From Bedellia somnulentella (lineage: Eukaryota > Arthropoda > Insecta > Lepidoptera > Bedelliidae): a stretch of 64,000 nt of DNA. Positions 1 through 64,000 of the stretch are shown piece by piece. The translations under genes were made by a program, and so were the position numbers. Position 1 is the stretch's first letter, and each line of letters starts with the position of its first letter. A model generated the notes under the pieces. That model did not search any database. It saw nothing but the letters and a program-made list of their open reading frames with translations, and was not told the DNA's origin. The stretch is taken from contig OY755178.1 of NCBI GenBank assembly GCA_963576735.1, positions 3,038,001 to 3,102,000 on the forward strand, written 5' to 3'.

Positions 1-32
1 GGACACGCACCTAGAATTGATGAATAGAGTAG

Positions 33-195
33 CATACATACATACATATGCTCACGGCTATGAATGTCTACATAGGGGTAGCCAGAGCTTCGGATTAAGA
101 AATTCGTCAGCTACTTTTGGAAGTTGTGAGGGGATAAGTTGTAAAACAAAGTATTTTGGTGATTAATCTCCAACCGCATCGAAAATATGTCACTT
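33..195 (-). mobile_element. Old SINE remnant with (TATG)n tail, present in every unit
   Basis: The stretch runs from a CATACATACATATG tail through the block GGGGTAGCCAGAGCTTCGG to CCAACCGCATCG. It is a decayed copy of the short element seen better preserved at 49,391, 56,255 and 60,955. Copies lie at the same place in units 2 to 8, and an inverted one lies upstream of the old plus-strand gene (55,133-55,300). The insertion therefore predates the amplification. Confidence 0.7.
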
Positions 196-1526
196 TCATG
201 ATTTTCAGCTTATCTTAGGAATTATTTTCAACTCTTTAGCTAAATGTGTTTTTCAGTTTTTTAAACAATGTATGTTTCATAATATCTTATTCACGGACAA
301 AATTTATGGTAAATAAATCATTCAAGTTTATTCTTAACATTGTTGTTACATTCGTTTTCCGCAAAAATCCCCTCGTGTTTAGATTTGTAACGATTAAACT
401 TTTTGATAAAATGCATCTTTTCTTTGAGACAAAATTACGGCCACTTATGTGTTGGCTTTTGCGCTTAATAGAAATAATGATGATTTATCTTTAATTACGT
501 TTTAGTACTAATAAATAAAGGATAATTAAAGGAAAGAAAAATTTCGACACTAGTGGGGATCCAACCCGTGACCTCCGAGTTTCCTTTACTTATTAGTAAT
601 AATCCCCACCTGAGATTTTTATGAACACAAATCATTCCAATTATACGTTTTATTTGTTTTTAAATATGCAATTATCTATTGTTTTTTGTTCGTTTTCTTG
701 TATGGGAGTCATATCATTAATTTTAAATGAATATTTAACCTCTACCGAAGAGTCGGCTTCGACAAGAGCTCCGGGTAAAACTGCCAAGAACTTTTCTTTT
801 CTGAACTGTTAAATTGCTTCATCTTCTTTTAGGTTGGTATAATTAGTTTTTCTTATAAATTTAAAATTATAAATTTGAGTCCTGCAGTGGCTTATTCTGC
901 TAAAGTGGTTTTTGTATTATCGACTTCCATCTTAGTTTGAATTATTGAATTAATTGATTGAATTCTAACTTTAACTGATGAATTACTGTGAAGCATTTTT
1001 CAAGTGGTGTTCTGATATTTTTACAGGTGGGATGAGGGATGACCCGATAATATTTTCAAATAACTTTACCATATTATCAGTAACTTGCCTTTAAACTATT
1101 ATCTTATTCGTTTCAATTGCAGATCTGATTTGAAAACTCTCCCATGTGGTCAGAGGTAATGCAGTCATTAACAATCTGGCCTGAATAATCACAATTGCAA
1201 TAAATATAATCTAAAAAGTTGAAGAGCTCTAGGTAATTCGGGCTGGCTCATTAAGTACTTTAAAAAGATTGAAAAAACTACAACCTTCTTTGAGCTACGG
1301 GAAACCATACGAAAAGCATCTTCCACCGCTGCTTCAAAGATATGAAAAATTTAATTGTGAATGTAATTATTTAGTTCGACGCAGAATATTGATTTCATCA
1401 TGTTCTTCAATAGAAAGTCTACAAATAACTTTTTTTTCTTTAAATCTAATTTCTACATTTAATAGGATCTTCCCAAGCAGTACATTATGGTCTCTCTGTT
1501 AAAACAACTGCCAACAGTGTACTTCA

Positions 1527-3885
1527 TACATACAAACACACATATTCTAACGCCGTTAGTTACCATTGGGGTAGGCAGAGACTATCGATCGCCACTTTGT
1601 ACGATCCTGACAAACCTCTCTAGCTTCATTTACATCCATCAATCATTTCATACAATGCACTTTCATTCTTCGTACTTCGGACACCTGCCTTTTTGAGCAC
1701 ATTTTCTATTTGATCCAAATGTGTCCTCCGAGGTTGTCCTCTACTAACATTACCTTCCACATTGGATCTATAGATCTCTTTGACCAATTTACTGCCATCC
1801 ACCCTTTCTATATGCCCAAACCATCTCAACATCTCTTTTTCTATCTTTCTTACAATATCATCTTTTACACCACACCTTCCACGATTCACGTCATTCCTCA
1901 CACGATCACATAACCTCACATTACAAACTTTTCTGAGGGACCTCATTTCTACTGCATTCACTCTGCTTTCATGCTTCTTCTACCACACCCAATATTCACT
2001 GCCATACATAAGCGTAGGAACAAGAACAGCATCAATCACAGCCATTCGGGCCTTTTCAGACACAGATTGATTATAGAATAGAATAGAATAACTCTTTATT
2101 GTACATCAAACAAAAAATTTACATTAGAAATTATCATACAGTTTACAATGAGGTACAATCGGCGGTCTTATCGCTAAAAGCGATCTCTTCCAGACAACCT
2201 TTGGAAGGTGAGATCGGTAAACTAGTTATCTGGGTAGATGCACAAAACAAGCTTACTTTAAAACTAACTTATTCAATTGAAATAATAAATAATAACATAA
2301 ATATTAATTACACAAAATAATATAATATTACACATATATGAACACACATACATGAGAATATCCAGTGCTCCATTTACCGTATTACCCTTTTTTACTCTTC
2401 TTTCAATGTCTTCATCACAATTTCCATCCCTAGTAAACAACCTTCCCAGATATACGAACTCTTTCACTTGTTCCACTTTCTTACCATTGATCTCAATCAC
2501 GCATTCAGTCATATTCTCCTCTGTCTCAAAAAACATGGTTTTGGTTTTATCTACATTCACTCTCATTCCTTTTCTTTCAAACGACGCCCATGCAATATTC
2601 ATCATCTCTTGCAACTCTTCAACCGAAGATGCAAGTAACACTTGATCATCAGTATATAAAAGGCATTTGATGACGAATCCACCCATTCTCAGTCCATAAT
2701 CACTTTCTGTCAGTGTTTTCCCTGTTTATTCCCAGACATGCACTAGAATCCTCATATAGTGATACCAACGCAAGTATAAGTTGGCTCCTCAAACCGAACT
2801 TGGATAACACCTCCCACAAATACTTCCTTACCACCCTATCATACGATATCTTTGAAGGTGCAATACACCTTTCGGTTCTTGGCTAAGAACATTTCAGTGA
2901 TGCTCCTTACAGAGAATATTTGATCCATACATCCCATTCCTTTTCTAAATCCTGCTTGCACATTCCGTATTTTCTCATCAGTTTAATTCATCACTCTTTC
3001 AATCAATACCTTTGCATACAATTTACCGACAACACTGAGTAGGCTGATTCCGCGGTAGTTTTTAGCTTCCTGGTGTGACCCTTTTGCTTTATATAAGGGC
3101 ACAATTACTGCCCTACACCAATCTCGTGTTACTTTATCACTTGACCAGCACTTTTGAAAAAGGAAGTACAGCCAGGAAGCCACCAACCCCTTACCAGCCC
3201 TCAGCATTTCGATACTTATCCTGTCATACCCTGCCGCTTTCCCTGCTTTTATACTTTTCAATGCTTTCATTACTTCTTCACAGAGGCCCCATTATCCTCA
3301 TATGCCCAGAGCCTCCAATATGTTAAAGACGGCTATGGTGATATCACGAGAAAGTGACCTGTACCAACGTTAGTGCCCCTATAGACTCTGGTGTCAACAA
3401 CCTTTGCTCTTAGCCTTTCATCCACTATCACAAAATCTATCATACTCCTCTCGCTTTCCCTTTGTCTAGCATAGATATGGATATCTTTGTGTTCATCAAA
3501 CATACATCAATCACTTTATCGCCATTCTCGTTCACTCTTTTATCACTAAACTTTTCTAAAACTCTTTCACAACCGTTGCGTGACACCCCAACCCAACCAT
3601 TAAAATCTCCTAACATAACAGTTCTCTCATTCTGATCTCACCGATTCGCAACATCGTCTGACAAATTCCAAAACTCCTCCCTCTCGGATAGTGATCTGGA
3701 CATGTCCGGAGCATACACGCAAATTATGCGCATCCGGACAAGCCCTACCTTCACCTTTACCCATAGGAGCCTTGGACTCACACATGCATAATCTTTCATG
3801 CACTTAGCCATCCTTTCAGATATTAGATAGAAGTCCCACTCCTTGCAAGCTCTGTCACTCTCGGCAACTCCCGACCAGATGGGCC
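1527..3885 (-). mobile_element. RTE-like LINE remnant, unit 1
   Basis: Read on the minus strand, this is a broken non-LTR element. It has an endonuclease piece (IICVYAPD, LGDFN), an RT piece (KAGKAAGYDRISIEML, NYRGISLLSVVGKLYAKV), a region with YTDD at the usual catalytic YADD position, and a C-terminal part ending near AYPNGN before a (TATG)n tail. Parts of the RT are deleted and frames are broken by stops and indels. Family assignment rests on these motifs. It is non-functional. Confidence 0.85.
2071..2351 (-). mobile_element. Truncated Jockey/CR1-like LINE 3' end inserted in the RTE remnant
   Basis: On the minus strand this 280 bp stretch ends in TGTACAATAAAGAG followed by (ATTCT)n, a non-LTR 3' tail with polyadenylation signal. 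It interrupts the RTE reading frame between the codons for ALDILM and SVSEKARMAV. The RTE copy at about 58,260 reads straight through this point, which supplies the empty site. The insertion is shared by nearly all units and is therefore ancestral to the array. Confidence 0.8.
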
Positions 3886-4059
3886 AAGTTGTGAAACCTC
3901 TTTTTCTTTGCGCTTAATTATATTAAATGAAAAACTTAAATTTAATACATGTAGATTGTAATCAATTGCATGCTTTTGCATCCTCAAATGTATGTGAACG
4001 TGAGTATGTATGTATGTGTGTGTGTGTGTTTGAATGTATGTTTGTGTGTGTGTTCGCGA

Positions 4060-4440
4060 TTGTGTATAATACATACATACATACATATGCTCACGCCATT
4101 AGTTCCCATTCGGGTAGGCAGAGACTATTGATCGCCACTTCGTACGATCCTGCCAAACCTCTCTAGCTTCGTTTACATCCATCAATCTTTTCATGCATAC
4201 TCTTTTATTCTTCATACGTCGGACGCCAGCCTTTTTGAGCACACTCTCAATTTGGTCCAAGTGTGTTCTCCGTGGTCGTCCTCTACTAACATTACCGTCC
4301 ACACTAGCTTTATAGATCCCTTTTAGCAATTTTTTATCATCCATCCTCTCTATATGCCCAAACCATCTTTCACACCACACTTTTCACGAATAACACTATT
4401 TCTCACTCGGTCACATAATCTAACATTACAATATTTTTTT
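4060..4440 (-). mobile_element. Second RTE-like LINE 3' end, unit 1
   Basis: A separate, 5'-truncated copy of the same LINE family encodes WFGHIERMDDKKL through QDRTKWRSIVSAYPNGN, then a (TATG)n tail at the left. A GT-rich simple repeat lies just left of it (about 4005-4065). Confidence 0.85.
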
Positions 4441-4484
4441 TAATTGTGTATATACAGTCTATTTTGAAAATCCTAGGAGTCACC

Positions 4485-4772
4485 AAATATTTAGCATTGT
4501 ATTTCTAATATCATCTCAGTCTGATCATAATTTAAAGTAAGTAACCAGGGTAAAAGTTCACATTTATCTAGTATTTTATTAATAGAATTATAAAGGTGAG
4601 GGCCTAAAAATGTAAAATAGTTTTGACCACATTTTGTGATTAATTTGGGTTTTACAAAAACAATGTCACGTCGCCGTTTGAGATTAAGACGATTTGATGA
4701 TACATCTGGTTTCAACACTGTCAATAAATTGTACAGCTTTCTTACTGTCAAAACTTCACAAAAAGAATAAGA
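4485..4772 (-). mobile_element. Jockey-type LINE C-terminal fragment, unit 1
   Basis: The minus strand encodes LTVRKLYNLLTVLKPD through YDQTEMILEIQC, the C-terminal end of a Jockey/CR1-type ORF2. The longer copy in unit 8 (to 51,064) extends it into WGGADRTNLKVLEVAQRG, typical of the post-RT region. Here it is cut off at an abrupt junction close to the 3' end of the peptide gene. The stretch TTATTAATAGAA is the empty site of the Helitron found in units 4, 5 and 7. Confidence 0.75.
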
Positions 4773-4853
4773 GTAGATTTTATCAATCTACTCTAATTCA
4801 AGAGTAACATAATATCTTAGATAAAAAAAAACACTTTGTTAGTTAATAAAGTT

Positions 4854-4928
4854 TTTATTAGGTGTTTTTTTATAAATATTTAAATTAAAACTGCTACTGG
4901 AAAAGGTGGCTGTAGTCATGGGTTAAAT
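4854..4928 (-). other. Candidate 3' exon (exon 4) and poly(A) signal of peptide gene copy 1
   Basis: After an acceptor (GTTACAG) a short exon-like block starts at 4928. It ends at a conserved TTTCCA|GTA, and an AATAAA signal (minus strand, 4859-4854) follows. The same block recurs in all copies, including the old copy (57,498-57,532), so it is part of the ancestral gene. With the stop in exon 3 it would be 3' UTR. Whether it is ever coding is open. Confidence 0.5.
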
Positions 4929-5159
4929 CTGTAACAAAAAAAATATTTCAAAAATCAGTAGAGAGTAGGGCAAAATTACGTATATTGTATGTTGTTAGTT
5001 ATGCTTCATTGCTGACAATTGTTTTCCAGCAAAAATTAAGGCTTAAGAGATACTTCAGCATTCGTATCAAGAGCAACAGTTTTCCTGAAAAGGCAGACTT
5101 ATAAAGTAATTCATGGAATTGTTTGATGTATGCATATATATATGCGAACATCTCTTACA

Positions 5160-5250
5160 TATAATATTAATATATATATATATATATATATCTAATATAT
5201 ATTTAATATAAATATATATTTAAATATATATATTTATATTCAAATTTACA
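5160..5250. repeat. AT microsatellite in intron 3
   Basis: A long (AT)n tract lies between exon 3 and exon 4. Its length differs in every unit: it is short in unit 2 (about 11,235) and long in units 5 (about 33,805-33,860) and 6 (about 39,280-39,540). Confidence 0.9.
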
Positions 5251-5362
5251 TTTGTTATATAAAGTTTTCTTGATAAAGTTATTTTTTTGTATGTTATGAT
5301 TTCATAAATAAACTTACACATTTTTTTATTCTTTTTCTATCTTACATCTGAGAAAACTAAAG

Positions 5363-5821
5363 CTATGATGAGCCGGCAGGAGGAGAGTTGTGTTGACCTG
5401 CAACATGTTAATTATAATGACGATCCAGCAAATAAATTAGCCTAGAACAGTTAGAGATATAAGTGCATAAATACAAAATAGGATTCAAAGAATACCGGGA
5501 TCCATTCCATACAAGAAGGGCTCTGAAGCGTCAGCGATCATTGCCTGGGACATCTGCAAATAAAAATTACATGAAATATGGAAGTTGTATGAAAATGTTC
5601 CTATTTGTTATGCCTCTACATTCCTATACTACTTCCGTCTGAAGTGTTATCTTGTTTCGTTCATTTAACATCCTTATTAGGTAGTTCAATAATTCTTATA
5701 TTTTTTTATTTGAAGGAAAGCTTCAAAAGTTTTTCTCCAGATATAATGTAACGCGATGTTAATACGATGTGATACTCACAGCTAAGAGAGCGAAGACGAA
5801 TGAGACTAAGAAGCACTTCAT
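5363..5821 (-). CDS. Small secreted peptide gene, copy 1 (three coding exons)
   Basis: Coding exons are 5821-5780 (MKCFLVSFVFALLA), 5553-5496 (MSQAMIADASEPFLYGMDP plus one base) and 5397-5363 (completes G, then QHNSPPAGSS and TAG). The splice sites are GTGAGT with TTTGCAG and GTATTC with TTGCAG. The product is 44 residues. The first 20 or so form a hydrophobic signal peptide, and ADA|SE is a plausible cleavage site, leaving about 21 residues rich in Pro, Gly and Ser with no Cys. The start is the first ATG after a TATA box at 5891-5884. Intron 2 lacks the 5 bp ATACC duplication that the other copies have just inside its donor, so the donor reads GTATTC, not GTATGG. I do not recognise the family. 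Secretion is inferred and the function is unknown. Confidence 0.75.
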
Positions 5822-5883
5822 TTTTAATATTGTTGACTGTTGTACGGTTTAACGATAGATAATTAAATGCTCCTAGAAATGTG

Positions 5884-6054
5884 CTTTTATATGCATCTCC
5901 ACACGCAGGAACAGCTCTCGTGGTAATTAGGCATTTAGTTCCGATTTTCCAGTCTTTTGTCATTTCCGCGAGTCGATATGCAATTGCAGTTGAAGGCCGT
6001 TTCTTGACGTCAACTTCAATCTATGCATAGCAATCCATTATCTAAATAATATTT
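5884..6054 (-). promoter_or_regulatory. Core promoter and proximal block of peptide gene copy 1
   Basis: TATAAAAG (5891-5884) lies 63 bp upstream of the ATG. Further upstream are GGAAAATC (5950-5943), an 8 of 10 match to a Rel/kappaB half pattern, and the perfect CRE/ATF palindrome TGACGTCA (6005-6012). The whole block is kept in units 2, 3, 4, 6 and 7 and in plus-strand copy 8. The boxes are visible; a role in induced or tissue-specific expression is inference. Confidence 0.6.
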
Positions 6055-7582
6055 GGACACGCACCTAAAATTGATGAATAGAGTAGCATACATACATACA
6101 TATGCTCACGCCTATGAATGTCTACATAGGGGTAGCCAGAGCTTCGGATTAAGAAATTCGTCAGCTACTTTTGGAAGTTGTGAGGGGATAAGTTGTAAAA
6201 CAAAGTATTTTGGTGATTAATCTCCAACCGCATCGAAAATATGTCACTTTCATGATTTTCAGCTTATCTTAGGAATTATTTTCAACTTTTTAGCTAAATG
6301 TGTTTTTCAGTTTTTTAAACAATGTATGTTTCATAATATCTTATTCACGGACAAAATTTATGGTAAATAAATCATTCAAGTTTATTCTTAACATTGTTGT
6401 TACATTCGTTTTCCGCAAAAATCCCCTCATGTTTAGATTTGTAACGATTAAACTTTTTGATAAAATGCATCTTTTCTTTGAGACAAAATTACGGCCACTT
6501 ATGTGTTGGCTTTTGCGCTTAATAGAAATAATGATGATTTATCTTTAATTACGTTTTAGTACTAATAAATAAAGGATAATTAAAGGAAAGAAAAATTTCG
6601 ACACTAGTGGGGATCCAACCCGTGACCTCCGAGTTTCCTTTACTTATTAGTAATAATCCCCACATGAGATTTTTATGAACACAAATCATTCCAATTATAC
6701 GTTTTATTTGTTTTTAAATATGCAATTATCTATTGTTTTTTGTTCGTTTTCTTGTATGGGAGTCATATCATTAATTTTAAATGAATATCTCTACCTCTAC
6801 CGAAGAGTCGGCTTCGACAAGAGCTCCGGGTAAAACTGCCAAGAACTTTTCTTTTCTGAATTGTTAAATTGCTTCATCTTCTTTTAGGTTGGTATAATTC
6901 GTTTTTCTTATAAATTTAAAATTATAAATTTGAGTCCTGCAGTGGCTTATTCTGCTAAAGTGGTTTTTGTATTATCGACTTCCATCTTAGTTTGAATTAT
7001 TGAATTAATTGATTGAATTCTATCTTTAACTATGAATTACTGTGAAGCATTTTTCAAGTGGTGTTCTGATATTTTTACAGGTGGGATGAGGGATGACCCG
7101 ATAATATTTTCAAATAACTTTACCATATTATCAGTAACTTGCCTTTAAACTATTATTTTATTCGTTTCAATTGCAGATCTGATTTGAAAACTCTCCCATG
7201 TGGTCAGAGGTAATCCAGTCATTAACAATCTGGCCTGAATAATCGCAATTGCAATAAATATAATCTAAAAAGTTGAAGAGCTCTAGGTAATTCGGGCTGG
7301 CTCATTAAGTACTTCAAAAAGATTGAAAAAACTACAACCTCCTTTGAGCTACGGGAAACCATACGAAAAGCATCTTCCATCGCTGCTTCAAAGATATGAA
7401 AAATTTAATTGTGAATGTAATTATTTAGTTCGACGCAGAATATTGATTTCATCATGTTCTTCAATAGAAAGTCTACAAATAACATTTTTTTCTTTAAATC
7501 TAATTTCTACATTTAATAGGATCTTCCCAAGCAGTACATTATGGTCTCTCTGTTAAAACAACTGCCCTCAGTGTACTTCATA

Positions 7583-9980
7583 CATACAAACACACATATT
7601 CTAACGCCGTTAGTTACCATTGGGGTAGGCAGAGACTATCGATCGCCACTTTGTACGATCCTGACAAACCTCTCTAGCTTCATTTACATCCATCAATCTT
7701 TTCATACAATGCACTTTCATTCTTCGTACTTCGGACACCTGCCTTTTTGAGCACATTTTCTATTTGATCCAAATGTGTCCTCCGAGGTTGTCCTCTACTA
7801 ACATTACCTTCCACATTGGATCTATAGATCTCTTTGACCAATTTACTGCCATCCACCCTATCTATATGCCCAAGCCATATCAACATCTCTTTTTCTATCT
7901 TTCTTACAATATCATCTTTTACACCACACCTTCCACGATTCACGTCATTCCTCACACGATCACATAACCTTACATTACAAACTTTTCTGAGGGACCTCAT
8001 TTCTACTGCATTCACTCTGCTTTCATGCTTCTTCTACCACACCCAATATTCACTGCCATACATAAGCGTAGGAACAAGAACAGCATCAATCACAGCCATT
8101 CGGGCCTTTTCAGACACAGATTGATTATGGAATAGAATAACTCTTTATTGTACATCAAACACAAATTTACATTAGAAATTATCCTACAGTTTACAATGAG
8201 GTACAATCGGCGGTCTTATCGCTAAAAGCGATCTCTTCCAGACAACCTTTGGAAGGTGAGATCGGTAAACTAGTTATCTGGGTAGATGCACAAAACAAGC
8301 TTACTTTAAAACTAACTTATTCAATTGAAATAATAAATAATAACATAAATATTAATTACACAAAATAATATAATATTACACATATATGAACACACATACA
8401 TGAGAATATCCAGTGCTCCATTTACCGTATTACCCTTTTTTACTCTTCTTTCAATGTCTTCATCACAATTTCCATCCCTAGTAAACAAACTTCCCAGATA
8501 TACGAACTCTTTCACTTGTTCCACTTTCTTTCCATTGATCTCAATCACGCATTCAGTCATATTCTCCTCTGTCTCAAAAACCATGGTTTTGGTTTTATCT
8601 ACATTCACCCTCATTCCTTTTCTTTCAAACGACGCCCATGCAATATTCATCATCTCTTGCAACTCTTCAACCGAAGATGCAAGTAACACTTGATCATCAG
8701 TATATAAGAGGCATTTGATGACGAATCCACCCATTCTCAGTCCATAATCACTTTCTGTCTGTGTTTTCCCTGTTTATTCCCACACATGCCCTAGAATCCT
8801 CATATAGTGATACCAACGCAAGTATAAGTTGGCTCCTCAAACCGAACTTGGATAACACCTCCCACAAATACTTCCTTACCACCCTATCATACGATTTAGA
8901 AATCTTTGAAGGTGCAATACACCTTTCGGTTCTTGGCTAAGAACATTTCAGTGATGCTCCTTACAGAGAATATTTGATCCATACATCCCATTCCTTTCTA
9001 AATCCTGCTTGCACATTCCGTATTTTCTCATCATTTTCATTCATCACTCTTTCAATCAATACCTTTGCATACAATTTACCGACAACACTGAGTAGGCTGA
9101 TTCCGCGGTAGTTTTTAGCTTCCTGGTGTGACCCTTTTGCTTTATATAAGGGCACAATTACTGCCCTACACCAATCTCGTGTTACTTTACCACTTGACCA
9201 GCACTTTTAAAAAAGGAAGTACAGCCAGGAAGCCACCAACCCCTTACCAGCCCTCAGCATTTCGATACTTATCCTGTCATACCCTGCCGCTTTCCCTGCT
9301 TTTATACTTTTCAATGCTTTCATTACTTCTTCACAGAGGCCCCATTATCCTCATATGCCCAGAGCCTCCAATATGTTAAAGACGGCTATGGTGATATCAC
9401 GAGAAAGTGACCTGTACCAACGTTAGTGCCCCTATAGACTCTGGTGTCAACAACTTTTGCTCTTAGCCTTTCATCCACTATCACAAAATCTATCATACTT
9501 CTCTCGCTTTCCCTTTGTCTAGCATAGATATGGATATCTTTGTGTTCCAACAACGTGTTCGTAACACAAAGATTCCTCCCCAAACATACATCAATCACTT
9601 TATCGCCATTCTCGTTCACTCTTTTATCACTAAACTTTTCTAAAACTCTTTCACAACCGTTGCGTGACCACCCAACCCAACCATTAAAATCTCCTAACAT
9701 AACAGTTCTCTCATTCTGATCACACCGATTCGCAACATCGTCTGACAAATTCCAAAACTCCTCCCTCTCGGATAGTGATCTGGACATGTCCGGAGCATAC
9801 ACGCAAATTATGCGCATCCGGACAAGCCCTACCTTCACCTTTACCCATAGGAGCCTTGGACTCACACATGCATAATCTTTCATGCACTTAGCCATCCTTT
9901 CAGATATTAGATAGAAGTCCCACTCCTTGGCAAGCTCTGTCACTCTCGGCAACTCCCGACCAGATAGCTGTAAATGGGCC
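7583..9980 (-). mobile_element. RTE-like LINE remnant, unit 2
   Basis: The best-preserved endonuclease piece of the array is here: an open stretch of 198 residues (9982-9386) with LLWVKVKVGLVRMRIICVYAPD, LGDFNGWVG and SMIDFVIVDERL. The N-terminal part of the endonuclease and much of the RT are missing. The Jockey-type 3' tail insertion lies at 8125-8400. Confidence 0.85.
8125..8400 (-). mobile_element. Jockey/CR1-like LINE 3' tail, unit 2
   Basis: Positional equivalent of 2071-2351, with a shorter (ATTCT)n run. Confidence 0.75.
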
Positions 9981-10159
9981 AAGTTGTGAAACCTCTTTTT
10001 CTTTGCGCTTAATTATATTAAATGAAAAACTTAAATTTAATACATGTAGATTGTAATCAATTGCATGCTTTTGCATCCTCAAATGTATGTGAACGTGAGT
10101 ATGTATGTATGTGTGTGTGTGTGTGTTTGAATGTATGTTTGTGTGTGTGTTCGCGATTG

Positions 10160-10535
10160 TGTATAATACATACATACATACATATGCTCACGCCATTAGT
10201 TCCCATTCGGGTAGGCAGAGACTATTGATCGCCACTTCGTACGATCCTGCCAAACCTCTCTAGCTTCGTTTACATCCATCAATCTTTTCATGCATGCTCT
10301 TTTATTCTTCATACGTCGGACGCCAGCCTTTTTGAGCACACTCTCAATTTGGTCCAAGTGTGTTCTCCCGGGTCTTCCTCTACTAACATTACCATCCACA
10401 CTAGCTCTTTTGATCCCTTTTACCAATTTTTTATCATCCATCCTCTCTATGTGCCCAAACCATCTTTCACACCACACTTTTCACGAATAACACTATTTCT
10501 CACTCGGTCACATAATCTAACATTACAATATAATT
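10160..10535 (-). mobile_element. Second RTE-like 3' end, unit 2
   Basis: Encodes WFGHIERMDDKKLVKGIKRA through SAYPNGN and ends in the (TATG)n tail at 10,163-10,185. Confidence 0.85.
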
Positions 10536-10584
10536 TTTAATTGTGTATATACAGTCTATTTTGAAAATCCTAGGAGTCACCGAA

Positions 10585-10845
10585 TATTTAGCATTGTATT
10601 TCTAATATAATCTCAGTCTGATCATAATTTAAAGTAAGTAACCAGGGTAAAAGTTCACATTTATAAAGGTGAGGGCCTAAAAATGTAAAATAGTTTTGAC
10701 CACATTTTGTGATTAATTTGGGTTTTACAAAAACAATGTCACGTCGCCGTTTGAGATTAAGACGATTTGATGATACATCTTGTTTCAACACTGTCAATAA
10801 ATTGTACAGCTTTCTTACTGTCAAAACTTCACAAAAAGAATAAGA
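10585..10845 (-). mobile_element. Jockey-type LINE C-terminal fragment, unit 2
   Basis: Same fragment as in unit 1, but about 22 bp spanning the Helitron target site is deleted (the sequence jumps from TTCACATTTA to TAAAGGTG). This unit could not have received the Helitron at that site. Confidence 0.75.
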
Positions 10846-11380
10846 GTAGATTTTATCAATCTACTCTAATTCAAGAGTAATATAATATCTTAGGTAAAAA
10901 AAACACTTTGTTAGTTAATAAAGTTTTTATTAGGTGTTTTTTTATAAATATTTAAATTAAAACTGCTACTGGAAACGGTGGCTGTAGTCATGGGTTAAAT
11001 CTGTAACAAAAAAAATATTTCAAAAATCAGTAGAGAGTAGGGCAAAATTACGTATATTGTATGTTGTTAGTTATGCTTCATTGCTGACAATTGTTTTCCA
11101 GCAAAAATTAAGGCTTAAGAGATACTTCAGCATTCGTATCAAGAGCAACAGTTTTCCTGAAAAAGCAGACTTATAAAGTAATTCATGGAATTGTTTGATG
11201 TACGCATATATATATGCGAACATCTCTTACATATATTATTAATATATATATTTATATTCAAATTTACATTTGTTATATAAAGTTTTCTTGATAAAGTTAT
11301 TTTTTTGTATGTTATGATTTCATAAATAAACTTACACATTTTTTTATTCTTTTTCTATCTTACATCTGAGAAAACTAAAG

Positions 11381-11831
11381 CTATGATGAGCCGGCAGGAG
11401 GAGAGTTGTGTTGACCTGAAACATGTTAATTATAATGACGATCCAGCAAATAAATTAGCCTAGAACAGTTAGAGATATAAGTGCATAAATACAAAATAGG
11501 ATTCAAAGAATACCATACCGGGATCCATTCCATACAAGAAGGGCTCTGAAGCGTCAGCGATCATTGCCTGGGACATCTGCAAATAAAAATTGTAAGTTGT
11601 ATGAAAATGTTCCTATTTGTTATGCCTCTACATTCCTACTACTTCCGTCTGAAGTGTTATCTTGTTTTGTTCATTTAACATCCTTATTAGGTAGTTCAAT
11701 AATTCTTATATTTTTTTATTTGAAGGAAAGCTTCAAATATTTTTCTCCAGATATAATGTAACGCGATGTTAATACGATGTGATACTCACAGCTAAGAGAG
11801 CGAAGACGAATGAGACTAAGAAGCACTTCAT
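11381..11831 (-). CDS. Small secreted peptide gene, copy 2
   Basis: Exons are 11831-11790, 11576-11519 and 11415-11381, with TATA box at 11901-11894 and TGACGTCA at 12015-12022. The predicted peptide is identical to copy 1. The intron 2 donor here is GTATGG. Intron 1 has lost about 17 bp close to the exon 2 acceptor, but the pyrimidine-AG context is retained. All splice sites remain GT-AG, so the copy looks intact. Confidence 0.75.
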
Positions 11832-13590
11832 TTTTAATATTGTTGACTGTTGTACGGTTTAACGATAGATAATTAAATGCTCCTAGAAATGTGCTTTTAT
11901 ATGCATCTCCACACGCAGGAACAGCTCTCGTGGTAATTAGGCATTTAGTTCCGATTTTCCAGTCTTTTGTCATTTCCGCGAGTCGATATGCAATTGCAGT
12001 TGAAGGCCGTTTCTTGACGTCAACTTCAATCTATGCATAGCAATCCATTATCTAAATAATATTTGGACACGCACCTAAAATTGATGAATAGAGTAGCATA
12101 CATACATACATATGCTCACGCCTATGAATGTCTACATAGGGGTAGCCAGAGCTTCGGATTAAGAAATTCGTCAGCTACTTTTGGAAGTTGTGAGGGGATA
12201 AGTTGTAAAACAAAGTATTTTGGTGATTAATCTCCAACCGCATCGAAAATATGACACTTTCATGATTTTCAGCTTATCTTAGGAATTATTTTCAACTTTT
12301 TAGCTAAATGTGTTTTTCAGTTTTTTAATCAATGTATGTTTCATAATATCTTATTCACGGACAAAATTTATGGTAAATAAATCATTCAAGTTTATTCTTA
12401 ACATTGTTGTTACATTCGTTTTCCGCAAAAATCCCCTCATGTTTAGATTTGTAACGATTAAACTTTTTGATAAAATGCATCTTTTCTTTGAGACAAAATT
12501 ACGGCCACTTATGTGTTGGCTTTTGCGCTTAATAGAAATAATGATGATTTATCTTTAATTACGTTTTAGTACTAATAAATAAAGGATAATTAAAGGAAAG
12601 AAAAATTTCGACACTAGTGGGGATCCAACCCGTGACCTCCGAGTTTCCTTTACTTATTAGTAATAATCCCCACCTGAGATTTTTATGAACACAAATCATT
12701 CCAATTATACGTTTTATTTGTTTTTAAATATGCAATTATCTATTGTTTTTTGTTCGTTTTCTTGTATGGGAGTCATATCATTAATTTTAAATGAATATTT
12801 AACCTCTACCGAAGAGTCGGCTTCGACAAGAGCTCCGGGTAAAACTGCCAAGAACTTTTCTTTTCTGAATTGTTAAATTGCTTCATCTTCTTTTAGGTTG
12901 GTATAATTCGTTTTTCTTATAAATTTAAAATGATAAATTTGAGTCCTGCAGTGGCTTATTCTGCTAAAGTGGTTTTTGTATAATCGACTTCCATCTTAGT
13001 TTGAATTATTGAATTAATTGATTGAATTCTAACTTTAACTGATGAATTACTGTGAAGCATTTTTCAAGTGGTGTTCTGATCTTTTTACAGGTGGGATGAG
13101 GGATGACCCGATAATATTTTCAAATAACTTTACCATACTATCAGTAACTTGCCTTTAAACTATTATCTTATTCGTTTCAATTGCAGATCTGATTTGAAAA
13201 CTCTCCCATGTGGTCAGAGGTAATGCAGTCATTAACAATCTGGCCTGAATAATCACAATTGCAATAAATATAATCTAAAAAGTTGAAGAGCTCTAGGTAA
13301 TTCGGGCTGGCTCATTAAGTACTTTAAAAAGATTGAAAAAACTACAACCTCCTTTGAGCTACGGGAAACCATACGAAAAGCATCTTCCATCGCTGCTTCA
13401 AAGATATGAAAAATTTAATTGTGAATGTAATTATTTAGTTCGACGCAGAATATTGATTTCATCATGTTCTTCAATAGAAAGTCTACAAATAACTTTTTTT
13501 TCTTTTAATCTAATTTCTACATTTAATAGGATCTTCCCAAGCAGTACATTATGGTCTCTCTGTTAAAACAACTGCCAACAGTGTACTTCA

Positions 13591-15012
13591 TACATACAAA
13601 CACACATATTCTAACGCCGTTAGTTACCATTGGGGTAGGCAGAGACCATCGATCGCCACTTTGTACGATCCTGACAAATCTCTCTAGCTTCATTTACATC
13701 CATCAATCTTTTCATACAATGCACTTTCATTCTTCGTACTTCGGACACCTGCCTTTTTGAGCACATTTTCTATTTGATCCAAATGTGTCCTCCGAGGTTG
13801 TCCTCTACTAACATTATCTTCCACATTGGATCTATAGATCTCTTTGACCAATTTACTGCCATCCACCCTTTCTATATGCCCAAACCATCTCAACATCTCT
13901 TTTTCTATCTTTCTTACAATATCATCTTTTACACCACACCTTCCACGATTCACGTCATTTCTCACACGATCACATAACCTCACATTACAAACTTTTCTAA
14001 GGGACCTCATTTCTACTGCATTCACTCTGCTTTAATGCTTCTTCTACCACACCCAATATTCACTGCTATACATAAGCGTAGGAACAAGAACAGCATCAAT
14101 CACAGCCATTCGGGCCTTTTCAGACACAGATTGATTATAGAATAGAATAGAATAACTCTTTATTGTACATCAAACAAAAAATTTACATTAGAAATTATCA
14201 TACAGTTTACAATGAGGTACAATCGGCGGTCTTATCGCTAAAAGCGATCTCTTCCAGACAACCTTTGGAAGGTGAGATCGGTAAACTAGTTATCTGGGTA
14301 GATGCACAAAAAAAGCTTACTTTAAAACTAACTTATTCAATTGAAATAATAAATAATAACATAAATATTAATTACACTAAATAATATAATATTACACATA
14401 TATGAACACACATACATGAGAATATCCAATGCTCCATTTACCGTATTACCCTTTTTTACTCTTCTTTCAATGTCTTCATCACAATTTCCATCCCTAGTAA
14501 ACAAACTTCCCAGATATACGAACTCTTTCACTTGTTCCACTTTCTTACCATTGATCTCAATCATGCATTCAGTCATATTCTCCTCTGTCTCAAAAACCAT
14601 GGTTTTGGTTTTATCTACATTCACTCTCATTCCTTTTCTTTCAAACGACGCCCATGCAATATTCATCATCTCTTGCAACTCTTCAACCGAAGATGCAAGT
14701 AACACTTGATCATCAGTATATAAGAGGCATTTGATGACGAATCCACCCATTCTCAGTCCATAATCACTTTCTGTCTGTGTTTTCCCTGTTTATTCCCACA
14801 CATGCACTAGAATCCTCATATAGTGATACCAACGCAAGTATAAGTTGGCTCCTCAAACCGAACTTGGATGACACCTCCCACAATGATATCACGAGAAAGT
14901 GACCTGTACCAACGTTAGTGCCCCTATAGACTCTGGTGTCAACAACTTTTGCTCTTAGCCTTTCATCCACTATCACAAAATCTATCATACTACTCTCGCT
15001 TTCCCTTTGTCT
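13591..15012 (-). mobile_element. RTE-like LINE remnant, unit 3 (internally deleted)
   Basis: Minus-strand C-terminal and RT pieces are present, with YTDD at the catalytic position. The KAGKAAGYD segment and most of the endonuclease are missing, leaving a short SMIDFVIVDERLRAKVVDT piece next to the junction at 15,012. Confidence 0.8.
14135..14415 (-). mobile_element. Jockey/CR1-like LINE 3' tail, unit 3
   Basis: Same insertion point and orientation as in unit 1. Confidence 0.75.
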
Positions 15013-15400
15013 AAACATTTGGATTATTTCCTGAGGTGCATTCTGAGCTTTAAGCTTATCCCATAACAAATCATACGAGACCAAATTGAATGCCTTCGAT
15101 AAATCGAGATAGCATGCATAGACAGCCGTGCTCCGGGCCGTGTAGTATTTGACAGTCTACTTTAGGGCCAAGATTGCACTCTCGGTGGACAGGCCCGCTC
15201 TAAACCCAAACTTATTGTCGTGTATTTTGAGGTACTGATCCAACCACGTATTCAGCAGACTGTCAAACACTTTCGCGACAGTCGTAGCCAGTGATATTGG
15301 GCGACAATTGTTTCGGTCCGCAATATTACCGGTTTTGTTTTTGACAATGGGGACCACCACAGTCCTCATCAGTTCCTCCGGCCGTTATAATCGGCCGCCA
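15013..15400 (-). pseudogene. RT fragment of a different non-LTR element, unit 3
   Basis: The minus strand encodes an RT N-terminal segment with PIVKNKTGNIADRNNCRPIS, LATTVAKVFDSLLN and FGFRAGLSTESAILALK. This is not the RTE family of the flanking sequence. A CAG to TAG change interrupts it just after ALK; unit 6 keeps the frame open there. It is joined directly to the RTE endonuclease piece. Confidence 0.75.
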
Positions 15401-15707
15401 ACTTCAAAGCGGTGTAAGTGGCGACCCAGGAGTTATGGGATTTTTAATTTGTTGTGTGTTGAAATAGCTGGAGAACTATTTTTTATTTCACAATCTTTTC
15501 TCCCTTAACTTCCAATAGTGATTAAAGTATTTCTTAGTTAGAAAATCCGTCTACACCTTATTGGGGTTTATAGCCTTGAGTATATGTATGGCTGTGTTAC
15601 TTACTTACTTAAACAAAAATGTTTAACATTTTATGTCTGTTACCATAACGCATTTATTTGGGTAAGGCAATATTAAAGCGGACCAAACAATAAAAATTAA
15701 GATAATA

Positions 15708-15837
15708 TTTATTCATCAATCGCCGCGGCTCTAAACATCTGCAGTAGTTATGCTGCCAGATACCAGACGATCATTGCCATGGTTTTGTGCCATCAACATG
15801 GAACGACGACTGGTTTAGGTTGTCGTAACCGATATGG
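15708..15837 (-). other. Candidate distal 3' exon of peptide gene copy 3
   Basis: Downstream of exon 4 on the minus strand, an acceptor (TCACTCCCAG) precedes 15,837 and an AATAAA lies at 15,713-15,708. Read in phase 0 the block starts PYRLRQPKPVVVPC and then stops. It recurs in unit 6 and behind plus-strand copy 8. In the other units it has been replaced by the Jockey-type fragment. It may be an alternative terminal exon or simply downstream sequence. Confidence 0.35.
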
Positions 15838-16240
15838 CTGGGAGTGAGACAAATTTTATCAATCTACTCTAATTCAAGAGTAATATAATATCTTAGGTAA
15901 AAAAAAACACTTTGTTAGTTAATAAAGTTTTTATTAGGTGTTTTTTTTATAAATATTTAAATTAAAACTGCTACTGGAAACGGTGGCTGTAGTCATGGGT
16001 TAAATCTGTAACAAAAAAATATTTCAAAAATCAGTAGAGAGTAGGGCAAAATTACGTATATTGTATGTTGTTAGTTATGCTTCATTGCTGACAATTGTTT
16101 TCCAGCAAAAATTAAGAGATACTTCAGCATTCGTATCAAGAGCAACAGTTTTCCTGAAAAGGCAGACTTATAAAGTAATTCATGGAATTGTTTGATGTAC
16201 GCATATATATATATGCGAACATCTCTTACATATAATATTA

Positions 16241-16272
<32 letters not shown>

Positions 16273-16411
16273 TTTAAATATATATATTTATATTCAAATT
16301 TACATTTGTTATATAAAGTTTTCTTGATAAAGTTATTTTTTTATGTTATAATTTCATAAATAAACTTACACATTTTTATTCTTTTCTATCTTACATCTGA
16401 GAAAACTAAAG

Positions 16412-16873
16412 CTATGATGAGCCGGCAGGAGGAGAGTTGTGTTGACCTGAAACATGTTAATTATAATGACGATCCAGCAAATAAATTAGCCTAGAACAGT
16501 TAGAGATATAAGTGCATAAATACAAAATAGGATTCAAAGAATACCATACCGGGATCCATTCCATACAAGAAGGGCTCTGAAGCGTCAGCGATCATTGCCT
16601 GGGACATCTGCAAATAAAAATTACATGAAATATGGAAGTTGTATGAAAATGTTCCTATTTGTTATGCCTCTACATTCCTACAACTTCCGTCTGAAGTGTT
16701 ATCTTGTTTCGTTCATTTAACATCCTTATTAGGTAGTTCAATAATTCTTATATTTTTTTATTTGAAGGAAAGCTTCAAATAATTTTCTCCAGATATAATG
16801 TAACGCGATGTTAATACGATGTGATACTCACAGCTAAGAGAGCGAAGACGATTGATACTAAGAAGCACTTCAT
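16412..16873 (-). CDS. Small secreted peptide gene, copy 3
   Basis: Exons are 16873-16832, 16607-16550 and 16446-16412, with TATA at 16943-16936 and TGACGTCA at 17057-17064. The signal peptide reads MKCFLVSIVFALLA (Phe8 to Ile), a change shared only with copy 6. The mature part is identical to the other array copies. The splice sites are intact. Confidence 0.75.
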
Positions 16874-18619
16874 TTTTAATATTGTTGACTGTTGTACGGT
16901 TTAACGATAGATAATTAAATGCTCCTAGAAATGTGCTTTTATATGCATCTCCACACGCAGGAACAGCTCTCGTGGTAATTAGGCATTTAGTTCCGATTTT
17001 CCAGTCTTTTGTCATTTCCGCGAGTCGATATGCAATTGCAGTTGAAGGCCGTTTCTTGACGTCAACTTCAATCTATGCATAGCAATCCATTATCTAAATA
17101 ATATTTGGACACGCACCTAGAATTGATGAATAGAGTAGCTTACATACATACATATGCTCACGGCTATGAATGTCTACATAGGGGTAGCCAGAGCTTCGGA
17201 TTAAGAAATTCGTCAGCTACTTTTGGAAGTTGTGAGGGGATAAGTTGTAAAACAAAGTATTTTGGTGATTAATCTCCAACCGCATCGAAAATATGTCACT
17301 TTCATGATTTTCAGCTTATCTTAGGAATTATTTTCAACTTTTTAGCTAAATATGTTTTTTAGTTTTTTAAACAATGTATGTTTACAAGGACAAAATTTAT
17401 GGTAAATAAATCATTCAAGTTTATTCTTAACATTGTTGTTACATTCGTTTTCCGCAAAAATCCCCTCGTGTTTAGATTTGTAACGATTAAACTTTTTGAT
17501 AAAATGCATCTTTTCTTTGAGACAAAATTACGGCCACTTATGTGTTGGCTTTTGCGCTTAATAGAAATAATGATGATTTATCTTTAATTACGTTTTAGTA
17601 CTAATAAATAAAGGATAATTAAAGGAAAGAAAAATTTCGACACTAGTGGGGATCCAACCCGTGACCTCCGAGTTTCCTTTACTTATTAGTAATAATCCCC
17701 ACCTGAGATTTTTATGAACACAAATCATTCCAATTATACGTTTTATTTGTTTTTAAATATGCAATTATCTATTGTTTTTTGTTCGTTTTCTTGTATGGGA
17801 GTCATATCATTAATTTTAAATGAATATTTAACCTCTACCGAAGAGTCGGCTTCGACAAGAGCTCCGGGTAAAACTGCCAAGAACTTTTCTTTTCTGAATT
17901 GTTAAATTGCTTCATCTTCTTTTAGGTTGGTATAATTAGTTTTTCTTATAAATTTAAAATTATAAATTTGAGTCCTGCAGTGGCTTATTCTGCTAAAGTG
18001 GTTTTTGTATTATCGACTTCCATCTTAGTTTGAATTATTGAATTAATTGATTGAATTCTAACTTTAACTGATGAATTACTGTGAAGCATTTTTCAAGTGG
18101 TGTTCTGATATTTTTACAGGTGGGATGAGGGATGACCCGATAATATTTTCAAATAACTTTACCATATTATCAGTAACTTGCCTTTAAACTATTATCTTAT
18201 TCGTTTCAATTGCAGATCTGATTTGAAAACTCTCCCATGTGGTCAGAGGTAATGCAGTCATTAACAATCTGGCCTGAATAATCACAATTGCAATAAATAT
18301 AATCTAAAAAGTTGAAGAGCTCTAGGTAATTCGGGCTGGCTCATTAAGTACTTTAAAAAGATTGTAAAAACTGCAACCTCCTTTGAGCTACGGGAAACCA
18401 TACGAAAAGCATCTTCCATCGCTGCTTCAAAGATATGAAAAATTTAATTGTGAATGTAATTGTTTAGTTCGACGCAGAATGTTGATTTCATCATGTTCTT
18501 CAATAGAAAGTCTACAAATAACTTTTTTTTCTTTAAATCTAATTTCTACATTTAATAGGATCTTCCCAAGCAGTACATTATGGTCTCTCTGTTAAAACAA
18601 CTGCCAACAGTGTACTTCA

Positions 18620-21025
18620 TACATACAAACACACATATTCTAACGCTGTTAGTTACCATTGGGGTAGGCAGAGACTATCGATCGCCACTTTGTACGATCC
18701 TGACAAACCTCTCTAGCTTCATTTACATCCAGCAATCTTTTCATACAATGCACTTTCATTCTTCGTACTTCGGACACCTGCCTTTTTGAGCACATTTTCT
18801 ATTTGATCCAAATTTGTCCTCCCAGGTTGTCCTCTACTAACATTACCTTCCACATTGGATCTATAGATCTCTTTGACCAATTTACTGCCATCCACCCTAT
18901 CTATATGCCCAAGCCATCTCAACATCTCTTTTTCTATCTTTCTTACAATATCATCTTTTACACCACACCTTCCACGATTCACGTCATTCCTCACACGATC
19001 ACATAACCTCACATTACAAACTTTTCTGAGGGACCTCATTTCTACTGCATTCACTCTGCTTTCATGCTTCTTCTACCACACCCAATATTCACTGCCATAC
19101 ATAAGCGTAGGAACAAGAACAGCATCAATCACAGCCATTCGGGCCTTTTCAGACACAGATTGATTATAGAATAGAATAACTCTTTATTGTACATCAAACA
19201 CAAATTTACATTAGAAATTATCCTACAGTTTACAATGAGGTACAATCGGCGGTCTTATCGCTAAAAGCGATCTCTTCCAGACAACCTTTGGAAGGTGAGA
19301 TCGGTAAACTAGTTATCTGGGTAGATGCACAAAACAAGCTTACTTTAAAACTAACTCATTCAATTGAAATAATAAATAATAACATAAATATTAATTACAC
19401 AAAATAATATAATATTACACATATATGAACACACATACATGAGAATATCCAGTGCTCCATTTACCGTATTACCCTTTTTTACTCTTCTTTCAATGTCTTC
19501 ATCACAATTTCCATCCCTAGTAAACAAACTTCCCAGATATACGAACTCTTTCACTTGTTCCACTTTCTTACCATTGATCTCAATCACGCATTCAGTCATA
19601 TTCTCCTCTGTCTCAAAAACCATGGTTTTGGTTTTATCTACATTCACTCTCATTCCTTTTCTTTCAAACGACGCCCATGCAATATTCATCATCTCTTGCA
19701 ACTCTTCAACCGAAGATGCAAGTAACACTTGATCATCAGTATATAAGAGGCATTTGATGACGAATCCACCCATTCTCAGTCCATAATCACTTTCTGTCTG
19801 TGTTTTCCCTGTTTATTCCCACACATGCACTAGAATCCTCATATAGTGATACCAACGCAAGTATAAGTTGGCTCCTCAAACCGAACTTGGATAACACCTC
19901 CCACAAATACTTCCTTACCACCCTATCATACGATTTAGAAATCTTTGAAGGTGCAATACACCTTTCGGTTCTTGGCTAAGAACATTTCAGTGATGCTCCT
20001 TACAGAGAATATTTGATCCATACATCCCATTCCTTTTCTAAATCCTGCTTGCACATTCCGTATTTTCTCATCAGTTTCATTCATCACTCTTTCAATCAAT
20101 ACCTTTGCATACAATTTACCGACAACACTGAGTAGGCTGATTCCGCGGTAGTTTTTAGCTTCCTGGTGTGACCCTTTTGCTTTATATAAGGGCACAATTA
20201 CTGCCCTACACCAATCTCGTGTTACTTTACCACTTGACCAGCACTTTTGAAAAAGGAAGTACAGCCAGGAAGCCACCAACCCCTTACCAGCCCTCAGCAT
20301 TTCGATACTTATCCTGTCATACCCTGCCGCTTTCCCTGCTTTTATACTTTTCAATGCCTTCATTACTTCTTCACAGAGGCCCCATTATCCTCATATGCCA
20401 AGAGCCTCCAATATGTTAAAGACGGCTATGGTGATATCACGAGAAAGTGACCTGTACCAACGTTAGTGCCCCTATAGACTCTGGTGTCAACAACCTTTGC
20501 TCATAGCCTTTCATCCACTATCACAAAATCTATCATACTCCTCTCGCTTTCCCTTTGTCTAGCATAGATATGGATATCTTTGTGTTCCAACAACGTGTTC
20601 GTAACACAAAGATTCCTCCCCAAACATACATCAATCACTTTATCGCCATTCTCGTTCACTCTTTTATCACTAAACTTTTCTAAAACTCTTTCACAACCGT
20701 TGCGTGACACCCCAACCCAACCATTAAAATCTCCTTACATAACAGTTCTCTCATTCTGATCACACCGATTCGCAACATCGTCTGACAAATTCCAAAACTC
20801 CTCCCTCTTGGATAGTGATCTGGACATGTCCGGAGCATACACGCAAATTATCCGCATCCGGACAAGCCCTACCTTCACCTTTACCCATAGGAGCCTTGGA
20901 CTCACACATGCATAATCTTTCATGCACTTAGCCATCCTTTCAGATATTAGATAGAAGTCCCACTCCTTGGCAAGCTCTGTCACTCTCGGCAACTCCCGAC
21001 CAGATAGCTGTAAATGGGCCAAGTT
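18620..21025 (-). mobile_element. RTE-like LINE remnant, unit 4
   Basis: A 142-residue RT piece (20,363-19,935) runs from KALKSIKAGKAAGYDRISIEML to CMDQIFSVRSITEMFLAKNRK. Endonuclease pieces follow at 21,022-20,735 and 20,710-20,501, separated by a stop (TAA where the neighbours read through MLGDF). Confidence 0.85.
19164..19439 (-). mobile_element. Jockey/CR1-like LINE 3' tail, unit 4
   Basis: Same position as in unit 1. The (ATTCT)n tail has the short form also seen in units 2 and 7. Confidence 0.75.
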
Positions 21026-21204
21026 GTGAAACCTCTTTTTCTTTGCGCTTAATTATATTAAATGAAAAACTTTAATTTAGTACATGTAGATTGTAATCAA
21101 TTGCATGCTTTTGCATCCTCAAATGTATGTGAACGTGAGTATGTATGTATGTGTGTGTGTGTTTGAATGTATGTTTGTGTGTGTGTTCGCGATTGTGTAT
21201 AATA

Positions 21205-21560
21205 CATACATATGCTCACGCCATTAGTTCCCATTCGGGTAGGCAGAGACTATTGATCGCCACTTCGTACGATCCTGCCAAACCTCTCTAGCTTCGTTTA
21301 CATCCATCAATCTTTTCATGCATGCTCTCTTATTCTTCATACGTCGGACGCCAGCCTTTTTGAGCACACTCTCAATTTGGTCCAAGTGTGTTCTCCGTGG
21401 TCGTCCTCTACTAACATTACCATCCACACTAGCTCTATAGATCCCTTTTACCAATTTTTTATCATCCATCCTCTCTATGTGCCCAAACCATCTTTCACAC
21501 CACACTTTTCACGAATAACACTATTTCTCACTCGGTCACATAATCTAACATTACAATAAT
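21205..21560 (-). mobile_element. Second RTE-like 3' end, unit 4
   Basis: Encodes WFGHIERMDDKKLVKGIYRA through SAYPNGN. The GT simple repeat at its left is shorter than in units 1 and 2. Confidence 0.8.
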
Positions 21561-21707
21561 TTTTTAAATTGTGTATATACAGTCTATTTTGAAAATCCTA
21601 GGAGTCACCAAATATTTAGCATTGTATTTCTAATATCATCTCAGTCTGATCATAATTTAAAGTAAGTAACCAGGGTAAAAGTTCACATTTATCTAGTATT
21701 TTATTAA

Positions 21708-23345
21708 TCCATCCATACTAATATTATAAATTGGAAAGTGAGTTTGTTTGTTTGTTTATTTGTGCCGCTTTCACGCTGTAACTACTGAACCGATTGCTTT
21801 GAAATTTTGCAGACGTATAGTTAGAAGTCCAGATTAAATAATAGGATACTTTCATCCCGGAAAAAATATATTCCCGAGGGAAAACTAAAATATTGTTTGC
21901 TAGCTGGGTTGATTGGAGATGGCGCTCTGTGTAGTTTAAAACAAGGTTATATATTGCAAACGAATATAAACATGTAAATTTAGAAGCTAAATGATACGGT
22001 AATGTATCCTTGAAAACGAGGAATTCCTGAGGGATGACGTACAATTTGTTTTATCGTCTAAACTGTTTTTTCACATCTACTTATCCTGAAATAACTAATT
22101 AAATAAACGAATTACTAATTGGTATAAGTATTTACGTTACGTTAGTTCTTGAGGTATGCAATAGATGGGTGTTTAAGCCGTGGTATCGATGTTTTTTAAG
22201 ATACGTAAGAAGTGGAATATCTTGCGCTTTAACCTGTAGCTCATACAATTACTTGGTGCACTTTTCGAATCATTTACTTACTTGCTGTTTTATCTTTATT
22301 TACTATTTTACATTTGACATTGAATTGTGGATTTTAGCTCTCGACATTGGTAGGGTATAAAAATGCAGGATTATACAGAGGGAGCTAGTAAATTTAATTG
22401 TTTATCAATAGTAAGGCTATAAGAAAATAATGGGTATTCAAAATTTGCCGTCAAAGTTAGCGTCTCTGTGGCGTAGCGGTAAATCTAACCTCTATGAACA
22501 TTCCAGAGACCCGGGATCAAAACTCAAAGGACACAAGCTTTTAGTAAAAAAAAAGTGGTTCTGTTAGCTTAGAATAATAGCAAGAACTGTCGCAACATGA
22601 CATAGGATATCATTTATCTCGGACAATCCCCATATTCCCGAGCAATCTCTGCTGCAAACTCACCCACCGTCACCAACGGTCAGTGTAGGGGGCAGCACCC
22701 ACCGGACCTCCTGCGCCCCGCAGCACCAAACTACTATCCGTCAAAGACTTTCGCGATTGAACATTACAATTAAAACAACTATTATAATAGTTATATAGTT
22801 ATAATAGTTATATTATTATAAAACTAAACCCATGTTATAACACGCGATTAAAGATTCGAAAATCAATAGTTACTATCCGTACTAATACGAACATAGTAAC
22901 TCGAAGATAGAAACTTGGTACAAAATGTTTGGTCTCATGATTCTTATCATTTTATGGCACTAAGGGGTTAAAATAGCAAATGAAAGTTACTGCAGAGATT
23001 TTTGACATTTCTGTATTTAGAAACTTGATACTTGGTGTGATTGACTGTTATAACCACTACAAAAAGGAATTTATGAAATTCATCCATCAATCATTGATGA
23101 GTATATATACCGTAACAACCATAAGTCCCAAAAAAGGTAGCCATAGCTTCGGAGAGAGTAAATTAATTCTTCATCCACTTTTGGAAGTTGAATGGGGAAA
23201 AGGTCAAATAAAGGATTTTAGTGATGGGTCTCGAACTGCATCGCTGAACAATCTTTTAAAAAGCCTCAATGTCCTTTATATTTTTTATATAATTTGGATG
23301 CAAAAAAAATACGCAACGCGGACGTAGTCGCGGGCAAAAAGCTAG
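21708..23345 (+). mobile_element. Non-autonomous Helitron, unit 4
   Basis: The insert starts TCCATCCATACTAATATTAT and ends in a hairpin (CGCGGACGTAGTCGCG) followed 10 bp later by CTAG. It sits between A and T, with no target duplication. The uninterrupted site TTATTAATAGAA is present in units 1 and 8, so both ends are certain. No RepHel-type ORF is present. It carries a tRNA-like SINE (about 22,460-22,560) and a (TATG)-family SINE remnant (about 23,098-23,280). Confidence 0.9.
22460..22560 (+). mobile_element. tRNA-like SINE head inside the Helitron
   Basis: GTGGCGTAGCGGTAAAT resembles a pol III A box and GACCCGGGATCAAAACTC a B box. There is no tRNA cloverleaf, so it is a SINE and not a tRNA gene. 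The same piece lies at about 29,940 and 45,702. Confidence 0.55.
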
Positions 23346-24099
23346 TAGAATTATAAAGGTGAGGGCCTAAAAATGTAAAATAGTTTTGACCACATTTTGT
23401 GATTAATTTGGGTTTTACAAAAACAATGTCACGTCGCCGTTTGAGATTAAGACGATTTGATGATACATCTGGTTTCAACACTGTCAATAAATTGTACAGC
23501 TTTCTTACTGTCAAAACTTCACAAAAAGAATAAGAGTAGATTTTATCAATCTACTCTAATTCAAGAGTAATATAATATCTTAGGTAAAAAAAACACTTTG
23601 TTAGTTAATAAAGTTTTTATTAGGTGTTTTTTTATAAATATTTAAATTAAAACTGCTACTGGAAACGGTGGCTGTAGTCATGGGTTAAATCTGTAACAAA
23701 AAAAAATATTTCAAAAATCAGTAGAGAGTAGGGCAAAATTACGTATATTGTATGTTGTTAGTTATGCTTCATTGCTGACAATTGTTTTCCAGCAAAAATT
23801 AAGGCTTAAGAGATACTTCAGCATTCGTATCAAGAGCAACAGTTTTCCTGAAAAGGCAGACTTATAAAGTAATTCATGGAATTGTTTGATGTATGCATAT
23901 ATATATGCGAACATCTCTTACATATAATACGAGTATTAATATATATATATATAAATTTGAATATATATATTTATATTCAAATTTACATTTGTTATATAAA
24001 GTTTTCTTGATAAAGTTATTTTTTTGTATGTTATGATTTCATAAATAAACTTACACATTTTTTTATTCTTTTTCTATCTTACATCTGAGAAAACTAAAG

Positions 24100-24561
24100 C
24101 TATGATGAGCCGGCAGGAGGAGAGTTGTGTTGACCTGAAACATGTTAATTATAATGACGATCCAGCAAGTAAATTAGCCTAGAACAGTTAGAGATATAAG
24201 TGCATAAATACAAAATAGGATTCAAAGAATACCATACCGGGATCCATTCCATACAAGAAGGGCTCTGAAGCGTCAGCGATCATTGCCTGGGACATCTGCA
24301 AATAAAAATTACATGAAATATGGAAGTTGTATGAAAATGATCTTATTTGTTATGCCTCTACATTCCTACAACTTCCGTCTGAAGTGTTATCTTGTTTCGT
24401 TCATTTAACATCCTTATTAGGTAGTTCAATAATTCTTATATTTTTTTATTTGAAGGAAAGCTTCAAATATTTTTCTCCAGATATAATGTAACACGATGTA
24501 AATACGATGAGATACTCACAGCTAAGAGAGCGAAGACGAATGAGACTAAGAAGCACTTCAT
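24100..24561 (-). CDS. Small secreted peptide gene, copy 4
   Basis: Exons are 24561-24520, 24295-24238 and 24134-24100, with TATA at 24631-24624 and TGACGTCA at 24745-24752. The peptide is identical to copy 1. Intron 1 carries a few private substitutions just after the donor. The splice sites are intact. Confidence 0.75.
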
Positions 24562-26319
24562 TTTTAATATTGTTGACTGTTGTACGGTTTAACGATAGAT
24601 AATTAAATGCTCCTAGAAATGTGCTTTTATATGCATCTCCACACGCAGGAACAGCTCTCGTGGTAATTAGGCATTTAGTTCCGATTTTCCAGTCTTTTGT
24701 CATTTCCGCGAGTCGATATGCAATTGCAGTTGAAGGCCGTTTCTTGACGTCAACTTCAATCTATGCATAGCAATCCATTATCTACATAATATTTGGACAC
24801 GCACCTAGAATTGATGAATAGAGTAGCTTACATACATACATATGCTCACGGCTATGAATGTCTACATAGGGGTAGCCAGAGCTTCGGATTAAGAAATTCG
24901 TCAGCTACTTTTGGAAGTTGTGAGGGGATAAGTTGTAAAACAAAGTATTTTGGTGATTAATCTCCAACCGCATCGAAAATATGTCACTTTCATGATTTTC
25001 AGCTTATCTTAGGAATTATTTTCAACTTTTTAGCTAAATGTGTTTTTCAGTTTTTTAAACAATGTATGTTTCATAATATCTTATTCACGGACAAAATTTA
25101 TGGTAAATAAATCATTCAAGTTTATTCTTAACATTGTTGTTACATTCGTTTTCCGCAAAAATCCCCTCGTGTTTAGATTTGTAACAATTAAACTTTTTGA
25201 TAAAATGCATCTTTTCTTTGAGACAAAATTACGGCCACTTATGTGTTGGCTTTTGCGCTTAATAGAAATAATGATGATTTATCTTTAATTACGTTTTAGT
25301 ACTAATAAATAAAGGATGATTAAAGGAAAGAAAAATTTCGACACTAGTGGGGATCCAACCCGTGACCTCCGAGTTTCCTTTACTTATTAGTAATAATCCC
25401 CACATGAGATTTTTATGAACAGAAATCATTCCAATTATACGTTTTATTTGTTTTTAAATATGCAATTATCTATTGTTTTTTGTTCGTTTTCTTGTATGGG
25501 AGTCATATCATTAATTTTAAATGAATATTTAACCTCTACCGAAGAGTCGGCTTCGACAAGAGCTCCGGGTAAAACTGCCAAGAACTTTTCTTTTCTGAAT
25601 TGTTAAATTGCTTCATCTTCTTTTAGGTTGGTATAATTCGTTTTTCTTATAAATTTAAAATTATAAATTTGAGTCCTGCAGTGGCTTATTCTGCTAAAGT
25701 GGTTTTTGTATTATCGATTTCCATCTTAGTTTGAATTATTGAATTAATTGATTGAATTCTAACTTTAACTGATGAATTACTGTGAAGCATTTTTCAAGTG
25801 GTGATCTGATATTTTTACAGGTGGGATGAGGGATGACCCGATAATATTTTCAAATAACTTTACCATATTATCAGTAACTTGCCTTTAAACTATTATCTTA
25901 TTCGTTTCAATTGCAGATCTGATTTGAAAACTCTCCCATGTGGTCAGAGGTAATGCAGTCATTAACAATCTGGCCTGAATAATCACAATTGCAATAAATA
26001 TAATCTAAAAAGTTGAAGAGCTCTAGGTAATTCGGGCTGGCTCATTAAGTACTTTAAAAAGATTGAAAAAACTACAACCTCCTTTGAGCTACGGGAAACC
26101 ATACGAAAAGCATCTTCCATCGCTGCTTCAAAGATATGAAAAATTTAATTGTGAATGTAATTATTTAGTTCGACGCAGAATGTTGATTTCATCATGTTCT
26201 TCAATAGAAAGTCTACAAATAACTTTTTTTTCTTTAAATCTAATTTCTACATTTAATAGGATCTTCCCAAGCAGTACATTATGGTCTCTCTGTTAAAACA
26301 ACTGCCAACAGTGTACTTC

Positions 26320-28540
26320 ATACATACAAACACACATATTCTAACGCCGTTAGTTACCATTGGGGTAGGCAGAGACTATCGATCGCCACTTTGTACGATC
26401 CTGACAAACCTCTCTAGCTTCATTTACATCCATCAATCTTTTCATACAATGCACTTTCATTCTTCGTACTTCGGACACCTGCCTTTTTGAGCACATTTTC
26501 TATTTGATCCAAATGTGTCCTCCGAGGTTGTCCTCTACTAACATTACCTTCCACATTGGATCTATAGATCTCTTTGACCAATTTACTGCCATCCACCCTT
26601 TCTATATGCCCAAACCATCTCAACATCTCTTTTTCTATCTTTCTTACAATATCATCTTTTACACCACACCTTCCACGATTCACGTCATTCCTCACACGAT
26701 CACATAACCTCACATTACAAACTTTTCTGAGGGACCTCATTTCTATTGCATTCACTCTGCTTTCATGCTTCTTCTACCACACCCAATATTCACTGCCATA
26801 CATAAGCGTAGGAACAAGAACAGCATCAATCACAGCCATTCCACCATGGAAGTTGAGATCGGTAAACTAGTTATCTGGGTACATAAATATTAATTACACA
26901 AAATAATATAATATTACACATATATGAACACACATACATGAGAATATCCAGTGCTCCATTTACCGTATTACCCTTTTTTACTCTTCTTTCAATGTCTTCA
27001 TCACAATTTCCATCCCTAGTAAACAAACTTCCCAGATATACGAACTCTTTCACTTGTTCCACTTTCTTACCATTGATCTCAATCACGCATTCAGTCATAT
27101 TCTCCTCTGTCTCAAAAACCATGGTTTTGGTTTTATCTACATTCACTCTCATTCCTTTTCTTTCAAACGACGCCCATGCAATATTCATCATCTCTTGCAA
27201 CTCTTCAACCGAAGATGCAAGTAACACTTGATCATCAGTATATAAGAGGCATTTGATGACGAATCCACCCATTCTCAGTCCATAATCACTTTCTGTCTGT
27301 GTTTTCCCTGTTTATTCCCACACATGCACTAGAATCCTCATATAGTGATACCAACGCAAGTATAAGTTGGCTCCTCAAACCGAACTTGGATAACACCTCC
27401 CACAAATACTTCCTTACCACCACCTATCATACGATTTAGAAATCTTTGAAGGTGCAATACACCTTTTGGTTCTTGGCTAAGAACATTTCAGTGATGCTCC
27501 TTACAGAGAATATTTGATCCATACATCCCATTCCTTTTCTAAATCCTGCTTGCACATTCCGTATTTTCTCATCAGTTTCATTTATCACTTTTTCAATCAA
27601 TACCTTTGCATACAATTTACCAACAACACTGAGTAGGCTGATTCCGCGGTAGTTTTTAGCTTCCTGGTGTGACCCTTTTGCTTTAGATAAGGGCACAATT
27701 ACTGCCCTACACCAATCTCGTGTTACTTTACCACTTGACCAGCACTTTTGAAAAAGGAAGTACAGCCAGGAAGCCACCAACCCCTTACCAGCCCTCAGCA
27801 TTTCGATACTTATCCTGTCATACCCTGCCGCTTTCCCTGCTTTTATACTTTTCAATGCTTTCATTACTTCTTCACAGAGGCCCCATTATCCTCATATGCC
27901 CAGAGCCTCCAATATGTTAAAGACGGCTATGGTGATATCACGAGAAAGTGACCTGTACCAACGTTAGTGCCCCTATAGACTCTGGTGTCAACAACCTTTG
28001 CTCATAGCCTTTCATCCACTATCACAAAATCTATCATACTCCTCTCGCTTTCCCTTTGTCTAGCATAGATATGGATATCTTTGTGTTCCAACAACGTGTT
28101 CGTAACACAAAGATTCCTCCCCAAACATACATCAATCACTTTATCGCCATTCTCGTTCACTCTTTTATTACTAAACTTTTCTAAAACTCTTTCACAACCG
28201 TTGCGTGACACCCCAACCCAACCATTAAAATCTCCTAACATAACAGTTCTCTCATTCAGTCATCTGATCACACCGATTCGCAACATCGTCTGACAAATTC
28301 CAAAACTCCTCCCTCTCGGATAGTGATCTGGACATGTCCGGAGCATACACGCAAATTATCCGCATCCGGACAAGCCCTACCTTCACCTTTACCCATAGGA
28401 GCCTTGGACTCACACATGCATAATCTTTTATGCACTTAGCCATCCTTTCAGATATTAGATAGAAGTCCCACTCCTTGGCAAGCTCTGTCACTCTCGGCAA
28501 CTCCCGACCAGATAGCTGTAAATGGGCCAAGTTGTGAATT
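26320..28540 (-). mobile_element. RTE-like LINE remnant, unit 5
   Basis: RT piece 27,864-27,436 and endonuclease pieces 28,530-28,252 and 28,241-28,002. A short local duplication near 28,255 breaks the endonuclease frame. About 30 bp past the 5' end is lost relative to unit 4. Confidence 0.85.
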
Positions 28541-28684
28541 AAATGAAAAACTTCAATTTAATACATGTAGATTGTAATCAATTGCATGCTTTTGCATCCT
28601 CAAATGTATGTGAACGTGAGTATGTATGTATGTGTGTGTGTGTTTGAATGTATGTTTGTGTGTGTGTTCGCGATTGTGTATAAT

Positions 28685-29040
28685 ACATACATATGCTCAC
28701 GCCATTAGTTCCCATTCGGGTAGGCAGAGACTATTGATCGCCACTTCGTACGATCCTGCCAAACCTCTCTAGCTTCGTTTACATCCATCAATCTTTTCAT
28801 GCATGCTCTTTTATTCTTCATACGTCGGACGCCAGCCTTTTTGAGCACACTCTCAATTTGGTCCAAGTGTGTTCTCCACGGTCGTCCTCTACTAACATTA
28901 CCATCCACACTAGCTCTATAGATCCCTTTTACCAATTTTTTATCATCCATCCTCTCTATGTGCCCAAACCATCTTTCACACCACACTTTTCACGAATAAC
29001 ACTATTTCTCACTCGGTCACATAATCTAACATTACAATAA
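28685..29040 (-). mobile_element. Second RTE-like 3' end, unit 5
   Basis: Same fragment as 21,205-21,560 with minor substitutions. Confidence 0.8.
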
Positions 29041-30523
29041 TTTTTTAAATTGTGTATATACAGTCTATTTTGAAAATCCTAGGAGTCACCAAATATTTAG
29101 CATTGTATTTCTAATATCATCTCAGTCTGATCATAATTTAAAGTAAGTAACCAGGGTAAAAGTTCACATTTATCTAGTATTTTATTAATCCATCCATACT
29201 AATATTATAAATTGGAAAGTGAGTTTGTTTGTTTGTTTATTTGTGCCGCTTTCACGCTGTAACTACTGAACCGATTGCTTTGAAATTTTGCAGACGTATA
29301 GTTAGAAGTCCAGATTAAATAATAGGATACTTTCATCCCGGAAAAAATATATTCCCGAGGGAAAACTAAAATATTGTTTGCTAGCTGGGTTGATTGGAGA
29401 TGGCGCTCTGTGTAGTTTAAAACAAGGTTATATATTGCAAACGAATATAAACATGTAAATTTAGAAGCTAAATGATACGGTAATGTATCCTTGAAAACGA
29501 GGAATTCCTGAGGGATGACGTACAATTTGTTTTATCGTCTAAACTGTTTTTTCACATCTACTTATCCTGAAATAACTAATTAAATAAACGAATTACTAAT
29601 TGGTATAAGTATTTACGTTACGTTAGTTCTTGAGGTATGCAATAGATGGGTGTTTAAGCCGTGGTATCGATGTTTTTTAAGATACGTAAGAAGTGGAATA
29701 TCTTGCGCTTTAACCTGTAGCTCATACAATTACTTGGTGCACTTTTCGAATCATTTACTTACTTGCTGTTTTATCTTTATTTACTATTTTACATTTGACA
29801 TTGAATTGTGGATTTTAGCTCTCGACATTGGTAGGGTATAAAAATGCAGGATTATACAGAGGGAGCTAGTAAATTTAATTGTTTATCAATAGTAAGGCTA
29901 TAAGAAAATAATGGGTATTCAAAATTTGCCGTCAAAGTTAGCGTCTCTGTGGCGTAGCGGTAAATCTAACCTCTATGAACATTCCAGAGACCCGGGATCA
30001 AAACTCAAAGGACACAAGCTTTTAGTAAAAAAAAAGTGGTTCTGTTAGCTTAGAATAATAGCAAGAACTGTCGCAACATGACATAGGATATCATTTATCT
30101 CGGACAATCCCAATATTCCCGAGCAATCTCTGCTGCAAACTCACCCACCGTCACCAACGGTCAGTGTAGGGGGCAGCACCCACCGGGCCTCCTCCGCCCC
30201 GCAGCACCAAACTACTATCCGTCAAAGACTTTCGCGATTGAACATTACAATTAAAACAACTATTATAATAGTTATATATTTATAATAGTTATATTATTAT
30301 AAAACTAAACCCATGTTATAACACGCGATTAAAGATTCGAAAATCAATAGTTACTATCCGTACTAATACGAACATAGTAACTCGAAGATAGAAACTTGGT
30401 ACAAAATGTTTGGTCTCATGATTCTTATCATTTTATGGCACTAAGGGGTTAAAATAGCAAATGAAAGTTACTGCAGAGATTTTTGACATTTCTGTATTTA
30501 GAAACTTGATACTTGGTGTGATT

Positions 30524-32929
30524 ATCAGAAACAAATGGATTACAAAAAGCTTAAAACGGTACATGGTACATAAACGTAAACTTTACCTAAATTATATTTA
30601 CGCAAAACATAATAAATCAAACAATCTTGCAAAATATAAAACATATTCTAGGATATTAAAAAAATGCATGTTTGTTGCCAAAAAGATCAACAACACCAAG
30701 TATATAACTGACTCAAGAAATATTTGTCAAGCCTCGTGGCGGATGATTAAAGATAATGTATTTGAGACAAACAAAACAAATATACAGAAAATTTGTCATA
30801 ATAATGTAGCCACGGCAAATGCAACACAAATAGCAAACTTTTTTAATATTTTTTTTATTAGAAGTGCGACAGCGCATATCAAATATCAGAAACTTGTGAG
30901 TTATACGTCAAATATAAGTAGAAACGACAAATCAATTTTCTTAGCACCCATCGATCCGGATGACGTAATGAGAATAATTAAAACTTTAAAAAACACCAAA
31001 TCTACTGGATACGATGACATAACAACTAGAATAATAAAATTGTGTACTGTGCCTCTGTCGTTTCCTTTAAGTCATATAATAAACTGCTCGTTTAGTGAAG
31101 GTGTCTATCCTGATAAATTAAAAATTTCCACTGTCAAACCATTGCATAAAAAAGATGACACAACGAATATGAATAATTACAGGCCCATTACACTGATACC
31201 TATAATTGCTAAAGTTTTTGAAAAAGCCATGTATAAAAAACTTTATGACTTTGTAACTGAACATAAAATACTTCACAAAAGCCAATTCGGGTTTAAGAAA
31301 AAAACTTCGACCAGTTTAGCATGTTTTCATTTAATTAAATTTATTACTGACTGCTTAAATAATAAGGACAAAATACTAGTTTTATTTCTTGACATGCAAA
31401 AGGCGTTTGACTTAGTAGTGCACGAAATTTTATTGGACATTCTGGATCGATATGGAGTTAGAGGTAACGCGCTCAGATGGCTAGAAAGTTATCTTAAAGG
31501 TAGAACTCAATCGGTTGAAATTTCTATGTTAAATAGTAATAATTATAAACAAACTTATCAGTCAGATTATCTAAGAAATGAAGTAGGCGTACCGCAGGGA
31601 AGCATTCTGGGCCCCCTGCTATTCCTTCTCTATATTAATGACCTCCCAAATGTGACCGGTAATGAGTGCATCTTGTTTGCTGATGATACTACGATTATTG
31701 CAAAGAACAAAAGTCTTGACTGTTTGACAAACAGTATTAATGAGTCTTTGAAAAATGTTATAAAATGGTTAGAAGACCGTAACTTAAAAATAAACTTATC
31801 TAAAACAAATTTTATCAATTTCCAAACTTACAATAGCAAAAAAAATGATATAAAAGTTGAATTCCAGAATGAAATCATTTCAGAAGTTAATTGTACGAAA
31901 TTCTTAGGCATATATATAGATAAGCATCTTAATTGAAAAGAGCATATAGATAAATTGTGCACAAAATTAGATAGGTTTGTATACGCTATTTACAGGATTC
32001 GAAGTATAGTTTCAGAGGAGGCTGCAACTGCTGCTTACCATGGATATGTAGCATCTTCGATGCGATATGGACTTATTATATGGGGTAACTCAGTAAATAT
32101 AGATAGGGCATTTAAATTGCAGAAAAAGTGTGTTAGGTCCCTATGTGGAGCAGGTTTTATTGATAGCTGTGTACCTTTATTTAAAAAAAAGAATATCCTA
32201 CCATTACCCTGTCTTTATGTTTTTGAAATGTGTATATTTGTGCATAAAAACTTGTATATATTTGAAATGGAACCAGAAAATGGTCGCCCTGTTAGAAAAA
32301 ACACAAAAACTAATTTAATATTGTATCCACCCAAACGAAACTTGGAACTGTATAGGAAAAATGCTTATTTTATGGCAATTATAATATACAATAAACTATC
32401 AAATGGACTAAGAGAAATGACTTTAATCGAATTCAAACGGACATTGCATAGATATTTGTTGGATAATTGTTTTTACTCTGTAAAAGATTTCTTAGAAAAA
32501 TGCAGTAATTAGTATTTTTGACATTTCTGTATTATTATAAAAAAAAATATGACATTTCTTTATTTTATTTTTTTTATTTGACATCTATAATTATTAAAAT
32601 TTTGACTTTGTTTGACACTTTTAGTAGGTTATTGGTGACATTGTATTATTATTATTACCTAAGTTTGTTTTTTGTAATGAATATGTTAATTGCCATATAA
32701 CTTTATATTTTATTGAAGAAAATTGACATGTGTATTGTATTGGTTCCAGTAGTTTATAGGTTTTTGTTGACATTTTTTTTCTTTAGTTCGCATGATTAAT
32801 ATATGATTAATAATGATAAATATTCGAACGCCCATTTAAGGCAGATTATGGATTGCGCACTTGTAAATACCTGAAGACCTTTACACCTATAATCGTCGAA
32901 TAAATGCTTCATTTCATTTCATTTCATTT
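30524..32929 (+). mobile_element. 5'-truncated Jockey/CR1-type LINE nested in the Helitron
   Basis: The insert is absent from the Helitrons of units 4 and 7, which read straight through GTGTGATTGACTG. Its coding strand carries an RT with NNYRPITLIPIIAKVFEK, FLDMQKAFDLV, GVPQGSILGPLLFLLYINDL and the catalytic FADD box (ILFADDTT). The element ends in AATAAATGCTTC then (ATTTC)n, a typical non-LTR microsatellite tail. Any target duplication is only 2-3 bp. The 5' end, including the endonuclease, is missing. Confidence 0.9.
30525..32512 (+). pseudogene. Truncated LINE ORF2 (reverse transcriptase) with one nonsense codon
   Basis: The frame is open from the truncated 5' end to 31,936. There a TGA replaces the expected Trp codon in HLN-W-KEHIDKL. 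It then stays open to 32,512 (CTKLDRFVYAIYRIRS, YGLIIWGNSVN, LQKKCVRSLCG). The ATG at 30,461 lies in Helitron sequence, so the apparent N-terminus MKVTAEIFD is an accidental fusion. One lesion in about 650 codons suggests a recent insertion. Confidence 0.85.
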
Positions 32930-33799
32930 GACTGTTATAACCACTACAAAAAGGAATTTATGAAATTCATCCATCAATCATTGATGAGTATATATACCGT
33001 AACAACCATAAGTCCCAAAAAAGGTAGCCATAGCTTCGGAGAGAGTAATTCTTCATCCACTTTTGGAAGTTGAATGGGGAAAAGGTCAAATAAAGGATTT
33101 TAGTGATGGGTCTCGAACTGCATCGCTGAATTATCTTTTAAAAAGCCTCAATGTCCTTTATATTTTTTATATAATTTGGATGCAAAAAAAATACGCAACG
33201 CGGACGTAGTCGCGGGCAAAAAGCTAGTAGAATTATAAAGGTGAGGGCCTAAAAATGTAAAATAGTTTTGACCACATTTTGTGATTAATTTGGGTTTTAC
33301 AAAAACAATGTCACGTCGCCGTTTGAGATTAAGACGATTTGATGATACATCTTGTTTCAACACTGTCAATAAATTGTACAGCTTTCTTACTGTCAAAACT
33401 TCACAAAAAGAATTAGAGTAGATTTTATCAATCTACTCTAATTCAAGAGTAATATAATATCTTAGGTAAAAAAAAACACTTTGTTAGTTAATAAAGTTTT
33501 TATTAGGTGTTTTTTTATAAATATTTAAATTAAAACTGCTACTGGAAACGGTGGCTGTAGTCATGGGTTAAATCTGTAACAAAAAAAATATTTCAAAAAT
33601 CAGTAGAGAGTAGGGCAAAATTACGTATATTGTATGTTGTTAGTTATGCTTCATTGCTGACAATTGTTTTCCAGCAAAAATTAAGGCTTAAGAGATACTT
33701 CAGCATTCGTATCAAGAGCAACAGTTTTCCTGAAAAAGCAGACTTATAAAGTAATTCATGGAATTGTTTGATGTACGCATATATATATGCGAACATCTC

Positions 33800-33845
<46 letters not shown>

Positions 33846-33971
33846 AATATATATATTTATATTCAAATTTACATTTGTTATATAAAGTTATTTTTTTGTA
33901 TGTTATGATTTCATAAATAAACTTACACATTTTTTTATTCTTTTTCTATCTTACATCTGAGAAAACTAAAG

Positions 33972-34411
33972 CTATGATGAGCCGGCAGGAGGAGAGTTGT
34001 GTTGACCTGAAACATGCCATAAATTAGCCTAGAACAGTTAGAGATATAAGTGCATAAATACAAAATAGGATTCAAAGAATACCATACCGGGATCCATTCC
34101 ATACAAGAAGGGCTCTGAAGCGTCAGCGATCATTGCCTGGGACATCTGCAAATAAAAATTACATGAAATATGGAAGTTGTATGAAAATGTTCCTATTTGT
34201 TATGCCCCTACATTCCTACTACTTCCGTCTGAAGTGTTATCTTGTTTCGTTCATTAAACATCCTTATTAGGTAGTTCAATAATTCTTATATTTTTTTATT
34301 TGAAGGAAAGCTTCAAATATTTTTCTCCAGATATAATGTAACGCGATGTTAATACGATGTGATACTCACAGCTAAGAGAGCGAAGACGAATGAGACTAAG
34401 AAGCACTTCAT
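33972..34411 (-). CDS. Small secreted peptide gene, copy 5 (reduced promoter)
   Basis: Exons are 34411-34370, 34145-34088 and 34006-33972, with TATA at 34481-34474. The peptide is identical to copy 1. Intron 2 is only 81 bp, having lost about 23 bp near the acceptor side, although the TTTCAG acceptor is present. The proximal upstream block is also shortened (see the promoter entry). Confidence 0.75.
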
Positions 34412-34473
34412 TTTTAATATTGTTGACTGTTGTACGGTTTAACGATAGATAATTAAATGCTCCTAGAAATGTG

Positions 34474-34594
34474 CTTTTATATGCATCTCCTCACGCAGGA
34501 ACAGCTCTCGTGGTAATTAGGCATTTAGTTCCGATTTTCCAGTCTTTTGTCATTTCCGCGAGTCGATATGCAATCCATTATCTAAATAATATTT
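34474..34594 (-). promoter_or_regulatory. Promoter of copy 5, lacking the CRE palindrome
   Basis: The TATA box and GGAAAATC motif (34,540-34,533) remain. About 50 bp between two GCAAT repeats has been deleted, removing TGACGTCA, so the sequence runs directly from GTCGATATGCAAT into CCATTATC. Confidence 0.7.
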
Positions 34595-36101
34595 GGACAC
34601 ACACCTAGAATTGATGAATAGAGTAGCATACATACATATGCTCACGGCTATGAATGTCTACATAGGGGTAGCCAGAGCTTCGGATTAAGAAATTCGTCAG
34701 CTACTTTTGGAAGTTTTGAGGGGATAAGTTGTAAAACAAAGTATTTTGGTGATTAATCTCCAACCGCATCGAAAATATGACACTTTCATGATTTTCAGCT
34801 TATCTTAGGAATTATTTTCAACTTTTTAGCTAAATATGTTTTTCAGTTTTTTAAACAATGTATGTTTACAAGGACAAAATTTATGGTAAATAAATCATTC
34901 AAGTTTATTCTTAACATTGCTGTTACATTCGTTTTCCGCAAAAATCCCCTCGTGTTTAGATTTGTAACGATTAAACTTTTTGATAAAATGCATCTTTTCT
35001 TTGAGACAAAATTACGGCCACTTATGTGTTGGCTTTTGCGCTTAATAGAAATAATGATGATTTATCTTTAATTACGTTTTAGTACTAATAAATAAAGGAT
35101 AATTAAAGGAAAGAAAAATTTCGACACTAGTGGGGATCCAACCCGTGACCTCCGAGTTTCCTTTACTTATTAGTAATAATCCCCACCTGAGATTTTTATG
35201 AACACAAATCATTCCAATTATACGTTTTATTTGTTTTTAAATATGCAATTATCTATTGTTTTTTGTTCGTTTTCTTGTATGGGAGTCATATCAATAATTT
35301 TAAATGAATATTTAACCTCTACCGAAGAGTCGGCTTCGACAAGAGCTCCGGGTAAAACTGCCAAGAACTTTTCTTTTCTGAATTGTTAAATTGCTTCATC
35401 TTCTTTTAGGTTGGTATAATTCGTTTTTCTTATAAATTTAAAATTATAAATTTGAGTCCTGCAGTGGCTTATTCTGCTAAAGTGGTTTTTGTATTATCGA
35501 CTTCCATCTTAGTTTGAATTATTGAATTAATTGATTGAATTCTAACTTTAACTATGAATTACTGTGAAGCATTTTTCAAGTGGTGTTCTGATATTTTTAC
35601 AGGTGGGATGAGGGATGACCCGATAATATTTTCAAATAACTTTACCATATTATCAGTAACTTGCCTTTAAACTATTATCTTATTCGTTTCAATTGCAGAT
35701 CTGATTTGAAAACTCTCCCATGTGGTCAGAGGTAATGCAGTCATTAACAATCTGGCCTGAATAATCACAATTGCAATAAATATAATCTAAAAAGTTGAAG
35801 AGCTCTAGGTAATTCGGGCTGGCTCATTAAGTACTTTAAAAAGATTGAAAAAACTACAACCTCCTTTGAGCTACGGGAAACCATACGAAAAGCATCTTCC
35901 ATCGTTGCTTCAAAGATATGAAAAATTTAATTGTGAATGTAATTATTTAGTTCGACGCAGAATATTGTTTTCATCATGTTCTTCAATAGAAAGTCTACAA
36001 ATAACTTTTTTTTCTTTAAATCTAATTTCTACATTTAATAGGATCTTCCCAAGCAGTACATTATGGTCTCTCTGTTAAAACAACTGCCAACAGTGAACTT
36101 C

Positions 36102-38052
36102 ATACATACAAACACACATATCCTAACGCCGTTAGTTACCATTGGGGTAGGCAGAGACTATCGATCGCCACTTTGTACGATCCTGACAAACCTCTCTAGC
36201 TCCATTTACATCCATCAATCTTTTCATACAATGCACTTTCATTCTTCGTACTTCGGACACCTGCCTTTTTGAGCACATTTTCTATTTGATCCAAATGTGT
36301 CCTCCCAGGTTGTCCTCTACTAACATTACCTTCCACATTGGATCTATAGATCTCTTTGACCAATTTACTGCCATCCACCCTTTCTATATGCCCAAACCAT
36401 CTCAACATCTCTTTTTCTATCTTTCTTACAATATCATCTTTTACACCACACCTTCCACGATTCACGTCATTCCTCACACGATCACATAACCTCACATTAC
36501 AAACTTTTCTGAGGGACCTCATTTCTACTGCATTCACTCTGCTTTCATGCTTCTTCTACCACACCCAATATTCACTGCCATACATAAGCGTAGGAACAAG
36601 AACAGCATCAATCACAGCCTTTCGGGCCTTTTCAGACACAGATTGATTATAGAATAGAATAGAATAGAATAACTCTTTATTGTACATCAAACAAAAAATT
36701 TACATTAGAAATTATCATACAGTTTACAATGAGGTACAATCGGCGGTCTTATGGCTAAAAGCGATCTGTTCCAGACAACCTTTGGAAGGTGAGATCGGTA
36801 AAGTAGTTATCTGGAGAGAGCACAAAACAAGCTTACTTTAAAACTAACTTATTCAATTGAAATAATAAATAATAACATAAATATTAATTACACAAAATAA
36901 TATAATATTACACATATATGAACACACATACATGAGAATATCCAGTGCTCCATTTACCGTATTACCCTTTTTTACTCTTCTTTCAATGTCTTCATCACAA
37001 TTTCCATCCCTAGTAAACAAACTTCCCAGATATACGAACTCTTTCACTTGTTCCACTTTCTTACCATTGATATTAATCACGCATTCAGTCATATTCTCCT
37101 CTGTCTCAAAAACCATGGTTTTGGTTTTATCTACATTCGCTCTCATTCCTTTTCTTTCAAACGACGCCCATGCAATATTCATCATCTCTTGCAACTCTTC
37201 AACCGAAGATGCAAGTAACACTTGATCATCAGTATATAAGAGGCATTTGATGACGAATCCACCCATTCTCAGTCCATAATCACTTTCTGTCTGTGTTTTC
37301 CCTGTTTATTCCCACACATGCACTAGAATCCTCATATAGTGATACCAACGCAAGTATAAGTTGGCTCCCCAAACCGAACTTGGATAACACCTCCCACAAA
37401 TACTTCCTTACCACCCTATCATACGATTTAGAAATCTTTGAAGGTGCAATACACCTTTCGGTTCTTGGCTAAGAACATTTCAGTCATGCTCCTTACAGAG
37501 AATATTTGATCCATACATCCCATTCCTTTTCTAAATCCTGCTTGCACATTCCGTATTTTCTCATCAGTTTCATTCATCACTCTTTCAATCAATACCTTTG
37601 CATACAATTTACCGACAACACTGAGTAGGCTGATTCCGCGGTAGTTTTTAGCTTCCTGGTGTGACCCTTTTGCTTTATATAAGGGCACAATTACTGCCCT
37701 ACACCAATCTCGTGTTACTTTACCACTTGACCAGCACTTTTGAAAAAGGAAGTACAGCCAGGAAGCCACCAACCCCTTACCAGCCCTCAGCATTTCGATA
37801 CTTATCCTGTCATACCCTGCCGCTTTCCCTGCTTTTATACTTTTCAATGCTTTCATTACTTCTTCACAGAGGCCCCATTATCCTCATATGCCCAGAGCCT
37901 CCAATATGTTAAAGACGGCTATGGTGATATCACGAGAAAGTGACCTGTACCAACGTTAGTGCCCCTATAGACTCCGGTGTCAACAACCTTTGCTCTTAGC
38001 CTTTCATCCACTATCACAAAATCTATCATACTCCTCTCGCTTTCCCTTTGTC
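36102..38052 (-). mobile_element. RTE-like LINE remnant, unit 6
   Basis: The RT piece 37,856-37,428 is complete, unlike unit 3. The endonuclease is cut to a short piece ending at the junction near 38,053. The Jockey tail insertion is at 36,648-36,931. Confidence 0.85.
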
Positions 38053-38410
38053 TAAACATTTGGATGATTTCCTGAGGTGCATTCTGAGCTTTAAGCTTAT
38101 CCCATAACAAATCATACGAGGCCAAATTGAATGCCTTCGATAAATCGAAATAGCATGCACAGTCAGCCGTGCTCCGGGCCGTGTAGTATTTGACAGTCTG
38201 CTTTAGCGCCAAGATTGCACTCTCGGTGGACAGGCGAGCTCTAAACCCAAACTGATTGTCGTGTATTTTGAGGTACTGATCCATCCACGTATTCAGCAGA
38301 CTGTCAAACACTTTCGCGACAGTCGTAGCCAGTGATATTGGGCGACAATTGTTTCGGTCCGCAATATTACCGGTTTTGTTTTTGACAATGGGGACCACCA
38401 CAGTCCTCAT
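37919..38410 (-). pseudogene. Chimeric open frame: foreign RT segment fused to RTE endonuclease end
   Basis: A 163-residue open frame starts in the RT fragment of an unassigned LINE (VVVPIVKNKTGNIADRNNC, FDLSKAFNLASYDLLWDKL). It continues without a stop into the RTE endonuclease tail (RQRESERSMIDFVIVDERL). The fusion point is at about 38,053. Both parts are fragments of larger domains, and the open frame is likely accidental. Confidence 0.75.
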
Positions 38411-38747
38411 CAGTTCCTCCGGCCGTTATAATCGGCCGCCAACTTCAAAGCGGTGTAAGTGGCGACCCAGGAGTTATGGGATTTTTAATTTGTTGTGTGT
38501 TGAAATAGCTGGAGAACTATTTTTTATTTCACAATCTTTTCTCCCTTAACTTCCAATAGTGATTAAAGTATTTCTTAGTTAGAAAATCCGTCTACACCTT
38601 ATTGGGGTTTATAGCCTTGAGTATATGTATGGCTGTGTTACTTACTTACTTAAACAAAAATGTTTAACATTTTATGTCTGTTACCATAACGCATTTATTT
38701 GGGTAAGGCAATATTAAAGCGGACCAAACAATAAAAATTAAGATAAT

Positions 38748-38878
38748 ATTTATTCATCAATCGCCGCGGCTCTAAACATCTGCAGTAGTTATGCTGCCAG
38801 ATACCAGACGATCATTGCCATGGTTTTGTGCCATCAACATGGAACGACGACTGGTTTAGGTTGTCGTAACCGATATGG
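38748..38878 (-). other. Candidate distal 3' exon of peptide gene copy 6
   Basis: Counterpart of 15,708-15,837 with the same acceptor, the same PYRLRQPKPVV reading and the same downstream AATAAA. Confidence 0.35.
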
Positions 38879-39275
38879 CTGGGAGTGAGACAAATTTTAT
38901 CAATCTACTCTAATTCAAGAGTAATATAATATCTTAGGTAAAAAAAAACACTTTGTTAGTTAATAAAGTTTTTATTAGGTGTTTTTTTATAAATATTTAA
39001 ATTAAAACTGCTACTGGAAACGGTGGCTGTAGTCATGGGTTAAATCTGTAACAAAAAAATATTTCAAAAATCAGTAGAGAGTAGGGCAAAATTACGTATA
39101 TTGTATGTTGTTAGTTATGCTTCATTGCTGACAATTGTTTTCCAGCAAAAATTAAGAGATACTTCAGCATTCGTATCAAGAGCAACAGTTTTCCTGAAAA
39201 GGCAGACTTATAAAGTAATTCATGGAATTGTTTGATGTACGCATATATATATATGCGAACATCTCTTACATATAA

Positions 39276-39320
<45 letters not shown>

Positions 39321-39324
39321 TAAT

Positions 39325-39490
39325 ATAGGCTTGCCCCCTATCACGTGAGTACACTGTCTAAGCAAAACGTGGGTACCTTCTCTGGAAACTAGATGGCGCT
39401 TGCCATGTGAGTTCAGGAGTATTGGTACCTCTGCCAACCCCTTCGGGGATAAACGGCGTGAACGTTTATGTTATGTTTTATGTTATGTTA
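39325..39490 (+). mobile_element. SINE private to unit 6, inserted in the AT tract
   Basis: A 5'-truncated copy of the tRNA-derived SINE seen complete at 57,587 and 62,307. It starts at GGCTTGCCCCCTATCACG and ends in repeated TTATG. Unit 3, otherwise matching here, lacks it, so it arrived after the unit 3/unit 6 duplication. It belongs to the same variant as 61,487. Confidence 0.85.
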
Positions 39491-39654
39491 TATATATATA
39501 TATATATAATATATATTTAAATATATATATTTATATTCAAATTTACATTTGTTATATAAAGTTTTCTTGATAAAGTTATTTTTTTATGTTATAATTTCAT
39601 AAATAAACTTACACATTTTTATTCTTTTCTATCTTACATCTGAGAAAACTAAAG

Positions 39655-40116
39655 CTATGATGAGCCGGCAGGAGGAGAGTTGTGTTGACCTGAAACATGT
39701 TAATTATAATGACGATCCAGCAAATAAATTAGCCTAGAACAGTTAGAGATATAAGTGCATAAATACAAAATAGGATTCAAAGAATACCATACCGGGATCC
39801 ATTCCATACAAGAAGGGCTCTGAAGCGTCAGCGATCATTGCCTGGGACATCTGCAAATAAAAATTACATGAAATATGGAAGTTGTATGAAAATGTTCCTA
39901 TTTGTTATGCCTCTACATTCCTACAACTTCCGTCTGAAGTGTTATCTTGTTTCGTTCATTTAACATCCTTATTAGGTAGTTCAATAATTCTTATATTTTT
40001 TTATTTGAAGGAAAGCTTCAAATAATTTTCTCCAGATATAATGTAACGCGATGTTAATACGATGTGATACTCACAGCTAAGAGAGCGAAGACGATTGATA
40101 CTAAGAAGCACTTCAT
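39655..40116 (-). CDS. Small secreted peptide gene, copy 6
   Basis: Exons are 40116-40075, 39850-39793 and 39689-39655, with TATA at 40186-40179 and TGACGTCA at 40300-40307. It has the same Phe8 to Ile signal-peptide variant as copy 3. The SINE insertion in its third intron roughly doubles the distance from exon 3 to the conserved exon 4 block. Confidence 0.75.
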
Positions 40117-41862
40117 TTTTAATATTGTTGACTGTTGTACGGTTTAACGATAGATAATTAAATGCTCCTAGAAATGTGCTTTTATATGCATCTCCACACG
40201 CAGGAACAGCTCTCGTGGTAATTAGGCATTTAGTTCCGATTTTCCAGTCTTTTGTCATTTCCGCGAGTCGATATGCAATTGCAGTTGAAGGCCGTTTCTT
40301 GACGTCAACTTCAATCTATGCATAGCAATCCATTATCTACATAATATTTGGACACGCACCTAGAATTGATGAATAGAGTAGCTTACATACATACATATGC
40401 TCACGGCTATGAATGTCTACATAGGGGTAGCCAGAGCTTCGGATTAAGAAATTCGTCAGCTACTTTTGGAAGTTGTGAGGGGATAAGTTGTAAAACAAAG
40501 TATTTTGGTGATTAATCTCCAACCGCATCGAAAATATGTCACTTTCATGATTTTCAGCTTATCTTAGGAATTATTTTCAACTTTTTAGCTAAATATGTTT
40601 TTTAGTTTTTTAAACAATGTATGTTTACAAGGACAAAATTTATGGTAAATAAATCATTCAAGTTTATTCTTAACATTGTTGTTACATTCGTTTTCCGCAA
40701 AAATCCCCTCGTGTTTAGATTTGTAACGATTAAACTTTTTGATAAAATGCATCTTTTCTTTGAGACAAAATTACGGCCACTTATGTGTTGGCTTTTGCGC
40801 TTAATAGAAATAATGATGATTTATCTTTAATTACGTTTTAGTACTAATAAATAAAGGATAATTAAAGGAAAGAAAAATTTCGACACTAGTGGGGATCCAA
40901 CCCGTGACCTCCGAGTTTCCTTTACTTATTAGTAATAATCCCCACCTGAGATTTTTATGAACACAAATCATTCCAATTATACGTTTTATTTGTTTTTAAA
41001 TATGCAATTATCTATTGTTTTTTGTTCGTTTTCTTGTATGGGAGTCATATCATTAATTTTAAATGAATATTTAACCTCTACCGAAGAGTCGGCTTCGACA
41101 AGAGCTCCGGGTAAAACTGCCAAGAACTTTTCTTTTCTGAATTGTTAAATTGCTTCATCTTCTTTTAGGTTGGTATAATTAGTTTTTCTTATAAATTTAA
41201 AATTATAAATTTGAGTCCTGCAGTGGCTTATTCTGCTAAAGTGGTTTTTGTATTATCGACTTCCATCTTAGTTTGAATTATTGAATTAATTGATTGAATT
41301 CTAACTTTAACTGATGAATTACTGTGAAGCATTTTTCAAGTGGTGTTCTGATATTTTTACAGGTGGGATGAGGGATGACCCGATAATATTTTCAAATAAC
41401 TTTACCATATTATCAGTAACTTGCCTTTAAACTATTATCTTATTCGTTTCAATTGCAGATCTGATTTGAAAACTCTCCCATGTGGTCAGAGGTAATGCAG
41501 TCATTAACAATCTGGCCTGAATAATCACAATTGCAATAAATATAATCTAAAAAGTTGAAGAGCTCTAGGTAATTCGGGCTGGCTCATTAAGTACTTTAAA
41601 AAGATTGTAAAAACTGCAACCTCCTTTGAGCTACGGGAAACCATACGAAAAGCATCTTCCATCGCTGCTTCAAAGATATGAAAAATTTAATTGTGAATGT
41701 AATTGTTTAGTTCGACGCAGAATGTTGATTTCATCATGTTCTTCAATAGAAAGTCTACAAATAACTTTTTTTTCTTTAAATCTAATTTCTACATTTAATA
41801 GGATCTTCCCAAGCAGTACATTATGGTCTCTCTGTTAAAACAACTGCCAACAGTGTACTTCA

Positions 41863-44268
41863 TACATACAAACACACATATTCTAACGCTGTTAGTTACC
41901 ATTGGGGTAGGCAGAGACTATCGATCGCCACTTTGTACGATCCTGACAAACCTCTCTAGCTTCATTTACATCCAGCAATCTTTTCATACAATGCACTTTC
42001 ATTCTTCGTACTTCGGACACCTGCCTTTTTGAGCACATTTTCTATTTGATCCAAATTTGTCCTCCCAGGTTGTCCTCTACTAACATTACCTTCCACATTG
42101 GATCTATAGATCTCTTTGACCAATTTACTGCCATCCACCCTATCTATATGCCCAAGCCATCTCAACATCTCTTTTTCTATCTTTCTTACAATATCATCTT
42201 TTACACCACACCTTCCACGATTCACGTCATTCCTCACACGATCACATAACCTCACATTACAAACTTTTCTGAGGGACCTCATTTCTACTGCATTCACTCT
42301 GCTTTCATGCTTCTTCTACCACACCCAATATTCACTGCCATACATAAGCGTAGGAACAAGAACAGCATCAATCACAGCCATTCGGGCCTTTTCAGACACA
42401 GATTGATTATAGAATAGAATAACTCTTTATTGTACATCAAACACAAATTTACATTAGAAATTATCCTACAGTTTACAATGAGGTACAATCGGCGGTCTTA
42501 TCGCTAAAAGCGATCTCTTCCAGACAACCTTTGGAAGGTGAGATCGGTAAACTAGTTATCTGGGTAGATGCACAAAACAAGCTTACTTTAAAACTAACTC
42601 ATTCAATTGAAATAATAAATAATAACATAAATATTAATTACACAAAATAATATAATATTACACATATATGAACACACATACATGAGAATATCCAGTGCTC
42701 CATTTACCGTATTACCCTTTTTTACTCTTCTTTCAATGTCTTCATCACAATTTCCATCCCTAGTAAACAAACTTCCCAGATATACGAACTCTTTCACTTG
42801 TTCCACTTTCTTACCATTGATCTCAATCACGCATTCAGTCATATTCTCCTCTGTCTCAAAAACCATGGTTTTGGTTTTATCTACATTCACTCTCATTCCT
42901 TTTCTTTCAAACGACGCCCATGCAATATTCATCATCTCTTGCAACTCTTCAACCGAAGATGCAAGTAACACTTGATCATCAGTATATAAGAGGCATTTGA
43001 TGACGAATCCACCCATTCTCAGTCCATAATCACTTTCTGTCTGTGTTTTCCCTGTTTATTCCCACACATGCACTAGAATCCTCATATAGTGATACCAACG
43101 CAAGTATAAGTTGGCTCCTCAAACCGAACTTGGATAACACCTCCCACAAATACTTCCTTACCACCCTATCATACGATTTAGAAATCTTTGAAGGTGCAAT
43201 ACACCTTTCGGTTCTTGGCTAAGAACATTTCAGTGATGCTCCTTACAGAGAATATTTGATCCATACATCCCATTCCTTTTCTAAATCCTGCTTGCACATT
43301 CCGTATTTTCTCATCAGTTTCATTCATCACTCTTTCAATCAATACCTTTGCATACAATTTACCGACAACACTGAGTAGGCTGATTCCGCGGTAGTTTTTA
43401 GCTTCCTGGTGTGATCCTTTTGCTTTATATAAGGGCACAATTACTGCCCTACACCAATCTCGTGTTACTTTACCACTTGACCAGCACTTTTGAAAAAGGA
43501 AGTACAGCCAGGAAGCCACCAACCCCTTACCAGCCCTCAGCATTTCGATACTTATCCTGTCATACCCTGCCGCTTTCCCTGCTTTTATACTTTTCAATGC
43601 CTTCATTACTTCTTCACAGAGGCCCCATTATCCTCATATGCCCAGAGCCTCCAATATGTTAAAGACGGCTATGGTGATATCACGAGAAAGTGACCTGTAC
43701 CAACGTTAGTGCCCCTATAGACTCTGGTGTCAACAACCTTTGCTCATAGCCTTTCATCCACTATCACAAAATCTATCATACTCCTCTCGCTTTCCCTTTG
43801 TCTAGCATAGATATGGATATCTTTGTGTTCCAACAACGTGTTCGTAACACAAAGATTCCTCCCCAAACATACATCAATCACTTTATCGCCATTCTCGTTC
43901 ACTCTTTTATCACTAAACTTTTCTAAAACTCTTTCACAACCGTTGCGTGACACCCCAACCCAACCATTAAAATCTCCTTACATAACAGTTCTCTCATTCT
44001 GATCACACCGATTCGCAACATCGTCTGACAAATTCCAAAACTCCTCCCTCTTGGATAGTGATCTGGACATGTCCGGAGCATACACGCAAATTATCCGCAT
44101 CCGGACAAGCCCTACCTTCACCTTTACCCATAGGAGCCTTGGACTCACACATGCATAATCTTTCATGCACTTAGCCATCCTTTCAGATATTAGATAGAAG
44201 TCCCACTCCTTGGCAAGCTCTGTCACTCTCGGCAACTCCCGACCAGATAGCTGTAAATGGGCCAAGTT
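41863..44268 (-). mobile_element. RTE-like LINE remnant, unit 7
   Basis: RT piece 43,606-43,178 and endonuclease pieces 44,265-43,978 and 43,953-43,744, with the same internal stop as unit 4. The Jockey tail insertion is at 42,408-42,681. Confidence 0.85.
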
Positions 44269-44444
44269 GTGAAACCTCTTTTTCTTTGCGCTTAATTATA
44301 TTAAATGAAAAACTTTAATTTAGTACATGTAGATTGTAATCAATTGCATGCTTTTGCATCCTCAAATGTATGTGAACGTGAGTATGTATGTATGTGTGTG
44401 TGTGTTTGAATGTATGTTTGTGTGTGTGTTCGCGATTGTGTATA

Positions 44445-44805
44445 ATACATACATATGCTCACGCCATTAGTTCCCATTCGGGTAGGCAGAGACTATTGAT
44501 CGCCACTTCGTACGATCCTGCCAAACCTCTCTAGCTTCGTTTACATCCATCAATCTTTTCATGCATGCTCTCTTATTCTTCATACGTCGGACGCCAGCCT
44601 TTTTGAGCACACTCTCAATTTGGTCCAAGTGTGTTCTCCGTGGTCGTCCTCTACTAACATTACCATCCACACTAGCTCTATAGATCCCTTTTACCAATTT
44701 TTTATCATCCATCCTCTCTATGTGCCCAAACCATCTTTCACACCACACTTTTCACGAATAACACTATTTCTCACTCGGTCACATAATCTAACATTACAAT
44801 AATTT
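44445..44805 (-). mobile_element. Second RTE-like 3' end, unit 7
   Basis: Same fragment as in unit 4 with identical predicted residues. Confidence 0.8.
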
Positions 44806-44950
44806 TTTAAATTGTGTATATACAGTCTATTTTGAAAATCCTAGGAGTCACCAAATATTTAGCATTGTATTTCTAATATCATCTCAGTCTGATCATAATT
44901 TAAAGTAAGTAACCAGGGTAAAAGTTCACATTTATCTAGTATTTTATTAA

Positions 44951-46583
44951 TCCATCCATACTAATATTATAAATTGGAAAGTGAGTTTGTTTGTTTGTTT
45001 ATTTGTGCCGCTTTCACGCTGTAACTACTGAACCGATTGCTTTGAAATTTTGCAGACGTATAGTTAGAAGTCCAGATTAAATAATAGGATACTTTCATCC
45101 CGGAAAAAATATATTCCCGAGGGAAAACTAAAATATTGTTTGCTAGCTGGGTTGATTGGAGATGGCGCTCTGTGTAGTTTAAAACAAGGTTATATATTGC
45201 AAACGAATATAAACATGTAAATTTAGAAGCTAAATGATACGGTAATGTATCCTTGAAAACGAGGAATTCCTGAGGGATGACGTACAATTTGTTTTATCGT
45301 CTAAACTGTTTTTTCACATCTACTTATCCTGAAATAACTAATTAAATAAACGAATTACTAATTGGTATAAGTATTTACGTTACGTTAGTTCTTGAGGTAT
45401 GCAATAGATGGGTGTTTAAGCCGTGGTATCGATGTTTTTTAAGATACGTAAGAAGTGGAATATCTTGCGCTTTAACCTGTAGCTCATACAATTACTTGGT
45501 GCACTTTTCGAATCATTTACTTACTTGCTGTTTTATCTTTATTTACTATTTTACATTTGACATTGAATTGTGGATTTTAGCTCTCGACATTGGTAGGGTA
45601 TAAAAATGCAGGATTATACAGAGGGAGCTAGTAAATTTAATTGTTTATCAATAGTAAGGCTATAAGAAAATAATGGGTATTCAAAATTTGCCGTCAAAGT
45701 TAGCGTCTCTGTGGCGTAGCGGTAAATCTAACCTCTATGAACATTCCAGAGACCCGGGATCAAAACTCAAAGGACACAAGCTTTTAGTAAAAAAAAAGTG
45801 GTTCTGTTAGCTTAGAATAATAGCAAGAACTGTCGCAACATGACATAGGATATCATTTATCTCGGACAATCCCAATATTCCCGAGCAATCTCTGCTGCAA
45901 ACTCACCCACCGTCACCAACGGTCAGTGTAGGGGGCAGCACCCACCGGGCCTCCTCCGCCCCGCAGCACCAAACTACTATCCGTCAAAGACTTTCGCGAT
46001 TGAACATTACAATTAAAACAACTATTATAATAGTTATATATTTATAATAGTTATATTATTATAAAACTAAACCCATGTTATAACACGCGATTAAAGATTC
46101 GAAAATCAATAGTTACTATCCGTACTAATACGAACATAGTAACTCGAAGATAGAAACTTGGTACAAAATGTTTGGTCTCATGATTCTTATCATTTTATGG
46201 CACTAAGGGGTTAAAATAGCAAATGAAAGTTACTGCAGAGATTTTTGACATTTCTGTATTTAGAAACTTGATACTTGGTGTGATTGACTGTTATAACCAC
46301 TACAAAAAGGAATTTATGAAATTCATCCATCAATCATTGATGAGTATATATACCGTAACAACCATAAGTCCCAAAAAAGGTAGCCATAGCTTCGGAGAGA
46401 GTAATTCTTCATCCACTTTTGGAAGTTGAATGGGGAAAAGGTCAAATAAAGGATTTTAGTGATGGGTATCGAACTGCATCGCTGAACAATCTTTTAAAAA
46501 GCCTCAATGTCCTTTATATTTTTTATATAATTTGGATGCAAAAAAAATACGCAACGCGGACGTAGTCGCGGGCAAAAAGCTAG
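44951..46583 (+). mobile_element. Helitron, unit 7
   Basis: 1,633 bp, TC start, hairpin and CTAG end, with the same target as units 4 and 5 and no nested LINE. Diagnostic sites (CGGGCCTCCTCCGCC, TATATTTATAATAG, and no AAATT repeat in the SINE part) agree with unit 5 against unit 4. Confidence 0.9.
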
Positions 46584-47334
46584 TAGAATTATAAAGGTGA
46601 GGGCCTAAAAATGTAAAATAGTTTTGACCACATTTTGTGATTAATTTGGGTTTTACAAAAACAATGTCACGTCGCCGTTTGAGATTAAGACGATTTGATG
46701 ATACATCTGGTTTCAACACTGTCAATAAATTGTACAGCTTTCTTACTGTCAAAACTTCACAAAAAGAATAAGAGTAGATTTTATCAATCTACTCTAATTC
46801 AAGAGTAATATAATATCTTAGGTAAAAAAAACACTTTGTTAGTTAATAAAGTTTTTATTAGGTGTTTTTTTATAAATATTTAAATTAAAACTGCTACTGG
46901 AAACGGTGGCTGTAGTCATGGGTTAAATCTGTAACAAAAAAAATATTTCAAAAATCAGTAGAGAGTAGGGCAAAATTACGTATATTGTATGTTGTTAGTT
47001 ATGCTTCATTGCTGACAATTGTTTTCCAGCAAAAATTAAGGCTTAAGAGATACTTCAGCATTCGTATCAAGAGCAACAGTTTTCCTGAAAAGGCAGACTT
47101 ATAAAGTAATTCATGGAATTGTTTGATGTACGCATATATATATGCGAACATCTCTTACATATAATATTAATATATATGTATATATATATATTTAAATATA
47201 TATATTTATATTCAAATTTACATTTGTTATATAAAGTTTTCTTGATAAAGTTATTTTTTTGTATGTTATGATTTCATAAATAAACTTACACATTTTTTTA
47301 TTCTTTTTCTATCTTACATCTGAGAAAACTAAAG

Positions 47335-47796
47335 CTATGATGAGCCGGCAGGAGGAGAGTTGTGTTGACCTGAAACATGTTAATTATAATGACGATCCAG
47401 CCAATAAATTAGTCTAGAACAGCTAGGGATATAAGTGCATAAATACAAAATAGGATTCAAAGAATACCATACCGGGATCCATTCCATACAAGAAGGGCTC
47501 TGAAGCGTCAGCGATCATTGCCTGGGACATCTGCAAATAAAAATTACATGAAATATGGAAGTTGCATGAAAATGTTCCTATTTGTTATGCCCCTACATTC
47601 CTACTACTTCCGTCTGAAGTGTTATATTGTTTCGTTCATTTAACATCCTTATTAGGTAGTTCAATAATTCTTATATTTTTTTATTTGAAGGAAAGCTTCA
47701 AATATTTTTCTCCAGATATAATGTAACGCGATGTTAATACGATGTGATACTCACAGCTAAGAGAGCGAAGACGAATGAGACTAAGAAGCACTTCAT
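47335..47796 (-). CDS. Small secreted peptide gene, copy 7
   Basis: Exons are 47796-47755, 47530-47473 and 47369-47335, with TATA at 47866-47859 and TGACGTCA at 47980-47987. The peptide is identical to copy 1. Private substitutions occur in intron 2 and the 5' UTR (AACAAAAGATAA) but not in coding exons. This is the last minus-strand copy before the inversion. Confidence 0.75.
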
Positions 47797-49390
47797 TTTT
47801 AATATTGTTGACTGTTGTACGGTTTAACAAAAGATAATTAAATGCTCCTAGAAATGTGCTTTTATATGCATCTCCACACGCAGGAACAGCTCTCGTGGTA
47901 ATTAGGCATTTAGTTCCGATTTTCCAGTCTTTTGTCATTTCCGCGAGTCGATATGCAATTGCAGTTGAAGGCCGTTTCTTGACGTCAACTTCAATCTATG
48001 CATAGCAATCCATTATCTAAATAATATTTGGACACGCACCTAGAATTGATGAATAGAGTAGCTTACATACATACATATGCTCACGCCTATGAATGTCTAC
48101 ATAGGGGTAGCCAGAGCTTCGGATTAAGAAATTCGTCAGCTACTTTTGGAAGTTGTGAGGGGATAAGTTGTAAAACAAAGTATTTTGGTGATTAATCTCC
48201 AACCGCATCGAAAATATGTCACTTTCATGATTTTCAGCTTATCTTAGGAATTATTTTCAACTTTTTAGCTAAATGTGTTTTTCAGTTTTTTAAACAATGT
48301 ATGTTTCATAATATCTTATTCACGGACAAAATTTATGGTAAATAAATCATTCAAGTTTATTCTTAACATTGTTGTTACATTCGTTTTCCGCAAAAATCCC
48401 CTCGTGTTTAGATTTGTAACGATTAAACTTTTTGATAAAATGCATCTTTTCTTTGAGACAAAATTACGGCCACTTATGTGTTGGCTTTTGCGCTTAATAG
48501 AAATAATGAAGATTTATCTGTAATTACGTTTTAGTACTAATAAATAAAGGATAATTAAAGGAAAGAAAAATTTCGACACTAGTGGGGATCCAACCCGTGA
48601 CCTCCGAGTTTCCTTTACTTATTAGTAATAATCCCCACATGAGATTTTTATGAACACAAATCATTCCAATTATACGTTTTATTTGTTTTTAAATATGGAA
48701 TTATCTATTGTTTTTTGTTCGTTTTCTTGTATGGGAGTCATATCATTAATTTTAAATGAATATTTAACCTCTACCGAAGAGTCGGCTTCGACAAGAGCTC
48801 CGGGTAAAATTGCCAAGAACTTTTCTTTTCTGAATTGTTAAATTGCTTCATCTTCTTTTAGGTTGGTATAATTCGTTTTTCTTATAAATTTAAAATTATA
48901 AATTTGAGTCCTGCAGTGGCTTATTCTGCTAAAGTGGTTTTTGTATTATCGATTTCCATCTTAGTTTGAATTATTGAATTAATTTATTGAATTCTAACTT
49001 TAACTGATGAATTACTGTGAAGCATTTTTCAAGTGGTGATCTGATATTTTTACTTATGACCCGATAATATTTTCAAATAACTTTACCATATTATCAGTAA
49101 CTTGCCTTTAAACTATTATCTTATTCGTTTCAATTGCAGATCTGATTTGAAAACTCTCCCATGTGGTCAGAGGTAATGCAGTCATTAACAATCTGGCCTG
49201 AATAATCACAATTGCTATAAATATAATCTAAAAAGTTGAAGAGCTCTAGGTAATTCGGGCTGGCTCATTAAGTACTTTAAAAAGATTGAAAAAACTACAA
49301 CCTCCTTTGAGCTACGGGAAACCATACGAAAAGCATCTTCCATCGCTGCTTCAAAGATATGAAAAATTTAATTGTGAATGTAATTATTTA

Positions 49391-49648
49391 ATTGTGAAGC
49401 CGTGTAGTGCCGGCTTAGAATGTCGCTACCCCTTTCTACCCACGGGTGTCGTAAGAGGCGACTAAGGGTATTGGGGCTTTTTATTGGATTTTTGGGCGAT
49501 GCGGTTGGAGACCCATCACCAAAAACCTTTATTTTACAATCTTTTCCCCGCTCATCTTCCAAAAGTGGCTGAGGAATTTATAATTCCTTGGCTCTGGCTA
49601 CCCCTTCTAAAGAATTATAGTCGTGAGTATATGTATGTATGTATGTAT
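49391..49648 (+). mobile_element. SINE private to unit 8, with 13 bp target duplication
   Basis: The element starts GCCGTGTAGTGCCGGCTTAG, contains GGCGATGCGGTTGGAGACCC, and ends TCGTGAGTATATG followed by (TATG)n. ATGTAATTATTTA occurs on both sides (49,378-49,390 and 49,647-49,659), and other units show the single uninterrupted site (for example 1355-1370). The 3' end resembles the 3' end of the RTE-like LINE. Confidence 0.9.
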
Positions 49649-49815
49649 GTAATTATTTAGTTCGACGCAGAATATTGATTTCATCATGTTCTTCAATAGA
49701 AAGTCTACAAATAACTTTTTTTCTTTAAATCTAATTTCTACATTTAATAGGATCTTCCCAAGCAGTACATTATGGTCTCTCTGTTAAAACAACTGCCAAC
49801 AGTGTACTTCATACA

Positions 49816-50363
49816 TACAAACACACATATTCTAACGCCGTTAGTTACCATTGGGGTAGGCAGAGACTATCGATCGCCACTTTGTACGATCCTGACAAAC
49901 CTCTCTAGCTTCATTTACATCCATCAATCTTTTCATACAATGCACTTTCATTCTTCGTACTTCGGACACCTGCCTTTTTGAGCACATTTTCTATTTGATC
50001 CAAATGTGTCCTCCGAGGTTGTCCTCTACTAACATTACCTTCCACATTGGATCTATAGATCTCTTTAACCAATTTACTGCCATCCACCCTTCCACCCTTT
50101 CTATATGCCCAAACCATCTCAACATCTCTTTTTCTATCTTTCATACAATATCATCTTATACACCACACCTTCCACGATTCACGTCATTCCTCACACGATC
50201 ACATAACCTCACATTACAAACTTTTCTGAGGGACCTCATTTCTACTGCATTCACTCTGCTTTCATGCTTCTTCTACCACACCCAATATTCACTGCCATAC
50301 ATAAGCGTAGGAACAAGAACAGCATCAATCACAGCCATTCGGGCCTTTTCAGACACAGATTGA
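49816..50363 (-). mobile_element. RTE-like LINE 3' end, unit 8
   Basis: C-terminal part only (GRVDGSKLVKEIYRSN through KAGVRSTKNES), with an extra short duplication of CCACCCTT near 50,085-50,098. Confidence 0.8.
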
Positions 50364-50644
50364 TTATAGAATAGAATAGAATAGAATAACTCTTTATTGT
50401 ACATCAAACAAAAATTTACATTAGAAATTATCATACAGTTTACAATGAGGTACAATCGGCGGTCTTATGGCTAAAAGCGATCTGTTCCAGACAACCTTTG
50501 GAAGGTGAGATCGGTAAAGTAGTTATCTGGAGAGAGCACAAAACAAGCTTACTTTAAAACTAACTTATTCAATTGAAATAATAAATAATAACATAAATAT
50601 TAATTACACAAAATAATATAATATTACACATATATGCATGCATA

Positions 50645-51064
50645 ATATTTAGCATTGTATTTTTAATATCATCTCAGTCTGATCATAATTTAAAGTAAGT
50701 AACCAGGGTAAAAGTTCACATTTATCTAGTATTTTATTAATAGAATTATAAAGGTGAGGGCCTAAAAATGTAAAATAGTTTTGACCACATTTTGTGATTA
50801 ATTTGGGTTTTACAAAAACAATGTCACGTCGCCGTTTGAGATTAAGACGATTTGATGATACATCTTGTTTCAACACTGTCAATAAATTGTACAGCTTTCT
50901 TACTGTCAAAACTTCACAAAAAGTATAAAGTTCAGTAGTGGGGAACAGAATAGGCTTGAAAGTACTGACTTTTAATAACCCCCTCTGAGCAACTTCCAAC
51001 ACTTTCAAATTTGTTCTGTCAGCACCACCCCATAACGTTATAATGCCAAAGTATCGCCTAAGCC
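50645..51064 (-). pseudogene. Jockey-type LINE ORF2 C-terminus, longest copy
   Basis: Encodes RYFGIITLWGGADRTNLKVLEVAQRGLLK, then FPTTELYTFCEVLTVRKLYNLL to ILKIQC. This region follows the RT domain in Jockey/CR1-type proteins. The open frame continues to 51,218 only because it runs into inverted peptide-gene 3' sequence. Confidence 0.75.
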
Positions 51065-51310
51065 TTAATTTTTGCTGGAAATTATCAGCAATGAAGTATG
51101 ACAAACAAAAATACAATATACGTAATTTTGCCCTATTCTGTACCAATTTAAAAAAAAAACAGTTTAAACCCATGACTACAGCCACCGTTTCCAGTAGCAG
51201 ATATTTATAATAAAACACCTAATAAAAACTTAATTAACTACTAAGTGAGTTTATTTTACCTAAAATATTATATTAATTTTGAATTAGAGTAGTTTGATAA
51301 AATCTGTCTC
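51064..51310 (+). pseudogene. Broken 3' end of a peptide gene copy at the inversion boundary
   Basis: From CTAAGCCTTAATTTTTGCTGG the plus strand matches the last intron of the array genes. The exon 4-like block follows (TTTAAACCCATGAC and on, from about 51,161), then AATAAAA and the AATTAGAGTAG tail to the CACTTCCAG acceptor. No exons 1 to 3 precede it. It is the remnant of a plus-strand copy cut by the rearrangement. Confidence 0.65.
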
Positions 51311-51610
51311 ACTTCCAGAAGACTCAGTGGAGAAAAGATGGCAATAATAAATAACCTAATTTACTAGCTTGCCAATGTAAAGACCCCAATAGTTTAAACT
51401 TTTTTTTTTAATGTAATAACTAATAACTGCTTAATTTTTGTCATCAATAATATATGTTTCCTGTTTCCACAATAGATTTTAATACCGACACCTTTCTGAT
51501 TTAAGAGTATAGCAATATATTCATATGTGGCATCTTACCATTATGTTTATCAAGTCTAAATACGTGTCGATATTTTATTAAGATAAAAGAGTGCGGCACA
51601 TAGAATGGAG

Positions 51611-51740
51611 TTGACGTCAAGAAACGGCCTTCAACTGCAATTGCATATCGACTCGCGGAAATGACAAAAGACTGGAAAATCGGAACTAAATGCTTAATTA
51701 CCACGAGAGCTATTACTGCGAGTAGAGATGCATATAAAAG
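51611..51740 (+). promoter_or_regulatory. Promoter of plus-strand copy 8
   Basis: TGACGTCA (51,612-51,619), GGAAAATC (51,674-51,681) and TATAAAAG (51,733-51,740) occur in the same order and spacing as in the array, now on the plus strand. Confidence 0.6.
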
Positions 51741-51802
51741 CACATTTCTAGAAGCATTTAATTATCTATCGGTAATCCGTACAACAGTAAACAATATTAA
51801 AA

Positions 51803-52267
51803 ATGAAGTGCTTCTTATTCTCATTCGTCTTCGCTCTCTTAGATGTGAGTATCTCATCGTATTTACATCGTGTTACATTATATCTGAAAAAAAAATGTAT
51901 GAACCTTTCCTTCAATTTGAAAAAGATTTAGAATTATTGAACTACCTTAAAAGGGGTCTTAAATGAACAAAACAACATGACAATTCAGACGGAAGTTCTA
52001 GGAATGCAGAGGCATAACTCATAGGAATATTTTCATACAACTTCCATATTCTATGTAATTTTTATTTGCAGATGTCCCAGGCAATGATCGCTGACGCTTC
52101 AGAGCCCTTCTTGTATGGAATGGATCCCGGTATGGTATTCTCTGAATCTTATTTTGTATTTATGCACTTATATTTCTAACTGTTCTAGGCTAATTTATTT
52201 GCTGGACCGTCATTATAATTAACATGTTTCAGGTCCACACAACTCTCCTCCAGCCGGCTCATCATAA
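51803..52267 (+). CDS. Small secreted peptide gene, copy 8 (plus strand)
   Basis: Exons are 51803-51844 (MKCFLFSFVFALLD), 52072-52129 (MSQAMIADASEPFLYGMDP) and 52233-52267 (G, then PHNSPPAGSS, TAA). The splice sites are GTGAGT/TTTGCAG and GTATGG/TTTCAG. Compared with the array it has Val6 to Phe, Ala14 to Asp and Gln to Pro in exon 3. An Asp at the end of the hydrophobic core may weaken the signal peptide. The exon 4 block lies at 52,871-52,901, followed by AATAAA at 52,928 and 52,940. Confidence 0.7.
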
Positions 52268-52624
52268 CTTTAGTTTTCTCAGATGTAAGGTGAAGAAAAA
52301 TTGACAAAATGTGTAAGTTTATTTATGAAGTCATAACATATAAAAAAATACTTTATCAAGAGAACTTTACAAAATATATGTAAACACAAATTATCTTAGT
52401 ACACAGCTACTACACTAAACTATACTATACATCCTGTTTTATATATACATAACATCAACATCAACTATGAGACAAGGACTCTCATTTCCATGAATTTCTT
52501 AATAATGCCTTTTCAGGAAAACTGTTACGTAACTCTGGATATGAATGCCGCATCTGCCGTATCAAAGTATCTCTTAAGGTTTAATTATTGCTGGAAATTG
52601 TCAGCAATGAAGCATTACTAACAA

Positions 52625-52803
52625 CATACATAACATAACATAACATAAACGTTCACGCCGAATATCCCCGAAGGGGTTGGCCGAGGTACTAACACTTCTG
52701 AACATCACGTGACTTTGTCACCTGGTGTTCAGAGTACCCACGTTTTGCATGCACAGTGTACTCACGTGATAGGAGGCCGGCCTATCGCCGTTTTGTACGA
52801 ATA
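52625..52803 (-). mobile_element. tRNA-derived SINE fragment in intron 3 of copy 8
   Basis: The (ATAAC)n tail at the left is followed on the minus strand by the SINE body (ACGTTCACGCCG, CCCCGAAGGGGTTGG, CACGTGACTTTGTCACC). No head is present. Confidence 0.85.
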
Positions 52804-53023
52804 CACACATACAATATACGTAATTTCGCCCTACTCTCTACCAATTTTTGAAATATATTTTTTGTTACAGTTTAAACCCATGACAACAGCCACCGTTTCC
52901 AGTACCAGATTTAATTTTAGTATTTATAATAAAACACCTAATAAAAGCTTAATTAACTACTAAGTGAGTTTTTTTTTATTTTACTTTTGAATAAGATTAG
53001 TTTGATGAAATCTACAGTCGCAG

Positions 53024-53110
53024 CCATATCGGTTTCGACAACCTAAACCAGTCGTCCAAACTGGCAATGATCGTCAGGTGTCTGGCAGCACAACTACTGC
53101 GGATGTTTAG
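53024..53110 (+). other. Candidate distal 3' exon of copy 8
   Basis: After an acceptor (AGTCGCAG) the phase 0 reading starts PYRFRQPKPVVQTGNDRQ and runs 28 residues to TAG. It is homologous to the blocks in units 3 and 6, which carry a 20 bp insertion with an early stop. The downstream AATAAA of units 3 and 6 is mutated here. Confidence 0.35.
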
Positions 53111-53279
53111 AGCCGCGGCAGTTGATGAAAAAATAGTATCTAAATAATTATTGTTAGATCCGCTTTAATATTGCTCTACCCTAATAAATGCGTTATGGTA
53201 AAAAACATAAAATTTTAAACATTTTTGTTTCAGTAAGTTAGTAACACAGCCATACATATATACTCAAGGCTATAAACCC

Positions 53280-53700
53280 ACTATGCAGTAGAAATGAGGC
53301 CCTCACAAAAATTTGTAATGTTAGATTGTGTGACCGAGTGAGAAATAGTGTTATTCGTGAAAAGTGTGGTCTGAAAGATGATATTGTAAGAAAGATAGAA
53401 AAAGGAATGTTGAGATGGTTTGGGCACACAGAGAGGATGGATGATAGAAAATTGGTAAAAGGGATCAAAAGAGCTAGTGTGGATGGTAATGTTAGTAGAG
53501 GATGACCACGGAGAACACACTTGGACCAAATTGAGATTGTACTCAAAAAGGCTGGCGTCTGAAGTATGAAGAACAAAAGAGCATGTATGAAAAGGTTGAT
53601 GGATGTAAACGAAGCTAGAGAGGTTTGACAGGATCGTACAAAGCGGCGATCGATAGTCTCTGCCTACCCCAATGGGGACTAAAGGCGTGAGAATATGTAT
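53280..53700 (+). mobile_element. RTE-like LINE 3' end, plus strand
   Basis: Decayed VRNSVIREKCGLKDDIVRKIEKGMLRW through SAYPNGD-like coding with several stops, ending in a TATGTATG tail. Confidence 0.8.
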
Positions 53701-53736
53701 GTATGTGATACTTGATAATTGATGATACTATGATAC

Positions 53737-54260
53737 TTTTTCTCACTCGGTCACACAATCTAACATTACATTTTTTTCTGAGGGACCTCATCTCTACTGC
53801 ATTCACTCTGCTCTCATGCTTCTCCTGCCACACCCAACATTCGCTTCCATACATAAGCGTAGGAACAAGAACAGCATCATGCACAGACATGCTGAGACGA
53901 CACCCTTTTGGCAATGTTAATTAATGTTTTTCCTATATATATTTTTTATCTTTGTGTTTTCAATGTGTTTTCTATTATGTGTCATTCTGTTTACGTTTGT
54001 GTGTATGTGTGTTAATTTGCCAAATAAATGTCTTTTACTTTTTACTTTTACACAGCCATTCGGGCCTTTTCAGACACCGATTGACAGGTCATTAGGCTAT
54101 TCATTGCTCCATTTACCGCATTACCCTTTTTCACTCTTCTTTCAATGTCTTCATCACATTTTCCATCCCTTGTAAACAAACTTCCCAGTTATACAAACTC
54201 CTTCACCTGTTCCACATCTTTACCATCAATCGCAATCACGCATTCTGTCACATCTTCCTG
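53737..54260 (-). mobile_element. RTE-like LINE fragment, minus strand, back-to-back with the previous
   Basis: The minus strand encodes the ALVPTLMYGSECWVW and ESRVNAVEMRSLRKKCNVRLCDRV region plus the ERRVKKGNAVNGA part. It is interrupted by the insertion at 53,887. Confidence 0.8.
53887..54050 (+). mobile_element. Short retroelement 3' end inserted in the RTE fragment
   Basis: A 164 bp insert ends in AATAAATGTCTTTTACTTTTTACTTTTA. It is flanked by a CACAG duplication (53,882-53,886 and 54,051-54,055). The other RTE copies are uninterrupted here. The family is not recognised. Confidence 0.7.
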
Positions 54261-54261
54261 T

Positions 54262-54725
54262 CTGATTTATGATATGAATGAATTGATTGATTGAATTCTA
54301 ACTTTAACTGTTGATTCCATGTAAAGCAATTTTCAAGTGGTGTTGTGATATTTTTTACAGGTGGGATGAGGGATAACCTGATAATATTTTAAAATAACTT
54401 TACCTTATTTTCAGTAACTTGCCTTCAAACTATTATCTTTTTCGTTTCAATTGTAGATCTCATAATTTGAAAATTGGCCCAAGTGGTCAAAGGTAATGCA
54501 GTCAATAAGAAACTGACCTGAATAATCACAATTGCAATAAATATAATCCAAACATGTTGCAGAGCTTAAGGTAATTCGGGCTGGCTCATTTAATACTATA
54601 AAAAGATTGAAAAATAACTACAACCTTCTTTGAGCTACGGGAAACCATACCCAAAGCATCTTCCATCGCTGCTTCAAAGATAAGAAAATTCCCTTTGGAT
54701 GGGTGATATACAAATAAAATTATGA
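54262..54725. repeat. Diverged copy of the unit spacer
   Basis: Matches unit spacer positions about 940-1340 in the same orientation as the minus-strand array, with many substitutions. It contains the exon-like minus-strand block 54,517-54,425. Confidence 0.8.
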
Positions 54726-55350
54726 AATTATTTACTTCAACGCAATATATTTCAACATGTTGTTCAACAGAAAGAATGATTAATCATGATATAAAAACAT
54801 CTTTTGCAGAATGGGCTACTGCAGGGACCAAAATGTATAAGGAAAAACTAATTATACCAAAAAAACAAGATGATGTAATTCATTAATTCAGAAAAGAAAC
54901 GTTCTTCCGAAAAGAAAAGAAATTTCCATTTAAAATAATTATATGACTCCCATACAAGAAAACGATCAAAATTAACAACAATTTTAAGAACAAACTTGAA
55001 TGATTATTTTTAACAAAATTTTAGTCTGGGAATAAGAGATTATGAGACAAACATAGTTTAAAAAACGAGAATTTACGCTTTTGAAGCACACCCAATATAA
55101 GCTGAAAATCATGAAAACGCGTGGGGAGCTCAATGCCATATTTTCAATGCGGTTGGAGATTAATCACCAAAAACCTTTGTTTTACAACTTATCCCCTGAC
55201 AACTTTCAAAAGTGGCTGACGAATTTCTTATTCCGTATCTCTGGCTACTCCTCCTATGTAGACATTCATAGCCGTGAGTATATGTAGGTATGTATATTAT
55301 ATTATCTGTGGTATGTATGCTACTCTATTCATCAACTCTAGATGCGCGTC
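54726..55350. repeat. Inverted, diverged unit spacer upstream of copy 9
   Basis: Reverse complement of unit positions about 1-800, lacking the 350-690 part. It includes the inverted SINE remnant at 55,133-55,300. It is the proper upstream flank for the plus-strand gene at 55,568. Confidence 0.75.
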
Positions 55351-55399
55351 GAAATATTATTTAGATAATGGAATGCGCCATATAGAATTAAGTTGACTT

Positions 55400-55505
55400 T
55401 AAGAAATGTCCTGCAACTAGCGGAAATGACAATAGACTGGAAAATCGGAACTAAACGCTTAATTACCATGAGAGCTGTTCCTGCGTGTAGAGATGCATAT
55501 AAAAG
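55400..55505 (+). promoter_or_regulatory. Promoter of old copy 9
   Basis: TATAAAAG (55,498-55,505) and the GGAAAATC motif (about 55,439-55,446) are conserved. The CRE palindrome is degraded to TGACTTTA (about 55,394-55,401). Confidence 0.55.
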
Positions 55506-55567
55506 CACATTTCTAGGAGCATTTAATTATCTTTCGTTAAACCGTACAACAGTAAACATTATTAAAA

Positions 55568-57140
55568 ATGAAGTGCTTCTTAGTCTCATTCGTCTTCGCC
55601 CTCTTGGCTGTGAGTATCTCATCGATTTTAAATAATTGTCTTTATGTTTGAAGAGAAATTCATATTTTTCCCTACTACGTGGTGGTACAAGGGACTTAGA
55701 ATGAACGAACCAAGAATATAATATAGAAATTAATAAATTCATAGGCCCCAAAAACGTTTGAGTCATACATTATCACACCTACTATGTTTATTATTGCCCC
55801 AGGAACAACACTACTTTCTTTCTCAGAATTTTTTTACCCATGCATTACCGACATTTCTGTCTGAGTACTCCGAGTAGTTTTCATGTTTCTTAGAGCCTTT
55901 TTTACGTGTTCGTATAGTTTTCCTCTTTCCAATTACATCTGTGTGCATTTACACATCAATCAATGATAGTGAGTATCAAAATTATACGATCCGTATAGTA
56001 CAGCGTCATTATACATATGGACTGAAGTAGACGAAATCGACGCTAATGAACATACATACATACATACATATACTCACCGCTATAAATCCCTAAAAGGGGT
56101 AGCCAGAGCTGAGAAATTAGAAATTTCTCAGCCACTTTTGGAAGTTGAGTGGGGAAAAGATGGTAGAATAAAGGTTGTTGGTGATGGGTCTCCAACCGCA
56201 TCGCCCAAAAATCCCTTAAAAAGCCCCAATACCGTTGACTAACGGTATTGGGGTAAGCTGTGTAGAGTCGGCTTAGAATAGCACTACCCCATTTCTTCCG
56301 GTAGGAGTACGTAACAGGCGACTAACAGTATTAGGGCTTTTAAGGGAATTTTGGGCGATGCGGTTGGAGACCCATCACCAACAACCTTTATTTCACCATC
56401 TATTGCCCACGCAACTTCCAAAAGTGGCTGAGGAATTTCTAATTCCCTACCTCTGGCTACAAGGGATTTATAGCCGTGAGTATATGTATATATGTATTTG
56501 CAGACTAACCGGTGTAAATGATGTAAAAACTAAATTTCATCTGCGATACGACGATCTTTACTATATACAAAGTAAACAAGCAATAATATTGAACATTGTG
56601 GAAAATTCATACAAGAGCCAAAATATGGATTTAGAAAACACAATTTCATACAACTCAGTCGTGTCATTTTTATTTGCAGATGTCCCAGGCAATGATCGCC
56701 GATGCTTCAAAACCCTCCTTGTATGGATTGGATCCCGGTATGGTATTTCCTAAACCCCCTAACGGATTTATTTATACTACTTTTTGTTTTCTTCCATCTT
56801 CAATACGAAGACGAATGTCGTTTATCAAACGTATACTTACTTAGCCAGAACTTCAGAATTAAAAACTCAAACTCCTTTAAAGATATTATAGGGAAATAAA
56901 TATAAAATAAAGTATGTTTCGTGAACGATCTACAGCCACATCATCCATAACTACATCCATAAATTGCTTTATTAAATTCCCCATAACCCGAAGTCACCTC
57001 ATAGGACACGCGTGCGAAGCAACTACGCTTATATTTTGTGGTTTGTAATTGTTTTTAATAATTATGATATAATATTATATAAAATATATTATTTATAATT
57101 TTCAGGTCAGCACGACTCTCCTCCTGCCGGCTCATCGTAA
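55568..57140 (+). CDS. Small secreted peptide gene, copy 9 (oldest, long intron 1)
   Basis: Exons are 55568-55609 (MKCFLVSFVFALLA), 56680-56737 (MSQAMIADASKPSLYGLDP) and 57106-57140 (G, then QHDSPPAGSS, TAA). Intron 1 is 1,070 bp because of two SINEs and intron 2 is 368 bp. Relative to the array the exons carry four replacements (Glu to Lys, Phe to Ser, Met to Leu, Asn to Asp) and six synonymous changes, including the stop codon. The introns are largely unalignable. The exons are thus conserved far better than the introns, which supports the gene model. The exon 4 block follows at 57,498-57,532. Confidence 0.75.
56045..56240 (-). mobile_element. SINE in intron 1 of copy 9, minus orientation
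   Basis: The (CATA)n tail at left is followed by AAAAGGGGTAGCCAGAGC and GGGTCTCCAACCGCATCGCC, up to AATACCG. Confidence 0.85.
56252..56495 (+). mobile_element. SINE in intron 1 of copy 9, plus orientation
   Basis: Full-length copy starting GCTGTGTAGAGTCGGC and ending GCCGTGAGTATATGTATATATG. With the preceding copy it makes a head-to-head inverted pair. Confidence 0.85.
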
Positions 57141-57497
57141 TTTTATTGCTCTCAAATGTCAGTTGCTCTCAATTGACAAAATGTGTAAATTTATAATATC
57201 ATGTTCAGCTGCTAGTTTCGCTCCAACCTATAACAGCCCTAGTATCAAACACAGGGGCCTAACATAAAACATTTGATATAGCTTGTCCTAACGTAATTTA
57301 AAGTATATGAAAACTCACATGAGTTACTTTATAGGTCTATCTCTTTTCGATAACAGTTACGTAAGTCTGGATATGAAAACTAAAAGCACCTATTAAACCT
57401 TAACTGATTATCAGAAATGTCAAGAGAGTGGTTGAACAATTTAGTTTATTTGGCTTTATTTTGTACCAAGTTTTTAAACATATATTTTTTATTTCAG

Positions 57498-57532
57498 TTC
57501 CATCCAAGTCGAGTCCACAGCCACCGTTTCCA
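57498..57532 (+). other. Exon 4 block of copy 9
   Basis: Starts after TATTTCAG and ends at TTTCCA|GTAACT. If joined directly to exon 2 (phase 1) it would read V, PSKSSPQPPFP, an open proline-rich sequence. If exon 3 ended at the local GTAATT (57,137) it would continue SIQVESTATVS. Otherwise it is 3' UTR. Confidence 0.4.
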
Positions 57533-57586
57533 GTAACTAATTTAATTTCAAAACAAAAATGAAAATCTTTTAAAAATATTATAACA

Positions 57587-57892
57587 ACCGTGATAGCCCA
57601 GTGGGCAGAACACTCGGTTACCGTCCAAATGACTAGTGTTCAAATCCTGGGTCGTGCTTACAACAATTTGTCTTTTCTTAAGACATATGTGTGGTTAATT
57701 TATCATGGTTGTTAACAGAAGGGAAAACATCGTGAGGAAACCCACATGGCTGAGTTGTACTTAGTCATGTGACTGTGTATTTGTACAAAACGGCGATAGG
57801 CCTGCCCCCTATCACGTGAGTACACTGTCCATGCAAAAAGTGGGTACTCTGAACACCACGTGACAAAGTCAAACGTTTATGTTATGTTATAT
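57587..57892 (+). mobile_element. Full-length tRNA-derived SINE
   Basis: The head GTGATAGCCCAGTGGGCAGA (A box) and GTTCAAATCCTGGGTC (B box) form a tRNA-like region. It is followed by the body with AACATCGTGAGGAAACCCAC and CCTATCACGTGAGTACACTG and a TTATG tail. It is about 305 bp. Confidence 0.85.
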
Positions 57893-57989
57893 TAATAAAA
57901 ATATAAATTATTCACTGAGTATTATTTATTAGTAAGCCATGATATAGGTACGTTGAATAAGAGTAATCTCTTGAAATCAAACATGTATA

Positions 57990-58672
57990 GTTTTAAATGA
58001 GAGATGGTGAGATGAGAATAAAGATGATGAATATTACATGTGCGTCGTTTGAAAGAATGGGAATGAGAGTGAATGTGGATGTGAACCATGGTTTTTGAAA
58101 GAGAGGTTAATATGACCGAATGCGTCATTGAGATTAATGGCAAGCGAGTGGAACAAGTGTATGAGTTTGTATATCTGGGAAGTATGTTCCCTAGAGATGG
58201 AAAGTGTGTTGAAGATATCGAGAGAAGAGTGAAAAAGGGTTATGCGATTAAAGGAGCACTGGATAGACTCATGTCTAGTCAATCGGTGTCTGAAAAGGCC
58301 CGAATGGCTGTGCATGATGCCGTTCTTGTTCCTACGCTTATGTATGGCAGTAAATGTTGGGTGTGGCAAAAGAAGCATGGAAGCAGAGTGAATGCAGTAG
58401 AAATGAGGTCCCTCAGAAAAGTTTGTAATGTAAGGTTATGTAATCGTGTGAGGAATGACGTGATTCGTGAAAGGTGTGGCCACGGAGGACACACTTGGAA
58501 GAAATTGAGAGTGTGCTCAAAAAGGCAGGCGTCCGAAGTATGAAGAATAAAAGAGCATGTATGAAAAGATTGCTGGATGTAGACGAAGCAAGACAGGTTT
58601 GCCAGGATCGTACGAAGTGGCGATCGATAGTCTCTGCCTACCCCAATGGGAATTAACGGCTTGAGTACTCAC
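57990..58672 (+). mobile_element. RTE-like LINE 3' part, plus strand
   Basis: A long open piece (58,088-58,543) encodes NMTECVIEINGKRVEQVYEFVYLG, ERRVKKGYAIKGALD, then SVSEKARMAVHDAVLVPTLMYGSKCWVWQKKHGSRVNAVEMRS without the Jockey tail seen in the array. An internal deletion (about 130 bp near 58,480) shifts the frame. The end QDRTKWRSIVSAYPNGN lies at 58,650. There is no (TATG)n tail. Confidence 0.85.
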
Positions 58673-58824
58673 GCCGCATTGGAGAAAATTAACGTATAAA
58701 ATTTCAACGCTTCCATAAATTGTCTCACCAACAGGAAGCTTCCTTCTTTTTGACTGATTCGAACTAAATTTGATGGAACGAGAACCCAGCTAGCCAAAAG
58801 GTTGCCTGCAAATATCATCTTCTG

Positions 58825-58985
58825 GGTAGAGAATACACTCAAAAAGGCAGGCGTCCGGAATCTAAAGAATAAAAGGGCTTGTGTGAAAGATTCAAGAATT
58901 TAAATGAAGATCGAAATGTTTGCCAGGATCGTACAAAGTGGCAATTGACTGTCTCTGACTACGCCAATGGGAACTAATGGCCTGG
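58825..58985 (+). mobile_element. Degenerate RTE-like LINE 3' end
   Basis: Recognisable by TCAAAAAGGCAGGCGTCCGG and CAGGATCGTACAAAGTGGC, with small indels. Confidence 0.7.
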
Positions 58986-58989
58986 AACT

Positions 58990-59767
58990 GGAACTTTTTT
59001 AACTGTTAACTCCTTTTTTCATGTTTTAGTCTTTGTCATCGCGCGCATACATTCGAGCAATGCGAAGTTAGCCGCAGATACTCGCTGCTCTGAGTGCTGC
59101 TAAGTTCGCGTCGAACCATTTGGCGCTATTTTATTTGTAAATTTGTTTTATTTGTTTCTAGTTCGATGTATGCAAAATCCAAACCGACTTTGTAGAGTTT
59201 GGAAACAAGCAAGATGAACCCATACTGGCAGGATAAAATGAAACTAAAGAGTGGCAGTTAAGTTTTAATTATAAAAAAATATTACTACTTAGTTCCTAAC
59301 ATTACAATGTCTCGATATTTCTCTAAGATATCACAGTGTTAATACAAATTATAAAAGAAAAAAACGGAAGACTGATATTACATTGTATACAAAAAAAACA
59401 AAAGAAAATTATTTGTCTGAGTGGAATCTTTGGATTTATCGGTAATATATTTATTTTAAAAGTTATATTTTTATAAAGGTATTTTTTAAACAGTTTTTGT
59501 ATCTCTTATAACACTGAATTAATAAAAAATATCATTGGTTATTTTGTACACATAAGTAACGCGTAACACAAAGTAAATTCACAAGCCATAAGCATTATAT
59601 TTAATCGATTTATACTTTTTTATATATAAATAAATTATTTATATACTTTCTATAACAATTAATATTTTTTATCATCGCCTGCGATTAAAACTTTGATAAA
59701 TTATGTATTTTTTTGTCACAAACTAAATAATTGTTCATACATCTTTGTTCACATCACAGCATTAATG
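58990..59767. other. Non-coding stretch downstream of the TMEM104-like gene
   Basis: AT-rich sequence with no convincing ORF. It probably includes the 3' UTR of the minus-strand gene; a minus-strand AATAAA lies at 59,455-59,450. Confidence 0.5.
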
Positions 59768-60528
59768 TCATAATTGCTTTTCAACAATATTTACTGAAAC
59801 TAGTATAATACACACCATCGCCCATAAAACTACAAAAACAGCCCACAAAGAACTGGAGAAAAAACTTTTATATTTATTAACTACGCCCGGACCCAATAAA
59901 TTCAAGCAATGTCTTCGGGCTGATATCACTAAAAATGTTGGTATTAAGTATTGAATTCCAGTTCCGGCGAACGAACCAGTAAATTGAATCAACATCCCTA
60001 TATCTTCTACATAATAAGTCAGAAGTAATGGCGGTACTACAGTCACTATAGGAAACAATAATTTCCTAAAAACAATATTGTACGATTCCAACCGAGTCGT
60101 ATCTAAAAACAAGCTTTGTAAATTATTTCTCAACGTTATAGCTATGATAGGAAAACTAGTAGACAGTGTAAAAACAGGAAAAAGAGCTAAAAAGTATTCG
60201 ATTATTTCTAAAAATAAGTTTTCATTGTCCGTTGGCACAAAGTTTAATGTGTACAAATCGTTGAGGTTGGCAAAAGCGAATGCTCCAGTGAAAGCTAAAA
60301 GGAGATAGAATATGCTTATGAGGGCATAATCTAGAGCTAAATAGGTTCCTAGGCGTGTTTTGCCCCTAATAGGGCTTATAAGGCCTGGTAGTGAATGGTG
60401 GCACATGAAGGAGTAGACACAGGCACCAAATAGTGTGGGTACTCCGGTGAAGTCGAATGCACGGGGCTTTCCTTGAGGTCCTTGGGTGATTAGCAAACGA
60501 ATCGCCAATGATATCATGATCGTGAACG
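59768..60528 (-). CDS. TMEM104: Transmembrane protein 104 homologue, terminal exon
   Basis: The exon starts at the CTATTTTTTCAG acceptor (60,528) and ends with TGA at 59,768, adding about 253 residues. Its translation (FTIMISLAIRLLITQGPQG, GVPTLFGACVYSFMCHHSLPGLISP, YLALDYALISIFYLLLAFTG, ALFPVFTLSTSFPIIAITL, RKLLFPIVTVVPPLL, SSLWAVFVVLWAMVCIILV) contains about six hydrophobic segments. The CVYSFMCHHSLP box is characteristic of the TMEM104 family, related to the SLC38-type amino acid transporters. It is a multipass membrane protein; its substrate is not deducible here. The ATG at 60,517 is internal, not the start. Confidence 0.88.
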
Positions 60529-60759
60529 CTGAAAAAATAGCAAAAATTTAATTTTATTTTCTTAATACATTATGTTTTTATTATCTGAATGCACACTTAA
60601 TCGAATTTGTTAATTCATTCTCAAAACGATACCACTTACATCTATACTCCACCTAGTATTTTTAGCTAGGCAGAAACAATGTATCCCTTACTTCCCTAAT
60701 ATTCATTATTCTTCTCATACATGCCACGGCGCTGCTTTTGGTATTGGTGTGCATTGCAC

Positions 60760-60815
60760 ACATTCATATATATACTCACGCCATTAGTACCTATTGAGGT
60801 AGGTAGGGAGAGACT
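60760..60815 (-). mobile_element. RTE-like LINE tail end
   Basis: TATACTCACGCCATTAGTACC through GGTAGGGAGAGACTAT is the last piece of the LINE 3' end, in the intron of the TMEM104-like gene. Confidence 0.65.
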
Positions 60816-60954
60816 ATACTTGTACTTTTTTCGATAACCAGTTGCACATAAATAGTTTTAACGACTTATTCTCGTTGTACAAAAACCGGTTGTGTTTCAT
60901 TATTGACAAAAGATGACGACTCACTACTACAAACATCATTGTTACATACAAATA

Positions 60955-61215
60955 ATCATACATACATACATACATATACTCACGGCTATAAATCCCTAAA
61001 AGGGGTAGCCAGAGCTAAGGAATTATAAATTCCCCAGCCACTTTTGGAAAGTTGAGTGGGGTAAAGATGGTGAAATAAAGGTTGTTGGTGATGGGTCTCC
61101 AACCGCATCGCCCAAAAATCCCTTAATAGCCCCAATACCGTTAGTCGCCTCTTACGTACACCCACCGGAAGAAATGGGGTAGTGCTATTCTAAGCCGACA
61201 CTACACAGCATACTC
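60955..61215 (-). mobile_element. Full-length (TATG)-tail SINE
   Basis: A well-preserved minus-strand copy running from CATACATACATACATATACTC to the head GGCTTAGAATAGCACTACCC in reverse complement. Confidence 0.85.
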
Positions 61216-61234
61216 TTATACACAGCATACTACA

Positions 61235-61487
61235 AATACTCGTGACAATAAATCCCAAAAAATGGTAACCAGAGCTTTAGAATTGATAGTTATTTAGCCA
61301 TTTTTTTAATTTGAGTGGGTAAGGCGTAAAATGAAATAAATAAATATATGCTGTGTAATTCTGGCTTTGAATAGAACTTACCCATTTCATTCCGTAGGTG
61401 TCGTACAAAGAATATGCTATTAAAGTGATCAGTGAGCGATGTGGTTCAAAACTGGACACCCATCACCAACAACCTTTATTTTACAAT
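61235..61487. mobile_element. Two decayed (TATG)-family SINE pieces in opposite orientation
   Basis: A minus piece (about 61,235-61,330) and a plus piece (about 61,350-61,487) are recognisable by GGTAACCAGAGC and GACACCCATCACCAACAACC. The plus piece runs into the next SINE. Confidence 0.65.
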
Positions 61488-61675
61488 CATAACATAACAT
61501 AACATAAACGTTCACGCCGTTTATCCCCGAAGGGGTTGGCAGAGGGTCCAATACTCCTGAACTCACATGGCAAGCGCAATCTAGTTTCCAGAGAAGGTAC
61601 CCACGTTTTGCTAAGACAGTGTACTCACGTGATAGGGGGCAGGCCTATCGCCGTTTAGTACAAATACACTGTCAC
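61487..61675 (-). mobile_element. tRNA-derived SINE body, minus strand
   Basis: The (ATAAC)n tail and body lack the tRNA head. It carries the variant segment around AGTTTCCAGAGAAGGTACCC shared with the unit 6 insertion but not with 57,587 or 62,307. Confidence 0.85.
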
Positions 61676-61731
61676 ATTTTACAATCCTTTCTCCAATTCA
61701 TCATTTTCGGATTAATGATTAATATACTAAC

Positions 61732-61934
61732 CAAGCCACCGCATGCCTGTAGTAAACATTTGCAGATATTTGGTCTTCTGCACGTTGAAGAACACGAAAG
61801 GGCCAAGCACGGCTACAAAGGTGAGCAGAGCCACTCTGTAGCACTGTTTTCTCGTGTATTCCATATGGGGGTCTTCGAAACATGCCAACTCGTCGAGGGA
61901 TGAAGAGTTTGTCGTGTTTAGTGGGATGTTTGTG
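61732..61934 (-). CDS. TMEM104: Transmembrane protein 104 homologue, penultimate exon
   Basis: A 203 bp exon between the acceptor TATTTCCAG (first base 61,934) and donor G|GTTAGT (last base 61,732). It encodes LDELACFEDPHMEYTRKQC, YRVALLTFVAVLGPFVFF and NVQKTKYLQMFTTGMRWL, with one full hydrophobic segment. Phase 1 at its end joins the terminal exon as RWL-A-FTIMIS. It begins inside a codon, so earlier exons lie further right. None was recognised up to 64,000. Confidence 0.85.
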
Positions 61935-62306
61935 CTGGAAATAGTATGGTTAATCTTTATTAGGTTTCATGTTTTAAAGTGACTATGACTTAAAATTTAA
62001 GTTAACAAATTACAAACATAAGGCCAGTGACAAATATCCACAGAAAATTCCGAAAACACTTACAAAGAAGAAAAACTTAGCAGTTAAAACTAACTAAACT
62101 TAGACTTAAACTTAACTTAATAACACGCATAACCCATAAATAGTATTTCCTATATATGATCTACATTTAGATTTGAAAAGTGAGTGAAAGATAACAAAAC
62201 AGATTATGTTTTACTGAAAATTATAATTACTAAAGATAATTTATTTTGTGTTCCTGACCGCTAGGCTGGAGCTTGGTGTGAGTAAAGCCGAGCGGTAGCT
62301 GTCTAC

Positions 62307-62670
62307 ACATAACATAACATAAACGTTCACGCCGAATATCCCCGAAGGGGTTGGCAGATGTACTAATACTTATGAACATCACGTGACTTTGTCACCTGGT
62401 GTTCAGAGTACCCACGTTTTGTATGGACAGTGTACTCACGTGATAGGGGGCAGGCCTATCGCCGTTTTGTACGAATACACTGTCACATGACTAAGTACAA
62501 CTCAACCATGTGGGTTTCCTCACGATGTTTTCCCTCACCGTTAACAACCATGATAAATTAACCACACATATATCTTGAGAAAAGACAAATTGGTGTAGGC
62601 CCGACCCGGGATTTGAACACTAGTCGCTTGCACGTTAACCGGTGTTCTACCCATTGAGCTATCACGTCGT
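62307..62670 (-). mobile_element. Full-length tRNA-derived SINE, minus strand
   Basis: The (ATAAC)n tail is at left. The head at right reads, on the minus strand, GATAGCTCAATGGGTAGAAC (A box) and TGTTCAAATCCCGGGTC (B box). It is about 360 bp and the most complete copy of the family here. Confidence 0.88.
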
Positions 62671-62671
62671 A

Positions 62672-62845
62672 TCAGCTGTGTAGTTCTAGCTTAGAAAAGC
62701 AATAACCCATTTCTACCTGCGGATACCGCTTTGCGGGGCAGCTTTTTAAGTGGCTGTTGGGCGATGCCGTGGAACCTCTTTATTAATAACATTTATTTTA
62801 CAATTCTTTCCACACTTAATTTCCAAAATTGGCAAATCATTTCTA
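62672..62845 (+). mobile_element. Decayed (TATG)-family SINE
   Basis: AGCTGTGTAGTTCTAGCTTAG through GGGCGATGCCGTGGAACC, without the tail. Confidence 0.7.
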
Positions 62846-64000
62846 ATTTTGAGGCTATAATAACAATAATTAGACGATAATAAAGCATAACATTAGTTTT
62901 TCGAAAGCGCGAAAGTGATTAAGTCGAGACGCTGACAAATTGTAGCAGCCCATGCAAAACATGGTTAGGAATTATTTTAAGGCCCACGACTATTCCTCGT
63001 GGATGGCAAATAACTTTATTAATGTAGATAGTATATTTTAATTTAAAAATACCTCATAACATTAAATTTACCGTCTTCTCTAAAAGATGTTGTCATTATT
63101 AAAACTTTCATATATTTGTGTTACAATTCATACGCGTAGAAAACAGTATTTAATTTTAGAAGGATATTTTAACAATTTTTGTTATATTTCTAAAATAGGC
63201 TGGCAGATTACCTGTATCTATTACCTATTACAGGAGAGTAACAAGCCCAAATGGGGTTGTTCGGTAGTTATTTTCAGTATTTTTTGCTGTGTAATGTCGG
63301 CATAGAATAGCACTACCCCATTTCTTCCGGTGGGTGTACGTAAGAGGCGACTAACGGTATTGGGGCTTTTAAGGATTCTAGGGATTTATAGCCGTGAGTA
63401 TATGTATGTATGTATGTATGGAAGAAAAAAAATAAGTTATACCAATTAAGTTTGTTCTATAGTAAAAAAAAACTGTTCGGAATTTTAGTTTTTTAAATCA
63501 TAAGAATAAGCAACTCATATATAAATAAGTCATATATAAATGTTAAAGTCTACCGAGTTAAGTCGTTTCTTTAATTTCATGGCGAGACTTTAATACATAT
63601 CTACGCAGGTTGAATATAATATTATATTCGACACAATTTATAAGATTCGATTGAATATAATAGATATGAAATATTACTTTCGACCAATGTCGTCACGTCA
63701 TCCAAGACATTGTAACTAATCAATTCATATTTCAAAACCATATGGAGATTACACTTGAGCAAATAGATTTCGTTTTGTTACAACCAAATAGCAAAGCAAC
63801 GTAAAATTCATATGAGTGAGTAAAATCGTAAACTTAAATTATGCAGACAATATTCAAAAGGTTTAAATATATCGGTAACACGCATCTGATTGACTGAGTT
63901 AATTAAACAAAACATACATAAAGAGTCACAGTCACAGTCCGAATTGGAAAATTCGAAATTAAATTTTTTTATATAAAACAAATTGCAGTTTTATTATGAG
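62846..64000. other. AT-rich non-coding sequence with one SINE
   Basis: Apart from an internally deleted (TATG)-tail SINE at 63,283-63,422 (TGTGTAATGTCGGCATAG to GCCGTGAGTATATGTATG), I see no gene, exon or other repeat. It is probably intron of the TMEM104-like gene. Confidence 0.6.

What the first reader, a model, noticed from the sequence alone, without database searches (positions are those of the whole stretch)
4840..57540. Expanded family of a tiny three-exon secreted-peptide gene hidden in a retrotransposon-laden tandem array
Nine copies (seven minus, two plus) share a short signal-peptide exon, a 58-base exon and a 35-base exon with GT-AG splice sites and a TATA box. Exons this small are easily missed by gene finders, and conventional annotation would show only LINE debris here. 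The product is a 44-residue precursor with a Cys-free, Pro/Gly/Ser-rich mature part of about 21 residues that I cannot place in a family. High copy number with near-identical peptides suggests a dosage-driven role such as immunity, venom-like or reproductive secretion. That last point is inference.
Basis: partly seen in the sequence, partly recalled or inferred. Interest (0 to 1): 0.88.

Follow-up and report, generated by a model that had tools for sequence, protein, structure and literature searches.

The report
Tandem family of tiny secreted-peptide genes
A probable moth or butterfly genome carries ten intact copies of a very small three-exon gene for a likely secreted peptide of about 21-26 residues, with signs of purifying selection and no relative found, but what the peptide does is still unknown.

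Summary
Nine copies lie in the window (seven minus, two plus), each with exons of 42, 58 and 35 bp, GT-AG introns and an intact 44-codon frame. A tenth copy lies just left of the window; three whole-genome searches find ten copies, all at this locus, plus a gene-less promoter remnant elsewhere.

The gene is supported by more than copy number. The most diverged copy (55568-57140) has much longer, mostly unalignable introns but intact exons with 7 synonymous and 4 non-synonymous changes (dN/dS 0.14; simulation P = 0.005). Exons 2 and 3 do not vary among eight tandem copies, whose introns vary at 27 of 329 columns.

Young duplication of LINE-bearing units explains the seven near-identical window copies. 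The product should be a secreted, acidic, Cys-free linear peptide. No relative was found in the protein set, Pfam or PDB. Acidic charge and no kB match argue weakly against a classical antimicrobial peptide; immune, glandular and reproductive roles stay open. This is an orphan gene family of a known kind, not a new mechanism.

The parts
5363..5821 (-). copy c1: exon 1 5821-5780, exon 2 5553-5496, exon 3 5397-5363; 44-aa precursor
11381..11831 (-). copy c2: exons 11831-11790, 11576-11519, 11415-11381; same peptide as c1
16412..16873 (-). copy c3: exons 16873-16832, 16607-16550, 16446-16412; F8I in the signal peptide
24100..24561 (-). copy c4: exons 24561-24520, 24295-24238, 24134-24100; same peptide as c1
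33972..34411 (-). copy c5: exons 34411-34370, 34145-34088, 34006-33972; same peptide as c1; 50 bp missing upstream of the conserved promoter block, intron 2 only 81 nt
39655..40116 (-). copy c6: exons 40116-40075, 39850-39793, 39689-39655; F8I
47335..47796 (-). copy c7: exons 47796-47755, 47530-47473, 47369-47335; same peptide as c1
51803..52267 (+). copy c8, an older copy in the other orientation: exons 51803-51844, 52072-52129, 52233-52267; V6F, A14D, Q35P; dN/dS against c1 0.84, may be relaxed
55568..57140 (+). copy c9, the most diverged copy: exons 55568-55609, 56680-56737, 57106-57140; introns 1070 and 368 nt; intact frame
5822..5969 (-). conserved promoter block of c1 (TATAAA at -70, reverse-strand AGATAA at -41); 148-bp blocks before all ten copies match a composite query block at 96-98% identity
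1..6054 (.). first tandem unit in the window (gene plus downstream LINE remnants in the same orientation); rearranged versions recur to about 50.6 kb
59768..60517 (-). ORF of a TMEM104-type amino-acid transporter (Aa_trans), the right-hand neighbour

Best explanation
This is a working, lineage-restricted family of at least ten protein-coding genes for a small secreted peptide. Each copy has its own TATA promoter and short leader. Its transcript would be spliced to a 135-nt reading frame, and the 44-residue precursor would enter the secretory pathway. Signal peptidase then cuts, probably after SQA (residue 18), less likely after MIA or ADA, to release a 21-26-residue linear, acidic, disulfide-free peptide with a P-F-L-Y-G-M-D-P-G-Q-H-N-S-P-P-A-G-S-S tail. 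Two older copies (c8, c9) and a young array of eight in the other orientation were made by duplication; shared LINE sequence in the units gave long homology for unequal exchange, which raised gene dose. The most likely use is as an abundant extracellular effector, in a gland or reproductive secretion or in haemolymph. Shown here: gene anatomy, a signature of purifying selection on the coding exons, a conserved promoter block, and repeated recent duplication. Inferred: expression, secretion and cleavage site, the exchange mechanism, the dosage advantage, lineage restriction and the extracellular role.
For: All ten copies are intact. c1 against c9, stop codon left out: 7 synonymous and 4 non-synonymous changes, dS 0.28, dN 0.04, ratio 0.14; 11 random changes give a mean of 2.7 synonymous and P(>=7) = 0.005, and 37% of such sets gain a stop. 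Among eight tandem copies, exons vary at 2 of 135 columns against 27 of 329 in introns (Fisher one-sided P = 0.003); exons 2+3 at 0 of 93 (P = 0.0009). Within the 650 bp upstream, the best block shared by c1, c8 and c9 runs from about -150 to +50 (90-98% per 50 bases); the next 50 bases, in intron 1, fall to 56-80%. Hydrophobic stretch from about residue 4 to 15. Tandem-unit matches over 700 bp are 94-99.7% identical, including a 9.9-kb repeat at 99.4%; matches to the c8 block are 88-90%.
Against: No RNA or protein evidence was available. No homologue outside this genome was found, so conservation between species is untested. The selection test rests on 11 changes in 132 coding bases. Absence of exon indels among the tandem copies alone is not significant (expected 1.6, P(0) = 0.19). 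Related copies are not independent, and gene conversion could also keep exons alike. c8 shows dN/dS 0.84 against c1 with an aspartate near the end of its hydrophobic stretch, so not every copy need work. Nothing here identifies a tissue, receptor or role.
Confidence: 0.8

Rival explanations
1. Bomanin-like immune effector: a Toll- or Imd-induced short haemolymph peptide from a gene cluster, acting in resistance to infection.
For: Short secreted peptides from a cluster of similar genes, as in the Drosophila 55C cluster with ten of twelve Bomanin genes (passages of PMC4411088).
Against: No cysteine in the mature part, so no CXXC Bom motif; acidic mature part; no kB match in the 220 bp upstream of four copies.
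Confidence: 0.25
2. Gland, silk or reproductive secretion peptide made in bulk, for which copy number serves output.
For: Shared core promoter, recent copy-number gain, low-complexity Pro/Gly/Ser-rich acidic tail; the step from these to a gland is inference.
Against: No tissue data; no gland-specific promoter motif was tested.
Confidence: 0.4
3. Peptide hormone or neuropeptide precursor.
For: Short precursor with a signal-like leader.
Against: No dibasic cleavage site in any of ten copies; ten copies, where hormones are usually single-copy (recalled).
Confidence: 0.04
4. Relic exons riding in a segmental duplication, with no current function.
For: Seven window copies are so young that intact frames alone prove little; c8 has dN/dS 0.84; a gene-less promoter remnant exists on C3.
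Against: c9 shows constraint on the exons, P = 0.005; exons 2+3 vary at 0 of 93 columns against 27 of 329 in introns.
Confidence: 0.08
5. A shrunken lustrin-type cysteine-rich repeat that lost its three cysteines.
For: The best protein hit outside the cluster, C17:438116-438184, is a lustrin repeat (PF14625, E 8.6e-7); the last 19 residues align without gaps, three Cys facing Y29, S38 and S44; 0 of 5000 shuffles of the 30-residue query score as high.
Against: It was picked from a whole genome at E = 0.79, so the shuffle test overstates it; the three other PF14625 matches found in this genome (one below the Pfam cut-off) score 2, 7 and 11 against the tail where this one scores 51; Pfam gives no family for the peptide at E <= 1.
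Confidence: 0.06

Closest known systems
Drosophila Bomanins (55C cluster)
   Same: Short secreted peptides from a cluster of similar genes, ten at 55C (PMC4411088, passages only)
   Different: Short-form Bomanin mature part is a 16-17-residue CXXC-containing Bom motif; here no cysteine, acidic, three tiny exons, no kB match
Aphid bicycle genes
   Same: Orphan secreted proteins in an expanded family (abstract starts in a search listing); very small exons (recalled)
   Different: Bicycle proteins are rapidly evolving and have saposin-like folds (listing); here 44 residues, no cysteine in the mature part, three exons, little change between copies
Lustrin cysteine-rich repeat (PF14625)
   Same: Gapless 19-residue resemblance of the tail to one repeat on C17
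   Different: All three facing cysteines absent; no Pfam match; the three other PF14625 matches found in the genome are unlike it

Membership tests
Bomanin | 16-residue Bom motif with CXXC | tested here: not met
   No cysteine after residue 3 in any of ten copies
Bomanin | Toll-dependent induction | not testable with these tools
   No expression data; no kB match in 220 bp upstream of c1, c5, c8, c9, weak evidence
Bomanin | Clustered genes for short secreted peptides | tested here: met
   Ten copies within about 58 kb; secretion itself is inferred from the hydrophobic leader
Cationic antimicrobial peptide | Net positive mature peptide | tested here: not met
   Charge -2 to -3 for 21-, 23- and 26-residue forms of the common sequence; c9, with K for E, is less acidic but not positive (read from its sequence)
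Neuropeptide precursor | Dibasic cleavage sites | tested here: not met
   No KR, RR, KK or RK in any of ten copies
Lustrin repeat PF14625 | Pfam model match with conserved cysteines | tested here: not met
   0 Pfam families at E <= 1 for two variants
Any family in Pfam, PDB or the 5.8-billion protein set | Detectable homologue | tested here: not met
   The protein search needs three shared 5-residue words; the set holds insect proteins, but whether it holds spliced peptides this short is unknown

The most novel reading that the evidence does not exclude
A lineage-restricted, possibly de novo, secreted peptide with a mode of action unlike known insect effectors, whose dose was raised at least eightfold very recently by LINE-assisted unequal exchange while promoter and mature peptide were held fixed: a natural dosage experiment with a peptide that ordinary gene finders may skip.
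Probability: 0.25. Interest if true: 0.6.

Novelty: new member of a known kind. Interest (0 to 1): 0.42.

Why it matters
Very small multi-exon secreted-peptide genes are easily missed (established knowledge, not tested here), and this locus shows that a selection test between paralogues can support one without RNA data. If expression confirms it, it adds an uncharacterised amplified peptide family to Lepidoptera and a clean case of recent copy-number growth with a fixed product. The anatomy is nevertheless of a familiar kind: clustered short secreted peptides.

Tried and rejected
Homology: one peptide and one four-row alignment against 5.8 billion proteins, no candidate; Pfam none for two variants; PDB none at E <= 10; Rfam none in the window at gathering scores; a degenerate exon-2 pattern in viral contigs, none. 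Peptide fragments as text in papers: 0 papers; shorter fragments gave 8 papers, all for the string MIADAS, with unrelated titles. Topic searches were judged by listings, titles and starts of abstracts. Two lepidopteran papers listed, a Galleria immune repertoire (PMC3224240) and a Helicoverpa salivary set (PMC3203145), were not opened, so I cannot say that they hold no relative. Only PMC4411088 was opened, passages only. Supplementary files could not be searched.

Lustrin origin: followed because the best protein hit outside the cluster was a lustrin repeat; kept only as a minor rival. LINE-encoded origin of the gene: rejected; the LINE ORFs are separate from the exons, and the long shared stretch of c8 with the array is the gene block; c9 shares the gene block, its 5' region and scattered repeats. 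C3 promoter copy as an eleventh gene: rejected; 375 bp at 95% to the c8 upstream region, ending at the TATA region, no exon match in the 20 kb read around it. Exon indel absence as proof of constraint: not significant alone. Structure prediction was not tried: the spliced peptide is not a letter-for-letter translation of window DNA, and a 44-residue orphan would give little.
Full report
Observation. BLASTN of one unit and of each exon against the window finds nine copies with all three exons; a six-frame peptide scan shows no further copy. Exon lengths (42, 58, 35), GT...AG introns and intact 44-codon frames hold in all nine. Exon 1 ends in phase 0 inside the leader; exon 2 ends after one base of a glycine codon. 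Intron 1 begins GTGAGTAT and ends ATTTGCAG in all ten copies. An AATAAA-type signal lies 32-33 nt after the stop in the seven tandem window copies, but none lies within 150 nt in c8 or c9.

Place. The window is C9:3038001-3102000 of a 549-Mb genome in 486 contigs. The array runs past the left edge: copy c0, intact and with the common peptide, lies at C9:3037767-3037306. No further exon match lies in the 40 kb left or 20 kb right that I took. The protein search at E <= 0.001 gave ten places, all in the cluster; the search with exons 2 and 3 at E <= 10 gave the same ten and one weak place on C17, E = 0.79; the promoter-plus-exon-1 DNA search at E <= 10 gave the same ten and a promoter remnant on C3. 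The tool calls its counts of large families lower bounds, and the exon-2 DNA search did not complete. Right of the cluster are a TMEM104-type transporter ORF and an ORF of SRP68. The best match of the transporter ORF that names an organism, among the 120 listed of 621, is Operophtera brumata, 81% over 75% of the query. That supports Lepidoptera; the species is not known to me.

Is it a gene? Among eight young tandem copies, exons vary at 2 of 135 columns and introns at 27 of 329 (one-sided P = 0.003); exons 2+3 vary at 0 of 93 (P = 0.0009). Related copies are not independent and gene conversion could contribute, so these P values are guides. The stronger test is c9. Its introns are 1070 and 368 nt long, against 213-227 and 81-103 in the others, with only pieces that align (for example 164 of 226 bases of c1 intron 1 placed, 145 matching, in a permissive gapped alignment), yet its exons keep the frame. 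Against c1 there are 7 synonymous and 4 non-synonymous differences, stop codon left out (dS 0.28, dN 0.04); random placement of 11 changes gives 7 or more synonymous in 0.5% of 20,000 trials and gains a stop in 37%. Against this reading: c8 has 1 synonymous and 3 non-synonymous changes against c1 (ratio 0.84), the test is small, and lack of exon indels is not significant by itself.

Promoter. The block from about -150 to +50 is 90-96% alike per 50 bases between c1 and c9, 90-98% between c1 and c8 and 90-92% between c8 and c9; the next 50 bases of intron 1 drop to 56%, 80% and 66%. This is not the only alike stretch: -450 to -251 is 90-94% between c1 and c9, which I read as a shared repeat since c8 lacks it, and -200 to -151 is 96% between c1 and c8. 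The four copies scanned (c1, c5, c8, c9) share TATAAA at -70, a reverse-strand AGATAA at -41 and ATGCATAT at -75; c1 and c8, but not c5 and c9, have TGACGTCA at -191; none matches the two kB patterns used. The motif definitions are recalled.

How it was made. Successive minus-strand start codons are 5.0-9.9 kb apart. In the array the genes are followed by LINE remnants, reverse transcriptase and endonuclease ORFs in the same orientation. A 9.9-kb stretch is repeated at 99.4% (16246-26167 and 39489-49390), and c3 and c6 differ by 0.1% over the gene block, so duplication has spanned more than one unit and is recent. That LINE sequence served as the exchange homology is inference.

What it may do. 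The precursor has a hydrophobic leader and no dibasic site. The candidate mature forms are 21-26 residues, acidic, Pro/Gly/Ser-rich and Cys-free (cleavage judged by the -3,-1 rule, no predictor run). No relative was found. Bomanins are the nearest in organisation, but the Bom motif is missing. I favour an abundant gland, reproductive or haemolymph effector whose dose was raised by copy number; only the gene anatomy, its duplication and the selection signature are shown.

Verdict. A real orphan peptide gene family, probably unrecognised (no annotation of this genome was seen); the kind is familiar, the sequence is new to what I could search, and the role is open.

Noticed in passing
L010:5900-9008 (C9:3033900-3037008), left of the window: A 3.1-kb hAT-like DNA transposon (named so from its ends and 8-base target duplication, recalled) with a 715-aa open ORF bearing a BED zinc finger, inserted downstream of copy c0; it looks young.
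   Followed up: partly
L027:876-1264, minus strand (C3): A 375-bp piece 95% like the upstream region of copy c8, cut at the TATA region, with no exon match in the 20 kb around it: a gene-less remnant on another contig.
   Followed up: yes
56047-56500: Intron 1 of copy c9 contains a fold-back repeat; similar pieces are seen at about 60960-61220 and 63290-63430 (by eye).
   Followed up: no
30461-32512: A second LINE with two long ORFs (491 aa with RVT_1, and 185 aa, not scanned), plus strand, lies in the array between c4 and c5.
   Followed up: no
L039:3840-5798: A 652-aa open frame on C17 that by eye resembles the LINE family whose broken copies fill the array.
   Followed up: no
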